NCBI RefSeq assembly: GCF_023520795.1
Contig: NZ_CP046605.1
Location: 930,001-994,000 of the forward strand
From: Corynebacterium accolens
Lineage (GTDB): Bacteria > Actinomycetota > Actinomycetes > Mycobacteriales > Mycobacteriaceae
Reading direction: 5' to 3'
DNA: 64,000 nucleotides
The notes under the pieces are model-generated. The model worked only from the letters and a program-made list of their open reading frames with translations, was not told the origin of the DNA and did no database searches. Positions 1 to 64,000 of the stretch are shown in pieces; the stretch's first letter is position 1, and every line of letters starts with the position of its first letter. The translations under genes and the position numbers were made by a program.

Positions 1-131
1 CCCATCTGGCCGAGCTCTAAAATCTTGACGGTCTCAATGAGCTCATCGCGCGCCTGCTCGTAGCTCAACTCCTCTACGGGAGTAAAGGCATCCTGGCCCG
101 GCTGGCCGGAACCAATGGTTTCATCTGACAT
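1..131 (-). CDS. xseB: Exodeoxyribonuclease VII small subunit (partial, C-terminus outside window)
   Basis: The reverse strand reads from an ATG at 131 off the left edge: 43 codons, including the stretch [19 protein letters not shown], which matches the start of the small three-helix XseB fold. XseB assembles in several copies on XseA to form exonuclease VII, which cuts single-stranded DNA from both ends. It lies 24 nt upstream of xseA on the same strand only in the sense that xseA precedes it in transcription, the usual xseA-xseB order. The C-terminal part is missing because the window ends. Confidence 0.85.
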
Positions 132-155
132 CAGCAATTCTCCTACTATTTCTGG

Positions 156-1397
156 CTAATCGGCGGCCTGGGAGGCCATGGACACGGCGGTGATGGAACC
201 ATCGCCCACGCGAATTCGCAATTGCGCGCCGGGCGGTGATTGCTCATAAGAGCTGACGACCTCCGGATCGCTGCCATTTTTGGGCAAGACCTGGACAATA
301 GAATACCCACGGGCAAGCGTGGCGGAAGGCCCCAAAGCAGAAACCCGCGCGCGCAGGGACTCCACGTGCCGGGTCTCGCGATCCAGCAGCACCCGCAGCT
401 CGCGGCGCATACTCGTGCGCATGCGCTCGACCTCCTCGCGGTGGGCGCGGATGGGCGTCATCGGATCGGCCAGCACCGGGCGCGAGCGGATATTATCCAA
501 TCCACGGCGCTCACGTTCCACCCAGCCGCGCAAGGCCGCCGCCATGCGGGATCGCGCCTCAGCGATGACCGCGCGTTCCTCTGCCACCGACGGGACCACG
601 CGCTTGGCGGCGTCCGTCGGGGTAGCCGCGCGCAGATCCGCCACGTTATCGAGCACCGGGCTATCCGGCTCGTGGCCAATCGCGGAGACCACCGGGGTAC
701 TTGCGGCCACGACGGCGCGTTGCAGGGCTTCTTCAGAAAAGGGCAGGAGGTCTTCGACGGAACCGCCACCGCGGGCGATGATGATGACATCGATCTGCGC
801 ATCGGCATCGAGCTCCTGCAGGGCGGAAATCACCTCGGGGACGGTATTCGCCCCCTGGACCGCAGTATTAATGACGCGGAATTGCACGGCCGGCCACCGG
901 TCGCGGGCAACCGCCATGACATCGCGCTCGGCGGCAGAACCGCGGCCTGTAATCAGGCCGATTTTCTGCGGGAGGTAGGGAAGCGGGCGCTTGCGCGCGG
1001 GATCAAAGAGGCCTTCTGCGGCAAGCTGCGCGCGTAGCTTTTCGATGCGCGCCAACAAATCGCCGATGCCTACGTGCCGGATCTCCGTGGTCCACAGGGA
1101 AAAGGATCCGCGGCCGGCATAAAAGGCGGGCTTGCCGTGCACGATGACACGGTCGCCATCTTTTAGCGGCGTGGGCAAGTTGTGCAGCATTGAGGACGAG
1201 CAAGTCAATTGCACCGACTTTTCCTGCTGGACATCGCGCAGGGTGAGATAGGACAGCTTCCAGGTGGGCTTGTAATTAATCTGCGTTAACTGGCCTTCCA
1301 CCCACAGGTATCCTAGGCGCTCGATCCATCCCTTCACCTGGTCATTGACCTGGCCCACGGGCCACGGGGTCTCTGGAGTATTTGCCGGTTGGTTCAC
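156..1397 (-). CDS. xseA: Exodeoxyribonuclease VII large subunit
   Basis: 413 residues, the usual length for actinobacterial XseA. Residues about 10-110 form the nucleic-acid binding OB fold. The catalytic region follows, with [10 protein letters not shown] around 208-217 and the SAIGHEPD...[12 protein letters not shown] block, both family hallmarks. The C-terminal half is an Arg/Glu-rich coiled coil as expected. The product is the catalytic subunit of exonuclease VII, a cytoplasmic single-strand DNA exonuclease in repair and recombination. The start is GTG, preceded by AAAGGG 7 nt upstream. It is followed by xseB and is divergent from ispH. Confidence 0.95.
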
Positions 1398-1550
1398 GCA
1401 GCCACCCTTTCCTTGTACAGCGCCATACAGTGCCTTTTAGTGTAGGTGCTCAGGGCCCGTGGCGCCCCGCTTGGGTGGCCTAGATGGGCGCTTTCCCTGC
1501 TGGATAGGCCTTACTATTGTTTTGCTTTACCTTTCGATACTCTGGGAGGC

Positions 1551-2501
1551 ATGACTGATGGTAAAAATGTTCTCCTCGCGGCACCGCGCGGTTACTGCGC
1601 TGGAGTGGACCGCGCCGTCGAGACCGTAGAAAAGGCGCTAGAAAAATACGGCGCACCCATTTATGTGCGCAAGCAAATCGTCCACAACCGTTATGTCGTT
1701 GAATCTTTGGCCAAGCGCGGAGTCATCTTCGTTGAAGAGGCCGCCGAGGCCCCAGAGGGTGCCCACCTCGTCTTTTCCGCCCACGGCATTTCCCCGGCGG
1801 TGCGCAATCAGGCGCAAGAGCGCAAGCAACTGACCCTGGATGCCACCTGCCCCTTGGTGACCAAGGTGCACAAGGAGGCCCAGCGTTTTGAGCGCGATGG
1901 CTACCACATCCTCCTCGTGGGCCACGAAGGCCACGAAGAGGTAGAAGGCACCGCGGGCGAGGCCCCCGATGTTACGCACCTGGTCGATGGTATCGACGGC
2001 GTGGACAAGCTGCCGGATTACCTGCAGGATGAAAAGCTCATTTGGCTTTCGCAGACCACGCTCTCGGTGGATGAGACCGTAGTCATCGTCAATAAGCTGC
2101 GCGAGCGTTTTCCGCACCTGCAAAACCCGCCGTCAGATGATATTTGCTACGCCACCCAAAACCGGCAAGAATCCGTCAAGGCCATCGCGCCGAAGTGCGA
2201 TCTGATGATCGTGGTGGGTTCTAAGAACTCGTCCAACTCGGTGCGCCTGGTAGAGGTTGCACTCGAGGCGGGTTCGCGCGACTCCCACTTGGTGGATTTT
2301 GCCGAAGAAATCGATGAAGCATGGCTTGACGGCGTAGAGACCGTTGGCGTGACCTGTGGCGCCTCCGTGCCAGAGCTTTTGGTGCGCGAGGTGCTCGAGT
2401 ACTTGGATGATCGCGGCTTTAATGATGTGGAGCAAGTAACCACCTCCACCGAATCCATCACCTTCGCGCTGCCGCGCGACCTGCGCCCCGCGCGCACCTA
2501 G
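1551..2501 (+). CDS. ispH: 4-hydroxy-3-methylbut-2-enyl diphosphate reductase
   Basis: IspH (LytB) performs the last step of the MEP isoprenoid pathway, reducing HMBPP to IPP and DMAPP with a [4Fe-4S] cluster. The three cluster cysteines are visible at residues 16 (RGYCAGV), 100 (DATCPLV) and 199 (DDICYAT), and the conserved GSKNSSNS motif is near 225. The frame is open 105 nt further upstream, but the ATG at 1551 has a GGGAGG ribosome site 4-5 nt in front and gives the family's normal N-terminus (316 residues). A strong hairpin terminator follows. Confidence 0.95.
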
Positions 2502-2525
2502 CGCGTAACCGCCTAGAGGCAACGA

Positions 2526-2576
2526 AAAACCGTGAGCCCCGCGGCCTCGTAAAGAGCGCCGGGAGCTCACGGTTTT
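2526..2576. terminator. Bidirectional terminator between ispH and DUF6542 gene
   Basis: Inverted repeat with 12-bp arms AAAACCGTGAGC (2526-2537) and GCTCACGGTTTT (2565-2576). The flanking A and T runs work for both strands, which fits the convergent genes on either side. Confidence 0.8.
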
Positions 2577-2578
2577 AT

Positions 2579-3391
2579 TTACTCATAGAGATTATCGTCC
2601 CACCGCTGCTTCTTGGCAGCCTCGTCTTTTGCTGAAGCGGAGGGACCTCGTTCGGGAGCCGGTGGTATCACGTCCCCCGCGCGCCGGTTCGGATCCGGCT
2701 GCAAGCGATTTTCGCGTTCTGCCTGTTGCTCGCGGCGGCGCTCTTCTCGGTCGCGTCCGCGGATGCGATCCTGCGGCTTCTGCGGCGGTTGCGTCTGTGC
2801 ATGCGATCTGCGGCGGGAGGCGCGTGGGGACTGAACCTGTCCGTTTTCGGTTCTATCGCGCGCCATGAGTTCCGCCACGGAGAGCCGCTCAGCGCGGTTT
2901 TGGCGGTCCCGCTTCATGTCCGCGCGCCGCGATACCTTTTGCTGCTTGACGGCGCGCTGGGCGGTCTTGCGGAAGCGCATCCAGCGCAGGATGCCGATTG
3001 CAGCCGCGCCGAGGACCGCGATAAGCAACCACACGAAGTTCTGAACCAGCGGATACACGGAGGTCAGCAGCGACGTCTTAGAAAAACTGGTGCCTTCCGG
3101 GGCATTGGACTTGGTGATGACGATTCCCGCCGTCACCACGGTTACCGCGTAGAAGATGGGGATGGACGCGATGGACAGGAATAAGCCCCGCTCCTCAACG
3201 ATGAGCGCTATGAGTAGCGAGCTGATGATGAGGAAGGCAAAGTACATCCAGCCTATGGAGCCGGCAAGAATGGAAATCAATGCGCCGGTGATCAAAAGTG
3301 CCGCCAATAGCCCAAGGCCTTTCAGTAGCGAGATGCTCGGCATGCTTAGGCGTTGCGCGGCGGTAGGCTTTCGTTGTTTGGCTAGTGACAC
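2579..3391 (-). CDS. DUF6542-type membrane protein
   Basis: 270 residues from the GTG at 3391. The frame stays open to 3484, but that extension would overlap rmuC and carries no family-like sequence, so the shorter start is preferred. Residues about 15-140 hold four hydrophobic segments; the tail (about 150-270) is strongly basic and rich in Arg, Gln, Pro and Glu (repeated RRR/RDR clusters), so it is probably cytoplasmic and disordered. This architecture matches the actinobacterial DUF6542 family found next to ispH. No function is known. Convergent with ispH, downstream of rmuC. Confidence 0.75.
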   Translation of the reverse strand: MSLAKQRKPTAAQRLSMPSISLLKGLGLLAALLITGALISILAGSIGWMYFAFLIISSLLIALIVEERGLFLSIASIPIFYAVTVVTAGIVITKSNAPEGTSFSKTSLLTSVYPLVQNFVWLLIAVLGAAAIGILRWMRFRKTAQRAVKQQKVSRRADMKRDRQNRAERLSVAELMARDRTENGQVQSPRASRRRSHAQTQPPQKPQDRIRGRDREERRREQQAERENRLQPDPNRRAGDVIPPAPERGPSASAKDEAAKKQRWDDNLYE

Positions 3392-3456
3392 GTCGCAAAA
3401 TCCTACCGCCTGGCGCGGGCCAATGGCTATATCCACGCAGTGAAACCGCCTAGAAT

Positions 3457-4527
3457 TTAGGAATAATTTGTCCCGCGCGGCCACGTATCAATGGGGGAGG
3501 GCTCGCGAGGCGCCCGGTTTGTGCGGCCGGGAATCTCCATTTCGTGGAGCTTGCGGGCGGTCACGCCCACCCGCGAATCCAGCGAAGAGAGCGTGGAATT
3601 ATAGGCCTCCACTGCCTTTTCGAGGCTCTGGCCCACCTTGCCGTAGTGCTCCGAGAGCGTATTGAGCCGCGAATAGAGCTCGCGGCCTAGGCGCTGGACT
3701 TCTTTTGCTTTGGCGGAAATATCTTCCTGGTGCCATCCCATGGCCACCGTGCGCAAGAGCGCGAAGAGCGAGCTCGGGGTGGCGATGACGACGTTGCGTT
3801 CAAAACCAAACTCGATGAGCTCAGGATCGACCGACAGCGCCGCATCGAGGAAGGGATCCGCGGGCACAAAAAGCACCACGAATTCCGGGGTGGGCTGGAA
3901 GGCCTCAATATAGTCCTTGTGGGACAGCGCCTGGATGTGGCTGCGCAGCTGGTGCGCGTGGCGGCGCAGGTAGCCAGCGTGTTCTTCTGGATCCTCGGTT
4001 TCTAGCGCGTCGAGGTAGGAAGAAAACGGGACCTTGGCATCGACGATGATATGCCTGCCGCCGGCCAAATTGATGAGCATATCCGGGCGCACGATGCGTC
4101 CGTTTAAGGGAGCTGAAACTTGGGAATCGAAGTCCACGTGCCTTGTCATGCCGCCGAGTTCGACGACGCGCTCTAGCTGAATCTCGCCCCACCGGCCGCG
4201 CACATTGGGCGAGCGCAACGCGGTAATGAGCTGATCCGTGCGCTCCGTGAGCCGGGACGAGGTGCGGGTCACCGCCTGCACTTGGCTAGATAGTGAGGCC
4301 AAGTGGGCGGTGCGATCTTCTTCCAGTTCTTGTAGCTGGAAACCCAGCCTATCCATGGCCTTTTCTAGCGGTTGCAGCTCGGCCTGGCGCCGCTGCGATT
4401 CCTGCAGCGCCCGGTGCTCCTCGCTAGGCGCGGAGCGGGACGCGGAATGGGAGTGGGCCAACCATCCCAGCACGGCGCCCAATAGGAGACCGATGAACAG
4501 CAGCAGCACGGGCAAAGTGGAAGTCAT
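3457..4527 (-). CDS. rmuC: DNA recombination protein RmuC homolog
   Basis: 356 residues from the ATG at 4527; an in-frame GTG at 4557 would add 10 residues. One N-terminal membrane segment (residues 2-22, LPVLLLFIGLLLGAVLG) is followed by a coiled coil (about 35-100) and the RmuC core: RSPNVRGRWGEIQLERVVELGGM, then the restriction-endonuclease-like stretch IVDAKVPFSSYLDALE and EFVVLFVPADPFLDAAL. RmuC limits DNA inversions and is thought to act as a membrane-anchored nuclease; catalysis in this homolog is inferred. It lies 37 nt downstream of the AI-2E permease gene, probably cotranscribed. Confidence 0.88.
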   Translation of the reverse strand: MTSTLPVLLLFIGLLLGAVLGWLAHSHSASRSAPSEEHRALQESQRRQAELQPLEKAMDRLGFQLQELEEDRTAHLASLSSQVQAVTRTSSRLTERTDQLITALRSPNVRGRWGEIQLERVVELGGMTRHVDFDSQVSAPLNGRIVRPDMLINLAGGRHIIVDAKVPFSSYLDALETEDPEEHAGYLRRHAHQLRSHIQALSHKDYIEAFQPTPEFVVLFVPADPFLDAALSVDPELIEFGFERNVVIATPSSLFALLRTVAMGWHQEDISAKAKEVQRLGRELYSRLNTLSEHYGKVGQSLEKAVEAYNSTLSSLDSRVGVTARKLHEMEIPGRTNRAPREPSPIDTWPRGTNYS

Positions 4528-4563
4528 GGGATCCACTATGGCACGTGCCGCGGACACGCCTGA

Positions 4564-6051
4564 CTATTTATTCGAATCTCCGTTCAAAAGATTTTCGAAG
4601 GCATCTCGCGCCCGGCGCAGGTTGGAGCGCATGCTCGGATCGTCATAGTCGTCCGGGGTGGAATCAACGTCGACGGAATCATCCAGGGTGTTAGACGCGC
4701 CATCGGATGCGGCATCGGCGCCTGCGATATCGGGGTTGGCGTGTTCTGGGACCTTGCGCCACTGCTCGCGCTTGTATTGTGCCTGCTCTTCGGTATAGCG
4801 GCCGATGAGATAGCCCGCGACGGTGGAGTAGTTGAGCTCGGAGGAGTGCTTTTCCCCGGACTGCAGCTTCATCATGTCCTGCACATAGCGATAAGCCACC
4901 GCGATCATGGCGGCGGTCGGCACGGCCAGGAATCCACCGATGAGCCCAAAGAGCGCGGAACCGACGATGACGGAGACCAAAACAATAACCGGGTGCAGGT
5001 TCATGGCCTTCGCCTGCAGCCACGGCGAGAGGACATTGCCCTCAAGCTGCTGGACCAAAAGGACGAGGCCCAGGACCAACAGGGCTTGGGTAAAGCCCAA
5101 AGATACCAAGGCGATAACAACTGCGAGAGCGCCGGAGACAATGGCACCGACGAACGGGATGAAGCCGGCGATGAACGTGATGATCGCCAGGGCCATCGCC
5201 AAGGGCACGCCGATGAGCACGAGGCCGAGGCCGATAAAGATGGCATCGATAAGCGAGACCACCGCCTGTGCCCGAATGAATCCGCCCAGGGTATTCCAAG
5301 CGCGCGTGAGCAATTCAGTAAGGTGCCAGCCGGCGCGCCGGCCGGTGGCATCGCGCAGCCACGGCAGGAACTTGGTGCCGTCCTTGAGGAAGAAGAAGGT
5401 GAGCACCAAGACGATGAATACCGTGATGAAAAATGAGGTGGCATTGCCGATGCCCGTAAATACCGACCCAGCAATTACGCCGGCGCGCTCCTGCAGCCAG
5501 CCCGCGGCCTCGTCGATATAGGTGCTCATATCGTCGCTATCGAGGTTCAGGGGCGGGCCCTGGGCCCATAGCTGCAGCTGCTGGATGCCGGAGACCGTTT
5601 GCAGGTAGAGCGACTGGGATTGCCGCATAAAGTCCGGCGCCACTGAGGCGATGAGCCCGCCGACCGCGGCCGAGGAGATAAGGATCGTCGTAATCGCCGC
5701 CAGGCCCGCGGGCAGGCCCTTTGTGCGCATCCACCGCGCGATGGGGTTTAAGACGGTACAGATAATAAGGGCCAAGAGCACCGGGAGGATGCCCTGCCAG
5801 AAGCTGCCCAGGACGTGATAGATCGCAAAAAGGAAAACGCCGATGATCAGCAGGCGTACGGCCCACAGGGAGGTCGACTTCACCATTTCGCCCGCGATGA
5901 CGGAGCGATCGACCTGATTGCCCGGGGGATGTGGCGATACATCGTCCAATTGGCTGGTGTCGAAGTCACCGTCCAATTTATCGCCCGGGCTTGCCTGCGG
6001 CTTTTCGGGTTTAGGTTGCTTATCAGAACTCACCCCACCATCTTGCCTCAT
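4564..6051 (-). CDS. AI-2E family (PerM/YdiK-like) transporter
   Basis: 495 residues from the ATG at 6051; a GTG at 6033, next to a GGTGGG stretch, would give 489. An acidic N-terminal region of about 60 residues precedes roughly eight membrane segments between 65 and 390, including the glycine-rich GGFLAVPTAAMIAVAYRY block typical of the family. The last 100 residues are a charged cytoplasmic tail. Members export autoinducer-2 or act as Na+/H+ antiporters in other species; the substrate here cannot be told. Divergent from ychF with 29 nt between. Confidence 0.85.
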   Translation of the reverse strand: MRQDGGVSSDKQPKPEKPQASPGDKLDGDFDTSQLDDVSPHPPGNQVDRSVIAGEMVKSTSLWAVRLLIIGVFLFAIYHVLGSFWQGILPVLLALIICTVLNPIARWMRTKGLPAGLAAITTILISSAAVGGLIASVAPDFMRQSQSLYLQTVSGIQQLQLWAQGPPLNLDSDDMSTYIDEAAGWLQERAGVIAGSVFTGIGNATSFFITVFIVLVLTFFFLKDGTKFLPWLRDATGRRAGWHLTELLTRAWNTLGGFIRAQAVVSLIDAIFIGLGLVLIGVPLAMALAIITFIAGFIPFVGAIVSGALAVVIALVSLGFTQALLVLGLVLLVQQLEGNVLSPWLQAKAMNLHPVIVLVSVIVGSALFGLIGGFLAVPTAAMIAVAYRYVQDMMKLQSGEKHSSELNYSTVAGYLIGRYTEEQAQYKREQWRKVPEHANPDIAGADAASDGASNTLDDSVDVDSTPDDYDDPSMRSNLRRARDAFENLLNGDSNK

Positions 6052-6080
6052 AACGTGGTAGGTGCGTTAGGATTAGCCCC

Positions 6081-7166
6081 GTGAGTCTTACACTAGGAAT
6101 CGTCGGCTTGCCCAATGTGGGCAAGTCCACTTTGTTTAATGCCCTGACCCGTTCCGAAATCCTGGCGGCCAACTACCCATTCGCCACCATCGAGCCCAAT
6201 GTCGGCTTGGTGGAGCTGCCGGATCCCCGTTTGGACACCCTCGCCAAGATGTTCAATTCCGAGCGCATCTTGCCGGCGACCGTGTCCTTCGTGGATATCG
6301 CCGGCATCGTCGCAGGCGCCTCGCAGGGCGAGGGCATGGGTAACGCCTTCCTAGCCAATATCCGCGAGGCCGACGCCATCTGCCAGGTGGTCCGCGCCTT
6401 TTCTGATGACAATGTCATCCACGTCGATGGCCAGGTAGATCCCGGCAACGACATTTCCGTTATTAATACGGAGCTGATTCTGGCGGATCTGCAGACCATC
6501 GAGAAGGCCCTGCCGCGCCTGGAAAAAGATGCCCGGAAGAATAAGGACTTGGCACCCGTGGTGGAGGCAACCAAGAAGGCGCAGGAAATCCTGGAGGATG
6601 ACCGCACCCTCTTCGCCGCCGCCAAGACCGGCGAGATCGATCTCTCCCTCGTGCGCGAGCTGCACCTGATGACGGCTAAGCCCTTCCTCTACGTCTTTAA
6701 CTCGGATGAGGCTGTGCTTACCGATGCCGCCAAGAAGGACGAACTGCGCCAGCTCGTCGCCCCAGCAGATTGCGTCTTCCTCGATGCACAGACCGAGTCT
6801 GAGCTCTTGGAGCTGGATGAGGACGAGGCAAGCGAGCTGCTTGAGGCCGTAGGACAAGAAGAGCCTGGCTTGGCTACCTTGGCCAAGGCCGGTTTCTCCA
6901 CCTTGGGCCTGCAGACCTACCTCACCGCCGGTGAAAAGGAAACCCGCGCGTGGACCATTAAGCAAGGCGCCGCCGCACCCCAGGCCGCTGGCGTTATCCA
7001 CACCGACTTTGAAAAGAAGTTCATCAAGGCTGAAATCGTCTCCTTCGACGATCTCGTTGCCGCCGGCTCCATGGCCGAAGCGCGCGCCAACGGCAAGGTC
7101 CGTCAAGAAGGCAAGGACTACATCATGCACGATGGCGACGTGTGTGACTTCAAGATCGGTGGCTAA
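6081..7166 (+). CDS. ychF: Redox-regulated ATPase YchF (OLA1/Obg family)
   Basis: 361 residues, the standard length. Walker A GLPNVGKST sits at residues 9-17 and the G3 region is DIAGIVAGASQGEG. The G4 motif is NSDE (NxxE) rather than NKxD, the change that makes YchF prefer ATP. A C-terminal TGS domain (about 275-360) ends in HDGDVCDFKIGG. It binds ribosomes and takes part in translation and oxidative-stress control. The start is GTG directly after GATTAGCCCC; no strong ribosome site is seen. Confidence 0.95.
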   Translation: MSLTLGIVGLPNVGKSTLFNALTRSEILAANYPFATIEPNVGLVELPDPRLDTLAKMFNSERILPATVSFVDIAGIVAGASQGEGMGNAFLANIREADAICQVVRAFSDDNVIHVDGQVDPGNDISVINTELILADLQTIEKALPRLEKDARKNKDLAPVVEATKKAQEILEDDRTLFAAAKTGEIDLSLVRELHLMTAKPFLYVFNSDEAVLTDAAKKDELRQLVAPADCVFLDAQTESELLELDEDEASELLEAVGQEEPGLATLAKAGFSTLGLQTYLTAGEKETRAWTIKQGAAAPQAAGVIHTDFEKKFIKAEIVSFDDLVAAGSMAEARANGKVRQEGKDYIMHDGDVCDFKIGG

Positions 7167-7264
7167 ATCCTAGCTTGTTGCAGGTCGCGGGAGTAGACGT
7201 GGCGAGTGCGCGAATTTAGAGTTATCCTATTTGCGTACTTAACAACAATAAGGAGGTCATAATA

Positions 7265-7798
7265 ATGGCTGAGCTAGAAAACAAGACGATCGCAATCATT
7301 GCTACCAATGACTTTGAAGACTCCGAGCTGACCTCTCCGCTGGAGGCCGTGCAGAAGGCTGGCGCCACCGTAAAGGTACTGGCACCTAAGGCTGGCACCA
7401 TTACGGGCAAGAACGGCACCGAGATTAACGTTGATGCTACGACCAAGGATTCCGAGGATGAGAGCTTCGATGGCATCATCCTGCCTGGCGGCACCAATAA
7501 CGCCGACCTCATCCGCTTGGACGAGTCAGCCGTTAGTATCGTGCGCAAGCACATGGGCGAGGACCGCCCCTTGGGTGCCATCTGCCACGGCGGTTGGATC
7601 CTAGCCGATGCAGAAGCACTCAAGGGCCGTACCTTGACGTCCTTCCCGTCCCTGCAGACCGATCTCCGCAACGCAGGTGCTACCTGGGTTGACGAGGAGG
7701 TCCACTGCGACCAGGGTTTGGTCTCCTCCCGTACCCCGGATGACCTGCCTGCATTCAATGCGAAGTTGGTTGAAGAGTTCGGAGAGGGTCAGCACTAA
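7265..7798 (+). CDS. DJ-1/PfpI family protein (YhbO-type)
   Basis: 177 residues. The DJ-1/PfpI catalytic elements are present: Glu18 (DFEDSEL), Cys107 with His108 (AICHGGW) and the ILPGG turn near 73. Members act as deglycases/glyoxalase III, or more rarely peptidases, protecting against carbonyl and oxidative stress; which activity applies here is open. A strong AAGGAGGT ribosome site lies 8 nt before the ATG, and the gene has its own terminator, so it is a single, well-translated unit. Confidence 0.9.
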   Translation: MAELENKTIAIIATNDFEDSELTSPLEAVQKAGATVKVLAPKAGTITGKNGTEINVDATTKDSEDESFDGIILPGGTNNADLIRLDESAVSIVRKHMGEDRPLGAICHGGWILADAEALKGRTLTSFPSLQTDLRNAGATWVDEEVHCDQGLVSSRTPDDLPAFNAKLVEEFGEGQH

Positions 7799-7818
7799 AT
7801 TAGGCTTGAGCCTTAATT

Positions 7819-7869
7819 ACTCCCTACGGGCCAGATTGTGAGAAACCTCCTGGTTCGTAGGGAGTTTTT
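7819..7869 (+). terminator. Intrinsic terminator after the PfpI-family gene
   Basis: ACTCCCTACG (7819-7828) and CGTAGGGAGT (7856-7865) form a 10-bp stem followed by TTTTC. Confidence 0.85.
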
Positions 7870-7956
7870 CGTCTCTAGCGGCTGCAGGGCCCATGGGAAG
7901 ATTCAGGCTTTGGCTGTATTTTTCCCCTTCCCTCTGTCTGCTAACCTATGACCTCA

Positions 7957-8102
7957 GAAGGGGAGTAGTTCCTACGGCGCCCATTGCGCCGCGATGACTG
8001 GTCGACACACTGGCCTCAAAGCCCGGCCACTCAGTATCGATGCACCCGATGCGAACGAGACCTTCGGACTGATTCTGGTTGCCGAAGGGAGAGTAGTAGA
8101 CC
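7957..8102 (+). promoter_or_regulatory. yybP-ykoY (manganese) riboswitch with overlapping translational switch
   Basis: The aptamer shows the family signatures: GAAGGGGAGTAG at 7957-7968 and GAACGAGACCTTC at 8053-8065. P1 is GAAGG (7957-7961) with CCTTC (8061-8065). A GGCGC/GCGCC hairpin follows the first block, and a CGAT/GATG-rich helix precedes the second. Downstream, CCTTCGG (8061-8067) can instead pair with CCGAAGG (8082-8088), which contains the ribosome site GAAGGGA of the next gene. Ligand-stabilised P1 would therefore free the ribosome site: an ON switch acting on translation. Known members sense Mn2+ and control exporters. The fold is read by eye. Confidence 0.8.
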
Positions 8103-9017
8103 TTGTCTTCTTTAAGTTCTGAGCAGCGCATTTTAGAGCGCTTTATGATGTTGTCCATCGCCGCGGCAGTGGCGACGATTATCTTGAAATCCCTGGCGGC
8201 TTGGCTAACGGGCTCGGTAGGTTTCTTCTCTGACGCCCTTGAGTCCCTCGTGAACCTCGCAGCCGCCATCGCGGGCTATTGCGCCTTGCGCATTTCCGCC
8301 AAGCCTGCCGACCATAATCATCACTTTGGACACGGCAAGGCCGAGTATGTGTCCGCGTTGGTAGAAGGCGCGATGATCTTCCTCGCCGCAGGGGCCATCA
8401 TCTACACCGCGATCCAGCGCCTCATTACTCCCCAGCCCGTTGAAGAAGGCGGCTGGGGCTTAGCGCTGTCGCTCTTGTCCTCGCTGCTCAACCTGGGCGT
8501 CGGGTTGGCCTTGATTAAGGCGGGCAAGCGCTACCGTTCCGCGACGCTGAATGCCGATGGCCACCACCTGCTTACGGATGTGTGGACCTCCGTCGGCGTC
8601 CTCGCCGGCATGGCTGCGGTGTATCTCACGGGCTGGCTGTGGCTCGATGCGCTTGTAGCCTTGGCGGTTGGCATCAATATCTTGTGGACAGGATTTAAGA
8701 TTTTGCGCGAATCCGTCAGCAGCCTGCTTTCTGAGGCGCTCCCGGAAGAAGAGCAGGATCAGATTTGGGATCTCTTAACTGAACTGGAAAAAGAAAAGGC
8801 CGTGACCTTCACGGACCGGCGCACGGTAGCCTCCGGCAGGCAAAGGATGGTCTACCTGACCATGGAGGTGCCGGCGAGCTGGAGCGTTTTATACTCGCAC
8901 GAGATCGCCGACGACGTCGAAGTCGCCCTCGACCAGCTTTTCCCCGGATGCAGCGTGTTTATCCACGTGGAGCCGGCCGGCGTCGCGCATCGCCGCCCAC
9001 TTCCATTCCGGCAATAA
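8103..9017 (+). CDS. Cation diffusion facilitator transporter, predicted Mn2+ exporter
   Basis: 304 residues from TTG 8103, the first possible start after an in-frame stop at 8097; GAAGGGA lies 12 nt upstream. Six membrane segments and a cytoplasmic C-terminal domain (from about 215) are typical of CDF proteins, as is HHFGHGKAEY near 73-82. The metal site has Glu47/Asn51 in segment 2 where Zn2+ members have two Asp, and His155/Asp159 in segment 5. The protein should expel a divalent cation in exchange for protons. The riboswitch in front makes Mn2+ the likeliest substrate; this is inference. Confidence 0.88.
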   Translation: MSSLSSEQRILERFMMLSIAAAVATIILKSLAAWLTGSVGFFSDALESLVNLAAAIAGYCALRISAKPADHNHHFGHGKAEYVSALVEGAMIFLAAGAIIYTAIQRLITPQPVEEGGWGLALSLLSSLLNLGVGLALIKAGKRYRSATLNADGHHLLTDVWTSVGVLAGMAAVYLTGWLWLDALVALAVGINILWTGFKILRESVSSLLSEALPEEEQDQIWDLLTELEKEKAVTFTDRRTVASGRQRMVYLTMEVPASWSVLYSHEIADDVEVALDQLFPGCSVFIHVEPAGVAHRRPLPFRQ

Positions 9018-9020
9018 ATT

Positions 9021-9053
9021 AAGGCCCAAGGCGTACTGCTCTGGGCCTTCATT
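9021..9053. terminator. Bidirectional terminator between CDF and DAACS genes
   Basis: AAGGCCCA (9021-9028) and TGGGCCTT (9042-9049) form a stem between two convergent genes, followed by CATT on the plus strand and preceded by TTAA for the minus strand. Confidence 0.7.
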
Positions 9054-9062
9054 CGCGATTTA

Positions 9063-10424
9063 TTAAGCCTTGACGCTTACTTCCTCGTCGGAGTCTTCCT
9101 CCATGATGTGCTTGACGCCATTTTCGGCTTCATCCCACACCTCTTGGTTCTGGATGCCTGCGCGCTTGGCGACGACCGTCGCGCACAATGCCTGACCCGT
9201 GACGTTCAGCGCCGTACGGCCCATGTCAATGATGGGCTCAACGGCCAGCAGCAAACCGACGCCAGCCAACGGCAGACCCAGCGTGGACAGGGTCAGCGTG
9301 AGCATAACCGTCGCGCCAGTGGTACCCGCGGTAGCCGCGGAACCAATGACGGAGACGAAGATGATGAGCAGGTACTGCGTGAAGTCTAGGTCCACGCCAT
9401 AGAACTGCGCAACGAAGATCGCAGCAACGGCAGGGTAGACGGAGGCGCAGCCATCCATCTTCGTGGTAGCGCCGAGGGGCACTGCGAAGGACGCGTACTC
9501 GGTGGGAACGCCCAGGGCGCGTTCGCTAAAGCGTTGCGTTGCGGGCATAACACCCATGGAAGAACGGGTGACAAAGCCCAAGGAGGTTACCGGCCAGATG
9601 CGCTTGTAGAAGCCCTTGACCGGAATATTGTTGAACTTCAGCACTGCAGGGTAGACCACGGCGAAGACGATGGCCAGACCCACATACATTGCCAAGACGA
9701 ACTTGCCCAGCGAACCAAGTGCGTCCCACCCGTAGGTAGCAACGGCCTTACCGATAAGCGCTGCGGTACCAATCGGTGCCAGGCGGATAATCCACCACAG
9801 GACCTTTTGGATGACCTTGAGGAAGGACTCCGTAAAGTGCAAGAACGGATCGGCAGCCTTACCGGTCTGTACCGCGGCGATGCCAATGGCCAAGGAAATA
9901 ACCAGCAGCTGGAGCGCACCGAAGTTGAGGGTAACTTCGCCATCGCTAGCAGAGGCCGTAAGCCCGATGAAGTTTTGAGGGAGCAGCTGCTCGAAGAAGG
10001 CAGTCCACGAACCGACGCTCGATGGATCCTTTGCAGCGGATGCATCGACGCTCGCGCCAGCACCGGGCTTCATGACCAATGCCACGACGATGCCCACGAT
10101 GACGGAAAAGAACGCCGTAATGGCGAACCACATCAACGTAGAAACGGCTAAGGATGCGGCATTGGCAACCTTGCGCAGGTTAGCCACAGAGGTGACCACC
10201 GCGGCGAAGATGAGCGGCGGAACCATGACCTTCAATAGCTGGACATAGGCGCCACCGACACCGCTGAGCAGATTGGTCAGCCACCCTGGATTATCAGGAT
10301 CGGTATCCATGCCAGATGCGATCAGTCCCAGGATAAGGCCGATGATAAGGCCCGCAATGACTTGCGCGCCAAATCCCGTTGCCCAGCTAGGGAGCTTGGA
10401 GCGAGAGGAAACTTTTTGTGTCAT
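9063..10424 (-). CDS. Dicarboxylate/amino acid:cation symporter (DAACS family)
   Basis: 453 residues from the ATG at 10424, which has AAAGGACG 5 nt upstream; the longer open frame to 10526 has no family-like sequence. Eight or more membrane segments, the re-entrant loop region TRSSMGVMPATQRFSE and the segment-7 signature GATTKMDGCASVYPAVA identify the GltP/DctA family. The usual NMDG is KMDG here, a substitution at the cation-site motif. Substrates in the family are glutamate, aspartate, C4-dicarboxylates or cystine; the sequence does not decide. Single gene, convergent with the CDF gene. Confidence 0.88.
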   Translation of the reverse strand: MTQKVSSRSKLPSWATGFGAQVIAGLIIGLILGLIASGMDTDPDNPGWLTNLLSGVGGAYVQLLKVMVPPLIFAAVVTSVANLRKVANAASLAVSTLMWFAITAFFSVIVGIVVALVMKPGAGASVDASAAKDPSSVGSWTAFFEQLLPQNFIGLTASASDGEVTLNFGALQLLVISLAIGIAAVQTGKAADPFLHFTESFLKVIQKVLWWIIRLAPIGTAALIGKAVATYGWDALGSLGKFVLAMYVGLAIVFAVVYPAVLKFNNIPVKGFYKRIWPVTSLGFVTRSSMGVMPATQRFSERALGVPTEYASFAVPLGATTKMDGCASVYPAVAAIFVAQFYGVDLDFTQYLLIIFVSVIGSAATAGTTGATVMLTLTLSTLGLPLAGVGLLLAVEPIIDMGRTALNVTGQALCATVVAKRAGIQNQEVWDEAENGVKHIMEEDSDEEVSVKA

Positions 10425-10626
10425 AGAACGTCCTTTGGAAATAAACTGAACAGGTCTGACTATTTGGTTAGTACGATTCTGTTCAACTTCGACCAGTCTT
10501 ACTTTATTCCATGCGTCAAACCACAAGGAAAAAGGGTCTCGTTTCCAGCTGCGATGCCGTTAAGACTGCTTTGTAGACTAAGCAGTTCAGCACCTGTGTA
10601 CGCTCTTACCCACACCGCGCTCCTCA

Positions 10627-10734
10627 ACCTGCGCCCTCAATCTTCATCCGTAAACCTCGCGCTTCATCCCTTGTCCTGCAACCCCACCCTTCAATCCTCA
10701 TCCTGTAACCCGCCCTTCGCGCTTGCCGCGAGCC
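10627..10734 (+). repeat. Degenerate tandem repeat, 27-nt period, four units
   Basis: Units begin at 10627, 10654, 10681 and 10708, each starting ACC. Units 2 and 3 end TCCTGCA and TCCTGTA; units 1 and 3 share CCCTCAATC/CCTTCAATC then TTCATCC/CTCATCC. Unit 4 runs into the left arm of the palindromic element at 10711. Confidence 0.6.
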
Positions 10735-10777
10735 TCATTTCGGTTAGCGCTCCTATCCCCCGTGAGCGCGAAGGGTG
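10711..10777. repeat. Palindromic element 1 of 17
   Basis: Left arm 10711-10726 (CGCCCTTCGCGCTTGC), 35-nt core, right arm 10762-10777 (GTGAGCGCGAAGGGTG). It is the only copy lying upstream of two divergent genes. Confidence 0.75.
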
Positions 10778-10879
10778 GGGAGAGGGGGATGGCGCAAACA
10801 AGATGCTGGGTGTACCCAATAGGTAGCCCGTGAACCTCCTGGTACCTTTACTCTTATTTCTTTTACAGGAGGTAGAGGT

Positions 10880-11995
10880 ATGGGCTGGATAAAGCCGTTA
10901 ATTGGCGTTGCCGTACTCGGTGGCGTGGTGTCGATGGGAGTCGGTGTAGCGAAGAGTGACGAGCACGCAGTGGTCAATCGCGTCATCGATGGCGACACCA
11001 TAGACGTCACGCTTGATGGCGAAAAGACGAGGGTTCGACTCCTCAATATCGATACTCCCGAAATCGGGCGCAACGGGAGGCCCAGCGAATGCTTAGCGGA
11101 AGAAGCCAAGGAGTACCTCGAAGATCGATTGCCACAAGGAACCGAGGTGACACTGGAATACGACGAGGAGAAGACTGATAAGTATGGGCGCACGTTAGCC
11201 GGTGTCTTTCTTGGTGGCGATCTCGTAAATGCAGACATTGCTGCTGAGGGGCTTGCAGTTGCCAAAAAGATTGGCGCTAATGGCAAGTTCTATAACGAGG
11301 TAAAAGAAGCAGAAAGCGGGCCGCGGACTAAGGGCACGGGAGTCTTCGGGGTTTCCGATGAATGCCAAGTATCCAGCGATGAAGATATGGCAGAGTCACT
11401 TCAGCAAGCTGAAAGTGCTACGGCTGCTGCCGCTGGGATCGGAATTATTGCTGCCAACATCGATAGCGACGACGGTGGGGCCACAAAGGCTCTGGCCCAG
11501 ATCTACGCTGCCCGGAAGGGGTTGGACGCCTTGCGTGGACGTAGCGATGATCGCAGTGAGTTCCAAAAAGCCGCATATCCAGAAGCTCCAGAGCGCTTGG
11601 CAAAACAGATGGAGAAGGAACTATCTGAACATGAAGAAGAAATTGAGGAACAGGTAGAGACCGCCAAGCGGGAAAAGGCGAAAGAAGAGGAGCGAAGGGA
11701 ACAAGAGCGCGAGCGCCAGGAGGCGGCTGAGCGCGAAGCGGCGGAGCGAGAGACTGAGCGCGAGAGGCGACTGGCAGAAGAAGCTGCACATGTAGACGCC
11801 ACAGCGCCCGCCGCAGGGTCTAATTCAAACACGGCCGGAAGCCAGTACATGGTCCCGCAGCCGCAACAGGCACCACGCGTGGATACCTACACCGGGTGCC
11901 GTGCATACGGCGGCAACTACGCCTTTACCTCCGTGGATAAGAAGGGCCGTGCCTACGCAAAGATTGATTGCACGACCAAGCAACAAATCGGCTAA
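10880..11995 (+). CDS. Secreted or membrane-anchored thermonuclease-family protein with coiled-coil tail
   Basis: 371 residues with an AGGAGG ribosome site. Residues 1-25 are a signal peptide or anchor. Residues 30-160 are a staphylococcal-nuclease domain: VIDGDTIDV, the substrate and catalytic region VRLLNIDTPEIG, then DKYGRTLAGVFLGGDLVN and AAEGLA, with the essential Arg/Glu/Arg set apparently present. The middle is Ala/Gly-rich; about 235-310 is an almost pure Glu/Arg/Lys coiled coil. The C-terminus (about 340-371) has two cysteines around an aromatic, Gly-rich segment. It probably cleaves DNA outside the membrane. The long coiled coil is unusual for the family. Confidence 0.85.
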   Translation: MGWIKPLIGVAVLGGVVSMGVGVAKSDEHAVVNRVIDGDTIDVTLDGEKTRVRLLNIDTPEIGRNGRPSECLAEEAKEYLEDRLPQGTEVTLEYDEEKTDKYGRTLAGVFLGGDLVNADIAAEGLAVAKKIGANGKFYNEVKEAESGPRTKGTGVFGVSDECQVSSDEDMAESLQQAESATAAAAGIGIIAANIDSDDGGATKALAQIYAARKGLDALRGRSDDRSEFQKAAYPEAPERLAKQMEKELSEHEEEIEEQVETAKREKAKEEERREQERERQEAAEREAAERETERERRLAEEAAHVDATAPAAGSNSNTAGSQYMVPQPQQAPRVDTYTGCRAYGGNYAFTSVDKKGRAYAKIDCTTKQQIG

Positions 11996-12014
11996 CTGCT
12001 CAGTTTTAGAACTC

Positions 12015-12081
12015 CGCCCTTCGCGCTCACCGCGAGCGCAACGCGTCGGTGAAACCCCAATGCCCGTGAGCGCGAAGGGCG
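12015..12081. repeat. Palindromic element 2 of 17
   Basis: Arms 12015-12030 and 12066-12081 match the consensus perfectly; the core is 35 nt. The right part of the core (GGTGAAACCCCAATGCCC) is nearly the same as in element 3, the left part is not. Confidence 0.85.
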
Positions 12082-12158
12082 GTGGGACGGGGGACGGGGC
12101 GCGATGCATCTTAGGCCTCAACGTAACGCACTGCCCGTCCGTTCGAATCCGTCCACCT

Positions 12159-12225
12159 CACCCTTCGCGCTCACCGTGAGCACAGTGCCCCGGTGAAACC
12201 CCAACGCCCGTGAGCGCGAAGGGCG
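12159..12225. repeat. Palindromic element 3 of 17
   Basis: Arms 12159-12174 (CACCCTTCGCGCTCAC) and 12210-12225 around a 35-nt core whose right half is shared with element 2. Confidence 0.85.
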
Positions 12226-12299
12226 ATGGGGCACTACGAGGAAACTAAGAGGACAGCGTGGAATCAAAGCAGCGGGGCGCCGTCAGCTGTCATACTGGA

Positions 12300-12899
12300 A
12301 TGATGAAGATTCTGGTAACTGCTTTTGATGCCTTTGGTGGCGAAGAAATTAACCCTACGGAACGCGCGCTGGATCGCTTGCCGGATGAAATCGGTGGCGC
12401 GCAGATTATTAAGCATCCTGTGCCAACAGTGTTCGGTGAAGCACTGAAGCAGGCAATTGCTGTGGCCGAGAAAGAAAACGTGGACGCGGTGGTCTGCCTG
12501 GGACAGGCCGGCGGGCGGGGCCATATCACTCCGGAGCGGGTGGGCATCAACTTGGCGGATGCTTCTATCCCGGATAATGCTGGTAACCAGCCCAGCGATG
12601 AACCAGTGGTTGAAGGTGGCCCGGCCGCGTACTTTTCCACCCTGCCAGTCAAGGCAATGGTTGCAGCGATTCAGGAGGCCGAGATTCCAGCGCAAGTCTC
12701 GACCACGGCGGGAACATTCGTCTGCAACCACCTGCTCTATGGCCTGCTGCATCATTTCAAAGATACGCAGGTAAAAGCAGGCTTTATCCACGTGCCGTTT
12801 ATTAAGGAACAGGCTAAAGAAAACAGCCCGATGCTGGAGCTTACGGACGTCGTGCAGGGCGTGGAGCGCGCGATTAGTGCCGTGGCGAAAAGTGCTTAG
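12300..12899 (+). CDS. pcp: Pyrrolidone-carboxylate peptidase
   Basis: 199 residues from the ATG at 12300. An in-frame GTG at 12258 has a better ribosome site (AAGAGGA) and would add 14 non-conserved residues, so the start is uncertain. The catalytic triad of this cysteine peptidase is visible: Glu in ITPERVGIN, Cys142 in TFVCNHLLYG and His in GFIHVPF. It removes N-terminal pyroglutamate from peptides in the cytoplasm. It lies just before the formate dehydrogenase operon, which starts from its own promoter, so no functional link is implied. Confidence 0.93.
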   Translation: MMKILVTAFDAFGGEEINPTERALDRLPDEIGGAQIIKHPVPTVFGEALKQAIAVAEKENVDAVVCLGQAGGRGHITPERVGINLADASIPDNAGNQPSDEPVVEGGPAAYFSTLPVKAMVAAIQEAEIPAQVSTTAGTFVCNHLLYGLLHHFKDTQVKAGFIHVPFIKEQAKENSPMLELTDVVQGVERAISAVAKSA

Positions 12900-12906
12900 G
12901 GTGGCC

Positions 12907-12937
12907 TTGCTAGAGAAATTTTCCGCCCAAATATAGA
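12907..12937 (+). promoter_or_regulatory. Predicted promoter of the formate dehydrogenase operon (leaderless)
   Basis: TTGCTA (12907-12912) and TATAGA (12932-12937) are 19 nt apart. The start codon at 12947 is 9 nt after the -10 box and has no ribosome site, so the transcript would begin at or within a few bases of the ATG. Confidence 0.45.
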
Positions 12938-12946
12938 TTTAAAGTC

Positions 12947-15900
12947 ATGTCTCGCTTAAGTCCTCTCAACTGGCCGGTGGTGCGCCAGCTGCGTAGCGGC
13001 GATCCCTTTGGCAGGGATATCAATACGCAATCAACCAAGAGCAAGGAAAAGCACGGACGCACAGTGGAAGCTGACCGCGTGGTGCAATCCGTGTGTCCAT
13101 ATTGCGCGGTTGGTTGCGCCCAGCGCGTGTATGTCAAAGATGACCGGGTCATCCAGATTGAGGGCGATCCAGATTCGCCGATTTCGCGCGGGCGTCTGTG
13201 TCCCAAGGGCTCGGCATCGGAGCAGTTGGTCAACTCCGCAACGCGATTGACCAAGATTAAATATCGCGCCCCGCACTCCACCGAGTGGCAGGAGCTGGAT
13301 GAAGACACCGCGATGGACATGATCGCGGATCGTTTCTTGGAAGCGCGCCGGAAGGGCTGGCAAGACACCGATGATTCGGGGCGGACTCTAAACCGCACGA
13401 TGGGTATCGCTGGCCTTGGCGGCGCGACCTTGGATAATGAGGAAAACTACCTCATTAAGAAGCTTTTTACCGCTGCCGGTGCGGTGCAGCTCGAAAACCA
13501 GGCGCGCATATGACACTCCGCCACAGTTCCTAGTTTAGGAACTTCGTTTGGCCGCGGCGGCGCAACCCAACCGCTGCAGGATATGGCGAATGCTGATTGC
13601 ATCGTCATCGAGGGTTCGAATATGGCCGAGTGCCACCCGGTGGGATTCCAGTGGGTCGTAGAAGCCAAAAAGCGTGGTGCCCGCATTATTCACGTGGATC
13701 CGCGGTATACGCGTACCTCTGCGTTCTCTAACCGCCACATTGGCATTCGCGGCGGTACCGACGTGGTGCTGCTGGGTGCGGTCATTAACTACATGCTCCA
13801 GAATGAGCTGTACTTCCGCGATTATGTCGTCGCATATACTAATGCGCCGATGATCATCTCGGAGGATTACCAGGACACCGAGGAACTGGACGGACTGTTT
13901 TCTGGCTATGACCCGGAAACCGGCACGTATGTGACCGATTCGTGGCAGTACGTGCAAAAACCGGAAGGTTCTTCTTGGAATGTGGAGCGCGATGACACCC
14001 TGGAGCATCCGAATTCGGTTTTCCAGATTCTCAAGCGCCATTATGCGCGCTATACACCTGAGCTGGTAGAAGAAACCTGCGGCATCGCGCAGGAGGACTT
14101 CTACTACCTGGCGGATTCCATTGCGCAGAATTCCGATCCGGAACACACCACGTGTTTCGCTTATGCCTTGGGATTTACCCAGCACACCTTGGGAGCGCAG
14201 TTCATCCGTACCGCTGCGATCCTGCAGCTTTTGATGGGCAATGTGGGCCGCCCGGGCTCGGGAATCATGGCCCTGCGCGGGCATGCCTCCATTCAGGGTT
14301 CCACCGATATCCCGACCCTTTTCCACTCCCTGCCTGGCTACCTGCCCATGCCGAGCGTGGAAAAGCAGACGTGGCCGGAATTCGTGGATGAGATCCGGGA
14401 TGAGTCCCAAAAGGGCTTCTGGCAGATTGGCGAGAATTACGCCGTGTCCTTGATGAAGTCCTACTGGGGAGATGCGGCGACCAAGGAAAATAACTGGGGC
14501 TATGACCTTATGCCGCGCATTTCCGGCGCGCATTCTACCTACGAAACCCTGCAGGCCATGCTCAATGGTCAGGTAGATGGCTACTTCGTCTTCGGCCAAA
14601 ACCCGGCGGTGGCGCAGTCCAATGGCGGCATGCAGCGCCGCGGTTTGGCGTCGCTGAAGTGGCTGGTTGTGCGCGATTTCCAGGAAATCGAAACCGCATC
14701 GTTCTGGAAGGACGCGCCGGAGATTAAAAACGGCGAGCTGAAGACCGAAGACATCGAAACCGAGGTCTTCCTAATGCCCGCAGCCACCCACGTGGAAAAG
14801 GCCGGTACCTTTACTCAGACCCAACGTATGCTGCAGTGGCGCTTCCAAGCGGCACCGCCGCCAGGCGATGCCAAGAGCGATCTGTGGTTCTTCTACCAGC
14901 TGGGTAAGAAGCTGAAGGAACGCCTGCGCGATTCCACCGATCCGCGCGATCTCCCGCTCCAGAAGGTGACGTGGGATTACGTGGAAAATGAGGAAGGAGA
15001 GCCGAACTCCGAGGACGTCCTCAAAGAGATCAACGGCTACTACCTGGATGGGCCCAAGAAGGGTGAGCTTTTGCCCACCTTCGTGGAGATGAAGAATGAC
15101 GGCACGACTTCCGGCGGCTGCTGGATCTACACCGGCGTGTACAAGGATGGCGTCAACCAGTCCGCGCGCAAGGTCCCGGGGTCGGAGCAGAACGAGGTCG
15201 CGCCCGAGTGGGGCTGGGTCTGGCCTGCTAACCGCCGCATTTTGTACAACCGCGCTTCGGCTAAGCCGGATGGCGCCCCGTGGTCCGAGCGCAAGAAGTA
15301 CGTGTGGTGGGACGAGGCCCAGGGCAAGTGGGTAGGCGATGACGTCCCTGACTTCCCGGTGACGAAGTCGCCGGAGTACAAGGCTCCTGCCGATGCCGTC
15401 GGTCCCGACGCCCTCGATGGCACGGACGCCTTCATCATGCAGGCGGACGGTCGCGGTTGGCTCTTTGCGCCTTCCGGGCTTTCCGATGGCCCTTTGCCCA
15501 CCCACTATGAGCCGCAGGAGTCCCCGGTGACCAATGTGCTGTATAAGCAGCAGCAATCGCCGACGCGCTTGACCATCAAGCGCCCGGATAACCTGCAGCG
15601 TCCAGAACCGGGCATGCCCGGTGCGGAGGTTTTCCCGTTCGTATTTTCTACCTACCGCCTCACGGAGATGTACACCTCGGGTGCGATGTCGCGCCGCCTG
15701 CCTTATTTGGCGGAGCTGCAACCTGGCCTATTCTGCGAGGTGGATAAGGACTTGGCCGCAAAACGTGGTCTGGAAAATGGCGAGTGGGCGACGATCATCT
15801 CGCCGCGCGGTGTGATTGAGGCGCAGGTCTTGGTCACCGATCGCATGCAGATGCTGAAGATCAATGGGGAAGAATTCCACCAGATTGGCCTGCCCTTCCA

Positions 15901-16222
15901 CTACGGCGAGTCCGAGACCACCGCTGTGGCAGGCGACGGCGCTAACGATCTCTTGGGCCTTACGCTCGAGCCGAATGTGTTCATTCAGAACTCAAAGATT
16001 GGTGCCTGCGATATCCAACCGGGCCGCCGGCCAAGGGGAGAAGGTCGCTTGAAGCTGCTCAAGCAGTACCAGGAGAGGGCGCAGTTAAGTGTGGATTCCG
16101 GCAATGATTTGTTGTCGGTTCCTGACTCGTTTACCTATAACCCGGAACCCGAAAAGCATGGCCAGCCTGGGGCGGAAAGTAGTGACGGCGAGACGGCAAG
16201 TAAAGGCGAAGAAGGTAAGTAA
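12947..16222 (+). CDS. fdhA: Formate dehydrogenase catalytic subunit, selenocysteine-containing
   Basis: 1091 residues if the in-frame TGA at 13511-13513 is read as selenocysteine 189; with stop reading it would fall into 188 and 879-residue fragments. The context NQARI-U-HSATVPSLGTSFGRGG matches the active site of formate dehydrogenases, where Sec ligates Mo or W. Cys50, Cys53, Cys57 and Cys85 bind the [4Fe-4S] cluster. The C-terminal domain (from about 900) binds the bis-MGD cofactor. It oxidises formate to CO2. The N-terminus has no twin-arginine signal, so the enzyme should be cytoplasmic, unlike FdnG/FdoG of enterobacteria. First gene of fdhA-fdhB-fdhC. Sec machinery genes lie 2 kb downstream. 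Confidence 0.95.
13511..13552 (+). promoter_or_regulatory. Selenocysteine codon and bacterial SECIS hairpin in fdhA
   Basis: TGA (13511-13513) is followed by a stem AGTTCCTA (13525-13532) / TAGGAACT (13536-13543) with apical GTT, and an outer GCCA (13520-13523) / TGGC (13549-13552). Position 11-40 nt after the UGA and the GU-containing loop suit a SelB-bound SECIS inside the reading frame. Confidence 0.85.
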
Positions 16223-17281
16223 ATGACTAATCTACTGACCGAGGACGCGGGCCGGCACGGCTATGATTCCTACCGCCGCATGGCCTTTTTCACCGATACG
16301 TCCGTGTGCATCGGCTGCAAGGCCTGCGAGGTGGCGTGCAAGGAATGGAACCGCAACCCGGTAGAGGGATATGACGTCACCGGTGATTCCTATGACAACA
16401 CCGGTGCCTTGGGCGCTAATACGTGGCGGCATGTGGCCTTCGTGGAACAAAACAACGACCGCATTGAGAAGGCACGCGAAGAGGGAAAACAGCTTATTTC
16501 CCTGGGCATGCCCACCATCGGTGGAAAGCCTGACGAGGTCGATACCACTCCGCCGGATACGGATACGTTCCGGTGGTTGATGTCCTCGGACGTCTGCAAG
16601 CACTGCACGCATGCAGGGTGTTTGGATGTCTGCCCCACAGGCGCGCTCTTCCGCACCGAGTTTGGCACCGTGGTCGTCCAAGATGATGTGTGTAATGGCT
16701 GCGGAACCTGCGTGGCGGGGTGCCCCTTCGGCGTCATCGAACGCCGCGATGACGGCGGGGTGTCGTTGAAATACGATAAGACCGCGACGGTGGATTATCA
16801 GGATAATTCGCACGCCGGTATTAATGTGCTGAAAAAGCTCAAGCAGCGCAAACCCCAAGGCACGGATCACACGCCGGGCGAGGCGATGCCGATTAAGAAT
16901 GTGGGCGTCGCCCAGAAGTGCACCATGTGCTATGACCGCCTGAAACAGGGCGAGCAACCGGCGTGCTCCAAGACGTGTCCCACCGATTCCATTCAGTTCG
17001 GTACCTATGAGGACATGCTGGCCGCGGCGAAGGATCGCGTGCGCGTCCTGCACGAACAGGGCATAACGGAGGCGCGGCTCTACGGCGCCAATGACAACGA
17101 TGGCGTGGGCGGAACCGGCTCTATCTTCTTATTGCTAGATTCGCCAGAGGTCTATGGCCTGCCGCCGGATCCGCGCGTGCCCACTGCGGATTTGCCGAGC
17201 ATGTATAAGACCGCGGCCAAGGCCATCGGCGGGATGGCGCTGGCCGTGGCGGGTTCCTTTTTGATTGGAGGGCGCAAATGA
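16223..17281 (+). CDS. fdhB: Formate dehydrogenase iron-sulfur (beta) subunit
   Basis: 352 residues. Four ferredoxin-type clusters are seen: CIGCKACEVAC starting at residue 29, then CKHCTHAGCLDVCP, CNGCGTCVAGCPFG and CTMCYDRLKQGEQPACSKTCP. It passes electrons from the catalytic subunit to the membrane subunit. A hydrophobic C-terminal segment (about 328-349) can anchor it to the membrane, as in FdnH. It begins directly after the fdhA stop and overlaps fdhC by the ATGA junction, so the three are one translationally coupled unit. Confidence 0.92.
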   Translation: MTNLLTEDAGRHGYDSYRRMAFFTDTSVCIGCKACEVACKEWNRNPVEGYDVTGDSYDNTGALGANTWRHVAFVEQNNDRIEKAREEGKQLISLGMPTIGGKPDEVDTTPPDTDTFRWLMSSDVCKHCTHAGCLDVCPTGALFRTEFGTVVVQDDVCNGCGTCVAGCPFGVIERRDDGGVSLKYDKTATVDYQDNSHAGINVLKKLKQRKPQGTDHTPGEAMPIKNVGVAQKCTMCYDRLKQGEQPACSKTCPTDSIQFGTYEDMLAAAKDRVRVLHEQGITEARLYGANDNDGVGGTGSIFLLLDSPEVYGLPPDPRVPTADLPSMYKTAAKAIGGMALAVAGSFLIGGRK

Positions 17282-18393
17282 GCGGTTTTGATGAGTACCG
17301 GCCACCGCAGCCGGAGCGGCCGAATCGCTACCGCAACTTCGATGGGCCGAAGCGCAAGAAGAAGCGCAAGCGCCCGGGTGCGGGTGCGCAGGATGGCTCC
17401 AAAGAGGAGCGGATGGCAGAAGACTTCGAGTTTTCTTCCTATTACGGCAGGCCGGTAGTTAAGGCCCCGCCGTGGGAGTGGCCCATCGGTGGGTATTTCT
17501 TCTTGGGCGGTATTGCCGGCGGTTCGGGTCTTCTCGCCACCGGTGCACAGGCCGCAGGCAACGCACCTTTGCGCCGGACCACGCGGGTAGCGGCCTTTGG
17601 CGCGGCGGCCGCCGGTTCGGTCTTTTTGATTTTAGATCTGGGCCGGCCGGAGCGCGCGTTGAATATGTTCCGCGTCTTCAAGGTGACCTCACCGATGTCG
17701 CTCGGATCGTGGCTGCTCGCGGGCTTTTCCACCGCGGCGGCCATTCCGGCAGCGGTAGAGGTGGATAATGCGACCAAGCGGAAGCTGCCGCTTCCGAAGT
17801 GGCTGCGCGCGAGCCTAGGCAAGGCCGCGACTCCGGCCGGGGTGATAACCGGTGTGCTCGGCGGCCCGTTGGCCGGATATACGGCGGTGTTGCTGTCCAA
17901 TACGTCCAACCCGGTATGGAATGACATGAAGCGGCACCTGCCCTATGTCTTTGTATCCTCTGCCTCGGCAGCGGCCTCCGGCCTGGCGATGGTGACCACT
18001 CCGGTAAAGCACGCCGGGCCCGCCCGCGCCTTGGGCATGGCAGCTGCGGCCAGCGATATCGCGGCGACGAAGGTGCTAGAAAGCAATATGGAGCCGGAGC
18101 CGCGCGAGGAATTGCATCACGGCACGCCGGGAAAGCTCATGCGCGCCTCGGAATACTTGATTGCCGCTGGCGGGGTGGGCAGCGCGGTGGCGGCGGCGAC
18201 GAAGTCCCGCGCCGTATCCGTGGCTTCGGGCCTGGCCTTGATGGCCGGATCCGCGTGCACGCGCTTTGGTGTGCTCAACGCTGGCTTGGAGGCGGTGAAG
18301 AACCCGGCCACCACGATGGGGCCGCAAAAACGCCGTGCGGAGCGGCGCCGGCGCGAGCAAGGGCTTGCCACCGACGTGCTCAGCGCAGGCTAG
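17278..18393 (+). CDS. NrfD/PsrC-family membrane subunit of formate dehydrogenase
   Basis: 371 residues. A basic, proline-rich head of about 55 residues (KRKKKRKR near 22-29) precedes GYFFLGGIAGGSGLLA and about eight membrane segments, the NrfD fold that passes electrons to quinone. The cytochrome-b type gamma subunit seen in Fdn/Fdo is absent, so this NrfD protein is presumably the quinone-reactive partner. The ATG overlaps the fdhB stop. It ends convergently 15 nt from the lipoprotein gene. Confidence 0.85.
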   Translation: MSGFDEYRPPQPERPNRYRNFDGPKRKKKRKRPGAGAQDGSKEERMAEDFEFSSYYGRPVVKAPPWEWPIGGYFFLGGIAGGSGLLATGAQAAGNAPLRRTTRVAAFGAAAAGSVFLILDLGRPERALNMFRVFKVTSPMSLGSWLLAGFSTAAAIPAAVEVDNATKRKLPLPKWLRASLGKAATPAGVITGVLGGPLAGYTAVLLSNTSNPVWNDMKRHLPYVFVSSASAAASGLAMVTTPVKHAGPARALGMAAAASDIAATKVLESNMEPEPREELHHGTPGKLMRASEYLIAAGGVGSAVAAATKSRAVSVASGLALMAGSACTRFGVLNAGLEAVKNPATTMGPQKRRAERRRREQGLATDVLSAG

Positions 18394-18408
18394 CGAGGGC
18401 TAGCTAGT

Positions 18409-18990
18409 TTAGTCGAGGTTGGCAAAGGAATCGGCGAGCTCTTCGCCGATCTCCTGCATACGCGATTGCTCCGCCTCCAAGGACTCGGAATCGCGGTGGA
18501 GATAGTAGTTCACCGCAGCGTCATGCACCGTGGTCACGCAGGTGGTTGAGACGGCATCCTCGACCTCCCAGGCCGAGCAATAAAAATGCCGGTCCGCGGC
18601 GGTGAAATCGAACGGCTTGTACTCATTTCTCGCGCGGCCTTGGGCGGCATTTTGCTTGTCGATGTCCTCATTGACCAGCTCCAAGTAGCGCTCCGCCGCC
18701 GCATCTGGGTCATCGGGGCATACGGCCTCATTATCGGATTCGTATTTCGTGCCCAGCACGCTAATCTTTTCCGGCGAATCGCCGCCGTAGAGCACGGAGA
18801 AGGAGTCATCCTCATCGCTGGTGGAATCGGGATCCTGGTTAGCGCCGATCAGGGTGTCTGGCAATGACGTGCGCAGTTCCGATAATTCGATGGGCGAGCA
18901 GCCGCGGTTGGTGGTCCCGTCGGCGCAGGCGACAAGGCTCGCACCGAGGGCGAGGGTGACAAGGGGCAGGCTAAAAAGGCGGTGGTTCAT
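18409..18990 (-). CDS. Putative lipoprotein encoded directly behind selD
   Basis: 193 residues from the ATG at 18990. Residues 1-22 are a lipoprotein signal with the box SLVAC (Cys22). The mature part is acidic, has further cysteines (CSP, VCPDDP, YCSAW, TTCVTT) that could form two disulfides, and is largely helical near the end. I do not recognise a family. The ATG is 1 nt after the selD stop, with no clear ribosome site, so translation is probably coupled to selD. The link to selenium use is positional only. Confidence 0.75.
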   Translation of the reverse strand: MNHRLFSLPLVTLALGASLVACADGTTNRGCSPIELSELRTSLPDTLIGANQDPDSTSDEDDSFSVLYGGDSPEKISVLGTKYESDNEAVCPDDPDAAAERYLELVNEDIDKQNAAQGRARNEYKPFDFTAADRHFYCSAWEVEDAVSTTCVTTVHDAAVNYYLHRDSESLEAEQSRMQEIGEELADSFANLD

Positions 18991-18991
18991 C

Positions 18992-19990
18992 TTAGGAAAT
19001 GGTGATGTAGGAATCGTCAGAAAGCGGTGTCGTGCGGCCGATGACGGGGTAGCCCGGGACTTCGCCGATGATGAGGAGGCCGCCGGAGGTTTGGGCATCG
19101 GCAAGCAGCACTAGCTCTTCCTCCGTAAGGGAGGAGGGCTGCAGGTGCGGGCGCACCCAATCCAGGTTGCGGCGCGAACCGCCCGGGATAAAGCCTTCCG
19201 CGAGGGCATCGGTGGCGCCGTCCACGGTGGGGACCGCGGAAAAGTCCAGCTCAGCCGATACGCCAGAGGCGCGGCACGTCTTGTACAGGTGGCCGAGCAG
19301 CCCGAAGCCGGTGACATCGGTGGCCGCGCGCGCACCTGCGGCGACCGCATCCTGGGCGGCCTGGCGGTTGAGCGCGGTCATGGAATCGATGGCGGCCTGG
19401 GATACCTCGCCGGTGGCCTTGTGTTTATTATTCAAAATGCCCACGCCGATGGGCTTGGTCAGCGTAATGGGCAGGCCGGCCTCCGCGGCATCGTTGCGCA
19501 TGAGTTTTTCGGGATCAACGATGCCCGTCGCCGCCATGCCGTACAAGGGCTCCGGGGCGGTAATGGAGTGGCCGCCGGTAATGGAAATGCCTGCCTCGGT
19601 GGCCTTATCCATGCCGCCGCGCAGCACCTCGCGCAGGACGTCCAAGCCAAGCTTCTCATTGGGCCAGCCCACGAGGTTGATGGCGGTAATGGGGGTGCCA
19701 CCCATTGCGTAGACATCAGATAGCGCATTGGCCGCGGCAATCTGGCCCCAGGTATAGGGATCATTGACCATGGGGGTGAAAAAATCCGCGGTGGAAATCA
19801 CGGCGACGCCGTTGTCGATTTTGACCGCTGCGGCGTCATCGCCATCGTCGAGGCCGACCAAGACATTGGGATCGTCCTTGCCAATGAGCCCTTCTACTGC
19901 TGACTCCAATTCGCCGGCGGGAATCTTGCAGGCACAACCGCCACCAGCGGCGAAAGAGGTTAAATCAATCTGCTCCGTCATGCTGGTCAT
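18992..19990 (-). CDS. selD: Selenide, water dikinase (selenophosphate synthase)
   Basis: 332 residues from the ATG at 19990 (or 329 from 19981); the frame is open further but crosses the tRNA-Sec gene. The N-terminal loop GGGCACKIP carries catalytic Cys19 and Lys22, so this is a Cys form, not a selenoprotein. GLDDGDDAAAV, STADFFTPMVNDPY and TDVTGFGLLGH are family blocks. SelD makes selenophosphate from selenide and ATP, the donor for SelA. Divergent from selC-selA-selB, with about 67 nt between for both promoters. Confidence 0.95.
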   Translation of the reverse strand: MTSMTEQIDLTSFAAGGGCACKIPAGELESAVEGLIGKDDPNVLVGLDDGDDAAAVKIDNGVAVISTADFFTPMVNDPYTWGQIAAANALSDVYAMGGTPITAINLVGWPNEKLGLDVLREVLRGGMDKATEAGISITGGHSITAPEPLYGMAATGIVDPEKLMRNDAAEAGLPITLTKPIGVGILNNKHKATGEVSQAAIDSMTALNRQAAQDAVAAGARAATDVTGFGLLGHLYKTCRASGVSAELDFSAVPTVDGATDALAEGFIPGGSRRNLDWVRPHLQPSSLTEEELVLLADAQTSGGLLIIGEVPGYPVIGRTTPLSDDSYITIS

Positions 19991-20057
19991 TTTACCCGCC
20001 GGAAAGTGGTGGGGCGCCGGCGGTGGGGTGCGCGCGGGTTCTGTAAAGTAGCCAGGC

Positions 20058-20152
20058 GGAGGCGTACGTGTCCTGGTGGGCGCCCCGGTCTTCAAAACCG
20101 GTGAGGCCGAGCAGCTCGGCCTGGCAGGTTCGATTCCTGTCCGCCTCCGCCA
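20058..20152 (+). tRNA. selC: tRNA-Sec (anticodon TCA)
   Basis: 95 nt including an encoded CCA. Features: anticodon stem CCGGT/ACCGG with loop CTTCAAA (anticodon 20092-20094), a long variable arm with GAGGCCGAG/CTCGGCCT pairing, T-arm GCAGGTTCGATTCCTGT and discriminator G73. The acceptor stem is GGAGGCGT against CCGCCTCC: seven pairs plus a T-C mismatch at the eighth position. It reads the UGA in fdhA after charging with Ser and conversion by SelA. selA starts 23 nt later, so the two may share a transcript. Confidence 0.95.
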
Positions 20153-20175
20153 TACGCGCGCAAGGAGGAAAACGA

Positions 20176-21504
20176 GTGCCGAGCCATAACGCTGGTCGCC
20201 CCGCACATAATGCCCGTGATCCGCGCCGTAATTTACCCCGCATGGATGAGCTTTTGCGGCTACACGCGGTAGAAAGCGCGCGGGAGACAATCGCAGAACA
20301 CGCCATTCGCGCCACGATTAAAGGCGCGCTGTCCGCCGCCCGCCGCGGAGAGGTACCCGTTACCGGCGTGGAGGCAGAAATTGCGCGGCGCCTGGCGGCC
20401 CACAGTACCCATTCCTTGCAGCCGGTTATCAACGCCACCGGCGTCATCATCCATACGAATTTGGGCCGCGCTCCGCTCTCAGAGGCCGCAGTCGAGGCGC
20501 TGCAGGCCGCGGCCGGATATACCGACGTGGAAATGGACTTAGACACTGGGCGGCGCTCGTCCCGGCGCGGTGCCGGTGCCACTCAGGCGCTGTTGGCGGC
20601 GTGCCCCGGCGCGGAGGATGCGTTGGTGGTCAACAACGGTGCGGCGGCCTTATTGCTGTCCACGGCCGCGCTGGCACCAGGCAAGGAGGTCATCATCTCG
20701 CGCGGCGAGCTCATTGAGATCGGCGCGGGCTTCCGCCTACCGGAATTAATTGAATCCACCGCGACGCGCCTGCGCGAGGTGGGTGCGACCAACCGGACGC
20801 ACCTCCACGATTATGAAGGCGCGCTGGGAGAGGCAACCGGCGCGATCTTAAAGGTACATCCCTCCAACTTCCGGATTGAGGGTTTTAGCAGTTCGGTGGG
20901 AGTCGGCGAGCTGGCGCAGCTTGCGAAGAAGCAGGGCACGAAGCTCATCGTGGACCTTGGCTCGGGTTTGCTTACCCACGATCCGGTCCTGCCAGACGAG
21001 CCCGATATTCACGCGCAGCTGAAAGCCGGGGCGGATATTGTCATCGCCTCGGGCGATAAGCTTTTGGGCGGGCCGCAGGCCGGCATCTTATTGGGCACTA
21101 AGGACGCGATTGCGGCGGTGAAAAAGCACCCGCTGGCGCGGGCGGTGCGCATAGATAAGCTGCGGCTCAATGCCTTAGAGGCAGCGATCACGACGCCCGC
21201 CAATGCGGTGAATCAGGCCCTCCACCTTGACCCGGCGCGCCACCGCGAGCGCACCGAGGCCATCGCCGCGGCGGTGGGTGGCGAGGTTGTTGAGCATGCT
21301 GGCCGCGTGGGCGGGGGAGGAGCCCCCGAGTACCCGCTGCCCGGCGTAGCGGTATCCCTGCCGGAGGAACTTGCGCCAAAGCTACGCCAGCACACCCCGC
21401 CGGTGGTGGCGCGCCAGCACCAAGGCCGCTGCCTCATTGACGTGCGCTGCGTGCCCGAGTCCCAGGACGAGGTGCTCATCGCGGCCATCCGGGCGGTGAT
21501 GTAG
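20176..21504 (+). CDS. selA: L-seryl-tRNA(Sec) selenium transferase
   Basis: 442 residues from the GTG at 20176, chosen because AAGGAGGAAAA lies directly in front; the open frame upstream runs through tRNA-Sec. NATGVIIHTNLGRAPLS and the PLP site SGDKLLGGPQAG (Lys295, the same number as in E. coli) are present. SelA turns Ser-tRNA-Sec into Sec-tRNA-Sec with selenophosphate. The stop codon abuts the selB start without a gap. Confidence 0.96.
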   Translation: MPSHNAGRPAHNARDPRRNLPRMDELLRLHAVESARETIAEHAIRATIKGALSAARRGEVPVTGVEAEIARRLAAHSTHSLQPVINATGVIIHTNLGRAPLSEAAVEALQAAAGYTDVEMDLDTGRRSSRRGAGATQALLAACPGAEDALVVNNGAAALLLSTAALAPGKEVIISRGELIEIGAGFRLPELIESTATRLREVGATNRTHLHDYEGALGEATGAILKVHPSNFRIEGFSSSVGVGELAQLAKKQGTKLIVDLGSGLLTHDPVLPDEPDIHAQLKAGADIVIASGDKLLGGPQAGILLGTKDAIAAVKKHPLARAVRIDKLRLNALEAAITTPANAVNQALHLDPARHRERTEAIAAAVGGEVVEHAGRVGGGGAPEYPLPGVAVSLPEELAPKLRQHTPPVVARQHQGRCLIDVRCVPESQDEVLIAAIRAVM

Positions 21505-23289
21505 GTGTACGTCATCGCGACCGCCGGCCACGTCGATCACGGCAAGTCCAGCCTGGTGCGCGCCCTCACAGACATGGATCCGGATAGGTGGGCCGAGGAA
21601 AAACGCCGCGGGCTGACCATTGACTTAGGCTTTGTCTGGACGGCGCTGCCCTCCGGCGCGGACGTGGCGTTTGTGGATGTTCCCGGCCACGAAAAGTTCT
21701 TTGGCAATATGCTCGCCGGGGTGGGCCCGGCCTCCGTGGTGCTTTTCGTGGTTGCCGCGGACGAGGGCTGGCAGGCCCAATCCACCGACCATCGCGACGC
21801 GCTGCACGCGCTGGGCATCGAGCACGGCGTCATCGCCTTGACCCGCAGCGACCGCGCCGATGAAAAGCGCCGCGCGGAGGTCACCGCCCAGGTACGCACG
21901 CAGTTTTCTGCCACCCCGCTTGCCGATGCCCCCATTATCCCCGTCTCCTCCCACACCGGCGAGGGCCTGGCGGAACTGGGCGCGGCGCTCGATGACTTGG
22001 TGGCCCGCGTGCCCGCACCCGACACAGACGCCCCGGTGCGCCTGTGGATCGATCGCGCTTTTAGCGTCAAGGGCGCGGGAACCGTGGTGACCGGGACGCT
22101 GAGTGCTGGCACGCTGCGCACCGGCGATGCCCTGGTGCTTTCCACCGCGGCAGGGGACAAGCGGGTGGAGATCCGTGGCTTGCATAGCGAAAATACCGCG
22201 CAGGAATCCCTGGGCCCCGTCACTCGCGCCGCGGTCAACCTGCGCGGGGTCGATGCCGCCGATATCCACCGCGGTGATCTGCTGCTTACCCCAGGTGCGT
22301 GGCGCGGTGTCGATATCGTGGACGTCCACCGCACTTTTGGCACCGCGCTTGATGAACTGCCCGATAACCTCGTGGTCCACTGCGGCACCGCCGGGATAGA
22401 AGCGCACCTGCGGCCGCTGTCAGCGGATTTTGCCCGCCTGCGCCTATCGCGCGCTCTGCCGCTGGTCATCCTGGATCGCCTAGTCGTCCGCAGCCCCGGC
22501 GGCCGACATGTTAGCGCCGGCGTGGAGGTCATCGACGTGCGCCCGCCGGAGCTAGACCGCCGCGGCGCCGCCCGCAAGCGTGCCGAGGCATTGGCGGAGC
22601 ACACCTCTTTCCGCAATCCTTCCTCCTACCTGCAGCGTGTGGGCTATGCCCGGCGCGCGGACCTGGAACTCGATGGTTATGACACCGATGCCACGCCGCC
22701 GGGCATCATTAACTTCCACCAGTGGTGGATTGCCGCCCGCCAGGTAACGCGCTGGAAAGAAACGCTGACTACCGCGCTGCAGGAGCACGCTGCAGCGAAT
22801 CCGCTCGCACCGGGCATGCCGCGCAATGCGGCACTCGATGCCTTGGGCCTTAAGGAAGAAGGGCTGCTGCGCCTAGCGGTAGCCGCTGCGCACGCTGAAG
22901 AATCCGAAGGCTTAATCCGGCTGCCTGGCCACACCGTAGATCTCGGCGCCGCCGAGCCCGCCGTGGCCGAATTGGAACGCAGGTTAGAAACTGAACCCTT
23001 TGCCGCGCCGGAGGCACACGAGCTTAAAGAGCTGGGGCTGAGCGAAAAAGAACTGGCCGCCGCCGAGCGCGCTGGGCGCCTGCTACGTCTGAAAGATGGC
23101 ATCATCCTCCTGCCGGACGCCCCAGACAAGGCACGGGAGCACCTCTCACAACTCGAACAGCCCTTTACCTTGTCCGCCGCGCGCCAAGTGCTGGGGACCA
23201 CCCGCCGGGTGGCTATCCCACTGCTGGAATACCTCGATGCCCAAGGCATTACCCGCCGTGGCGAGGGTGGCAAGCGCACACTGCGCTAA
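21505..23289 (+). CDS. selB: Selenocysteine-specific elongation factor
   Basis: 594 residues. G1 is GHVDHGKS (8-15), G3 DVPGHEKF and G4 TRSDRADE, followed by two beta-barrel domains and a C-terminal region (about 370-594) that should form the four winged helices binding SECIS RNA. SelB delivers Sec-tRNA to the ribosome at the recoded UGA. The GTG start follows the selA stop at once, which implies coupled translation. The only recognisable target in the window is fdhA. Confidence 0.96.
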   Translation: MYVIATAGHVDHGKSSLVRALTDMDPDRWAEEKRRGLTIDLGFVWTALPSGADVAFVDVPGHEKFFGNMLAGVGPASVVLFVVAADEGWQAQSTDHRDALHALGIEHGVIALTRSDRADEKRRAEVTAQVRTQFSATPLADAPIIPVSSHTGEGLAELGAALDDLVARVPAPDTDAPVRLWIDRAFSVKGAGTVVTGTLSAGTLRTGDALVLSTAAGDKRVEIRGLHSENTAQESLGPVTRAAVNLRGVDAADIHRGDLLLTPGAWRGVDIVDVHRTFGTALDELPDNLVVHCGTAGIEAHLRPLSADFARLRLSRALPLVILDRLVVRSPGGRHVSAGVEVIDVRPPELDRRGAARKRAEALAEHTSFRNPSSYLQRVGYARRADLELDGYDTDATPPGIINFHQWWIAARQVTRWKETLTTALQEHAAANPLAPGMPRNAALDALGLKEEGLLRLAVAAAHAEESEGLIRLPGHTVDLGAAEPAVAELERRLETEPFAAPEAHELKELGLSEKELAAAERAGRLLRLKDGIILLPDAPDKAREHLSQLEQPFTLSAARQVLGTTRRVAIPLLEYLDAQGITRRGEGGKRTLR

Positions 23290-23304
23290 GCACAAGCGGG
23301 CGCC

Positions 23305-24444
23305 TTATTTGCGGTGATTGCCGCCGCGCGGGCGGGACTGCTCGCGCGCCACGCGCCGGGCGCGCACGCGGGCGGATTCGGAAGAAAAGCGGCCCGGTTC
23401 CTCTGCGACGGGAAGCGCGCGCCAGCTTAGGTTCTGTGAGCCCGGCATGGACGAGACCAAGTCGGCCAAGCCGCTGCTAGCGGGCGGTGCCGCAGCCTCG
23501 TCCTTCTCGTGGGCACGAGGCGTGGTCGGGGCAGCGTCGTTCTCTGGAGCAGCGCTGGGCATTGCGGGCGACGCTTCGGCCGGGCCCAGATCCTTGTTGG
23601 CACTCGGGCTGACTGGGCACCGGAAGCCGGCGGGAAGATCGCCTGCAATGTCGGCGGACTCCAGCGCGAACTCCCACCCCTCGGGCTGGGCTGGGGTGGT
23701 AGGGCGGGATGTGGTGGTGCTGGGAAGCGCGGTGCGGCCAGACGGCACCCGCAGGGGTGGTACCGCCGGGGAGAACAATTCGGTATCTGTGGCATCCTCT
23801 GCGGGGGTATCAACCGCGATCATCCCGCCGCCGCTATAGGCACGGGCTGCCACCACAGTACCGGCTTCTTGTGCCGCCGCATACGCTGCGCGCAGACCCG
23901 GCAGCTGGCTCAACACGCCGCACGGGCCGACCACAGTATCGCCACACGAGGCCACGACGGCGTCATCGATGATCTTGAGCGTGACAAAGAATTGCTGCGT
24001 TTCAAGGTGAGATAGCTGCTCATCGGTCAGATCGCCTGCCGCAGAATCGATGACCGCACCGTGACCGCCGGCAAGAAGCGCCGATTCGGCCGGCTGGTCA
24101 TTGACCGGTACCATCCACGGCCACAGCCCGAGGGAGACGGCGACCTCGAGTTCGCCGTCAACGATGCCGACCGTGGCTACCGTCTGCGGAGTGGCCTGCG
24201 ATGCCTTCAATCGGTGTAGGTCCGGGTATTCGGCTGCCTCTACCTCATCGAGGAACCCGATGAAACCAAATTCCGAACGCACCCGCCAGCCGTTGGAGTA
24301 GGTATCGGGCTCTAGAGAGACATCGATAAGAGCAGGCTGACTACCCACGCCAGGAATGCTCAGCACCGTGCCGGAGATGACATGTTCCAGGATGGCGACG
24401 TGTTCGACGCCGAAGTAGCTGGTCGCAAGCGGGTAGGGCACCAT
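23305..24444 (-). CDS. Hypothetical protein with ordered N-domain and disordered basic tail
   Basis: 379 residues; I do not recognise a family. Residues 1-205 look like a folded alpha/beta domain (VATVGIVDGELEVAVSLGLWPW near 90-110, GGGMIAVD near 205). From 215 on the chain is rich in Pro, Ala, Thr and Ser, with low complexity, and ends in an Arg-rich tail (RVRARRVAREQSRPRGG). No signal peptide is seen. It is convergent with selB and divergent from the BCCT gene, probably a stand-alone corynebacterial gene. Confidence 0.75.
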   Translation of the reverse strand: MVPYPLATSYFGVEHVAILEHVISGTVLSIPGVGSQPALIDVSLEPDTYSNGWRVRSEFGFIGFLDEVEAAEYPDLHRLKASQATPQTVATVGIVDGELEVAVSLGLWPWMVPVNDQPAESALLAGGHGAVIDSAAGDLTDEQLSHLETQQFFVTLKIIDDAVVASCGDTVVGPCGVLSQLPGLRAAYAAAQEAGTVVAARAYSGGGMIAVDTPAEDATDTELFSPAVPPLRVPSGRTALPSTTTSRPTTPAQPEGWEFALESADIAGDLPAGFRCPVSPSANKDLGPAEASPAMPSAAPENDAAPTTPRAHEKDEAAAPPASSGLADLVSSMPGSQNLSWRALPVAEEPGRFSSESARVRARRVAREQSRPRGGNHRK

Positions 24445-24607
24445 AGGAAAAGTAACTCCAAAGCTTTAAAGCGGGGCGTAACGTACGGATCTCATTTTAC
24501 GCATGTGGGGGTAAAACAGCGCTTAGTCGGTGGTTTTAGCCAATGTTCGTTAACGTATTAATGATTCCCTCAAGTTGAATAGTGCATAACGAAATAGGAG
24601 TAGGGCT

Positions 24608-26611
24608 TTGTCGTCTAATTCATCGCCCCGGCCCGATAACGGAACCACCAGTGGGCTGGAAAACGTTAATAATACGGAAGAAAGCCAAAAGCGCGTGCGC
24701 GGCGCCAAGCGCATCCTGCACGACATCATCTACCCGCACAATATTCACCCCGCCTTGGTCCCTGGCGTATCCATTGAGGACCAAAAGGTTAAATACAGTG
24801 TGGATAAGACCATCTTGAGCGTTGTCGGTGGGCTCGTCATCGCCTTCGTGGTGTGGGGAGTGCTCGCCCCCGAACAGGTTTTTAATACCTCCTCTACGGC
24901 CCTGGACTGGGTTATGCGCAACCTAGGCTGGATCTTTACGGCGCTGGCCACCTTCCTGATGTTCCTGCTGTTGATCCTGGCCTTTTCCAAGTACGGGAAA
25001 ATCCCACTCGGCGTGGATGGCGAAAAGCCGGAGTTTTCCACGATCAGTTGGGCCGCCATGCTCTTTGGCGCGGGCATCGGCATCGGGCTTATTTTCTTCG
25101 GCCCCTACGAACCGCTTACGCATTATCTCTCGCCGCGCCCTGGTGCCTATGAGGCCGCCAGCGATGAAGCGGTGCTCGGCGCGCTGGCCCAATCGGCCAT
25201 GCACTGGGGCCTTAATGCGTGGGCTATCTATGCCATCGTCGGGCTGTGCGTGGCCTACGTGTCCTTCCGCCGCGGGCGCGTACCCCTGATGAGCTCTATC
25301 TTGATGCCGCTTTTTGGCAACCGCTCCACCGATTCCACACCGGCGCGCATTATCGATGGCCTGGCTATCATCGCCACCCTCTTTGGTACCGCGGCTACTT
25401 TGGGCATTGGCGCGCTGCAGATCGGCCGCGGCGTGGAAATCGTCAGTGGCTGGTCCACCGCTGGCAATACCGCGGCGTTGGTCATCATCATTGTGCTGTC
25501 CATCGGCACCATCTTTTCCGCCGTGTCTGGTGTGGCTAAGGGCGTGCGGTGGCTATCCAATATCAACCTGGCATTGGCGCTGGGCATCGCCATCTTCTTC
25601 TTCGTCATCGGACCGACTGCCTTGCTGGCCAATATGATGCCCGCAGTCATCATCGAGTACCTCGATAACACCCCTGAGATGTTGTCCGCCAACATGGGCG
25701 AAGGCGAAGATATGGTCTCCTTCCTATCCTCGTGGACCACGTTCTACTGGGCGTGGTGGGTATCCTGGTCGCCGTTCGTCGGCGTATTCGTGGCCAAGAT
25801 TTCCCGCGGTCGCACCATCCGCCAATTCGTCCTTGGCGTGCTGTTTATTCCTTCTGCCATCATCATCGCCGCATTCACCATCTTGGGCGGCACCACCATT
25901 TGGCTGCAGCGCCGCGATGGCGATATCGCCCCCGATGGCACCATCGATTCCATGCCGGCGGCCGAAGACATCTTCTTCAACGTCTTGGACCATTTCCCCG
26001 GATCCAATTGGATGGCCCCGCTGGTCATCGTCATGCTCGTGGTATTTTTCATCACCACTGCGGACTCAGCCTCGCTGGTCAATTCCCAGCTCACCCAGCG
26101 CGGCAACCCACAGCCGAAGCCCTTGGTCACCGTCTTTTGGGTGATCTGCATGGCGGGCATCGCCGTGGTTATTCTCATCTCCGGCGGCAAAAACGCGCTG
26201 CAAGGCCTGCAAAACCTCATCACCATTACGGCGCTTCCCTTTGCCGTCATCATCGTGTTGATGTGCATTGCCCTGATTAGGGAACTGCGCCACGATCCGG
26301 CCTCCATCCGCCACTATTACGAGCACCAGGCCGTGTCCAATGCGGTCATCCACGGCGTGCGCGAATACGGCGATAACTTTGCCCTGTCGATCGAGCCCAC
26401 TGCGGGAGACTCCGATTACGCCACCGGCGGCGAATTTGATTCCACCGCCGCAGAGGTCACTGAGTGGTACGCGCGCACCGATGAGGAGGGCCATGCTATC
26501 GGTTACGACTACGAGGCTGGCCGCTACGTGGATGATGATCCTTCGGTGGCTAATGGCGAGTTCGTCTCTGGCTCGACCGATGACGATGCACAGACCCCGC
26601 CCGCTCATTAA
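24608..26611 (+). CDS. BCCT family compatible-solute transporter
   Basis: 667 residues from the TTG at 24608 (AGGAG 8 nt upstream). A hydrophilic N-terminal stretch of about 70 residues, twelve membrane segments and a long acidic C-terminal tail of about 110 residues. The aromatic BCCT signature WAWWVSWSPFVGVFVAKISRGR is at about 380-401. Such carriers take up betaine, ectoine, proline or choline with Na+ or H+; C. glutamicum has BetP, EctP, LcoP and PutP types. The sequence does not fix the substrate. The long tails suggest osmotic regulation of activity, as in BetP. Confidence 0.9.
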   Translation: MSSNSSPRPDNGTTSGLENVNNTEESQKRVRGAKRILHDIIYPHNIHPALVPGVSIEDQKVKYSVDKTILSVVGGLVIAFVVWGVLAPEQVFNTSSTALDWVMRNLGWIFTALATFLMFLLLILAFSKYGKIPLGVDGEKPEFSTISWAAMLFGAGIGIGLIFFGPYEPLTHYLSPRPGAYEAASDEAVLGALAQSAMHWGLNAWAIYAIVGLCVAYVSFRRGRVPLMSSILMPLFGNRSTDSTPARIIDGLAIIATLFGTAATLGIGALQIGRGVEIVSGWSTAGNTAALVIIIVLSIGTIFSAVSGVAKGVRWLSNINLALALGIAIFFFVIGPTALLANMMPAVIIEYLDNTPEMLSANMGEGEDMVSFLSSWTTFYWAWWVSWSPFVGVFVAKISRGRTIRQFVLGVLFIPSAIIIAAFTILGGTTIWLQRRDGDIAPDGTIDSMPAAEDIFFNVLDHFPGSNWMAPLVIVMLVVFFITTADSASLVNSQLTQRGNPQPKPLVTVFWVICMAGIAVVILISGGKNALQGLQNLITITALPFAVIIVLMCIALIRELRHDPASIRHYYEHQAVSNAVIHGVREYGDNFALSIEPTAGDSDYATGGEFDSTAAEVTEWYARTDEEGHAIGYDYEAGRYVDDDPSVANGEFVSGSTDDDAQTPPAH

Positions 26612-26646
26612 GGCTCGATAAGTTTAGTTAGGTACAGTCACAGACC

Positions 26647-27444
26647 ATGACCTTGTCCACGTTCGCCTTCGCCTTTGGATTGGTCCTGCTCTCGGGCCTG
26701 TCCACCTCCATCGGCGGGGCGCTGGCGGTGGGAAAGCGCCAGCCAGGGCCCGCATTTATGGCCGCGGCCCTGGGCCTTTCGGCGGGTGTGATGCTCTATG
26801 TTTCCTTCATGGAAATCCTGCCGGAAGGCATAGAGCAGCTTGGCGATGCCCTCGGGGGCGAAAAGCCTGGCACCTGGGCCGCGGTAGGGGCCTTCTTTGC
26901 CGGTATTGCGGTCATCGCGATTATTGACCGGATGGTGCCAGAAGAAATTAACCCGCACGAACCGGGCACGACGGAAGAAGACGCCCGCCGGGGCAGGTTG
27001 ATGAAGACGGGCGTATTTACCGCAGTAGCGCTGGGCTTACACAATTTCCCGGAGGGCTTTGCCACCTTCTTATCCGGCCTGGAGTCCAAGGAGATTGCGG
27101 TGCCGGTGGCCGTGGCGATTGCCATTCACAATATCCCGGAAGGCATCGCCGTCGCGGTGCCGCTGCGGGAGGCGACCGGCTCGCGCAAGAAGGCCTTCTG
27201 GTGGGCCACGCTTTCCGGACTGGCTGAACCACTCGGCGCGCTCATCGGTTTTGGCCTGCTCATGCCGGTATTGGGGCCGGCCACCATGGGCATTAGCTTT
27301 GCCGCCGTGGCAGGAGTCATGGTGTTTATTTCCCTCGATGAGCTGCTTCCCACCGCGGAAGAAACTGGCGAGCACCACTACGCCATCTACGGCCTTATCG
27401 CCGGCATGGCCATTATGGCCGTATCGCTCATGCTGTTTATGTAA
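26647..27444 (+). CDS. ZIP family metal transporter (ZupT-like)
   Basis: 265 residues, eight membrane segments. The two metal-site helices are clear: GLHNFPEGFATF in segment 4 and IHNIPEGIAVAVP in segment 5. It should import Zn2+ or other divalent metals (Fe2+, Mn2+) into the cell. It starts 35 nt after the BCCT gene, in a gap too short to exclude cotranscription, and its stop is 1 nt from the stop of the convergent DUF808 gene. Confidence 0.9.
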   Translation: MTLSTFAFAFGLVLLSGLSTSIGGALAVGKRQPGPAFMAAALGLSAGVMLYVSFMEILPEGIEQLGDALGGEKPGTWAAVGAFFAGIAVIAIIDRMVPEEINPHEPGTTEEDARRGRLMKTGVFTAVALGLHNFPEGFATFLSGLESKEIAVPVAVAIAIHNIPEGIAVAVPLREATGSRKKAFWWATLSGLAEPLGALIGFGLLMPVLGPATMGISFAAVAGVMVFISLDELLPTAEETGEHHYAIYGLIAGMAIMAVSLMLFM

Positions 27445-27445
27445 T

Positions 27446-28387
27446 TTAGTGCTGCGCTGCCGAGGTGGCAGACGGCGAGCCGGTTGAGGCCTTCACGGCC
27501 ATGACGATGCTGGCGATGACAAGGCCGAGGATGAGCCCGCACACCATGGACAGGCCGGTTTCGGCGAGCCAGCTCAGCGCACCATTGTGGATGTGTTCAG
27601 TGGCGGACTCGATAAGCCCATGCGGCTGGTCCACCCCGAATTCATGCAGGCCCGTGGTGACGATATGCCCGCCTACCCACAACATGGCGGCGGTACCGAT
27701 AATGCCGATGATATCGAGCACGATGGGCATGCCCTTGACCAGGGCATTGCCAAGAAGGGAGTTGCCATCGCGGCGCTGGGTTAAGGCAAGTCCGATGTCA
27801 TCCATCTTGACCAGCAGCCCCACGGCGCCGTAGACGCCCAGGGTCAAGATGATGCCGACGGCAATGAGCGCGCCGAGGCGCAGCCAGAAGGGCTGATCGA
27901 TGACCTCATTTAAGGAAATCACCATGATTTCAGCGGACAGGATGAGATCGGTGGTGATGGCGGATTTCACCAGGCTATCTTCGGCCTCGGGGCCCTTGTG
28001 CTGGACGGTATCGGTGGCATCGCTTGGGCTGGAGTGGAAGAAGGAGAGGATCTTTTCCGCGCCTTCGAAACACAAATAGGTACCGCCGCACATCAAGATG
28101 GGTGTCAGCGCCCACGGCGCGATCCAGGACAGGATCATCGCAATAGGCAAGATGATGACGAGCTTGTTGATGAGCGAGCCCTTGGTGATGCGCCAGATCA
28201 TTGGCAGCTCACGCTGCGGTTTGATGCCCTCGACGTATTGCGGGGTCACCGCGGCATCATCGACGACGACGCCGATGGCCTTCATAGAGGTCTTGCCGCC
28301 TAAGGCGGCCACATCGTCGACGCTGGAGGCGGCGGCGCGGGCGATTAAGGAGACATCGTCAAGCAGGGCGAAAAGGCCACCGGCCAT
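27446..28387 (-). CDS. DUF808 (YedI-like) membrane protein
   Basis: 313 residues. The start MAGGLFALLDDVSLIARAAA and the middle LINKLVIILPIAMILSWIAPW are typical of DUF808/YedI inner-membrane proteins, with five to six membrane segments. Function is unknown. It follows the DUF402 gene by 3 nt on the same strand and probably closes that operon. Confidence 0.88.
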   Translation of the reverse strand: MAGGLFALLDDVSLIARAAASSVDDVAALGGKTSMKAIGVVVDDAAVTPQYVEGIKPQRELPMIWRITKGSLINKLVIILPIAMILSWIAPWALTPILMCGGTYLCFEGAEKILSFFHSSPSDATDTVQHKGPEAEDSLVKSAITTDLILSAEIMVISLNEVIDQPFWLRLGALIAVGIILTLGVYGAVGLLVKMDDIGLALTQRRDGNSLLGNALVKGMPIVLDIIGIIGTAAMLWVGGHIVTTGLHEFGVDQPHGLIESATEHIHNGALSWLAETGLSMVCGLILGLVIASIVMAVKASTGSPSATSAAQH

Positions 28388-28390
28388 GGC

Positions 28391-28927
28391 TTATCCTTCG
28401 GGGGCTAAAGTTACGTTTTCTGACCAAGACAAGTCTATGCCGCGGTGGGCAAGCCAGGCCATTGCATCGTCGCCGTGGCGGGTAATTCCCTCGACCGCGT
28501 TCAGGGTGGTATCGATGGCGAGCTCGGCGTCCTCGGCGGAAATGAGGCCCGCAGACGTCGCCGCGGAGAGCTCGTCGATGTCGAGGACGGTGATGGGCTC
28601 GCCGGTGGTGGTCACCAGGTCAACGTAGAGATCGCGGGTGGTCCACTCGTTGCCGTGGCGCTGGATTTCGGCGACGTCGATATAAAAGTCCTGCTCTACC
28701 TCAACGCCGGGGCGGAAGTGGAAGATATTCGCGCGCAGGTTGAGGCTTGGCAGCAGCCAGGATTCGAGGTAGCCAAAGCGCGGGTGATCGGCGCCGCGGG
28801 CCATGTACAGGCCGAACTCGGTTTCGGTGTAGGTATCGACTTGGCGGAGGTAACCTTTGGGATCGGTATTGGTAAAATCCGCGGTATTAAAGGTCTCGCG
28901 CTTGACTGGGTGGAGATCAACGGCCAT
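28391..28927 (-). CDS. DUF402 family protein
   Basis: 178 residues, soluble. The DUF402 (FomD-like) beta fold is suggested by LPSLNLRANIFHFRPGVEVEQDFYIDVAEI and YVDLVTTTGEPITVLDIDEL, which hold the acidic residues used by relatives to hydrolyse nucleoside diphosphates. The substrate is not known here. Its start overlaps the stop of the secreted-protein gene (TAATG), so the three minus-strand genes form one operon. Confidence 0.85.
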   Translation of the reverse strand: MAVDLHPVKRETFNTADFTNTDPKGYLRQVDTYTETEFGLYMARGADHPRFGYLESWLLPSLNLRANIFHFRPGVEVEQDFYIDVAEIQRHGNEWTTRDLYVDLVTTTGEPITVLDIDELSAATSAGLISAEDAELAIDTTLNAVEGITRHGDDAMAWLAHRGIDLSWSENVTLAPEG

Positions 28928-29655
28928 TACTTCACCTCCAGGAAGGCGGCGGTGGGGGCGAAATCGCAGCGCGCCTCGGTGGTATTAACGGAGCCGGAAA
29001 GCAGCGCGATGACCAGGCCCTTGCCCGTGTGCGCGGTGCCGGAGAGCGTCGTGGGCCCATCCTGGTTGATGCCGTTATTGTGCAGCGGGGTAATGCCGCT
29101 TTGCAGGGTATTGATATTGAACCACTGCACATGCATGCCGCCTTGATCCGGTGCTGCCGGTGGGGTGCCCAGGGCGGTAAAGAGGAAGGCGGTCTCGCCC
29201 TCGCCGGCGCCCGGGGCGGGAATCTCTGTGGGTCCGGGGACCGCGATGGCAGAGCCGGTGGCGGCGTTGGTGCCGCCAATGCAGTGCGCGGAGACGGTGG
29301 GCCAATAAAACTGCCGGAAGTGCGGGTTATCGCCCTGCGGTAAGGCGACGCCGCCATCGCCGTCGCCGTTGCCGGCAAAGAAAGCTAGGCCAGACAGGAT
29401 TGCATTGCGGGCCTCTTCAGGGATCCATGGCTGCGCGGCAAAGGCGCGCACGCGGTCCTGGGTCTCCGGGGTGGGGCGGCCGAGCTCATCTAAGGGGCTG
29501 GCGGGCAAGTGCTGCTGGGCCAGTGAGGAGAGGTCCGGGGCGAAGGCCTGCGCGGGCGCAACCAGGGGAGAGGCAAGGCCAATTAGTGCGGCGGTGGCAG
29601 CGGCGATATAGCCGGTGCGCCCGCTTAGGCGCCAAGAGGTTCGGGCGTGGCTCAC
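28927..29655 (-). CDS. Conserved secreted protein of unknown function
   Basis: 242 residues from the GTG at 29655 (AAGGAC in front); an ATG-like start at 29703 would add 16 residues before the signal. Residues 1-36 are a signal peptide with a likely cut after APAQA. The mature part has a helical start, then a Gly/Pro-rich beta domain with two cysteines (SAHCIGG and EARCDFA) that probably form a disulfide. I do not know the family. It is the first gene of the operon with DUF402 and DUF808. Confidence 0.8.
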   Translation of the reverse strand: MSHARTSWRLSGRTGYIAAATAALIGLASPLVAPAQAFAPDLSSLAQQHLPASPLDELGRPTPETQDRVRAFAAQPWIPEEARNAILSGLAFFAGNGDGDGGVALPQGDNPHFRQFYWPTVSAHCIGGTNAATGSAIAVPGPTEIPAPGAGEGETAFLFTALGTPPAAPDQGGMHVQWFNINTLQSGITPLHNNGINQDGPTTLSGTAHTGKGLVIALLSGSVNTTEARCDFAPTAAFLEVK

Positions 29656-29926
29656 GGTATCAGGTCCTTGTTGTCTCGCGGAGGGAAAGTAGTACAGCCC
29701 CATTAATCACATCAGTAACAATAATAACTCTAGTAACGATAGTGATCCGCTGGGAAGTGTCAAGTACTAGGTCGTTTCGGGAGCGCGAGACGTTACCGGG
29801 TGGCATAGGTCGCGTCTTGGCTCCCCGATGCTGCACTATGCCCTGTTAGGGGGTATCGTAGGACGTCGTTCAAGAACATTTCTCGCGCACCAGCGCTTGT
29901 AGATCCTCCGAAGGAGAACCCAACTA

Positions 29927-31837
<1,911 letters not shown>

Positions 31838-31846
31838 CCTGCCGGC

Positions 31847-32503
31847 CTAAGTAGTGCCTGCGGTTGATACCGCAACCGCCGCGATAATCGCCGTCGTCTC
31901 CTGCAAAATGGTTTTTACCGCAGAGGCGGCGGCATCGTCGTATTCCACCTGTTGTTTTAATTCTTTGATGCGGTTGCGCATCTCCCGGCGTTTCATTTCG
32001 GGCGCATCCTCCTTGAGTAGGGGATAGGCCCCATTAACCTCGCGCAGAATATCCAAGATAATCATGTCTTTGGTGCTTGGGTTTTGGGTGCCGTCAAGTA
32101 CCGCGGCGAGCCTCTCGCGCACCTCATCTTCTAGCGCCGTATCCGTCATGATGTAACGGTCACCGCCCAGCTGCCACCACGCGGAATCCTCGATCTCCAA
32201 TTGGCCGCGGTCCTGAAACTCCTGGGCAATCTTCTCGCGTGGGGAGAACCACCGCGCCTGCAGCAGCGTTTTTACCGAGCCGGTCCGGTGCTCGTGCAGG
32301 CTATCCCACGCCCAGGCAAGCACCGGGTGCTCTGGCTTTTTATCAGTGGCGTGCACCTTATTCTTTGCAGTTATGGCAACCGCCTCGTGCAGGAGCAAAT
32401 CGCTAAAAAGGCCCGCGCGCAGGGCGGTTTCATTATTTGATAGCACCTCCTTTTTACCGTTGTCCTTGGTAAGCAGGAGGAACATTTCTTGGCAGATAAG
32501 CAT
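31847..32503 (-). CDS. GOLPH3/VPS74 (GPP34) family protein
   Basis: 218 residues from the ATG at 32503, which has GAAGGGA 8 nt upstream. LICQEMFLLLTKDNG, LRAGLFSDLLLHEAVAI and the central VKTLLQARWFSPREKIAQEF are typical of the helical GPP34 domain. Eukaryotic members bind phosphoinositides; the role in actinobacteria is unknown, though membrane-lipid binding is likely. The C-terminus is hydrophobic (AIIAAVAVSTAGT). Single gene. Confidence 0.85.
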   Translation of the reverse strand: MLICQEMFLLLTKDNGKKEVLSNNETALRAGLFSDLLLHEAVAITAKNKVHATDKKPEHPVLAWAWDSLHEHRTGSVKTLLQARWFSPREKIAQEFQDRGQLEIEDSAWWQLGGDRYIMTDTALEDEVRERLAAVLDGTQNPSTKDMIILDILREVNGAYPLLKEDAPEMKRREMRNRIKELKQQVEYDDAAASAVKTILQETTAIIAAVAVSTAGTT

Positions 32504-32591
32504 GGTGGGGAATCCCTTCAACAGTGATTTTGCTCGAGTTTAGCGCGCAGAATCTTCGTGTGGCGGGAAGAAGGTATTAAAGTAGTCCGCG

Positions 32592-34211
32592 ATGAAAAAT
32601 AGTCTCAAGGCCCGCGCACTTGCTGCCACTGCCGCCATCGGCCTCGCGTTTGTCAGCGGGTGCTCGGCCAATCCTGGCCCTCCGCCGGTGGTAGAAGACT
32701 CGGACGACCAGGAATCTACCGCCCAGGAAACGGCATCAACGACGACCGCGACGGACGATGAGCCGCCGCGCGCGGAGGAAGAAAAGTCGCGGCCTACCAT
32801 TTCCATCGGTGTCGATCCGCTGCGCGCCGGACTTAACCCACACCTGGTGGCCAATAACTCCGAGCTCGTGGATCAAATCGCCGAGCTGGTCTTGCCGTCG
32901 ACGTTCCACTGGGGACGCATGGATACAGACGTCCTAGAATCCGCCGCGGAGGTCACCGCGCCGGAGGGCGTAGCCCAGCGGGTGCGCTACGTCATCGCCA
33001 CTCCCGCGCAGTGGTCCGATGGCACCCCGATTTCCGGGGCGGATTTCAACTACCTGTGGAAGAAGATGATCACCACCGCAGGCGTCAAGGACCCGGCGGG
33101 CTACCGCGCCATTTCCGCGGTGACCACCTCCGATGGCGGGCGCGTGGTGACGGTGGATTTTGCGGAGCGGGTTAAAGATTGGAAGCAGCTATTCAACCAA
33201 CTCCTGCCCTCGCACCTGCTGCAGAATTCCGATTTTGATTCGGCGCTGGCCAATGACATCCCAGCCTCCGCCGGCCGCTTCTCGGTCGATAGCGTGGACC
33301 GCAGCCGCGGGGTCATCACCCTCAACCGCAACGATCGTTTTTGGGGTGCCGACCCCGCCCATATCGACGTCGTCCAGCTGCGCGAGGTGCGCGATAGCAC
33401 CCAGGCGCTGAATATGCTGCGCTCCGGCCAGATTGGGTTCGCGGACTTCACCCCGGATCAGACCTCGCAGGAGGCGCTTGGCTTGCTCGGGCACGTGAGC
33501 GATAAGACGGTCACCCGCCCGCGCCAGCTGCGCTTGCACATGTCCACCGAGCAAGGAGCCTTGGAGGACGCCGCCGCGCGACGCGGTCTGGCCTCGCTTA
33601 TCGATACCGGGCAGGTCGCCCGTCTCGCCACCGGCCGCGCCTCCAACCTGAAGGCCGGGCATAACCCGGTCTCCGGCGAGGCGAACCTGACCGCCCTGCG
33701 CGAGCGCGCCAGCAAGAAACCCATCCGCTTCGCCGTCGATCCGACCAGCCCCACGGCTTTGGCTGCGGCAAATACGCTTTACGATATCCTCGAGGCTCAC
33801 GGCATCCCCGCCGAGGTCACCACCGATAGGCTTACCACCATTACCTCTAAGCTGCTGCCGGAAGGCAAGGTGGATGCGGTCGTGACCTGGGAGGATATCA
33901 CCTTAACCTCGCTGTCGGCCGCGAATATCTTCAATTGCGCCGAAGACGAACCGCTCGCCGGGGATCTCTCCGGGTTCTGCCCCGACAACGCTGCTGAGAC
34001 GCGCATGGACATCCTTTCCGGAAAGATAAGCCCCTCGACCGCGCTGGGGCGAATCCGCGAGATCAACGCCCAGGACGTGTTATACGTCCCGCTCTTAGAT
34101 GAAACGCGTGTGCACGCGCTGGGGGAGGGTATTGTAGGCCCCGGCCAAAGTATTGATGATTGGGATAAAGGTCTGGTCACCGCGCCGGTTTGGAGGATAG
34201 ATGAGGACTAA
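32592..34211 (+). CDS. ABC transporter substrate-binding lipoprotein (SBP family 5)
   Basis: 539 residues. Lipoprotein signal with box VSGC (Cys24), then a Thr/Glu-rich linker to about 65. The rest is the extracellular solute-binding family-5 fold: LRAGLNPHLVANNSELVDQI, ADFNYLWKKM and AGRFSVDSVDRSRGVITLNRNDRFWG. Family members bind oligopeptides or similar solutes; no permease or ATPase genes are nearby. Its last codons overlap the mshB start by 11 nt, so the two are coupled. Confidence 0.88.
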   Translation: MKNSLKARALAATAAIGLAFVSGCSANPGPPPVVEDSDDQESTAQETASTTTATDDEPPRAEEEKSRPTISIGVDPLRAGLNPHLVANNSELVDQIAELVLPSTFHWGRMDTDVLESAAEVTAPEGVAQRVRYVIATPAQWSDGTPISGADFNYLWKKMITTAGVKDPAGYRAISAVTTSDGGRVVTVDFAERVKDWKQLFNQLLPSHLLQNSDFDSALANDIPASAGRFSVDSVDRSRGVITLNRNDRFWGADPAHIDVVQLREVRDSTQALNMLRSGQIGFADFTPDQTSQEALGLLGHVSDKTVTRPRQLRLHMSTEQGALEDAAARRGLASLIDTGQVARLATGRASNLKAGHNPVSGEANLTALRERASKKPIRFAVDPTSPTALAAANTLYDILEAHGIPAEVTTDRLTTITSKLLPEGKVDAVVTWEDITLTSLSAANIFNCAEDEPLAGDLSGFCPDNAAETRMDILSGKISPSTALGRIREINAQDVLYVPLLDETRVHALGEGIVGPGQSIDDWDKGLVTAPVWRIDED

Positions 34212-35070
34212 GGACTTGGTGGGCTACCGCGTTGTTGCAGTGCACGCACACCCCGATGATGAAACGCTTTTTACCGGCGGCACCCTTGCCACCCTGGCCG
34301 CGCGCGGGGCACAGGTCACGGTCATCACCCTTACTCTTGGCGAGGACGGCGAGGTCATCGGCGCGCCCTATCAAGGTCTTGCCGAGCACCATCAGCTCGG
34401 CGGCTTCCGCGCCCGCGAATTGGCCTGCGCCCTCACTGCCTTAGGCGTAGAAGGCATACAGCTGGGTGGATTCGGCCACTTCCACGATTCCGGCATGGTG
34501 GGATCGCCCTCTCACGACAACCCCCGCGCGCTGGTCAATCGCCTGGATGAGGCGGTAGATCTGCTCCGCGCGGAATTAGAGGTGCTCCAGCCGCACGCCA
34601 TCTTGACCTATGGGCCGGATGGCGGCTATAACCACCCGGACCACGTGGCGGTGCATAGGGTGGTGGAAAAGGCGGCATCGGCAAGCACGCGCATTTGGTG
34701 GGCGATTTTTGACCGCGCCGCCAATTACTCCGGCCTGGAGACCCTCGACGCGCCCGCGGGCTGGCGCAAGCCCGATGCCGCGTACCTGGATAATTTCACC
34801 ACCGCCGGCGCGGATCTGGCCTTCGCGCTTGACGATGCCGCCCTGCACGCCAAACGCGCCGCCATGCGCGCCCACGCCACCCAAATCTGGCTGGCTGATG
34901 GCACCACCACCGCCACCAACCCCGAGGCCGCCGTGGCCGCCGTCCACGACCCCGCCGCGGTGCCAGGGGCCTACTGCCTGTCCAATAGATTGCTCATGCC
35001 GTTGCTGCGTGCCGAATACTTCCAACTCGGCAGGGGCGCGGGCGCAACCGACCTCCTAGGGGATCTGTAA
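34201..35070 (+). CDS. mshB: Mycothiol deacetylase MshB (GlcNAc-Ins deacetylase)
   Basis: 289 residues, LmbE fold. The zinc-site motif VHAHPDDET (14-22) and GPDGGYNHPDHVAVHR carry the metal ligands and catalytic Asp. The enzyme removes acetate from GlcNAc-inositol in mycothiol synthesis, the thiol that replaces glutathione in actinobacteria. The ATG lies inside the end of the binding-protein gene. It is followed by the membrane-protein gene whose start overlaps its stop (TAATG). Confidence 0.93.
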   Translation: MRTKDLVGYRVVAVHAHPDDETLFTGGTLATLAARGAQVTVITLTLGEDGEVIGAPYQGLAEHHQLGGFRARELACALTALGVEGIQLGGFGHFHDSGMVGSPSHDNPRALVNRLDEAVDLLRAELEVLQPHAILTYGPDGGYNHPDHVAVHRVVEKAASASTRIWWAIFDRAANYSGLETLDAPAGWRKPDAAYLDNFTTAGADLAFALDDAALHAKRAAMRAHATQIWLADGTTTATNPEAAVAAVHDPAAVPGAYCLSNRLLMPLLRAEYFQLGRGAGATDLLGDL

Positions 35071-35447
35071 TGCGCACTGATTTTAGCCGCGGCGAGCAGG
35101 TCACAGGGCTTATCTGGCTCTCCCTCGGCGCTCTGCTATCGCTATTTCTGGAGGTCATTTACCTCACCGCCCGGATTCCGCTGGCTGATGGCGCGAGCAT
35201 CGCGTTTCCCATCACCATCCTCATCGCCGCCGCATTCAATGTGGTGTTAACCCGCACCGCGCGGCTGTGGAGTGATAGTACTTACATCGCAGCCATCCCG
35301 CTCATTGTCTGGGGCCTGGGCTTTTTCGGGCTTATGCTGCTGGTTCCGATTACCGGCGATGTCATAGTGGGCAATAATATTCTCAGCTTGCTCCTGCTTT
35401 TGGCTGGGATTGGCGGCGGCGTTTGGCCTTTCCTAAAGCAGAAGTGA
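35070..35447 (+). CDS. Small four-helix membrane protein
   Basis: 125 residues with four hydrophobic segments (about 12-32, 44-60, 72-92, 98-118) and short loops. No family recognised; conserved position between mshB and the ferredoxin gene suggests it is a standard corynebacterial and mycobacterial neighbour. The start overlaps the mshB stop by one base, so it is part of that operon. Confidence 0.8.
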
Positions 35448-35502
35448 CATACTATATTTCATCCCCCAACCCCATGAAATCAGGAAGATTCAAGGATTCT
35501 CC

Positions 35503-35826
35503 ATGACTTATACAATCGCTCAACCTTGCGTTGATGTAATGGACCGCGGCTGTGTTGAGGAATGCCCCGTCGATTGCATTTACGAAGGCAAGCGCATGCT
35601 CTACATCCACCCAGATGAGTGCGTGGATTGCGGCGCCTGCGAGCCCGCATGCCCGGTAGAAGCCATCTTCTACGAGGACGACGTTCCCGATGAGTGGATC
35701 GATTACAACGATGCCAACGCAGCATTCTTCGATGACTTGGGCTCACCCGGTGGAGCGGCAGCCCTTGGCCCGCAAGATTTCGATGCGTCAATGGTAGCCG
35801 CGCTGCCCCCACAGAATCAGGAGTAA
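35503..35826 (+). CDS. fdxA: Ferredoxin, 7Fe-8S type
   Basis: 107 residues. [20 protein letters not shown] binds the 3Fe-4S and one ligand of the 4Fe-4S cluster; [15 protein letters not shown] binds the 4Fe-4S cluster. The acidic C-terminal extension (about 60-107) is normal for actinobacterial FdxA/FdxC. It is a cytoplasmic electron carrier; the redox partner is unknown. It lies 3 nt in front of dapC. Confidence 0.93.
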
Positions 35827-35829
35827 TTC

Positions 35830-36918
35830 ATGGCCCGCACACCGCTAGGACAATCGCTTCCGGATTTCCCCTGGAACTCGCTGGCTGGCGCCAAGAAGAA
35901 GGCCCAGGCGCACCCAGATGGAATCGTTGACCTTTCGGTGGGCAACCCCGTAGATCCGGTCGCCCCCGGCGTGCAGCTGGCGCTGTCCTCTGCCGCCGAG
36001 GCCCCCGGTTATCCGCAAACGCAGGGCACTTCCGAGCTGCGCGAAGCCATCGCCTCCGCCCTCCGCCGCCGCTACCACATGGACGTAGACCGCGTCCTGC
36101 CCGTGGTGGGCACGAAGGAGGCCATCGCCTGGCTGCCTACCCTGTTGGGCATGCGCGGCGAGACCGTCGCCTTCCCCTCGGTGGCCTATCCCACCTACGA
36201 GGTTGGCGCCCTCCTCGCTGGGGCCACCCCGCTGCGCGTCGACGAAGACTTCCAGGATGCCTCCCTGGTATTCATTAATTCCCCGTCCAATCCCACGGGC
36301 CGCGTCGCTGGGGTAGAGGAGCTGCGCCGCATCGTGGCCTGGGCCCGCTCGACGGGCGCTATCATCGCCTCCGACGAGTGCTACATGGGCTTGGGCTGGA
36401 ACGACGACAACCCGCCGGTATCCATCCTGGATCCCCGCGTGACCGACGGAGATAATACCGGGCTTATTGCCATGCATTCGCTGTCCAAGTCCGCGAATAT
36501 GGCCTCCTACCGCGCCGGATTCTTCGCCGGCGATAATGACCTCATCGCGGAGCTCCTAGAGCTGCGCAAGCACGCCGGCCTCATCGTGCCAGGCCCGATT
36601 CAGGCGGCGATGGTTGCCGCGCTTGACGATGACCCCACCGAAGCCCTCCAACGCCAGCGCTACGCCGCGCGCCGCGCCGAATTGATGCAGGCGCTCATCA
36701 AGGCGGGCTTTACCATTGACCACTCGGACGCCGGCCTGTACCTCTGGGCCACCCGCGGCGAAGACTGCCGCGAGACCATCGACTGGTTGGCTTCGCTCGG
36801 TATCCTCGCTGCCCCCGGTGATTTCTACGGTCCCTCGGGCGCACAACACGTGCGCATTGGCTTAAACGGCACCGATGAGCGGGTGCGCGCCGCCGTCGAA
36901 CGCCTCGCCAGTGCCTAA
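35830..36918 (+). CDS. dapC: Succinyldiaminopimelate transaminase
   Basis: 362 residues, class I/II PLP aminotransferase. SPSNPTGRV, the DECYMGLGW site and the PLP lysine in SLSKSANMASYRAGF are visible; the C-terminal RIGLNGTDERV holds the substrate-binding Arg. Position behind the fdxA gene is the standard location for corynebacterial DapC, which makes N-succinyl-LL-2,6-diaminopimelate in the lysine and cell-wall DAP pathway. In C. glutamicum dapD follows; here 5.2 kb of other genes separate them. Confidence 0.9.
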   Translation: MARTPLGQSLPDFPWNSLAGAKKKAQAHPDGIVDLSVGNPVDPVAPGVQLALSSAAEAPGYPQTQGTSELREAIASALRRRYHMDVDRVLPVVGTKEAIAWLPTLLGMRGETVAFPSVAYPTYEVGALLAGATPLRVDEDFQDASLVFINSPSNPTGRVAGVEELRRIVAWARSTGAIIASDECYMGLGWNDDNPPVSILDPRVTDGDNTGLIAMHSLSKSANMASYRAGFFAGDNDLIAELLELRKHAGLIVPGPIQAAMVAALDDDPTEALQRQRYAARRAELMQALIKAGFTIDHSDAGLYLWATRGEDCRETIDWLASLGILAAPGDFYGPSGAQHVRIGLNGTDERVRAAVERLASA

Positions 36919-37759
36919 CTCACCTCGCGCGTTTCGCCCGCCTGCGCGGGAGGGGATTTCTCCCCGCAGGGTGGTCTTGCGCGATCGCGTTCCTGTAGAA
37001 GGCGAATATTGGGCCGCCCGCGCTGGCGACTCGCCTTTTCCGGAGGGAACCCTCCTTCCCGCGGGTACGGTTCTTTCGCGCCCCATTCCCGCGTGGTATC
37101 ACCCCTTCGTCCCGCCGGAGGATCCGATTCCCTTTGACTACTGCGTAGTCCACACGGATGAAGACATCATGGTTGCCGATAAACCGCACTTTCTTCCCAC
37201 CACCACGAATGGCCGCTTGCAGCGTGAAACCCTGCAAACCCGCCTGCGCGTGGACTTCGGCGAAGACGAAATCGTGCCGCTTCACCGCCTCGACCGCCTG
37301 ACCGCCGGTCTCGTCATCTGCTCGCGCAATCCTGCGACCCGCGCGGACTACCAGCGCATCTTCCTGGAGGGGAGGGCGGTGAAGAGGTATAGGGGCATCG
37401 TCAAGCAGCCGCTTTTCTGCGATGAGGAAATCAGGCTGCCGATGCACAAGCCGCGGGGCAGCAGGCAGGTGCTCGTGGCTGATAATGGCACGCCGACTTC
37501 GACGTATGTGCGCGCTGCGGGGCGGGAGGTGACCATGTGGCCGCGGACCGGGCATACGCACCAGCTGCGGGTGCTGCTGAACCACCTTGGGAGCCCGCTC
37601 ATTGGCGATGACACCTATCCCACGCCGCGTCCGCTCGACCTCTACGATTTCTCGTGTCCGCTTTCCTTGCTGCACGAAACTATATCTTTTATAGATCCTT
37701 TATCACATTCGGAGCGTCAGTTTTTCAGTTCGCGGGGCTTAGGAACTACAATCAGGTAA
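36911..37759 (+). CDS. RluA-family pseudouridine synthase
   Basis: 282 residues from GTG 36911, which overlaps the end of dapC by 8 nt. The catalytic block PLHRLDRLTAGLVI, with the active Asp in HRLD, is followed by KRYRGIV and the GRTGHTHQLRVLL-type motif RTGHTHQLRVLLNHLG. The N-terminal 70 residues lack an S4 domain. It should convert a uridine in rRNA or tRNA to pseudouridine; the target site is unknown. The 3' part has a lower GC patch around 37675-37760. Confidence 0.88.
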   Translation: MPNSPRAFRPPAREGISPRRVVLRDRVPVEGEYWAARAGDSPFPEGTLLPAGTVLSRPIPAWYHPFVPPEDPIPFDYCVVHTDEDIMVADKPHFLPTTTNGRLQRETLQTRLRVDFGEDEIVPLHRLDRLTAGLVICSRNPATRADYQRIFLEGRAVKRYRGIVKQPLFCDEEIRLPMHKPRGSRQVLVADNGTPTSTYVRAAGREVTMWPRTGHTHQLRVLLNHLGSPLIGDDTYPTPRPLDLYDFSCPLSLLHETISFIDPLSHSERQFFSSRGLGTTIR

Positions 37760-37788
37760 TTACTAACTTCCGGCAAGAAAGGCGGCCC

Positions 37789-38349
37789 ATGGCAGACCTC
37801 AGCGTTGCGCGCTTTGCGTCCAATTTTGGGCAATTCCTTAAGTTCGGTCTTGTCGGCGGCTCGGGAACCGCGGTCAACCTCTTCGTGTATTTTCTCGCGC
37901 AGAAACTCTTTGGCGCGGCGGATATCTTTGCCGAGGATCCCTTCATGAACCTCTTCGGCTCTGCATTCCACATCCGCTGGTACCACGTCTTTGCCACCAT
38001 CTCCTTCCTCGTGGCCAATACCTGGAACTACCAGCTCAACCGCATGTGGACCTTCCGGACCGTGTCCAAAGTGTCCTGGATTCGCGGTTTCTTCCCGTTC
38101 CTTTTGGCGGGAATCGGGGCGTTTATCGTCAGTCAGGTCATCCTGACGCTGCTCATGAACCCCAATTCGCCCGTGGGGCTGCCCACCGATGTCTTCGATA
38201 ACTCCACCGGATTGCGCACCAAGTCCTATTGGGCGCAGGCCATTTCCATCGTGGTGGCGATGCCCATCAACTTCATCATCAACAAGCTCTGGACGTTCCG
38301 CTCCAAGCCCAATAAGCCCGTCGTCGTCGACGAGGTCGCGCCGGTTTAA
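37789..38349 (+). CDS. GtrA family membrane protein
   Basis: 186 residues from the ATG at 37789 (AAAGG 9 nt upstream). Four membrane segments with the GtrA pattern: FLKFGLVGGSGTAVNLFVY, then FLVANTWNYQLNRMWTF, and near the end AMPINFIINKLWTFRS. GtrA proteins take part in moving polyprenyl-linked sugars across the membrane for cell-surface polysaccharide. It follows the pseudouridine synthase by 29 nt. Confidence 0.88.
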   Translation: MADLSVARFASNFGQFLKFGLVGGSGTAVNLFVYFLAQKLFGAADIFAEDPFMNLFGSAFHIRWYHVFATISFLVANTWNYQLNRMWTFRTVSKVSWIRGFFPFLLAGIGAFIVSQVILTLLMNPNSPVGLPTDVFDNSTGLRTKSYWAQAISIVVAMPINFIINKLWTFRSKPNKPVVVDEVAPV

Positions 38350-38399
38350 CTACCTGCTCCTAGCTCTGCCTAGCCCGGCTCGTTTCGCCACCCCGGCCC

Positions 38400-38466
38400 C
38401 GCCCTTCGCGCTCACCAGCGGGGGCTGCTGGGGTCTTTTTGTACCCGCCGGTGAGCGGCAAGGGCG
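38400..38466. repeat. Palindromic element 4 of 17
   Basis: Left arm 38400-38415 perfect; right arm 38451-38466 has the variant GTGAGCGGCAAGGGCG. Core 35 nt. Confidence 0.85.
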
Positions 38467-38504
38467 GGGAGGGGCATCGCCAAGCGAGTGCGTGCGGGGC
38501 ACTC

Positions 38505-38571
38505 ATCTCTTCGCGCTCACGGGAAGGTGGTTGTCGTGCGCAGCGCTCGCCCCCGGTGAGCGGCACGGGAG
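38505..38571. repeat. Palindromic element 5 of 17
   Basis: Left arm 38505-38520 (CATCTCTTCGCGCTCAC region), right arm 38556-38571 (GTGAGCGGCACGGGAG). Core 35 nt. The most degraded arms of the family. Confidence 0.7.
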
Positions 38572-38575
38572 GCCT

Positions 38576-38641
38576 CGCCCTTCGCGCTCACCGACAACAG
38601 TTGCCGGCGGTGAAACCTACTCCCTGTGAGCGGCAAGGGCG
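38576..38641. repeat. Palindromic element 6 of 17
   Basis: Left arm 38576-38591, right arm 38626-38641 (GTGAGCGGCAAGGGCG). Core 34 nt; its right half (CGGTGAAACCTACTCCCT) resembles that of elements 2 and 3. Confidence 0.85.
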
Positions 38642-38666
38642 GGAAGGCCGGGCGCCGCTGACGCTA

Positions 38667-38733
38667 GCCCCTTCGCGCTCACGGGGCGTAGCAAACGGAA
38701 ACCACCCGCTGTCCGCGGTGAGCGCGAAGGGCG
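38667..38733. repeat. Palindromic element 7 of 17
   Basis: Left arm 38667-38682 (AGCCCCTTCGCGCTCAC region), right arm 38718-38733 perfect. Core 35 nt; its AAACGGAAACCACCCG resembles part of element 9. Confidence 0.85.
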
Positions 38734-38768
38734 GGTGGTGGAGTGCGTGATGGCGGTGGGAGTGAGCA

Positions 38769-39245
38769 TTAGTCCTCGAGCTCGGCGTCGAGGCGGGACT
38801 GGTCGCGGCGGTTTTGCTTCCGTCGGAGTGCGGGCGAGATGAGGACGGACGTGATGGCACCTACGGTGGCGCCGATGAGGTAGGGGGCGGCGGCATCGGA
38901 AAGCGCGTAGGCGTGGTAGGCGATGCCGGCGAAGCAGAGGAACATCGGGATGAGGTAGAGGGCGGTCAAAGTCCAGTTGGAGCGGCCGGTGGGGGTGGCG
39001 ATGTGCCTGCGCATCCAGGCGGCGCTGAGGGACGTGCCGGCGATGGAGGGGACGATGGCGAGGAGGGCGAGGAGGCTGAGGCGGCCGGGGAGGGACCAGG
39101 CGAGGATGGCGGCGACGATGAGCTCGAGGAAGGTGATTGGGGTGAGGGTGATGGCGGAGGCCTTGGTGAGGATGTCCCGCTCGAACTCGTCGGTGGAGGC
39201 GCGCTCGATGTGGTTGAGGGATATGTTGGCGATGGCGTTAATCAT
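38769..39245 (-). CDS. Small membrane protein paired with XRE regulator
   Basis: 158 residues from the ATG at 39245 (TTGGAG 10 nt ahead). Four hydrophobic segments between about 35 and 140, with an N-terminal amphipathic part and a charged tail (RRKQNRRDQSRLDAELED). No named family recognised. The start overlaps the end of the XRE gene by 8 nt, so both come from one transcript. Such regulator/membrane-protein pairs are common in Gram-positives, with the regulator usually controlling its own operon. Confidence 0.75.
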   Translation of the reverse strand: MINAIANISLNHIERASTDEFERDILTKASAITLTPITFLELIVAAILAWSLPGRLSLLALLAIVPSIAGTSLSAAWMRRHIATPTGRSNWTLTALYLIPMFLCFAGIAYHAYALSDAAAPYLIGATVGAITSVLISPALRRKQNRRDQSRLDAELED

Positions 39246-39447
39246 GTTGTTCAGCTCCAAAGATTTCTTCGACTGTTTTGTCTAGTTCGTGGCAGATGTC
39301 CAATGCGAGGTGCACGGACGGGGAGTAGTTGCCGCGCTCGATATTTGCGATAGTTTGCCGGGAGACGCTGACGCGCTCTGCTAGTTCGCCTTGCGACCAT
39401 TCGCGCCAGCGCCGCCACTTGCGGACCATGTTGGGTTGTCCGGCCAC
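39238..39447 (-). CDS. Small XRE-family helix-turn-helix regulator
   Basis: 69 residues from the GTG at 39447 (AGAGGTGATG just in front); the frame is open to 39537 without a better start. The HTH is REWSQGELAERVSVSRQTIANIERG, with the typical ending NYSPSVHLALDICHELDKTVEEIF. It resembles YozG-type regulators of about 65-70 residues. Likely an autoregulator of itself and the following membrane-protein gene. Confidence 0.85.
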   Translation of the reverse strand: MAGQPNMVRKWRRWREWSQGELAERVSVSRQTIANIERGNYSPSVHLALDICHELDKTVEEIFGAEQHD

Positions 39448-39512
39448 ATCATCACCTCTCTTGTCGTGTTTACATGACCTAATGTAAAGCAAACCTGACA
39501 TTATGGCAAGGG

Positions 39513-40358
39513 TTATACGCATAGATGCCAGCGCCAATATGGCTGGGTGGCGGACATAGGAAGCTGTGGCTTGCGGCCTTTGAGCAGGTCACGGGTGGCT
39601 TTGATAAGCAGGATGACTTGGTCAAGGTGGTGCGTGACGTCATCGGCAGTAAAGCGCAGGACCGCGTACCCGTGTGCGGTTGCGGCGTTCTGTTTGGAAC
39701 GGTCGGCCTGGAACGCGATGCTGTGGCTGTGGTAGGTCCAGCCGTCGATTTCCACGATGAGCTTGCCCATCAATAGGTCGAACCGGTACCCACACACCAG
39801 GGCGTTGTGAACAGGGAAAATGCCTTCTGCGCGCAGCGCGCGGCTGACTTTCCGCTCCGGCGGGCTATCCGCGCCGATGGCGGAGCGCCGAATCGTCTCC
39901 TTCAACGCACGCGGTGTCCGGCCCATTCGTTTGCGGTCCCGCTCCAGCCGGCCGGGCCCCTTTTCACCGCGGTAAAACTCTTCCAGCAGCGGGCCACAGG
40001 CCCTAGCAATCTTGCGAGCAGCCCACAGAACCTGCACCACCGGCAGCCCTTTGACCAGGCTCGTTGCCTTGAGGCGAGAATGCGAAACCCGGAAATTCTT
40101 ACCCCGCAGCGTGCGCGGGCCCTCCGCCTCCAGCGGAAACGTCAGCGGCCGGTCGAGGTGAATTTCTTGCGCGGTCTTCCCCGTAAAATGAATGCGGCTC
40201 AGCCCATGCATCAGGGCCTTCGCCACCGCCAGCGGCGACCACTCGTCGGTATAAATTCCCCGGTGCACGCGGTGCAGCTTGCCCGCGCGCACCCGCCGCC
40301 GAATCGCGTCCTTGCCTAGTCCCTGCTCGCGCAACTGCGCGGTTGTCCATGCCCCCAT
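39513..40358 (-). CDS. AbiEi-like N-domain / DUF559-like protein
   Basis: 281 residues. The N-terminus (TTAQLREQGLGKDAIRRRVRAGKLHRVHRGIY) is the winged-helix head shared with AbiEi antitoxins. The C-terminal part (about 175-265) resembles DUF559/Vsr-like nucleases: PERKVSRALRAEG, YRFDLLMGKLIVEIDGW and the end VLRFTADDV, with the possible PD-(D/E)xK residues Asp and Glu-x-Asp. Such single proteins are widespread in actinobacteria. No toxin gene (AbiEii) lies beside it, so a defence role is not shown. Confidence 0.8.
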   Translation of the reverse strand: MGAWTTAQLREQGLGKDAIRRRVRAGKLHRVHRGIYTDEWSPLAVAKALMHGLSRIHFTGKTAQEIHLDRPLTFPLEAEGPRTLRGKNFRVSHSRLKATSLVKGLPVVQVLWAARKIARACGPLLEEFYRGEKGPGRLERDRKRMGRTPRALKETIRRSAIGADSPPERKVSRALRAEGIFPVHNALVCGYRFDLLMGKLIVEIDGWTYHSHSIAFQADRSKQNAATAHGYAVLRFTADDVTHHLDQVILLIKATRDLLKGRKPQLPMSATQPYWRWHLCV

Positions 40359-40410
40359 GGCTTCAACTTAAAAAGGGGCCGCCTCCCCGTCCATACGGAT
40401 TTCGCTAGCC

Positions 40411-40471
40411 TGTGGATAACCGTCCCATTTTGCGTTCCCGCGCGCTATTCTCGCCGCTGCCCTGTGGATAA
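40411..40471. promoter_or_regulatory. Pair of perfect DnaA-box sequences
   Basis: TGTGGATAA (reverse complement TTATCCACA) occurs at 40411-40419 and 40463-40471, in the same orientation and 52 bp apart, close to five helical turns. Both match the consensus box exactly. Function is inferred only. Confidence 0.5.
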
Positions 40472-40484
40472 CTTCCCCGCAACC

Positions 40485-40550
40485 CTCCCTTCGCGCTCAC
40501 CGCCCCCGCTTTCCGATGCCCATTTTTGGTTTCTGTGAGCGCGGAGGACG
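40485..40550. repeat. Palindromic element 8 of 17
   Basis: Left arm 40485-40500 (CTCCCTTCGCGCTCAC), right arm 40535-40550 (GTGAGCGCGGAGGACG). Core 34 nt, pyrimidine-rich at its right end. Confidence 0.8.
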
Positions 40551-40557
40551 GGCCCAC

Positions 40558-40624
40558 ACCCCGTCGCGCTCACCGAGAGGTGAAAACGGAACACCCCGCC
40601 CTGCGCTGGTGAGCGCGAGGGGCG
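40558..40624. repeat. Palindromic element 9 of 17
   Basis: Left arm 40558-40573 (ACCCCGTCGCGCTCAC), right arm 40609-40624 (GTGAGCGCGAGGGGCG). Core 35 nt, partly like element 7. Confidence 0.8.
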
Positions 40625-40693
40625 GGGCGGATGTGAACGGTGGAGGTAGATGCGAGGCGGTGTAGGGCGCCAAGGGTGGGGCTGGAGGCAAAG

Positions 40694-42079
40694 CTAGGTC
40701 AGAGGGAGCGTGGAGGTCGGGTCGATGCCGCGAGCCTTGGAATTGAGCACACCCGCGATGGCGAGCACCGCGAACATGGCGGCAGCGGAGAGGAGTTGGG
40801 TGCGGGCGGTGGCATCGGTAAGCATGAGCACCGCGATGGCCGCGAAGAGGCCGAGGGCGAACCAGGTGAGATAGGGGAAGGCCCACATGCGGATGGGGAG
40901 GGGATGCAGGGCCTCGAGTTGGCGGCGCAGGCGCAGCTGGCTGACGGCAATGAAGACCCAGACGATGAGCAGGGAAGCGCCGGCGGCGTTGAGCATGAAG
41001 GTGAGCAACCAGCCGGTATCGGCGTAATTGAGGACGACCATGAGCGCGGACAGTGCGACGGACAAGGCGATGGCGGTCGTGGGCACGCCTTCGGTATTGG
41101 TGGCGGCGAAGATGCGCGGGGCCTCGCCGCGGGAGGCGAGCGAGTGCATCATGCGGGAGGAGGCGAAGATTTGCGCGTTGAAGGCGGATAGCAGCGCGAG
41201 GACGATGATGACCTCCATGATGCCGGCGGCACCGGGAATGCCGGCGCGGTCGAGGACCATGGTAAATGGCGATTCGGCGGCGGTGGAGGCGGCGTCCAGG
41301 CTGGAATAGGGAAGCAGGAACGTGATGACGAGCACGGAGCCCAAGTAGAACACGGAGATGCGCAAGATGGTGGAGCGCACGGCGTTGACCAGGGATTTCT
41401 CGGGATCCTCGGACTCGGCGGAGGCGATGGCGACGACCTCGATACCGCCGAAGGCGAAGGCTACGGCGAGCAGGCCGGCGGCGACGCCGCCGAGGCCGTT
41501 GGGCATGAAGCCATCGGCAAGGAAGACGGATGTGCCCACGAAGGTGTGGCCGGGCAGGAGGCCGAAGATGAGGAGGACGCCGATGATGAGGAAGGCGATG
41601 ATGACGACGACCTTGATGAGTGCGAACCAGTACTCGAACTCGCCGAAGGTGCGCACGCGCAGCAAGTTGACGAGGCCGAAGGCGGCGACGCAGATGGCGG
41701 CGGGGATCCAGGGCGGGACGTCGAACCACGAGCCGATGAAGCCTGCGGCGCCGGTGATTTCGGCGCCAAGGACGGCGACGGTGGCACACCAGTAGATCCA
41801 CCCTTGGGTAAAGCCCGCCCAGCGGCCGATGCCGTGTTCGGCGTATTCGGAAAAGGAGCCGGAGGCGGGGATGACCGTTCCCATTTCCCCAAGCATTTGC
41901 ATCACGAGGATGGCGAGGAATCCGGCGATCGCGTAGGCGATGATTACCGCTGGGCCGGCGGCGGAAATGCCGACGCCCGTGCCGAGGAAGAGACCGGCGC
42001 CAATGGTGGAGCCAAGCCCCATCATGGTCAGGTGGCGGACCTTCAGGCCAGAACCAAGGGTAGAAGAGTTATCAGACAC
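40694..42079 (-). CDS. Amino acid permease (APC superfamily), copy A
   Basis: 461 residues, twelve membrane segments. The N-terminal [27 protein letters not shown] and the loop FAFGGIEVVAIASAESEDPEK are signatures of the AAT group (aromatic, basic or neutral amino acid permeases). Import of an amino acid with protons is expected; substrate unknown. It is very similar to the permease on the far side of dapD (shared blocks such as ITGAAGFIGSWFDVPPWIPA against [20 protein letters not shown]), which points to a duplication. It starts 47 nt after dapD ends, on the same strand. Confidence 0.9.
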   Translation of the reverse strand: MSDNSSTLGSGLKVRHLTMMGLGSTIGAGLFLGTGVGISAAGPAVIIAYAIAGFLAILVMQMLGEMGTVIPASGSFSEYAEHGIGRWAGFTQGWIYWCATVAVLGAEITGAAGFIGSWFDVPPWIPAAICVAAFGLVNLLRVRTFGEFEYWFALIKVVVIIAFLIIGVLLIFGLLPGHTFVGTSVFLADGFMPNGLGGVAAGLLAVAFAFGGIEVVAIASAESEDPEKSLVNAVRSTILRISVFYLGSVLVITFLLPYSSLDAASTAAESPFTMVLDRAGIPGAAGIMEVIIVLALLSAFNAQIFASSRMMHSLASRGEAPRIFAATNTEGVPTTAIALSVALSALMVVLNYADTGWLLTFMLNAAGASLLIVWVFIAVSQLRLRRQLEALHPLPIRMWAFPYLTWFALGLFAAIAVLMLTDATARTQLLSAAAMFAVLAIAGVLNSKARGIDPTSTLPLT

Positions 42080-42126
42080 TTCTCCATGGTATTTCTCGCC
42101 CGCAGGGCACCGGAATTGGGGTGGCG

Positions 42127-43098
42127 TTAATTCTTGTGGAGGTCCTCGTTCAGTGCGACGGCCTCAGCATTCCACTCCACGGCCTCGACGGCACCGGAGA
42201 CGGAATTGCGGCGCAGCAGCAGGCCAGAGGCGCCAGAAAGCTGGGAGCCCTTGACGGCCTCGCCATTGCCGACGCCCAAGGCCTCAGCCACCTTGCCAAA
42301 GACGGCGACCTTGGTGCCGGCGGTGACGTAGAGGCCGGCTTCGACAACGGCGTCATCGCCAAGCGAAATGCCAATACCCGAGTTAGCGCCGAGTAGGCAG
42401 CGCTCGCCGATGGAAATAACTTCCTTGCCGCCGCCGGACAGGGTGCCCATGATGGAGGCGCCGCCGCCGATATCGGAGCCATCGCCCACGACGACGCCCG
42501 CGGAAATGCGGCCTTCCACCATGGAAGCGCCCAGGGTACCGGCGTTGAAGTTGACGAAGCCCTCGTGCATGACCGTGGTGCCCTCTGCCAGGTGGGCGCC
42601 CAAGCGGACGCGGTCGGCGTCACCGATGCGCACGCCGGAGGGGACAACGTAGTCCACCATGCGGGGGAACTTATCCACGGAGTAGACCACGACGGGGCCG
42701 CGGGAGGCGAGGCGGCCGCGCACCATCTGGAAATCGGAGACGGCGCAGGGGCCGTAGTTGGTCCAGACCACGTTATTGAGGTGGCGGAAGATGCCGTCCA
42801 TGTTGAGGCCGTGCGGCTTTACCTCACGGTGGGAGAGCAGGTGGAGGCGCAGGTAGGCGTCGTAGGTATCGGTGGGGGCCTCGTCGAGGTCAGCGATGGA
42901 GGTTTCCACCGCCACGCGGGCCACGCCGCGCTCCTCATCGGGGCCGACGAGGGCGGAGAACTGCTGCGGAGTCTCCTCCAAACGCGTCGTGCCGGTGGTC
43001 TCTACTTGCTTATCGGTATGAACTGCTGGGAACCAAACGTCCAAGACGGTGCCGTCGTGGGTAATGGTTGCCAGGCCACGTGCGGATGCAGAAGTCAT
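42127..43098 (-). CDS. dapD: Tetrahydrodipicolinate N-succinyltransferase
   Basis: 323 residues, the actinobacterial DapD length. The C-terminal half is a left-handed beta helix with hexapeptide repeats ([35 protein letters not shown] region, then [20 protein letters not shown]). It transfers succinate from succinyl-CoA to tetrahydrodipicolinate in the lysine/DAP pathway. It sits between two amino-acid permease genes, all on the minus strand, opposite to dapE. Confidence 0.94.
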
Positions 43099-43115
43099 GG
43101 TGGCTAGCTTAGCAA

Positions 43116-44474
43116 TTACTGCCGTACTTGTTCGCGCTTGCCCGCGGGAACCACGAAGGACAAGGCGACGAGCGCGGCAAAGAGAATGATGACGGCAATG
43201 ACTTGGTTGCGGGCGGAGGGATCAAAGAGCATGAAGATGGTCAGCGCGGCCAACGCGGCGGCGGTTGCCCAAGGCAACCAGGGGTAGCCGGGCACGCGGA
43301 TGTCCGTTAGTTCGCCGTTCGCTTTCAACTGCGGGTGCAGCTTGAGGAAGGAGGCGACGATAAAGGCCCAGACCACCAAGAGGCAGCCGCCGACGGCGTT
43401 GAAGAGGAAGGCCAGCAGTCCCGGCGGGTTCCAGAATTGGAGGCCCACTGAGGCGAAGGCGAAGATCATGGACAAGATGACGGCATTGATGGGGGAGCCG
43501 GAGTGGTTGGTCTTGAGGAAGAACTTGGGCGCGCAGTGGTCCTTGGCCATATCAAAGACTAGGCGGGAGGTGGCGTAAATCTGCGCGTTGAAGGCGGACA
43601 GGAGGGCCAGCGCGATGATGGCCTCCATGAAGCCTGCGGCGAAAGGAATCTTGGCAGCCTCAAGCACCAGGGTGAAGGGCGAATCGGCGGCGGCATCGGC
43701 GTCTTGGATCTGGCTAAACGGCAAGGCCATGGTGATGACCACGATGGAGCCGATGTAGAAGATCATGATGCGCACGATGATGGCGCGCACTGCAGTGGCC
43801 ACGTTGCGGGCGGGGTCCTCGGACTCGGCGGCGGCGATGGTCACCAGCTCGATTCCACCGAAGGCGAAGGCCACGGCCAGCAGGCCCGCGGCGAAGCCGG
43901 GCATGCCATTGGGTAGGAAGTTATCGGTGAAGTTGGTTCCAGCGCGGGAGAGATCCATGCCGGGCAGGATGCCCAGTGCCATGAGGATGCCGATGACGAG
44001 GAAGGCGATGATGACGGCGACCTTGATGATGGCGAACCAGAACTCGAATTCACCGAAACCGCGCACGGCAGCGAAATTCACCACGGCGAAGAAGGCCACC
44101 GCGATGAGCGCGGGAATCCACGGGGCGATATCGAACCAGCTGCCGATGATCGCGGCGGCGCCGGTGATTTCGGCGCCCATGACCATGATGAGCATGAACC
44201 AGTAGATCCAGCCCATCGTAAAGCGCGCCCAGTGGCCGAAGGCCTGGCCGGCGTAGGTGGAAAAAGAACCCAGAGAAGGGCGGGCCGCGGCGATTTCCCC
44301 GAGCATCCACATGATGAGCGCGATGAGGACGCCGGCGACGGCATAAGAAATGAGCACCGAGGTGCCGGAGATTTGGATTCCCAATCCGACGCCCAAGAAG
44401 AGACCGGCACCCACCGCGGAGCCAAGGCCCATCATGGTGAGGTGTCGCGATTTCAATTGTGTGGCTTCGGCCAT
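43116..44474 (-). CDS. Amino acid permease (APC superfamily), copy B
   Basis: 452 residues from the ATG at 44474, with AAGGTGG 6 nt upstream. Twelve membrane segments; [27 protein letters not shown] and [21 protein letters not shown] match copy A. Probably a proton-coupled amino-acid importer; with dapD next door, export or import of lysine-related compounds can be imagined but is not shown. Its stop lies 17 nt before the dapD start, so the order permease-dapD-permease is likely one transcript. Divergent from dapE across 88 nt. Confidence 0.9.
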
Positions 44475-44562
44475 AATTACCACCTTGTGAGAGGTTATTT
44501 TTTACAGTGAAGTGAACATTACACAATGCAACGGACCCAGCGGGGCGCTACCATGGCGGCTT

Positions 44563-45651
44563 GTGACTTTAGATCTATATGCCGACCCCATTGAAGTGAC
44601 CAAGGCGCTCGTCGATATCCCGAGCCCCTCCCACCACGAGGAGGCCATCGCGGATGCGGTGGAAGAAGCCCTGCGTGGTCTAGACGTGGAGGTCGCCCGC
44701 TTTGGCAATACCGTGTGCGCGCGCACGAACCGGGGGATGGATTCCCGCGTGGTTCTTGCAGGCCACATCGATACCGTTCCATTGGCAGATAACGTACCGC
44801 ATCGCATGGACACCGCCGAAGATGGCGCCGAGATCATGTTCGGCTGCGGCACCGTGGACATGAAATCCGGCATGGCGGTCTACCTCAACGCCTTTGCTCA
44901 CCTGCATGAATCGGAAGAGCTCCAGCATGACCTGACCGTCATCGCCTATGAGGGCGAAGAGGTATCCACTGAATTTAATGGACTGGGCCACTTGCAAAAG
45001 GACCACCCCGAGTGGTTGCAGGGCGATTTCGCGCTCCTCGGCGAGCCCTCCGGTGCCCTGGTCGAGGCCGGCTGCCAGGGCACGATTCGCCTGCGCGTGA
45101 CGGCGCATGGCACCCGCGCGCACTCGGCCCGCGCTTGGCTCGGCTCCAACGCTGCACACAAGCTCGCCCCCGTCATGACGCGCATTGCTGACTACGAGCC
45201 GCGCGAGGTCACCATCGATGGCTGCACCTACCGCGAGGGCCTGAACATCGTCCACATGGAGGCTGGCGTGGCCACCAATACCCTGCCGGACGAGGCATGG
45301 ATGTTCGTCAACTTCCGCTTCGCCCCGGATCGCAGCACGGAGGAGGCGCTGGAGTACATGAAGGGGGTCATCGGCAAGCATGAGGACGTCACCATAGAGA
45401 TCGATGACATCGCCGGTGCCGCCCTGCCTGGCTTGGGGCAGCCTGCGGCACGCGCGCTTGTCGATGCCGTCGGTGGCAACGTCCGCGCCAAGTTCGGCTG
45501 GACCGATGTCTCGCGCTTTGCTGAGATGGGCATTCCGGCCGTGAATTTTGGCGCCGGCGATCCGGGCTTTGCGCATAAGAAGGACGAGCAGGTGCCCACG
45601 GCGCAAATCACCGAAGTTTCAACCGCTCTGCTTAATTACTTGAAGGGATAA
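44563..45651 (+). CDS. dapE: Succinyl-diaminopimelate desuccinylase
   Basis: 362 residues from the GTG at 44563; an ATG at 44512 would add 17 non-conserved residues. M20 metallopeptidase fold: LAGHIDTVP, GCGTVDMKSGMAVYL and YEGEEVSTEFNGLG carry the zinc ligands and catalytic Glu, and SARAWLGSNAAHK is the dimerisation-domain motif. It frees LL-diaminopimelate for lysine and peptidoglycan. Followed after 2 nt by the LOG gene. Confidence 0.93.
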   Translation: MTLDLYADPIEVTKALVDIPSPSHHEEAIADAVEEALRGLDVEVARFGNTVCARTNRGMDSRVVLAGHIDTVPLADNVPHRMDTAEDGAEIMFGCGTVDMKSGMAVYLNAFAHLHESEELQHDLTVIAYEGEEVSTEFNGLGHLQKDHPEWLQGDFALLGEPSGALVEAGCQGTIRLRVTAHGTRAHSARAWLGSNAAHKLAPVMTRIADYEPREVTIDGCTYREGLNIVHMEAGVATNTLPDEAWMFVNFRFAPDRSTEEALEYMKGVIGKHEDVTIEIDDIAGAALPGLGQPAARALVDAVGGNVRAKFGWTDVSRFAEMGIPAVNFGAGDPGFAHKKDEQVPTAQITEVSTALLNYLKG

Positions 45652-45653
45652 AA

Positions 45654-46418
45654 ATGACCCCTGACCACATGCGTACCCTGCGCGGCCCGCTCTTGCTGCG
45701 CAGCGAGGGAGAACAAGGCTCCACCTTTGACCAACGCCTGCTGGAATCCGGCGCGGACCACGAATGGCAGCATGCCGATCCGTGGCGCGTGCTGCGCATC
45801 CAAGGTGAATTCGTCGCCGGCTTCGATGCGCTGGCTAAGCTGCCTAAGGCAGTGACGGTTTTTGGTTCCGCGCGCACCAAGCCTGAGGATGCGAGCTATC
45901 AGATGGCCGAAGAACTCGGCCGCAAGCTCGCCGAGTGCGCCTACGCCGTCATCACTGGCGGCGGCCCCGGCATCATGGAGGCTGCGAATAAGGGCGCGCA
46001 CGAGGGCGATGGTCTCTCGGTGGGACTCGGCATCGAATTGCCGCACGAGCAGGGCCTCAATAAGTACGTGGACTTGGGCCTGAACTTCCGCTACTTCTTT
46101 GCCCGCAAGACCATGTTCTTGAAGTACTCCCAGGCCTTCGTCTGCCTGCCCGGCGGCATGGGCACCATGGATGAATTCTTCGAGGTTCTCTGCATGGTTC
46201 AGACGGGTAAGGTCACCAACTATCCCATCGTACTCATGGGCACCGAGTACTGGTCTGGCCTGCTGGAATGGATGAAAAATACCCTTGCCGCCGGCGGGTA
46301 CATCAACGAAGATGACCAAGAGCTTTTCCTGCTTACCGATGACCCCGATGAGGCCGTCGCCCACATCATCGAGCGCCACAAGGTCATGAGCGATAAACGC
46401 ATTAGGGAGCCGCGTTGA
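45654..46418 (+). CDS. LOG family (TIGR00730) phosphoribohydrolase-like protein
   Basis: 254 residues, Rossmann fold. GGGPGIMEAANKGA and the active-site PGGMGTMDEFFE define the family. Relatives remove ribose phosphate from cytokinin-type nucleotides; the M. tuberculosis member in the same gene order (Rv1205) does this. The natural substrate here is unknown. AAGGGA lies 5 nt before the ATG. The stop overlaps the folP2 start. Confidence 0.9.
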   Translation: MTPDHMRTLRGPLLLRSEGEQGSTFDQRLLESGADHEWQHADPWRVLRIQGEFVAGFDALAKLPKAVTVFGSARTKPEDASYQMAEELGRKLAECAYAVITGGGPGIMEAANKGAHEGDGLSVGLGIELPHEQGLNKYVDLGLNFRYFFARKTMFLKYSQAFVCLPGGMGTMDEFFEVLCMVQTGKVTNYPIVLMGTEYWSGLLEWMKNTLAAGGYINEDDQELFLLTDDPDEAVAHIIERHKVMSDKRIREPR

Positions 46419-47245
46419 GCCTCGCGCGCGTGATGGCGATAGTCAATCGCACCCCGGATTCCTTTTATGACAAGGGGGCCACCTTTGACATGGACCCCGC
46501 CCTTAAGCGCTGCGATGAAGCCATTGCGGCAGGGGCCTCCATCATCGATATTGGCGGAGTCAAGGCTGGGCCGGGTGAGGAGGTGGATAGCGCGGAGGAA
46601 ATCGACCGCGTCGTGCCCACCATCGCCCGCGTGCACGAGCGCCACCCAGAGGTACTCATTTCCGTCGACACTTGGCGCAGCGAGGTGGCCGAGGCCGCCA
46701 TCGCCGCCGGGGCCGGGCTGGTCAATGACACGTGGGCCGGCTGGGATCCGCAGCTTATCGAGGTCGCCGGCCACCACCGCGTGGGTTACGTGTGCTCGCA
46801 TACCGGCGGGATTACCCCGCGCACCCGCCCGCACCGCGTCCACTTTGATGACGTCGTCGCCGATGTCATTGCTGAGACCACCGCCCTGGCAGAAAGGGCC
46901 GCGGGGCTCGGCTGCCCGGAAGAGCTCACCTTCATCGATCCCACGCACGACTTTGGTAAAAACACCTATCACGGCCTAGAACTCTTGCGGCGCATCGACG
47001 AGATCGTCGACACCGGCTGGCCCGTGCTCATGGCGCTATCCAATAAGGACTTCGTGGGCGAAACCCTCGCGCGCGGGGTAGGAGACCGCGTCGCCGGAAC
47101 GCTCGCCGCTACAGCCTGGGCCGCAGCGCACGGGGTGGCCGCCTTCCGCGTCCACGAGGTTGCTGAGACCGTCGACGTCATCCGCATGACCGCCGCCATC
47201 CAGGGCACGGCCGCACCCCTTGACACCACGCGCGGGCTCGCATGA
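46415..47245 (+). CDS. folP2: Dihydropteroate synthase-like protein (FolP2 group)
   Basis: 276 residues, TIM barrel. The DHPS start motif reads VMAIVNRTPDSFYD, so Arg replaces the Val of NVTPDSF, as in the FolP2 branch. DPTHDFGKNTYHGLELLRR and LMALSNKDFVGETL follow. The mycobacterial FolP2 in the same gene order lacks measurable DHPS activity in reports, so true folate synthesis is uncertain. TTG start overlapping the LOG stop; its own stop overlaps gpgS by ATGA. Confidence 0.85.
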   Translation: MSLARVMAIVNRTPDSFYDKGATFDMDPALKRCDEAIAAGASIIDIGGVKAGPGEEVDSAEEIDRVVPTIARVHERHPEVLISVDTWRSEVAEAAIAAGAGLVNDTWAGWDPQLIEVAGHHRVGYVCSHTGGITPRTRPHRVHFDDVVADVIAETTALAERAAGLGCPEELTFIDPTHDFGKNTYHGLELLRRIDEIVDTGWPVLMALSNKDFVGETLARGVGDRVAGTLAATAWAAAHGVAAFRVHEVAETVDVIRMTAAIQGTAAPLDTTRGLA

Positions 47246-47964
47246 GCGTTTCCGTCATCATCCCGGCGCTCAATGAGGAATCCACCGTGGCCGGCGTTAT
47301 CCGCGCCTGCCTTGCCGATGACCCACTCGAAGTGCTCGTCATCGACGCCGACTCCACCGACGACACCGCCGCAGTGGCGCGCGCCGCCGGTGCCGATGTG
47401 CGCAATTGGCGCCATATCCTACCCGAACCGCCGCGCCCCGGCAAGGGCGAATCCCTCTGGCGCGGGGTCGCCGCCGCGCGCGGGGACATCGTCGTATTCA
47501 TCGACGCCGACCTAGAATCCGCCGCGCCCGGCATGGTCACAGCGCTCGCGGCGCCCTTTGCGGATCCGAGTGTGAACATGGTCAAGGCCCGCTATCGCCG
47601 CAGCCTGAACGGCCAACCCACCGGCGGCGGACGCGTGACCGAATTGACCGCAAAGCCGCTCATCCGGCAATTCTTCCCAGAGCTAGCCCACATCGATCAG
47701 CCCCTAGGCGGCGAGTACGCGCTTCGCCGCTCTGCCGCGCTAGAGGTGCCCTTCGTGGAGGGCTATGGGGTGGAAGCGGGGCTGCTGGTGGACATCGGTA
47801 AGCGCGGCGGGCTGACACAAGTCGACCTAGGCACTCGAGTCCACCGCAACCGGCCGCTTCATGAGCTCGCGCCGATGGCGGATATCGTGGCACGCACGCT
47901 GCTTTCGCGCGCTGGGGTGAGTGCGCCGATTGCTCAGCGCCCGCCACTGCTAGGTAGGATTTAA
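47242..47964 (+). CDS. gpgS: Glucosyl-3-phosphoglycerate synthase
   Basis: 240 residues, GT-A glycosyltransferase (GT81). SVIIPALNEESTVAGVI starts the nucleotide-binding fold and VFIDADLESA holds the metal-binding DxD. It starts methylglucose lipopolysaccharide synthesis from UDP- or NDP-glucose and 3-phosphoglycerate. It is shorter than the mycobacterial enzyme (about 324), lacking part of the N-terminal extension. ATGA overlap with folP2 and 3 nt to the next gene mark one operon. Confidence 0.85.
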   Translation: MSVSVIIPALNEESTVAGVIRACLADDPLEVLVIDADSTDDTAAVARAAGADVRNWRHILPEPPRPGKGESLWRGVAAARGDIVVFIDADLESAAPGMVTALAAPFADPSVNMVKARYRRSLNGQPTGGGRVTELTAKPLIRQFFPELAHIDQPLGGEYALRRSAALEVPFVEGYGVEAGLLVDIGKRGGLTQVDLGTRVHRNRPLHELAPMADIVARTLLSRAGVSAPIAQRPPLLGRI

Positions 47965-47967
47965 GCC

Positions 47968-48273
47968 ATGCTGTCCTGGATTGTGCTCATTGTGGTGCTC
48001 ATTGCGTTCATTGTGATCGGAACGTGGCTGTGGGGTTCGATTTTTGGGCCCGGGACGGTGATGGACCCGCCCGATGAGCCGCAGAAGGTACTGGAAAATA
48101 ACCGCGTCGCCGCAGCTCAAGGCCGTTTTGAGGATGTGCAATTCGAGGTCGTCCCGCGTGGGTATCGCCAGGATCAGGTCGATGATCTGCTCGCCCAGCT
48201 GGAGCAGGAATTGGAGGCCGCGCGGAAAAGCGGGCAAAAAGGGACTAAGCTGGAAAGAAACGAAGAAAGTTAA
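47968..48273 (+). CDS. DivIVA-domain-like small membrane protein
   Basis: 101 residues: one N-terminal membrane helix (3-25) followed by a short DivIVA-like motif, FEVVPRGYRQDQVDDLLAQLEQELEAARK, at about 59-87. This VDDLL segment is the DivIVA N-terminal signature. Position after gpgS equals that of Rv1209 in M. tuberculosis. A role at the membrane or the growing pole is possible but untested. Confidence 0.85.
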   Translation: MLSWIVLIVVLIAFIVIGTWLWGSIFGPGTVMDPPDEPQKVLENNRVAAAQGRFEDVQFEVVPRGYRQDQVDDLLAQLEQELEAARKSGQKGTKLERNEES

Positions 48274-48284
48274 GGAGCCCTACT

Positions 48285-48452
48285 ATGGCAGCAATGAAGC
48301 CACGTACCACTGGCGGCGAAATGGAAGCGGTGGTGGAATCCCGCAAGATCGTCATGCGCATCCCATCCGACGGCGGCGGGCGCATCGTTATCGAGCTGAA
48401 CAAAGAAGAGGCCGCGGAGCTCGGTTCTTTGTTGACCGAGGTTTCTAGCTAG
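48285..48452 (+). CDS. DUF3117 small protein
   Basis: 55 residues, below the size cut of usual gene finding. MAAMKPRTTGGEMEAVVESR leads into KIVMRIPSDGGGRIVIELN and a short helix ending LLTEVSS, as in the actinobacterial DUF3117 family (Rv1211 in the same gene order). AAGGAG lies 8 nt before the ATG. Function unknown. Confidence 0.9.
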   Translation: MAAMKPRTTGGEMEAVVESRKIVMRIPSDGGGRIVIELNKEEAAELGSLLTEVSS

Positions 48453-48461
48453 TCTGGGTAC

Positions 48462-49331
48462 ATGCTTTCTCATATCGTCGACATTCTGGCCGATCCAAAC
48501 GACGGCACGGCGCTTTCCGGCGCCGATGATTTTTCCCGCCTCGTTTCGGAGTCTGGCCATTCCTTTGATGTGGCCAAGCAAGGGTATGTGACCTTAGCGG
48601 CCGGTGCTGGCCTGAAGCACAAGGGCGATGACATGGATATGGTCAACGCCCGCGAAGCGTACCTAGCCACCGGCCATTTCGCGCCCTTCGTCGAGTCTGT
48701 GACCGGCGCGGTGCAAGACGCGCTCGATGCCAGCTCGCTGTCTGCATCTACGCCCGCCTCGCTCCTCGAGGTCGGCGCCGGAACCGGCTACTATCTAGCC
48801 CACACGCTTGATTCCATCGATGGCGCGCGCGGCGTCGGGCTTGATATTTCCCCGCACGCAGCCAAGCACTTGGCCAAGTGCCACCCGCGCGTGGGCGCCG
48901 TGGTTGCCGATGTCTGGCAGCAACTTCCTATCCGCGATGAATCCATCGACGCCATTTCCGTCGTCTTCGCCCCGCGCAACCCAGCCGAGTTTCAGCGCGT
49001 CCTCGCCCCCGGCGGCCAGGTCATCGTTCTGACCCCGGGCGCCGGGCACCTCGATGAGCTGCGCGAACCCCTCGGCATCCTCGGTGTGGAAGAGGGCAAG
49101 GTCGAGCGCATGTATGAGCAGGCGGAAGGCTACCTCGAGCAAGCGGCCGACCCCGTCGATATTTCCTTCCCCATTCACCTGGATAAAGCGGCCATCGCCG
49201 CACAGGTAGGAATGAGCCCGTCCGCCCGGCACATCAGCGCCGACGAGCTCGCCGAGCGCATGGCCGCCCTTCCACCCACGCTGACGGTCACCGCCCGCGC
49301 CCGCCTAGACCGCCTCCGCGCGGTTTCTTAA
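48462..49331 (+). CDS. RlmA-like rRNA (guanine-N1)-methyltransferase without zinc cysteines
   Basis: 289 residues. The SAM site LLEVGAGTGYYLA (about 100-112) and the motif SGHSFDVAKQGYVTL (32-46) are those of RlmA/TlrB enzymes, which methylate 23S rRNA G745/G748. The N-terminal four-ligand zinc finger is missing its cysteines altogether; only the His of GHSFD remains. Whether the substrate is still 23S rRNA is therefore open. Starts 9 nt after the DUF3117 gene. Confidence 0.82.
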   Translation: MLSHIVDILADPNDGTALSGADDFSRLVSESGHSFDVAKQGYVTLAAGAGLKHKGDDMDMVNAREAYLATGHFAPFVESVTGAVQDALDASSLSASTPASLLEVGAGTGYYLAHTLDSIDGARGVGLDISPHAAKHLAKCHPRVGAVVADVWQQLPIRDESIDAISVVFAPRNPAEFQRVLAPGGQVIVLTPGAGHLDELREPLGILGVEEGKVERMYEQAEGYLEQAADPVDISFPIHLDKAAIAAQVGMSPSARHISADELAERMAALPPTLTVTARARLDRLRAVS

Positions 49332-49360
49332 TCGCAGGTCTGCCTCGCGGCAACCTGTAC

Positions 49361-49426
49361 CGCCCTTCGCGCTCACCAGCAGCGCGCGGGGCGGTTCTTT
49401 TTCGCTTCCGGTGAGCGCGAAGGACG
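49361..49426. repeat. Palindromic element 10 of 17
   Basis: Left arm 49361-49376 perfect, right arm 49411-49426 (GTGAGCGCGAAGGACG). Core 34 nt. Confidence 0.85.
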
Positions 49427-49488
49427 GGTGTGGAATCGGCCAGTCACCGTACCCTCCCTTGGCGATCACGAGGAGCTGCTTGCCGATG
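49408..49488 (+). repeat. 81-bp direct repeat, copy 1
   Basis: Identical to 49679-49759. It starts with the right arm of element 10 and ends in the core of element 11, so the boundary lies inside two palindromes. Confidence 0.85.
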
Positions 49489-49520
49489 TTGCGACGCCTC
49501 GCCGGTGAGCGCGAAGGGCT
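49454..49520. repeat. Palindromic element 11 of 17
   Basis: Left arm 49454-49469 (CTCCCTTGGCGATCAC region), right arm 49505-49520 (GTGAGCGCGAAGGGCT). Core 35 nt, first 19 nt identical to element 13. Confidence 0.8.
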
Positions 49521-49630
49521 GGTGGCATCGGCAGGGCGGTGGCTGACGGAAAACGAGGGTGCAGAATGCGGCTAAGGACGGCATCATTTGACCCGTGCGG
49601 TCGGTCCTGGGGCCAGATGGAAAGAATACC

Positions 49631-49697
49631 CGCCCTTTGCGCTCACGGCAAGCACATTCTGATGGCTGGAGTCGCTTGCCGGTGAGCGCGAAGGACG
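49631..49697. repeat. Palindromic element 12 of 17
   Basis: Left arm 49631-49646 (CGCCCTTTGCGCTCAC), right arm 49682-49697. Core 35 nt, which itself begins GGCAAGC and ends GCTTGCC. Confidence 0.85.
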
Positions 49698-49759
49698 GGT
49701 GTGGAATCGGCCAGTCACCGTACCCTCCCTTGGCGATCACGAGGAGCTGCTTGCCGATG
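49679..49759 (+). repeat. 81-bp direct repeat, copy 2
   Basis: Identical to 49408-49488, 271 bp downstream of it. It runs from the right arm of element 12 into the core of element 13. Confidence 0.85.
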
Positions 49760-49791
49760 CCCCTCCACCTTGCCCGTGAGCGCGAAGGGCG
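49725..49791. repeat. Palindromic element 13 of 17
   Basis: Left arm 49725-49740 (CTCCCTTGGCGATCAC), right arm 49776-49791 perfect. Core 35 nt; left half as element 11, right half different. Confidence 0.8.
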
Positions 49792-49857
49792 GGTGGCGAC
49801 AGGCGGGGCAGAAAGGCGGGGCCGAGAGGCGGGTGGCCGGGTAGGAGGGCTGCAGTA

Positions 49858-51300
49858 TTAGAGCTTGGAGCCGGAGCGCTGCCAGTCTTGTTCGATGACT
49901 GCGTCGCCGGTGGTTTCGACATCCATGCCGGAGCAGCCGCCGTCGAAGTACACGCGGGAGGCCATGGCGATGAGGCCGCCGTCGACGAAGACCTCCACCG
50001 TGGAGCCGTCTTGGATGATGGTGAGGGTGTCGGAGTCGCCATCGGCAAGCGTGGCGGTGGCGGGAGCGGAATCGGCGAAGAAGTGATCGAAGGCCTTGTT
50101 CATGGAACGATCGAGGCTGATTTCCTCGCCGGAGTGGCAGATGGAGGCGGCGGGGTCGCCGTTGCCATCGCGAAGGGTGATGGTGACGCTGGAGCCGGTG
50201 GGAACCTCCATGACGCCGGTCCAGGAGCGCGCGTAATCCGAAAGCTTGACCGCTTCGGGCAGGCCGGTGGCCGGTGCCTGGTACAGGACGCCGCCCTCGA
50301 GCGTGACCTGGCGCGGCAGGGAGAGGGCATTCGACCAGCCCTCGGCATCCCAGGAGGCGTGCTGGGTGGCGTCGTCGCCGCGGCCGTTGCCGTTGAGCAG
50401 GCCGAGGATGACGGCGCGCTCGTAGCGGCTTTCTTCAGGAATCGTGCCTGCGGTGGCATTGGTATTGCGCGGGCGGGAGAAATCGTGGCCGAAGTCCACG
50501 CGGCGGAAACCGGAGACCACCGTGAAGGTGGTGTCTTCCAGCTGGCCCACGAGGTAGCCGGAGACGTCGCGGCCGTCGCGCTCGAGGGTGACAAAGAGGA
50601 CGTCGTAGATTTCCTCGTCGATTTCATCGCGCAGGCGCACGATGCGTGGGGAGACCACCGGAGGAATGGGGGAATCGGCGGGCACTTCGCCGTCGAGGAA
50701 GCCCGGGTCACCTTCGAAGGTAAGGCCGCCGCGCAGGGACCATGAGATACCGTCGTGGCTTTCTAGAATGACTGGCTGCGGGGTGTCGGTGCGGCCAGAA
50801 AGTGCCAGCATGAGCCAGCCCTTGTGGCCGTCCTCGCGGTCATCGGTGGCCCAATCGGGAACAACGGAAGGCGAGCGGAACCGGGTGTGGTCGGTGGTAT
50901 TGCCAGCCACCTCGCCAAACCGCACGACGTTGGGGTCGAGGGCCGAGGAGTCATCGGAGACCTCGCAGACATCGTCGATGCCGGAATAGCGCGCGAGGCG
51001 AATGGAGGTGCCCGTCGCGGCAACGGAGGTGAAATAGAGGTTGATAGCGTCCTCACCCTGGGCCACGGACCCAGCGCGGAGGGCGAGCTCGCCGCCGACG
51101 GGCGCGAGGACGTCATCGCAGTCCAGCCAGTTAAACGGCGCTTCCTCCGAGTACGTGTGTCCCCAGCGAGCCGGGGCATCGGGAGTGGGGCGGTACTGGT
51201 AGAACATGTGCCACGTATCGCCATCGCGAAGGACGCCGGCGGGCGCGTCTAGGATGCCGGCATCGGGGATGAAGTGGAGTTCGGGGCGGTGAGTCGTCAC
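49858..51300 (-). CDS. GH32-like protein, probably catalytically impaired
   Basis: 480 residues from GTG 51300 (AGAGGA 7 nt ahead). The N-terminal five-bladed propeller (HFIPDAGILDAPAGVLRDGDTWHMFYQY region) and C-terminal beta sandwich (TIIQDGSTVEVFVDGG) follow family GH32 (invertases, levanases). The nucleophile motif NDPNG reads LDAPAG with Asp18 kept, but RDP reads RSP (142-144) and no ECP motif is seen. The stabilising Asp and the acid/base Glu thus seem lost, so it may bind rather than cut fructosides. No sugar transport genes are nearby, and no signal peptide is present. Confidence 0.75.
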   Translation of the reverse strand: MTTHRPELHFIPDAGILDAPAGVLRDGDTWHMFYQYRPTPDAPARWGHTYSEEAPFNWLDCDDVLAPVGGELALRAGSVAQGEDAINLYFTSVAATGTSIRLARYSGIDDVCEVSDDSSALDPNVVRFGEVAGNTTDHTRFRSPSVVPDWATDDREDGHKGWLMLALSGRTDTPQPVILESHDGISWSLRGGLTFEGDPGFLDGEVPADSPIPPVVSPRIVRLRDEIDEEIYDVLFVTLERDGRDVSGYLVGQLEDTTFTVVSGFRRVDFGHDFSRPRNTNATAGTIPEESRYERAVILGLLNGNGRGDDATQHASWDAEGWSNALSLPRQVTLEGGVLYQAPATGLPEAVKLSDYARSWTGVMEVPTGSSVTITLRDGNGDPAASICHSGEEISLDRSMNKAFDHFFADSAPATATLADGDSDTLTIIQDGSTVEVFVDGGLIAMASRVYFDGGCSGMDVETTGDAVIEQDWQRSGSKL

Positions 51301-51490
51301 GGCATTCCTCTCTTAAATCAGGTGCGGGTTACAAGCTTGGGTTGGGGTGGCAGCCACGCCGGGGAGGAAACTCGTTGACCTGCCACGCGGTGCTTTCGCG
51401 AACTTTATGGGGCAGTGTCCGGCTGTCATGTACACCCAGAATACGGATATCTTTTAGCGCGTGCAGGGGCCCTTGCTTGCCGATGCCCCC

Positions 51491-52138
51491 TTAAAGTTTT
51501 GTCACCAGCGTCAGCCCCGAACCCAGTGGGAGCCGGGTCACGGTGGCGCCCTCGAGCTCGCGGAGGTATTCATCGGCCTCGCGCGCGGCGGCGGTATCGC
51601 GGTCGGTGCGGGAGGTGTCGGCGACGGTGCCATCGAGAAGCGCATTGGCAAGCACCAGCGTGCCGTGTTGGTGCAGCAGGGGCCAGGCCGCCTTGATGAG
51701 GGCGGGGAGGTCGAGGGCGGCGACGTCCGCGTAAATGACCTGGTAGGCCTCAGTAGCCAGGCGCTCGAGCACGTCGAGGGGGCGCGAGGGAAGGAAGCGG
51801 CCGCGGGTGGGGGCGTAGCCGGCCTCGCGGAAGGCGGCCTTGGCGCTGCGCTGGTGCTCGGCTTCTGGGTCGATGCACGTGAGGATGCCGTTATCCGGCA
51901 TGCCCGCGAACAGGTAGAGGCCCACGACGGAGGCGGCGGGGGTAATCGCCACGGCCTGGGGGCGGTCTACCACACCGGAAGACGTCGCCGTCAGCGTGGT
52001 GAGAAGCTGGCCGGTGGATTCATCCGGGACGGGTAGGCCGTATTCCTCGGCGTGGTTGCGGGCGCCGCGGAGAGCCGCCGAAGGCTCACTGGTGGAATCG
52101 ATATAGGAGCGCAGTGCGTCATATGCGGTAGTAGTCAC
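51491..52138 (-). CDS. O-methyltransferase (class I SAM-dependent)
   Basis: 215 residues from the GTG at 52138, the start that gives the usual family N-terminus; longer forms run into the divergent sigE promoter region. [29 protein letters not shown] is the SAM-binding region, and [20 protein letters not shown] plus [12 protein letters not shown] the catalytic core, although the usual Mg2+-binding Asp residues are partly replaced. Position opposite sigE is the same as in C. glutamicum and in M. tuberculosis (Rv1220c). The substrate is unknown. Confidence 0.87.
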
Positions 52139-52145
52139 GAATAAA

Positions 52146-52151
52146 ACAATA
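52146..52151 (-). promoter_or_regulatory. Possible -10 box for a leaderless O-methyltransferase transcript
   Basis: On the minus strand TATTGT ends exactly 7 nt before the GTG at 52138, and no ribosome site is present. A transcript beginning at the start codon would explain both. No good -35 box was found. Confidence 0.35.
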
Positions 52152-52280
52152 GGTAAAGTTGCGCGCAAGGGTGGCAAAAACGCGCCTAGCCAGCGAAATT
52201 GTGGTCTGTGGGAAGTATGTGACGGACTCACAGGATATTATCAGCGCAGTGGCTGGAGTTTCCGCGCCGAGTATAGAAAA

Positions 52281-52919
52281 ATGACACCCATGACAGAAAC
52301 GAAGCGCGATGCCGAGTCCGTTGCCTCCACCGATCCGAACGTGGAGTTGACCGGTACCGCGGCGTTCGATGCTGGGGAAGCCACGATGCCTTCGTGGGCC
52401 GAATTGGTGGCAGAGCACGCCGATGGCGTGTACCGCTTGGCCTACCGTTTATCCGGTGACCAGCAGGATGCCGAGGATCTCACCCAAGAGACCTTCATGC
52501 GTGTCTTCCGCTCCTTGGATAAGTACCAACCGGGTACCTTCGGCGGCTGGCTGCACCGCATCACTACGAACCTCTTTTTGGATATGGTGCGCCACCGCTC
52601 CAAGATCCGCATGGAGTCCCTGCCTGAGGATTACGAGCGGGTGCCGGGGACGGATATGACCCCGGAGCAGGCCTATACCGTGGCCAACTTGGACCCCGTG
52701 CTGCAGTCCGCGCTGGATAGCTTGGCGCCGGATTTCCGCGTCGCCGTGGTTCTGTGTGATATCGAAGGCATGAGCTATGACGAAATCGCCGAAACCCTTG
52801 GCGTGAAAATGGGTACGGTGCGCTCTCGCATCCACCGCGGCCGCTCCCAACTGCGCGCGGCGCTGGAAAAAGAGGCACAGACCAATGCGGAGGCGCGCAT
52901 CTTGCTGCGCACGCGCTAG
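52281..52919 (+). CDS. sigE: ECF RNA polymerase sigma factor SigE
   Basis: 212 residues (209 from the second ATG at 52290). Region 2 is [32 protein letters not shown] with the -10 recognition part after it; region 4 is [43 protein letters not shown]. It directs the cell-envelope stress response. TATAGA stands only 3 nt before the first ATG, which suggests that initiation may be leaderless from the second ATG. The next gene encodes its zinc anti-sigma factor. Confidence 0.93.
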
Positions 52920-53005
52920 AATCGAATCATTACCTCCCCTGCCACGCGGCAGGGGGACTTAAGTGTGAGTAATCCGTCTGTGGAATGAACGTGAGGAGGG
53001 TGTCG

Positions 53006-53461
53006 ATGGACTCACTGCGAGGACGCCGCACCCTCTCCACGCTCAGCGTGCGGGGCGAGTTCACTCCCGCGCAGGCGAAAGCCCGGGATAAGGCAAAGGC
53101 GCGGGCGCGGCGCAGCGATTCCATCGGTCACCTTGGCCCAGAGGCCGTCGTTGCCTTCGTGGACGGGGAGATGGAGCCCAAAGCCATGCACCGCGTGCGC
53201 ATCCACCTAGTCCACTGCGCGGAGTGCCGCGCCGACGTGCACCACCAGCGTCACGCCTCCGAGTGGGTGCGTCACTGCAGCGATGATTCCGCGGTGAAGG
53301 CCCCGCAGTCCTTATTGGCCAAGCTGGCGGGAATGGCTACGGAGGGTGTGGCCCCGGGCCCCGATGCGTCGACCCCGGCGCACCGGCCGGAGCAGGATTT
53401 CCTGGATAAAGTCGAGACGGTGGTACGCGCGATTAAACACAATCAGCGCGGGCAGAACTAA
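53006..53461 (+). CDS. cseE: Anti-sigma-E factor (zinc, CseE-like)
   Basis: 151 residues from the ATG at 53006, with GAGGAGGG 5 nt upstream; a longer start at 52985 is less likely. The zinc anti-sigma motif H-x3-C-x2-C is HLVHCAEC (residues about 71-78), preceded by the helix LGPEAVVAFVDGEM. No membrane segment is present, so it is a cytoplasmic, probably redox- or stress-responsive binder of SigE. The gene symbol follows the corynebacterial name for this neighbour of sigE. Confidence 0.9.
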   Translation: MDSLRGRRTLSTLSVRGEFTPAQAKARDKAKARARRSDSIGHLGPEAVVAFVDGEMEPKAMHRVRIHLVHCAECRADVHHQRHASEWVRHCSDDSAVKAPQSLLAKLAGMATEGVAPGPDASTPAHRPEQDFLDKVETVVRAIKHNQRGQN

Positions 53462-53482
53462 ACGGAGGGCGAGGATTTAACC

Positions 53483-54007
53483 GTGTTTTCTTCCATTGGC
53501 TGGCCCGAGATTATTGTCATTGTCCTCCTCGGCATCGTCATCATCGGCCCGGAGCGCATGCCGGAGGTCATCAAGGACGTGCGCGCGGCCATCTACGCCG
53601 CCCGCAAGGCCATCAATAACGCGAAGGCCGAGCTCAACGGCGAGATGGGGTCCATCTCCGCGGAATTTGACGATATTCGCGGCCCGCTCAACCAGGCGGC
53701 GCAGTGGACGCGGCTAGGCCCCAAAGGCGCTATTACCAAGGCGCTTTTCGATGGCGATGATGCCGCCTGGGACGACTTCAACCCCAAGAAGATGGCCGAA
53801 GACATCAAATCCGGCACCGCGCCGAAAGAGCCCGAACAGCGCGCGCAGGACAACAATGGCCCCGCCCGGCCCACCTTTAACTATGCCGAGGTATACGGCG
53901 AAACTACACAGCAGCCGGCGCAGCAGCCGCCCCAGCAACAACAAAAGCCGCAGCGTGGTGGGGAGGATTCCACCGGCGGCGGCTCTGAGTGGAGCGACGT
54001 TACCTAA
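53483..54007 (+). CDS. tatB: Sec-independent protein translocase subunit TatB
   Basis: 174 residues. The N-terminal helix and the conserved Glu/Gly-Pro hinge (IGWPEIIVIVLLGIVIIGPERMP) are followed by an amphipathic helix and a Gln/Pro-rich tail. TatB recognises twin-arginine signals together with TatC. GTG start with GAGGGCGAGGA upstream. The location behind sigE and its anti-sigma gene is standard in corynebacteria and mycobacteria. Confidence 0.93.
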   Translation: MFSSIGWPEIIVIVLLGIVIIGPERMPEVIKDVRAAIYAARKAINNAKAELNGEMGSISAEFDDIRGPLNQAAQWTRLGPKGAITKALFDGDDAAWDDFNPKKMAEDIKSGTAPKEPEQRAQDNNGPARPTFNYAEVYGETTQQPAQQPPQQQQKPQRGGEDSTGGGSEWSDVT

Positions 54008-54019
54008 TACAATGCGCCC

Positions 54020-55150
54020 TTAGTTCACGCCTAGGTTGAGGCTCTTGCCCACGAGGGAATCGGAACGGATGGCGAGCTTATCAGCCACCGCCCTAATTTC
54101 CTTCGCGGCAGGGGAGTCGGGTGCCTCGAGCACGATGGGCGTGCCGGCATCGCTATTCGAGCGCAGGGCCGGATCCAGCGGCACGGAGGCCAGCAGCGGA
54201 ACCTCGTGGCCCAGGATGACGCCGAGGCGGTCTGCGACGATCTGGCCGCCGCCTTCACCAAAGACGTCCATGGTGGAGCCATCCGGCATGACCATGGCGC
54301 TCATGTTCTCAATCACGCCGGCCACGCGTTGGCGCGTTTGTTGGGAGATGGATCCGGCGCGCTCGGCCACCTCGGCTGCGGCGGCCTGCGGCGTGGTGAC
54401 GATGAGCAGCTCCGCATTCGGGATGAGCTGCGCAACGGACAGCGCCACATCGCCGGTACCCGGGGGCAGGTCGAGGAGGAGGACATCGAGATCGCCCCAG
54501 AAGACGTCCGCCAAGAACTGCTGCAGCGCGCGGTGGAGCATGGGCCCGCGCCAGACGACGGGCGCGTTACCCTCCACAAACTGCCCAATCGAGATGTGCT
54601 TAATGCCGTGAGAGATGGGCGGCAGCAGCATTTCATCATCAAGCACGGTGGGGCCATCGGTCGAGCCGAGCAGGCTGGGCACGGAGTGGCCGTAAATATC
54701 GGCATCGACAATGCCCACCTTCAGGCCCTTATCCGCCAGCGCTGCGGCCAGGTTGACGGTCATCGAGGACTTGCCGACGCCACCCTTACCCGACGCCACC
54801 GCAAAGACACGGGTCGTCGAATCCGGCTTGGCAAAAGGAATCTCGGGCTCGGCCTGGCCGCCGCGCAGCTTCTGCTTGAGCGCGCGGCGCTGCTCATCGC
54901 TCATCGCGTCCATGGTCACGGTAACCTTGCCAACGCCGTCGATATCCTCGACCGCGGCGCGGGTATTGGTCTCGATGGTGGACTTCATGGGGCAGCCTGC
55001 GATGGTCAGGTAAATACCAACGGTGACGTCGTTTCCTTCGATATCGACCGATTTCACCATATTCAGTTCGGTGATGGGGCGGCCGATTTCTGGATCCTGT
55101 ACGTGGGAAAGAGCCTCGCGTACGGCTGATTCGGTAATAGAGCTAGACAT
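54020..55150 (-). CDS. mrp: Mrp/ApbC-type Fe-S cluster carrier ATPase
   Basis: 376 residues from the ATG at 55150; in-frame starts at 55162 and 55171 are possible. An N-terminal MIP18 (DUF59) domain (about 5-85, with ELNMVKSVDIEGNDVTV) precedes the deviant Walker A SGKGGVGKSSMTVNLAAAL and DADIYGHSVP. The CxxC that holds the bridging Fe-S cluster in many ApbC proteins is replaced (ENMSAMVMPDGS), as is usual in the actinobacterial branch. It presumably helps to load Fe-S clusters. Convergent with tatB, 12 nt apart. Confidence 0.92.
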   Translation of the reverse strand: MSSSITESAVREALSHVQDPEIGRPITELNMVKSVDIEGNDVTVGIYLTIAGCPMKSTIETNTRAAVEDIDGVGKVTVTMDAMSDEQRRALKQKLRGGQAEPEIPFAKPDSTTRVFAVASGKGGVGKSSMTVNLAAALADKGLKVGIVDADIYGHSVPSLLGSTDGPTVLDDEMLLPPISHGIKHISIGQFVEGNAPVVWRGPMLHRALQQFLADVFWGDLDVLLLDLPPGTGDVALSVAQLIPNAELLIVTTPQAAAAEVAERAGSISQQTRQRVAGVIENMSAMVMPDGSTMDVFGEGGGQIVADRLGVILGHEVPLLASVPLDPALRSNSDAGTPIVLEAPDSPAAKEIRAVADKLAIRSDSLVGKSLNLGVN

Positions 55151-55252
55151 AACTCTTGCCATCTTAGTCACGGCGCTACCTCAGGTAAACACGCCCGCGC
55201 GGTAGACTCAGCGAGAAGCCACTGCATTTAGTGAAGGAGAACGTCTAACACC

Positions 55253-55993
55253 ATGCGCATGTTCGCCCGTCCTGCCCTTGCCTGTGCAGGCGCTGTACTC
55301 AGCGCCACGTTGCTGGCAGGGTGCGCTGACCACGTTGTTACCGAGCCCTCCGCAGAGGCTAGTGACCGCAAGTCCGTAGACATCGTGGTCGACCCAGATG
55401 ACACCGACCAAGTGGTGCTGGGCGAGATTTACCGCCAAACGCTCGCGCGGGCAGGGCGCGAGGCCACCGTGCTCAAAGAGGACAAATACCAGTCTCACGG
55501 AGACAAAGGCCGCAGCCTCAATCCAGAAGGCAACTTCTATGTTGGCTGTACGGGCGATTTCCTCAGCTATCTCAACCCCAGCGAGGCGCGCGACATCTCG
55601 CAAGATTATAAGAAGGCCGAAGAAGACAGCCAGCCAGGCGGGGAAGACTTCCTCGCCCGCACTCATATTGCGTTGATGTCCTCTCTGCCCACGGATCTAG
55701 CCACCGTAGAGCCCTCCGGAGCCTACGGTTGCGAGGACGCGGAGCCGGAACTGCCCGAAAACTTCGTGGTGGTTTATCAGAAGGGGCTTTTCGACCGTGA
55801 GGAAGAAATCGCCTTTGCTTCCCTCACCAAGTTCATCACGCACAAAGACCTCTTCGACTTAGCCGAAGACGCCGAGGAAAAGGGCAGCGTGGAAAAGGCC
55901 GTCCGCGAATGGATGCAATCCTCAGGCGGCGACATCGTTGACAGCGAAGGCGATTCCGCGTCCACCGGCGGTTCGGGCCTGACGAGCTCCTAG
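55253..55993 (+). CDS. Lipoprotein with truncated OpuAC/OsmF-like substrate-binding domain
   Basis: 246 residues. Lipoprotein signal with box LLAGC (Cys24). The segment QVVLGEIYRQTLARAGREATV, followed by a Gly/Cys patch FYVGCTGDFLSYLNP, resembles the first lobe of glycine-betaine-binding OpuAC/OsmF proteins, but the second lobe is partial and two further cysteines (VGCTG, YGCED) may form a disulfide. No ABC transporter genes are adjacent. The C-terminal 40 residues are acidic and Ser/Gly-rich. It may have lost a transport role. Divergent from mrp. Confidence 0.75.
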   Translation: MRMFARPALACAGAVLSATLLAGCADHVVTEPSAEASDRKSVDIVVDPDDTDQVVLGEIYRQTLARAGREATVLKEDKYQSHGDKGRSLNPEGNFYVGCTGDFLSYLNPSEARDISQDYKKAEEDSQPGGEDFLARTHIALMSSLPTDLATVEPSGAYGCEDAEPELPENFVVVYQKGLFDREEEIAFASLTKFITHKDLFDLAEDAEEKGSVEKAVREWMQSSGGDIVDSEGDSASTGGSGLTSS

Positions 55994-56043
55994 CCCGCGC
56001 TTCAATCACGCCTCACCCCGGCGCGCCCCTTGGCACCTCCACC

Positions 56044-56110
56044 CGCCCTTCGCGCTCACCGGCAGCCGACCTTTAGCGTGCGATCGCCCTCCCCGTGAGC
56101 GGCAAGGGCG
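56044..56110. repeat. Palindromic element 14 of 17
   Basis: Left arm 56044-56059 perfect, right arm 56095-56110 (GTGAGCGGCAAGGGCG). Core 35 nt, 3 differences from element 16. Confidence 0.85.
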
Positions 56111-56158
56111 GGTGGCTTCGCGCCTAGCTGCCGTACTCTCCCTTGGCGCTCACGGGCG
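56045..56158 (+). repeat. 114-bp near-identical duplication, copy 1
   Basis: Aligns without gaps to 56264-56377 with five C/T differences. It spans element 14 and the left arm of element 15. Confidence 0.8.
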
Positions 56159-56204
56159 GTGCGTGCTGATGACCATTCCGCTTCGCCGGTGAGCGCGAGG
56201 GGAG
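56138..56204. repeat. Palindromic element 15 of 17
   Basis: Left arm 56138-56153 (CTCCCTTGGCGCTCAC region), right arm 56189-56204 (GTGAGCGCGAGGGGAG). Core 35 nt. TACTCTCCC and GGGGAGAGTA extend the stem. Confidence 0.8.
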
Positions 56205-56262
56205 AGTAGGTGGGGTGTGGTTGTGTCGGCCGCGCCTTTCCTGGGCTGCGATACCTGCACCG

Positions 56263-56329
56263 CGCCCTTCGCGCTCACCGGCAGCTGACCTTCAGCGTGC
56301 GATTGCCCTCCCCGTGAGCGGCAAGGGCG
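56263..56329. repeat. Palindromic element 16 of 17
   Basis: Left arm 56263-56278 perfect, right arm 56314-56329 (GTGAGCGGCAAGGGCG). Core 35 nt, close to element 14. Confidence 0.85.
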
Positions 56330-56377
56330 GGTGGCTTCGCGCCTAGCTGCCGTATTCTCCCTTGGCGCTTACGGGCG
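56264..56377 (+). repeat. 114-bp near-identical duplication, copy 2
   Basis: Second copy, 219 bp after the first. The identity ends inside the core of element 17, which then differs from element 15. Confidence 0.8.
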
Positions 56378-56422
56378 TTGCTCGCCGACGCCCCAACTCT
56401 TTCCCGGTGAGCGCGAGGGGCG
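56357..56422. repeat. Palindromic element 17 of 17
   Basis: Left arm 56357-56372 (CTCCCTTGGCGCTTAC region), right arm 56407-56422 (GTGAGCGCGAGGGGCG). Core 34 nt. Confidence 0.8.
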
Positions 56423-56455
56423 GGTAGGTGGCTGGCGGGAGGTAAAGACGCATGA

Positions 56456-56493
56456 AAATGCCCCAGTGAGGAAATAACCTCACTGGGGCATTT
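56456..56493. terminator. Terminator of odhA (perfect 16-bp hairpin)
   Basis: AAATGCCCCAGTGAGG (56456-56471) and CCTCACTGGGGCATTT (56478-56493) pair without a mismatch around AAATAA. The position 43 nt after the odhA stop fits termination of the minus-strand transcript. Confidence 0.85.
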
Positions 56494-56536
56494 AGCGCCG
56501 CAGCGCGCTAGGCGCCATTTCGGCGGTTACACGTGG

Positions 56537-59500
56537 TTAAACGTCGAAGGCCTCTTCGAGCAGGTTCTTTTGCTCAATCTGGTGCACCTTGGCGTTACCC
56601 GTAGCCGTAGAGGACTGGGCGCGGCGGGAGACGCGGACCATTTCCGGCATATCCGGAATGAGGTCGCGCAGGTGCTCGTTGTAGAACGGCCATGGGCCCT
56701 GGTTGGCGGGCTCGTCCTGTACGAACCGGACCTGGGTGGCGTTCGGGTACATCTCGAATGCCTCGCTCAGGCGGTTGAACGGAATCGGGTGGAGCATTTC
56801 CACGCGGACGATGGCGATGTCATCGCGGCCGTCGGCCTCGCGCTTCTTCTCCAGGTCCCAGTAGAGCTTGCCGGAGACCAGCATGATGGTCTTGACCTTG
56901 TCCGTGTCGCCGACCTTCTTGTTGTTGACGTCCACGAAGTGGGGGTCATTGATAACGGAGCGGAACTTCTTGACCTCGGTGAACTCCTCAACGGAGGAGG
57001 TGGCGGCCTTGTTACGCAGCATGGACTTCGGGGTGAAGACGACCAGCGGGCGCTTCATCTCGCCCAAAGCCTGACGGCGCAGCAGGTGGAAGTGGTTAGC
57101 CGGGGTGGACGGCTGAGCCACGGTCATGGAACCTTCCGCACACAGCTGCAGGTAGCGCTCGATGCGGGCGGAGGAGTGGTCCGGGCCCTGGCCTTCGTAG
57201 CCGTGCGGCAGGAGGAGAACCAGGCTGGACAACTGGCCCCACTTGGCCTCACCGGAAGAGAGGTACTCATCGATGATGGTCTGGGCACCGTTGGCGAAGT
57301 CACCGAACTGAGCCTCCCATGCCACAAGGGCGTCGGGGTTACCCACGGTGTAGCCGTATTCGAAGCCCATGCCGGCGAACTCGGTCAGCGCGGAGTTATA
57401 GACCATGAACTTGCCGCCATTGTCCTTGGACACTGCCAGGGAGTTGAGCGGGTTGTATTCGTTGCTATTGCGGGGGTCGAAGGTCACGGCGTGGCGCTGG
57501 GTAAAGGTACCGCGGCGGGAATCCTCGCCGGCCAGGCGCACGACTTTGCCCTGGTTAGCCAGGGAACCGAAGGCGAGCAGCTCGCCCCAGCCCCAGTCGA
57601 TGCCGCCTTCGCGGACAGACTTCGCACGGTCCTTGGCCACCTTGGCCACGCGCTTGTGGTACTCGAAGTCCTCGGGTGGGTTGCCGTAGGCATCGCCAAG
57701 CTCGGCCATCTCTTCTGCGGTGATGGAGGTATCCAGGCCGCGGGTGAGCTCCTGCGAAGAGGTAATACCGGTCTGTTCCTTCGGGCCGGCCTTCTCGGCT
57801 TCCTTGTGCTCGGTGAACACGGACTCCATCTGGTCGTGGAAGTCGCGTGCGGCTGCCTCGGCGTCCTCGGCAGACAGGTCGCCACGGCCGATGAGCTCGT
57901 TGGTGTAGTGCTCGCGCACCGGCTCGTGGTTCTCGATGACCGAGTACAGCTGCGGCTGGGTCATGGATGGGTCATCGGCTTCGTTGTGGCCGCGCAGGCG
58001 GTAGACCACGAGGTCAATGAAGACGTCCTTGCCAAACTGGCGGCGGTATTCGGCGGCCATCTGGCCTACCCAGACAACGGCCTCTGGGTCATCACCATTG
58101 ACGTGGAAGACCGGGCAGTCAAAGCCCTTGGCCAGGTCGGTGACGTAGTGGGTGGAACGGCCGGAATCCGGGGTGGTGGTAAAGCCCACCTGGTTGTTGA
58201 CCACGATGTGGACGGTACCGCCGTTGGTAAAGCCGCGCAGCTGGGACAGGTTGATGGTCTCCTGCACGACGCCGAGGCCGGTGAAGGACGCATCGCCGTG
58301 GAGCATGACGGGAACGACGGAGTAGCCGTCCTTGCCCTTGTCCAAGATGTCCTGCTTGGCGCGGGCGATGCCCTCCATGACTGGGTCGACGGCCTCGAGG
58401 TGCGACGGGTTGGCGGCAAGGGTGACCTTGATTTCGCCATCGCCGAACATCTGCAGGTGCTCGCCCTCGGAGCCCAAGTGGTACTTCACGTCACCGGAGC
58501 CGCCGAGCTGGCCGCCCTTGTAGTTGCCGTCGAACTCGCCGAAGATATCCGCCAGCGGCTTGCCGACGATATTGAACAGCACGTTCAAGCGGCCGCGGTG
58601 CGGCATGCCCATGACGACCTCGTCGAGGCCCTGGCCCGCAGCGGTGTCGATGATGGAATCCAGCAGCGGGATGAGGGTCTCAGCACCCTCGAGGGAGAAG
58701 CGCTTCTGGCCCACGTACTTGGTCTGCAGGAAGTTCTCGAATGCCTCGGCGGCGTTGACCTTCTGCAGGATGTACTTTTGCTCGGCATTGGTCGGCTTTG
58801 GCATGCCGGCCTCGAGGCGGTCCTGCATCCAGCTGCGCTCGTCGCGGTCCAGGATGTGGGTGTATTCGGAACCGACCTTCAGGGTATAAGCAGCGCGCAG
58901 GCGAGAGAGTACCTCGCGCAAGGTCATCTGTTCCTTGCCGCCAAAGCCACCGACGTTGAAGACGCGGTCCAGATCCCAGATGGTCAGGCCGTGCGTAGCG
59001 ATGTCGAGGTCGCGGTGATCCGGGCTAGGCAGGCCGGGCTGGGACCAGCCGAGGGGGTTGACATCGGCAAGCAAGTGCCCGCGGGAGCGGTAGGACTCGA
59101 TGAGCTGCATGACGCGGGTGTTCTTGTCCACGCCGGAGTTGGGGATGTCCTGTGCCCAGCGGAAGGGCTCATAAGGAACGCCCATGGACTCGAAGAGCTC
59201 GTCCCAGAAGGCATCATCAACAATAAGCTGGCCGATGGTGCGCAGGAACTCGCCGGATTCTGCACCCTGGATAACGCGGTGGTCATAGGTGGAGGTCAAG
59301 GTGACTAGGCGGCCGACGCCCAGGTCAGCCAGGCGGTCAGCGGAGGCACCGGCGAATTCTGCCGGGTAATCCATGGAACCAACGCCGATAATGGAGCCTG
59401 CACCCTTGGTCAGGCGGGCAATGGAGTGGCGGGTGCCGATGCCGCCCGGGTTGGTCAGGTTAATGGTGACCCCAGAGAAGTCATCCATGGTGAGCTTGTT

Positions 59501-60310
59501 CTTACGGGAACGGGTAACGATGTCCTCGTAAGCCTCAATGAACTCGGCGAAGGACTTAGTCTCGCACTCCTTGATGGCGGCGACCACGAGGGCGCGGGAG
59601 CCATCCTTCTGTGGAAGGTCGATGGCCAGGCCCAGGTTGATGTGCTCGGGCTGGACGACGAAGGGCTTGCCGTCCTTTTCCTCGTAGCGCACGTTCATTC
59701 CAGGGTGCAGCTGCACGGCCTTGACCATGGCGTAGCCAATGATGTGGGTAAAGGAGATCTTGCCACCGCGGGTGCGCTTCAGGTGGTCATTGATCATGGA
59801 GCGGTTTTCCCACATGAGCTTGACCGGCATATCGCGCACGGTGGTAGCGGTAGGAATCTCGAGGGATTCTTCCATGTTCTTAGCAATCGCCTTGAACATG
59901 CCCTTGAGCTGGCGCTCGTCGCCGCCCTTGTAATCTTCTAGGTTATCCAGCGGAGACTGCGCATTCTTGCCCGCAGAATGCTTAGCCTTCGCGGACTTTT
60001 CCTTGGCCTTAGATACAGACTCTTTCACGTTGGTATCGCGGGCCTCTTGCTTGCGGGCGGTGGTAGTGCCTTCGGTCTTCTTGGCCGAGGACTTAGACTC
60101 TGCCTGCGCCTTCTTTGGCTGTGGCTTAGATGCTTGAGAAGGAGCCTCAGCTTCTGGCTGCGCCTTGGGCGCGCCGTTTGCTTCGAAATAGTCGCGCCAC
60201 TCCTTGTCTACGGAGCTAGGATCCTTGGAGTACTGCTGGAACTGCTCGTCTATCAGCCACGCATTCGGGCCGAAGATGCTCGATGTGCTCACGGCAGGTA
60301 TTCGCCTCAT
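56537..60310 (-). CDS. odhA: 2-oxoglutarate dehydrogenase E1/E2-type fusion (OdhA/Kgd)
   Basis: 1257 residues. The N-terminal helix FGPNAWLIDEQFQQYSKDP is followed by a Lys/Ala/Glu-rich linker (about 45-115), an E2-like succinyltransferase domain (about 115-360, with STYDHRVIQGAESGEF near 340-355) and the thiamine-diphosphate E1 domain (about 390-1257, with GMPHRGRLNVL and GHNEADDP). This fused form is particular to Corynebacteriales. It works with lipoylated AceF and Lpd and is inhibited by OdhI in C. glutamicum. A GTG at 60292 is an alternative start. It controls the TCA-cycle flux from 2-oxoglutarate against glutamate formation. Confidence 0.97.
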   Translation of the reverse strand: MRRIPAVSTSSIFGPNAWLIDEQFQQYSKDPSSVDKEWRDYFEANGAPKAQPEAEAPSQASKPQPKKAQAESKSSAKKTEGTTTARKQEARDTNVKESVSKAKEKSAKAKHSAGKNAQSPLDNLEDYKGGDERQLKGMFKAIAKNMEESLEIPTATTVRDMPVKLMWENRSMINDHLKRTRGGKISFTHIIGYAMVKAVQLHPGMNVRYEEKDGKPFVVQPEHINLGLAIDLPQKDGSRALVVAAIKECETKSFAEFIEAYEDIVTRSRKNKLTMDDFSGVTINLTNPGGIGTRHSIARLTKGAGSIIGVGSMDYPAEFAGASADRLADLGVGRLVTLTSTYDHRVIQGAESGEFLRTIGQLIVDDAFWDELFESMGVPYEPFRWAQDIPNSGVDKNTRVMQLIESYRSRGHLLADVNPLGWSQPGLPSPDHRDLDIATHGLTIWDLDRVFNVGGFGGKEQMTLREVLSRLRAAYTLKVGSEYTHILDRDERSWMQDRLEAGMPKPTNAEQKYILQKVNAAEAFENFLQTKYVGQKRFSLEGAETLIPLLDSIIDTAAGQGLDEVVMGMPHRGRLNVLFNIVGKPLADIFGEFDGNYKGGQLGGSGDVKYHLGSEGEHLQMFGDGEIKVTLAANPSHLEAVDPVMEGIARAKQDILDKGKDGYSVVPVMLHGDASFTGLGVVQETINLSQLRGFTNGGTVHIVVNNQVGFTTTPDSGRSTHYVTDLAKGFDCPVFHVNGDDPEAVVWVGQMAAEYRRQFGKDVFIDLVVYRLRGHNEADDPSMTQPQLYSVIENHEPVREHYTNELIGRGDLSAEDAEAAARDFHDQMESVFTEHKEAEKAGPKEQTGITSSQELTRGLDTSITAEEMAELGDAYGNPPEDFEYHKRVAKVAKDRAKSVREGGIDWGWGELLAFGSLANQGKVVRLAGEDSRRGTFTQRHAVTFDPRNSNEYNPLNSLAVSKDNGGKFMVYNSALTEFAGMGFEYGYTVGNPDALVAWEAQFGDFANGAQTIIDEYLSSGEAKWGQLSSLVLLLPHGYEGQGPDHSSARIERYLQLCAEGSMTVAQPSTPANHFHLLRRQALGEMKRPLVVFTPKSMLRNKAATSSVEEFTEVKKFRSVINDPHFVDVNNKKVGDTDKVKTIMLVSGKLYWDLEKKREADGRDDIAIVRVEMLHPIPFNRLSEAFEMYPNATQVRFVQDEPANQGPWPFYNEHLRDLIPDMPEMVRVSRRAQSSTATGNAKVHQIEQKNLLEEAFDV

Positions 60311-60455
60311 TTCTCTGCTTTAAAATGGTCGTTTATTCGACTTTAGTTCGGACTTTGCACGAGCGCATATCTCACCCGCCAAAGTGTCTGCCTATATGAT
60401 ACGGGCCAATCCCTCACCTTCACTATGTTAGGGGTAGCGAATTCGCTCTAAACGA

Positions 60456-61193
60456 TCATCGAATCCCCGCCTTTGTGTGGGAAAGAGGGGAGAGCTGCTG
60501 GCGGGCGTGTTCGATGACCTGATTGGCCAGCTTGCGATTGGCCTTCGTGCCAATGACCGCCCCGATGCCCATGGGCATGAGTTTGCCCACCCAGGCCCAC
60601 TTCATGCGCTTGGTGATCTGCTTGGTAAATACCTTGGTCAACCGGCCATTGATGCCAGATAGCGTGGGCCCGGAAAAGCGGGAGAGGGAGGCCACGGAAC
60701 GCGCCCCCGTGACCGTGCCGAGGTCACCGACAAAGGTATCGACCACCGCAGAGCCCTTCGAGCCCGTCAATACCACCAGCACTAGGGCGCGGCGGCGCTC
60801 GGGCGAGGAGATGTCATCGCCGCGCAAGTACGCTGACGCCAGGATGTACCACGCGGCGGCTTCAAGAAAGACCACGGATTCCGCACCGATGGTGGCCGCA
60901 CCCGTAAAGAGCCCGATGCCGGGCACGGATGCGGAGGCACCGGCGGCCGCGCCCGTGCCAGTAGTGATATTGATGAAGTGCTTGTTAATAAAGCCCTGCA
61001 ACTCCTGGTCAGTGGCATCCGGGTGGTGCTTCTTTAGGTTCTTGACGTATTTGGAAATAACACCAGATTGCACGGATACCGCGCGGTCCAGGGAGCTCAG
61101 CAGCGCCCTAGTAAACCGCCCGCTGTGCTCCGGATCGATGTCATACGTGTCGCTAGCTGCTTTATCCGGGGTGGACTTTTTAAATATGGACAT
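60456..61193 (-). CDS. Conserved hypothetical with glycine-rich hydrophobic centre
   Basis: 245 residues from the ATG at 61193; the frame is open to 61310 but lacks a better start. A charged helical N-terminus (about 1-85) leads to a Gly/Ala-rich hydrophobic centre (TGTGAAAGASASVPGIGLFTGAATIG, about 88-113), a long helix that may lie in the membrane, and a basic C-terminal half. It occupies the place of Rv1249c beside kgd in M. tuberculosis, but I could not confirm homology. Function unknown. Confidence 0.75.
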   Translation of the reverse strand: MSIFKKSTPDKAASDTYDIDPEHSGRFTRALLSSLDRAVSVQSGVISKYVKNLKKHHPDATDQELQGFINKHFINITTGTGAAAGASASVPGIGLFTGAATIGAESVVFLEAAAWYILASAYLRGDDISSPERRRALVLVVLTGSKGSAVVDTFVGDLGTVTGARSVASLSRFSGPTLSGINGRLTKVFTKQITKRMKWAWVGKLMPMGIGAVIGTKANRKLANQVIEHARQQLSPLSHTKAGIR

Positions 61194-61339
61194 GCCTTTT
61201 CCCACACCAATCCTTAAGTTCGTTGGGGCAGTGGTATTAATTGAATTTTTACCTAGCATAGCCCTGACCTTGAAATAAGGTGGGCGCGCATGTGCGATTC
61301 GGATCGCCACCGGCGTGCAACCTACCTAAGGTAGGGAGT

Positions 61340-63043
61340 ATGCCTTACCCGCAGGAAAATCAACGTGACACTGGGGACTTTTATTCCGAAGAGTCCACCG
61401 CTGCCGCGCGCTTGCGGGCCATGCGCGCACACGAGCGCGCCCGTAAGGCCCACGAACAGGCACAGAACGCCTACGCGGATGAGCTCACCGTGCGCACGAC
61501 CTCCGGCTGGGTGCGCGGGGTCATCGAAGAAGACCTGCGAGTAGATCGCCCCATCAGCGCCGGTCCGGTGCGCACATGGCGCGGCATTCCCTTCGGCGCC
61601 TCTACGGCCGGCGACAACCGCTTCCGCGCCCCGCGCCCAGCACCGCGCTGGGACGGGGTGCGCGATTGCAGTCAGTTCGGGCCAATCGCCCCACAGCCCA
61701 CGTACTCCTGGACCGACCGCATCGTCGGCTCCGAGGATTGCCTGTACCTCGACATCGTGCGCCCCCGCACGGAGGAAAAGCTGCCCGTCGTGGTGTACTT
61801 GCACGGCGGCAGTTTCATCATGGGCTCGTCCCACATGCTCATGCTGCGCGGGTTTGAGCTCGCCACCCGCATGAACGTGGTCTACGTATCCATCAACTTC
61901 CGCCTCAACGCCCTGGGATATCTGGATCTGCGCAGCCTCGGCGGCGAGTGCAGCGCCAACCCCGCCGTGGCGGATCAGATTCTGGCCCTTAACTGGGTTC
62001 GCGACAATATCGCTGCCTTTGGCGGTGACCCAGACTCGGTCACCCTCATGGGCGAATCCGCCGGCGGCGCCGCGGTGCTGGCGCTCATGACCAGCCCGAC
62101 GGCCGAGGGGCTCTTCCACCGCGCCATTGCCCAATCCCCACCGATTGCGCTGGTGCATTCCCGCGCCCAATCCACCTTGTGGGCCCGCGAACTTGCGCGC
62201 CGGGCGGGCCTGCCGCGCCGGGTGAGCGTGGATGACCTGCGCCAGGAGGACTGCGCGGATGTGGTGCGCTCCGGCCAATCCATGATGTGGCGCGCCGGCG
62301 AGCTACTGCACTTAAACTCCTGCTACGCGCCCACGGTGGACGGCGAGCTTCTGCCCGAGCACCCCATCACCGCCTTTGAGCAGGGCCACCAGCACAAAAT
62401 CCCGCTGCTGATAGGCACGAATTCGGATGAAGCCAGCTTTGGCAAGTTCCTCTTTCAGCGCCAAAGCGCCCGGGAGCGTGCAGCCCTGCGGCTCTTGGCC
62501 TCCTACGATCCCCACCACGCCCCTGAGGTCGTTGCCGCATATCGCGGCGCGGTCCGCAGGGAGGATTTTGCGCACTTGCTTGCCGATGCCCTCTTCTGGG
62601 CACCCTCCACCCGCATCGCCAGCGCCCACTCTGAAGTGGCCGATACCTGGATGTACCGCTTCGACTTCGCCTCTGCCGTCTTGAAGTGGCTGGGCTTAGG
62701 TGCCATGCACTCGATGGAATTGGGCAATGTCTTTGGCGATCCCCAATCCTCGCGCGCCTCCCTGTTAACCGGCTGGGGCTCGCGGGCCGAGATGGAGGAA
62801 TTGACCTCCACCATGCAGGATCACTGGGCCGCGTTCATCCACGGCGGCAGCCCGAAGGCGCAGTGGCCGCGCTATGAGAGCGGTGAGCGCGCGACCATGA
62901 TCTTTGATGAACAGGCCTATATCGTGCACGCCCCCAACGACGGTCGCCGCAAGGCGTGGGAGGATTACCACATGGTGGAGTGGGGAAGTGGCCGCCCAGA
63001 GCTAGTGCGCTCTCTTGGTTTCCAACCACACCGGAGGGATTAG
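61340..63043 (+). CDS. Type-B carboxylesterase family protein
   Basis: 567 residues from the ATG at 61340. Alpha/beta-hydrolase: oxyanion loop VVYLHGGSFIMGS, EDCLYLDI, the nucleophile Ser240 in LMGESAGGAAV and TNSDEASF with the acidic partner. The His is probably that in GAMHSMELGNVF. A charged N-terminal extension of about 60 residues (RAMRAHERARKAHEQAQNAY) precedes the domain. It should hydrolyse carboxylic esters; no signal peptide is seen. Divergent from the previous gene. Confidence 0.9.
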   Translation: MPYPQENQRDTGDFYSEESTAAARLRAMRAHERARKAHEQAQNAYADELTVRTTSGWVRGVIEEDLRVDRPISAGPVRTWRGIPFGASTAGDNRFRAPRPAPRWDGVRDCSQFGPIAPQPTYSWTDRIVGSEDCLYLDIVRPRTEEKLPVVVYLHGGSFIMGSSHMLMLRGFELATRMNVVYVSINFRLNALGYLDLRSLGGECSANPAVADQILALNWVRDNIAAFGGDPDSVTLMGESAGGAAVLALMTSPTAEGLFHRAIAQSPPIALVHSRAQSTLWARELARRAGLPRRVSVDDLRQEDCADVVRSGQSMMWRAGELLHLNSCYAPTVDGELLPEHPITAFEQGHQHKIPLLIGTNSDEASFGKFLFQRQSARERAALRLLASYDPHHAPEVVAAYRGAVRREDFAHLLADALFWAPSTRIASAHSEVADTWMYRFDFASAVLKWLGLGAMHSMELGNVFGDPQSSRASLLTGWGSRAEMEELTSTMQDHWAAFIHGGSPKAQWPRYESGERATMIFDEQAYIVHAPNDGRRKAWEDYHMVEWGSGRPELVRSLGFQPHRRD

Positions 63044-63124
63044 CGGTAGAATCCAGAGTGACCGCGGGCGGCGTCTTGCCCACCGCGGGGACCTCTGCTT
63101 CCGAAGGATGGATTTTTCACCACC

Positions 63125-63979
63125 ATGAGCTTTTTCGAAGATATCGCTTCCGCATTGGACGCCGAGGGCATCGAGTCCCGCGTCAACGAAGACGTCATGT
63201 TCGTTCCAATCACCTCTGATTTGGAAATCCAGTTTGTTGAAATCGATCCTCTCTTGCCTGCCGCCAACGTATACATCGCTGCCGCGGATGTGGATGAAGA
63301 CGATGAAGAATTCGAGGCCGTCTTGGTCTCCGTCGCCTTTTCTGTCGACGACGCCGTAGAGGCCGTCTCCCGCCACATCGCCACCGACCAGGTTGTTACC
63401 GTCCTGCGTGACCTCCTGGAAGGTACCGATGAGCGCATCGCGGAATTGGAGTTTGACCAGGACGAACTCAACCCGCACCTCGTGGTGGCGGAAGTAGGCA
63501 ACGATTCAGAGCTGCGCGTATTAGTAGAAACCATCGACGGCGTGCCCTCTGCCATCGTGCGCTTCTTGGCCTTCGACTTCGATGAAGAAGACATTGAAGA
63601 GCTCGAGGATGAGGCCGTGACGGAGATGTGGCAGGTGGACGAGGAAGGCGAGGACCTCGATGAAAACGAGCGCCTTGCCCTCTTTGGCAACACTGGCTCC
63701 GATGACATCCCCATCGTGGAAGTCCCCGCTGAGGCCCTGGAACTGGGCACCTACACCGATTTCGACCGCCTCTTCGACGTGCTCGGATTGGTCTCGGAAC
63801 AAGCTCTGGACTGGGAGGCCCAGCTCGTCAACTTTGATGAGGATGACTTCGAGGAACCAGACGTCTACGACATCTTCTGCGAAGACGCCGATGATGACGA
63901 TGACGAGGACCTTGAGTTCTTCGACACCTTCACCGAAGACGACGACGCTGACGCTGACGACGAGGGCGACAACAACTAA
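63125..63979 (+). CDS. Highly acidic hypothetical protein
   Basis: 284 residues with very many Asp and Glu, increasing toward the C-terminus (about 245-284 almost entirely Asp/Glu). The N-terminal part (1-100), FFEDIASALDAEGIESRVNEDVMFVPI, has the pattern of a YbjN/SecB-like alpha/beta chaperone fold, and a second similar unit may lie at about 105-175; this is only a resemblance. It follows the carboxylesterase by 81 nt. GAAGGA stands 17 nt before the ATG, an unusually long spacing. Confidence 0.8.
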   Translation: MSFFEDIASALDAEGIESRVNEDVMFVPITSDLEIQFVEIDPLLPAANVYIAAADVDEDDEEFEAVLVSVAFSVDDAVEAVSRHIATDQVVTVLRDLLEGTDERIAELEFDQDELNPHLVVAEVGNDSELRVLVETIDGVPSAIVRFLAFDFDEEDIEELEDEAVTEMWQVDEEGEDLDENERLALFGNTGSDDIPIVEVPAEALELGTYTDFDRLFDVLGLVSEQALDWEAQLVNFDEDDFEEPDVYDIFCEDADDDDDEDLEFFDTFTEDDDADADDEGDNN

Positions 63980-64000
63980 GCCCCTAAGCCGCTTGCTGGA

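What the first reader, a model, noticed from the sequence alone, without database searches (positions are those of the whole stretch)
10711..56422. Seventeen palindromes with conserved 16-nt arms and a core fixed at 34-35 nt but variable in sequence
The arms CGCCCTTCGCGCTCAC and GTGAGCGCGAAGGGCG recur 17 times in six intergenic gaps and in no gene. The core is 35 nt in twelve copies and 34 nt in five, although most cores are unrelated over part or all of their length. A REP-type element would normally vary in both or be copied whole. Fixed spacing with free sequence suggests that a protein, or a hairpin loop of set size, reads the arms at a set distance, or that the element was assembled from half-sites. 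Most lie between convergent genes or after 3' ends.
Basis: seen in the sequence. Interest (0 to 1): 0.85.

Follow-up and report, generated by a model that had tools for sequence, protein, structure and literature searches.

The report
Scattered binding sites of one nuclease
Short two-armed DNA sites scattered between genes of a skin bacterium appear to be private docking sites of one DNA-binding, nuclease-like protein encoded in their midst, an arrangement that recurs with other arm sequences in related bacteria.

Summary
I found 24 in the genome, all within 855-1146 kb, all with 34/35-nt cores. No hairpin selection is seen: arms of one element match no better than arms shuffled between elements of the same species. 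In orthologous elements arms are 74-93% identical and cores 50-76%, while spacing is kept within 1 nt in 81 of 89. So the arms behave as independent double-stranded half-sites at a fixed distance.

The likely reader is encoded in the field: window 39516-40358, an AbiEi-type winged helix fused to a DUF559/Vsr-like endonuclease domain. 31 of 32 element-rich Corynebacterium genomes have its orthologue (the 32nd assembly breaks there); the three other genomes with a close homologue carry variant-arm elements. Over half of 47 more distant homologues are preceded by palindromes, with other arms. A pattern drawn from such sites in Mycobacterium-like genomes found copies in 79 of 148 genomes, up to 91.

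I infer sites bound by this protein, as known for AbiEi operators, and multiplied in a way resembling REP/TnpA-REP but with unrelated parts. Binding, cleavage and copying are untested.

The parts
10711..10777 (.). element, core 35, in the divergent gap upstream of the SNase gene 10880
12015..12081 (.). element, core 35
12159..12225 (.). element, core 35
38400..38466 (.). element, core 35, convergent gap 38350-38768 beside the nuclease gene
38505..38571 (.). element, core 35, weak outer arms
38576..38641 (.). element, core 34
38667..38733 (.). element, core 35
39516..40358 (-). gene for P0002, 281 aa: N-terminal AbiEi-type winged helix, C-terminal DUF559/Vsr-like (MTES_1575) endonuclease domain; proposed reader of the elements
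   Evidence: Pfam; PADLOC; PDB profile hits 3hrl and 3r3p; co-occurrence
40485..40550 (.). element, core 34, in the 5' gap of the P0002 gene (possible operator)
40558..40624 (.). element, core 35, in the 5' gap of the P0002 gene (possible operator)
49361..49426 (.). element, core 34
49454..49520 (.). element, core 35; left half shared with 49725
49631..49697 (.). element, core 35
49725..49791 (.). element, core 35; left half shared with 49454
56044..56110 (.). element, core 35; duplicate of 56263
56138..56204 (.). element, core 35
56263..56329 (.). element, core 35; duplicate of 56044
56357..56422 (.). element, core 34

Best explanation
Each element is one bipartite double-stranded binding site: two inverted half-sites of about 21 bp (TnCyG-GTGAGCG-nn-AAGGGCG read outward), 24-25 bp apart at their inner edges. 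The proposed reader is the protein of window 39516-40358, an AbiEi-type winged helix fused to a DUF559/Vsr-like endonuclease. Proposed mechanism: a protein pair grips both half-sites, bends the central DNA and places its nuclease domains across the dyad; this explains a fixed spacing with largely free core sequence. The two sites in the gene's own 5' gap serve autoregulation, as in AbiEi operators. The further copies are a field of dispersed sites that multiplied around the gene and whose arms are kept by selection. Shown here: fixed spacing, independent arms, arm conservation, linkage and co-occurrence with this gene, and the recurrence of gene-plus-palindrome with other arms in relatives. 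Inferred: binding, bending, autoregulation, cleavage and the way of multiplication.
For: Co-occurrence: 32 of 242 genus genomes have 7-24 exact elements and the other 210 have 0-2. 31 of those 32 have a P0002 homologue of at least 216 bits (cut-off set after seeing the table, any value from 199 to 216 gives the same set of 34 genomes). The 32nd, G184, is 82% complete and its contig begins 80 bases before the cluster that neighbours the gene in relatives. The 3 other genomes at that level all have variant-arm elements with the same outer geometry in the stretches read: G187 5, G174 7, G072 2. Fisher p 1.5e-34, ignoring phylogeny. Linkage: in 10 of 10 genomes examined an element lies 0.5-0.8 kb from the gene's midpoint; in the own genome density falls from 6.0 per 10 kb (0-5 kb) to 2.7, 0.5, 0.5 and 0.1 (100-200 kb). 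Specificity: 47 more distant homologues of the genus have an upstream palindrome of score 12 or more in 26 of 47, against 6 of 47 downstream, 3 of 470 shuffles and 3 of 306 random windows; arms differ, and 18 of the 21 scoring 13 or more span 60-80 bp. Selection: identity of arm/core/outer flank is 0.92/0.76/0.78, 0.90/0.69/0.59, 0.81/0.67/0.57, 0.81/0.59/0.51, 0.93/0.68/0.59, 0.83/0.50/0.41 and 0.74/0.55/0.47 in seven species pairs; core length within 1 nt in 81 of 89. Precedent: AbiEi binds two 23-bp inverted repeats 3 bp apart, its Mycobacterium relative repeats 13 bp apart (PMC7319586, passages); an EDxHD endonuclease dimerises on a target of nearly 60 bp (PMC3943268, passages). Active-site-like residues E168, D194, H210, D219 and K222 are invariant, and E203 and D205 at least 90% conserved, in 43 homologues. 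Prediction: a pattern made from gene-upstream palindromes of Mycobacterium-like genomes found copies in 79 of 148 genomes (54 with five or more, up to 91) against 1 control match.
Against: No binding, cleavage or expression data exist here. The co-occurrence is confounded by shared ancestry, and cut-offs were chosen afterwards. The field could be a feature of the region in which the gene merely sits; chromosome-wide copies in Mycobacterium-like genomes argue against that. The Mycobacterium pattern was written from sites of some of the same genomes, so one copy each there is expected by construction; 2 of 12 genomes with a strong homologue have no copy, 1 has only two, and 13 of the 79 genomes have a single match. 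Outside the genus the upstream excess is weak: score 12 or more in 11 upstream and 7 downstream windows of 19 loci, partly because such genes can be flanked on both sides. 9 of 47 genus homologues show no upstream palindrome of score 9 or more. Ortholog assignment may be helped by the arms themselves; 8 of 89 core lengths strayed by 2-9 nt. One orthologue (G210) has a stop codon inside although its genome is element-rich. How copies arise is unknown.
Confidence: 0.78

Rival explanations
1. The sites work for the cell: the protein bound to many sites acts as a domain organiser or as a transcription roadblock between convergent genes (like MatP/matS, recalled, or phage stoperators), rather than being mainly a mobile-element remnant.
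For: Arms look selected. 18 of 24 own elements were called convergent; one gap with two elements was miscalled because 12258-12899 on + is Peptidase_C15, so 16 of 24, while convergent gaps hold 31% of gap bases in that calling. The field covers one chromosome region, before a dif-like site at 1281656.
Against: Own sites lie on one side of the dif-like site only; the listed copies in Mycobacterium-like genomes are spread over their chromosomes. Copy number varies widely between species. A convergent bias is also what mere tolerance of insertions would give.
Confidence: 0.3
2. RNA or single-strand hairpins: bidirectional terminators or mRNA stabilisers with a loop of fixed size.
For: The arms are complementary and elements lie after 3' ends; some cores just after a gene seem to hold part of a hairpin and a T-run (e.g. 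38400, 49361; read by eye). In two Mycobacterium-like genomes with mixed subfamilies the halves match better than shuffled halves (z 3.0 and 3.2).
Against: No arm-arm compensation in Corynebacterium: 1951 of 2288 positions match, 0.853 against 0.859 in shuffles. A hairpin needs neither a fixed 34-35 nt loop nor fixed arm sequences. No Rfam family matches at the elements (whole window at gathering scores; 10500-14000 at E up to 1).
Confidence: 0.06
3. Conventional REP/BIME elements spread by a TnpA-REP (RAYT) HUH transposase.
For: Small intergenic palindromes in clusters; REPs too can concentrate near their transposase gene (PMC8266576, passages). In 8 of 26 loci with a 49-base element in Mycobacterium-like genomes TAG stands just outside the arm, 3 of them GTAG (by eye).
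Against: Two half-sites at fixed distance without arm covariation, no constant GTAG tag beside the 17 window elements (by eye), and association with a DUF559/AbiEi gene. A RAYT gene was not searched for.
Confidence: 0.04
4. The palindromes belong to the conserved dapC-odhA gene region and have another reader; the nuclease gene is a passenger.
For: Elements occur at matching places in the same gene region of related species.
Against: Other homologues carry palindromes with other arms, two paralogues in one Mycobacterium-like genome have different arms, and dispersed copies there track the homologue (10 of 12 against 0 of 10, p 1e-4, partly by construction).
Confidence: 0.1

Closest known systems
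REP / TnpA-REP (RAYT) systems, REPtrons
   Same: Mostly single-copy nuclease gene bordered by short palindromes, further copies dispersed between genes, sometimes concentrated near the gene (PMC8266576, passages); palindrome families matched to protein families.
   Different: The protein here is winged helix plus DUF559/Vsr-like, not HUH. Elements are two double-stranded half-sites at fixed spacing, without arm covariation or a constant GTAG tag.
AbiEi antitoxin operators (AbiE type IV toxin-antitoxin)
   Same: AbiEi-type N-terminal winged helix; a site of two long inverted repeats at a fixed spacing upstream of the gene (PMC7319586, passages).
   Different: C-terminal nuclease-like domain instead of the antitoxin domain, no recognised toxin gene next to it, wider spacing, and many dispersed copies of the site.
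EDxHD homing endonucleases (I-Bth0305I)
   Same: Profile match to 3r3p, a mobile intron protein (E 3.6e-5; that 3r3p is I-Bth0305I is recalled); nuclease domain tethered to a DNA-binding part, dimer on a target of nearly 60 bp (PMC3943268, passages).
   Different: Not in an intron or intein; targets are dispersed inverted repeats; no cleavage or homing shown.
Mycobacteriophage stoperators
   Same: One repressor with many scattered binding sites (PMC9283540, title and start of abstract in the listing).
   Different: Per its title that repressor is monomeric and reads an asymmetric sequence, in phage genomes; here the sites are dyads on a chromosome.

Membership tests
REP/RAYT | stem-loop whose stem is the recognised form | tested here: not met
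   No arm-arm covariation in 143 Corynebacterium elements
REP/RAYT | GTAG (or similar) tetranucleotide tag at the foot | tested here: not met
   No constant tetranucleotide beside the 17 window elements, by eye; in Mycobacterium-like loci 3 of 26 have GTAG
REP/RAYT | associated HUH (Y1) transposase gene | not tested
   Not searched; the linked gene is DUF559/AbiEi
REP/RAYT | gene bordered by palindromes, copies dispersed between genes | tested here: met
AbiE type IV toxin-antitoxin | AbiEi-type N-terminal winged helix | tested here: met
   PF13338 E 9.5e-6 (26.1 bits, cut-off 25); PADLOC AbiEi models, best E 7.3e-6
AbiE type IV toxin-antitoxin | adjacent AbiEii (DUF1814) toxin gene | tested here: not met
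   The neighbours at 38772-39260 (no family) and 40697-42079 (amino acid permease) have no such domain
AbiE type IV toxin-antitoxin | inverted-repeat operator in the gene's promoter | tested here: inconclusive
   Two elements lie in the 5' gap, and 26 of 47 homologues have an upstream palindrome of score 12 or more; promoter and binding untested
EDxHD/Vsr-like endonuclease | Vsr-like catalytic domain with conserved acidic/His residues | tested here: met
   DUF559 match above and MTES_1575 match below its cut-off; 3hrl 2.6e-11 and 3r3p 3.6e-5; conserved residues; by sequence only
EDxHD/Vsr-like endonuclease | DNA cleavage at the target | not testable with these tools
   needs the purified protein
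Intrinsic terminator / structured RNA | conserved base-paired stem | tested here: not met
   no Rfam match at the elements

The most novel reading that the evidence does not exclude
Stand-alone AbiEi-DUF559 proteins of actinobacteria are a second class of palindrome-associated nuclease, unrelated to RAYTs: each is flanked by, and reads, a private family of two-armed sites of fixed length, and the nuclease multiplies these sites (first near its gene, in some lineages genome-wide) by cutting at the dyad and provoking repair-copying.
Probability: 0.45. Interest if true: 0.92.

Novelty: new variant of a known kind. Interest (0 to 1): 0.84.

Why it matters
Proteins of the AbiEi-DUF559 type turned up in 162 of 242 Corynebacterium genomes, and I found no assigned role for them in the papers searched. 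Linking them to private palindrome families gives them a testable DNA target, explains a class of intergenic repeats that looks like REPs, and offers an independent case for asking how a nuclease gene and a dispersed repeat family co-evolve. Because arm sequences change with the protein, the pairs form a natural set for reading the DNA specificity of this winged helix.

Tried and rejected
Hairpin/RNA reading: disfavoured by the lack of arm covariation and of any Rfam match at the elements. CRISPR-like reading (34-35 nt variable spacers): dropped because arms are inverted rather than direct and cores are still recognisably shared between close species. Terminus-organising site: weakened because the field lies only before the dif-like site at 1281656. 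Phage or plasmid origin: P0002 has no match in phages and three partial matches in plasmids, two of them annotated DUF559. The pattern in viral contigs gave 4 stretches; by eye one (L345) looks like a real element and three like chance. Gene-finding for gap types was a rough ORF heuristic. Upstream/downstream contrast was weak outside the genus (19 of the 28 loci returned, the others being partial hits or hits with a stop). N34 matches outside the field in other genomes were fetched (L186-L197) but never analysed, so I cannot say whether they are real elements. In the other species' stretches the matrix also paired arms at spacings other than 32-36 (G084 5 of 18 pairs, G005 7 of 21, G011 3 of 12, G064 1 of 9, G056 2 of 10), at least some of them joining neighbouring elements. 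Paper searches: Corynebacterium palindromes, AbiEi, DUF559 with Corynebacterium (one paper, not opened), AbiEi with DUF559 (none), MTES_1575/DUF559, stoperator, EDxHD, Mycobacterium palindromes, REPtron. None of the listings and passages I saw describes this association; the library lacks most subscription journals. Passages of PMC2267715 list stem-loop families of M. tuberculosis, M. leprae and C. diphtheriae; I did not compare those families with these elements.
Full report
Where it is. The window is positions 930001-994000 of a single-contig genome of 2,465,625 bases. Its odhA product is 97-100% identical to those of Corynebacterium sp. ACRPS, Corynebacterium sp. KPL1814 and C. macginleyi, among others, so it is a Corynebacterium near C. 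macginleyi (nearness to C. accolens is my own inference, not a call).

Check of the observation. Seventeen elements lie in six gaps. Cores are 35 nt in 13 and 34 nt in 4. Genome-wide the inner arms CGCTCAC...GTGAGCG occur at spacings of 28-48 in 20 places, all at 34 or 35. A weight matrix finds 24 elements in 845-1174 kb, 18 with core 35 and 6 with core 34; four pairs at other spacings are single, two of them joining neighbours, and the reversed own sequence gives none, the reversed G084 stretch one. Other species have the same spacing, mostly 34. At the named odhA loci, 13 of 70 carry 18 elements with cores of 34 or 35, among them C. tuberculostearicum, C. curieae, C. macginleyi, C. kefirresidentii and a strain filed as C. 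aurimucosum; three further loci show one weak pair each at other spacings. The cores are not wholly free: in seven hand-picked species groups the five bases next to each arm lean to C-R-G-n-R, two species show a dyad centre CTnGCnAG, one shows (by eye) A/T tracts about 10 bp apart, and all seven exceed a core-shuffling control.

Not a hairpin. In 143 elements from 10 genomes the two arms of an element match at 1951 of 2288 positions (0.853); with right arms shuffled among elements of the same species the mean is 0.859. Variants such as GTGAGCGGCAAGGGCG occur in one arm without a matching change in the other. Arms therefore evolve as separate double-stranded half-sites. Between orthologous elements of seven species pairs arms are 0.74-0.93 identical, cores 0.50-0.76 and outer flanks 0.41-0.78; 81 of 89 core lengths stayed within 1 nt, the eight others being 31, 32 (four times), 37, 40 and 44, all in pairs with G084, G011 or G056. 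The ortholog search could be helped by the arms themselves, so the contrast is safest for the close pairs G005-G004 (12 of 14 elements) and G250-G280 (22 of 24).

The candidate reader. Between two clusters of the window lies a gene for a 281-aa protein (39516-40358, minus strand) with an AbiEi-type winged helix and a DUF559/MTES_1575 endonuclease-like domain. PADLOC lists a homing endonuclease model for the C-terminal part and AbiEi models for the N-terminal part. A profile of 43 homologues hits the PDB entries 3hrl (endonuclease-like, E 2.6e-11) and 3r3p (mobile intron protein, E 3.6e-5). Residues E168, D194, H210, D219 and K222 are invariant in the 43; E203 and D205 are at least 90% conserved. 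Passages of PMC3710099 describe the MTES_1575 domain as a Vsr-type REase. No structure could be predicted.

Co-occurrence. Of 242 genus genomes 51 have an exact match; 32 have 7-24 and 19 have 1-2. The protein search over the same number of genus genomes gives 162 with some homologue; 34 reach 216 bits, the next lower score being 198. 31 of these 34 are among the 32 element-rich ones. The missing rich genome (G184) is an 82% complete assembly whose contig starts 80 bases before the cluster that neighbours the gene in relatives, with no homologue on that contig. The three high scorers without exact elements (G187, G174, G072; 47-54% identity) do have elements with the outer arm CCCTTCGCG and other inner bases, at 5, 7 and 2 places in the 40, 80 and 32 kb read. 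One more, G296 (39% identity), has two elements, one on each side of its gene; the stretches of five others (G033, G154, G068, G001, G055) show none of this family beyond one 3-mismatch pair in G033. The bit cut-off was chosen after seeing the table, and relatedness is not corrected for (Fisher p 1.5e-34). One orthologue (G210) has a stop codon inside.

Linkage. In 10 of 10 genomes read, an element lies 0.5-0.8 kb from the gene's midpoint. In the own genome density falls from 6.0 per 10 kb within 5 kb to 0.1 at 100-200 kb (the stretch read reaches 125 kb to one side and 204 kb to the other). Passages of PMC8266576 report the same kind of local concentration for two Marinomonas REP families and suggest recent arrival with multiplication nearby.

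Other arms for other homologues. For 47 less similar homologues of the genus (33-48% identity, nearly all 40% or less) I compared 480-base windows upstream and downstream. The best inverted repeat scored 12 or more in 26 of 47 upstream and 6 of 47 downstream, against 3 of 470 dinucleotide shuffles and 3 of 306 random windows. Of the 21 scoring 13 or more, 18 span 60-80 bp, one 56 and two 48. Arms differ between groups, e.g. CGCTTCACCAG-28-CTGGTGAAGCG or close variants in G033, G154, G068, G272 and G155, and TGATGCGTTTTTGCAAATAG in the own paralogue at 2132110. Nine of 47 show nothing upstream at score 9 or more. Several of the 47 are close relatives, so they are not independent.

Mycobacterium-like genomes (genus g37; I infer the name from genome size and family). 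Of 15 homologues of that genus scanned, 10 have an upstream palindrome whose arm holds GATTT. A pattern written from these, GATTTNNGNG-N21..37-CNCNNAAATC, matches in 79 of 148 genomes of that genus: 13 with one match, 12 with two or three, 54 with five or more, up to 91, and one control match in all. 26 of 30 loci hold a 49-base match. In the 22 genomes present in both searches, 10 of 12 with a homologue at E 1e-10 or better have at least two copies, against 0 of 10 of the rest (p 1e-4); the thresholds are post hoc and the pattern came from some of these genomes. In 20-kb stretches around nine such genes (eight genomes) every gene has at least one element within 85 bp and four have one on each side; all 13 elements found are 49 bases long although 44-55 was allowed, and two paralogues in one genome (G304) carry different arms. 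In two genomes (G557, G618) the two halves match no better than shuffled halves; in two with mixed subfamilies (G565, G602) they match better (z 3.0 and 3.2), as expected if both halves belong to one subfamily, though pairing selection there is not excluded.

How it most likely works. AbiEi binds two 23-bp inverted repeats 3 bp apart and bends its promoter; its Mycobacterium relative binds repeats 13 bp apart, and the authors suggest the extra 10 bp may make room for a larger C-terminal domain (PMC7319586, passages). Here half-sites of about 21 bp lie 24-25 bp apart, again about one turn more, which would fit the different C-terminal nuclease domain. A review's passages say an EDxHD homing endonuclease dimerises on a target of nearly 60 bp (PMC3943268). 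I therefore infer a protein pair that reads the arms and spans the core, autoregulates from the two sites in its 5' gap, and has many further sites. Whether those sites multiplied by nuclease action, by recombination (duplicates and shared halves exist), or are kept for a cell function is open. Binding and cleavage are untested.

Known or new. It is not a REP by the features tested (no hairpin selection, no constant GTAG tag), nor an AbiE toxin-antitoxin pair (no toxin neighbour), though it works like both in part. In the searches named under Tried and rejected I saw no description of the association. I rate it a new variant of a known kind: a nuclease gene with a private dispersed palindrome family, built from unrelated parts.

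Noticed in passing
window 12947-23289: Selenocysteine cluster: tRNA-Sec at 20058-20148, SelA, SelB, an AIR-synthase-like protein (probably SelD), and formate-dehydrogenase-like genes whose alpha subunit is split between 12947-13510 (Fe4S4 domain) and 13583-16219 (molybdopterin domain) by a TGA at 13511, probably read as selenocysteine; not settled.
   Followed up: partly
window 56044-56422: The pair of elements is duplicated as a unit (56044 and 56263 differ by 3 of 35 core bases); a named near relative (L046) shows two elements in this gap where the window has four.
   Followed up: partly
L091 (Corynebacterium sp. KPL1814), 6772-8871: The elements lie about 1.9 kb further from odhA than in its close relatives, which suggests an insertion between odhA and the elements.
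   Followed up: no
L345, 889-945: A contig filed as viral carries an element with the same core as one in genome G056 (C570:90867), so it may be a prophage with flank or a mis-filed host contig.
   Followed up: no
G170 and G250 elements: Dyad centre CTnGCnAG well conserved in these two species but free in the window's group; may mark contact by the nuclease domain.
   Followed up: no
L186-L197: CGCTCAC-N34-GTGAGCG also occurs outside the fields in several genomes, at a spacing of 34 more often than I expected, some shared between species and perhaps in coding sequence; fetched, not analysed.
   Followed up: no
window 56440-56500: A long inverted repeat with an A/T-rich loop just after the last element, read by eye, perhaps the odhA terminator.
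   Followed up: no
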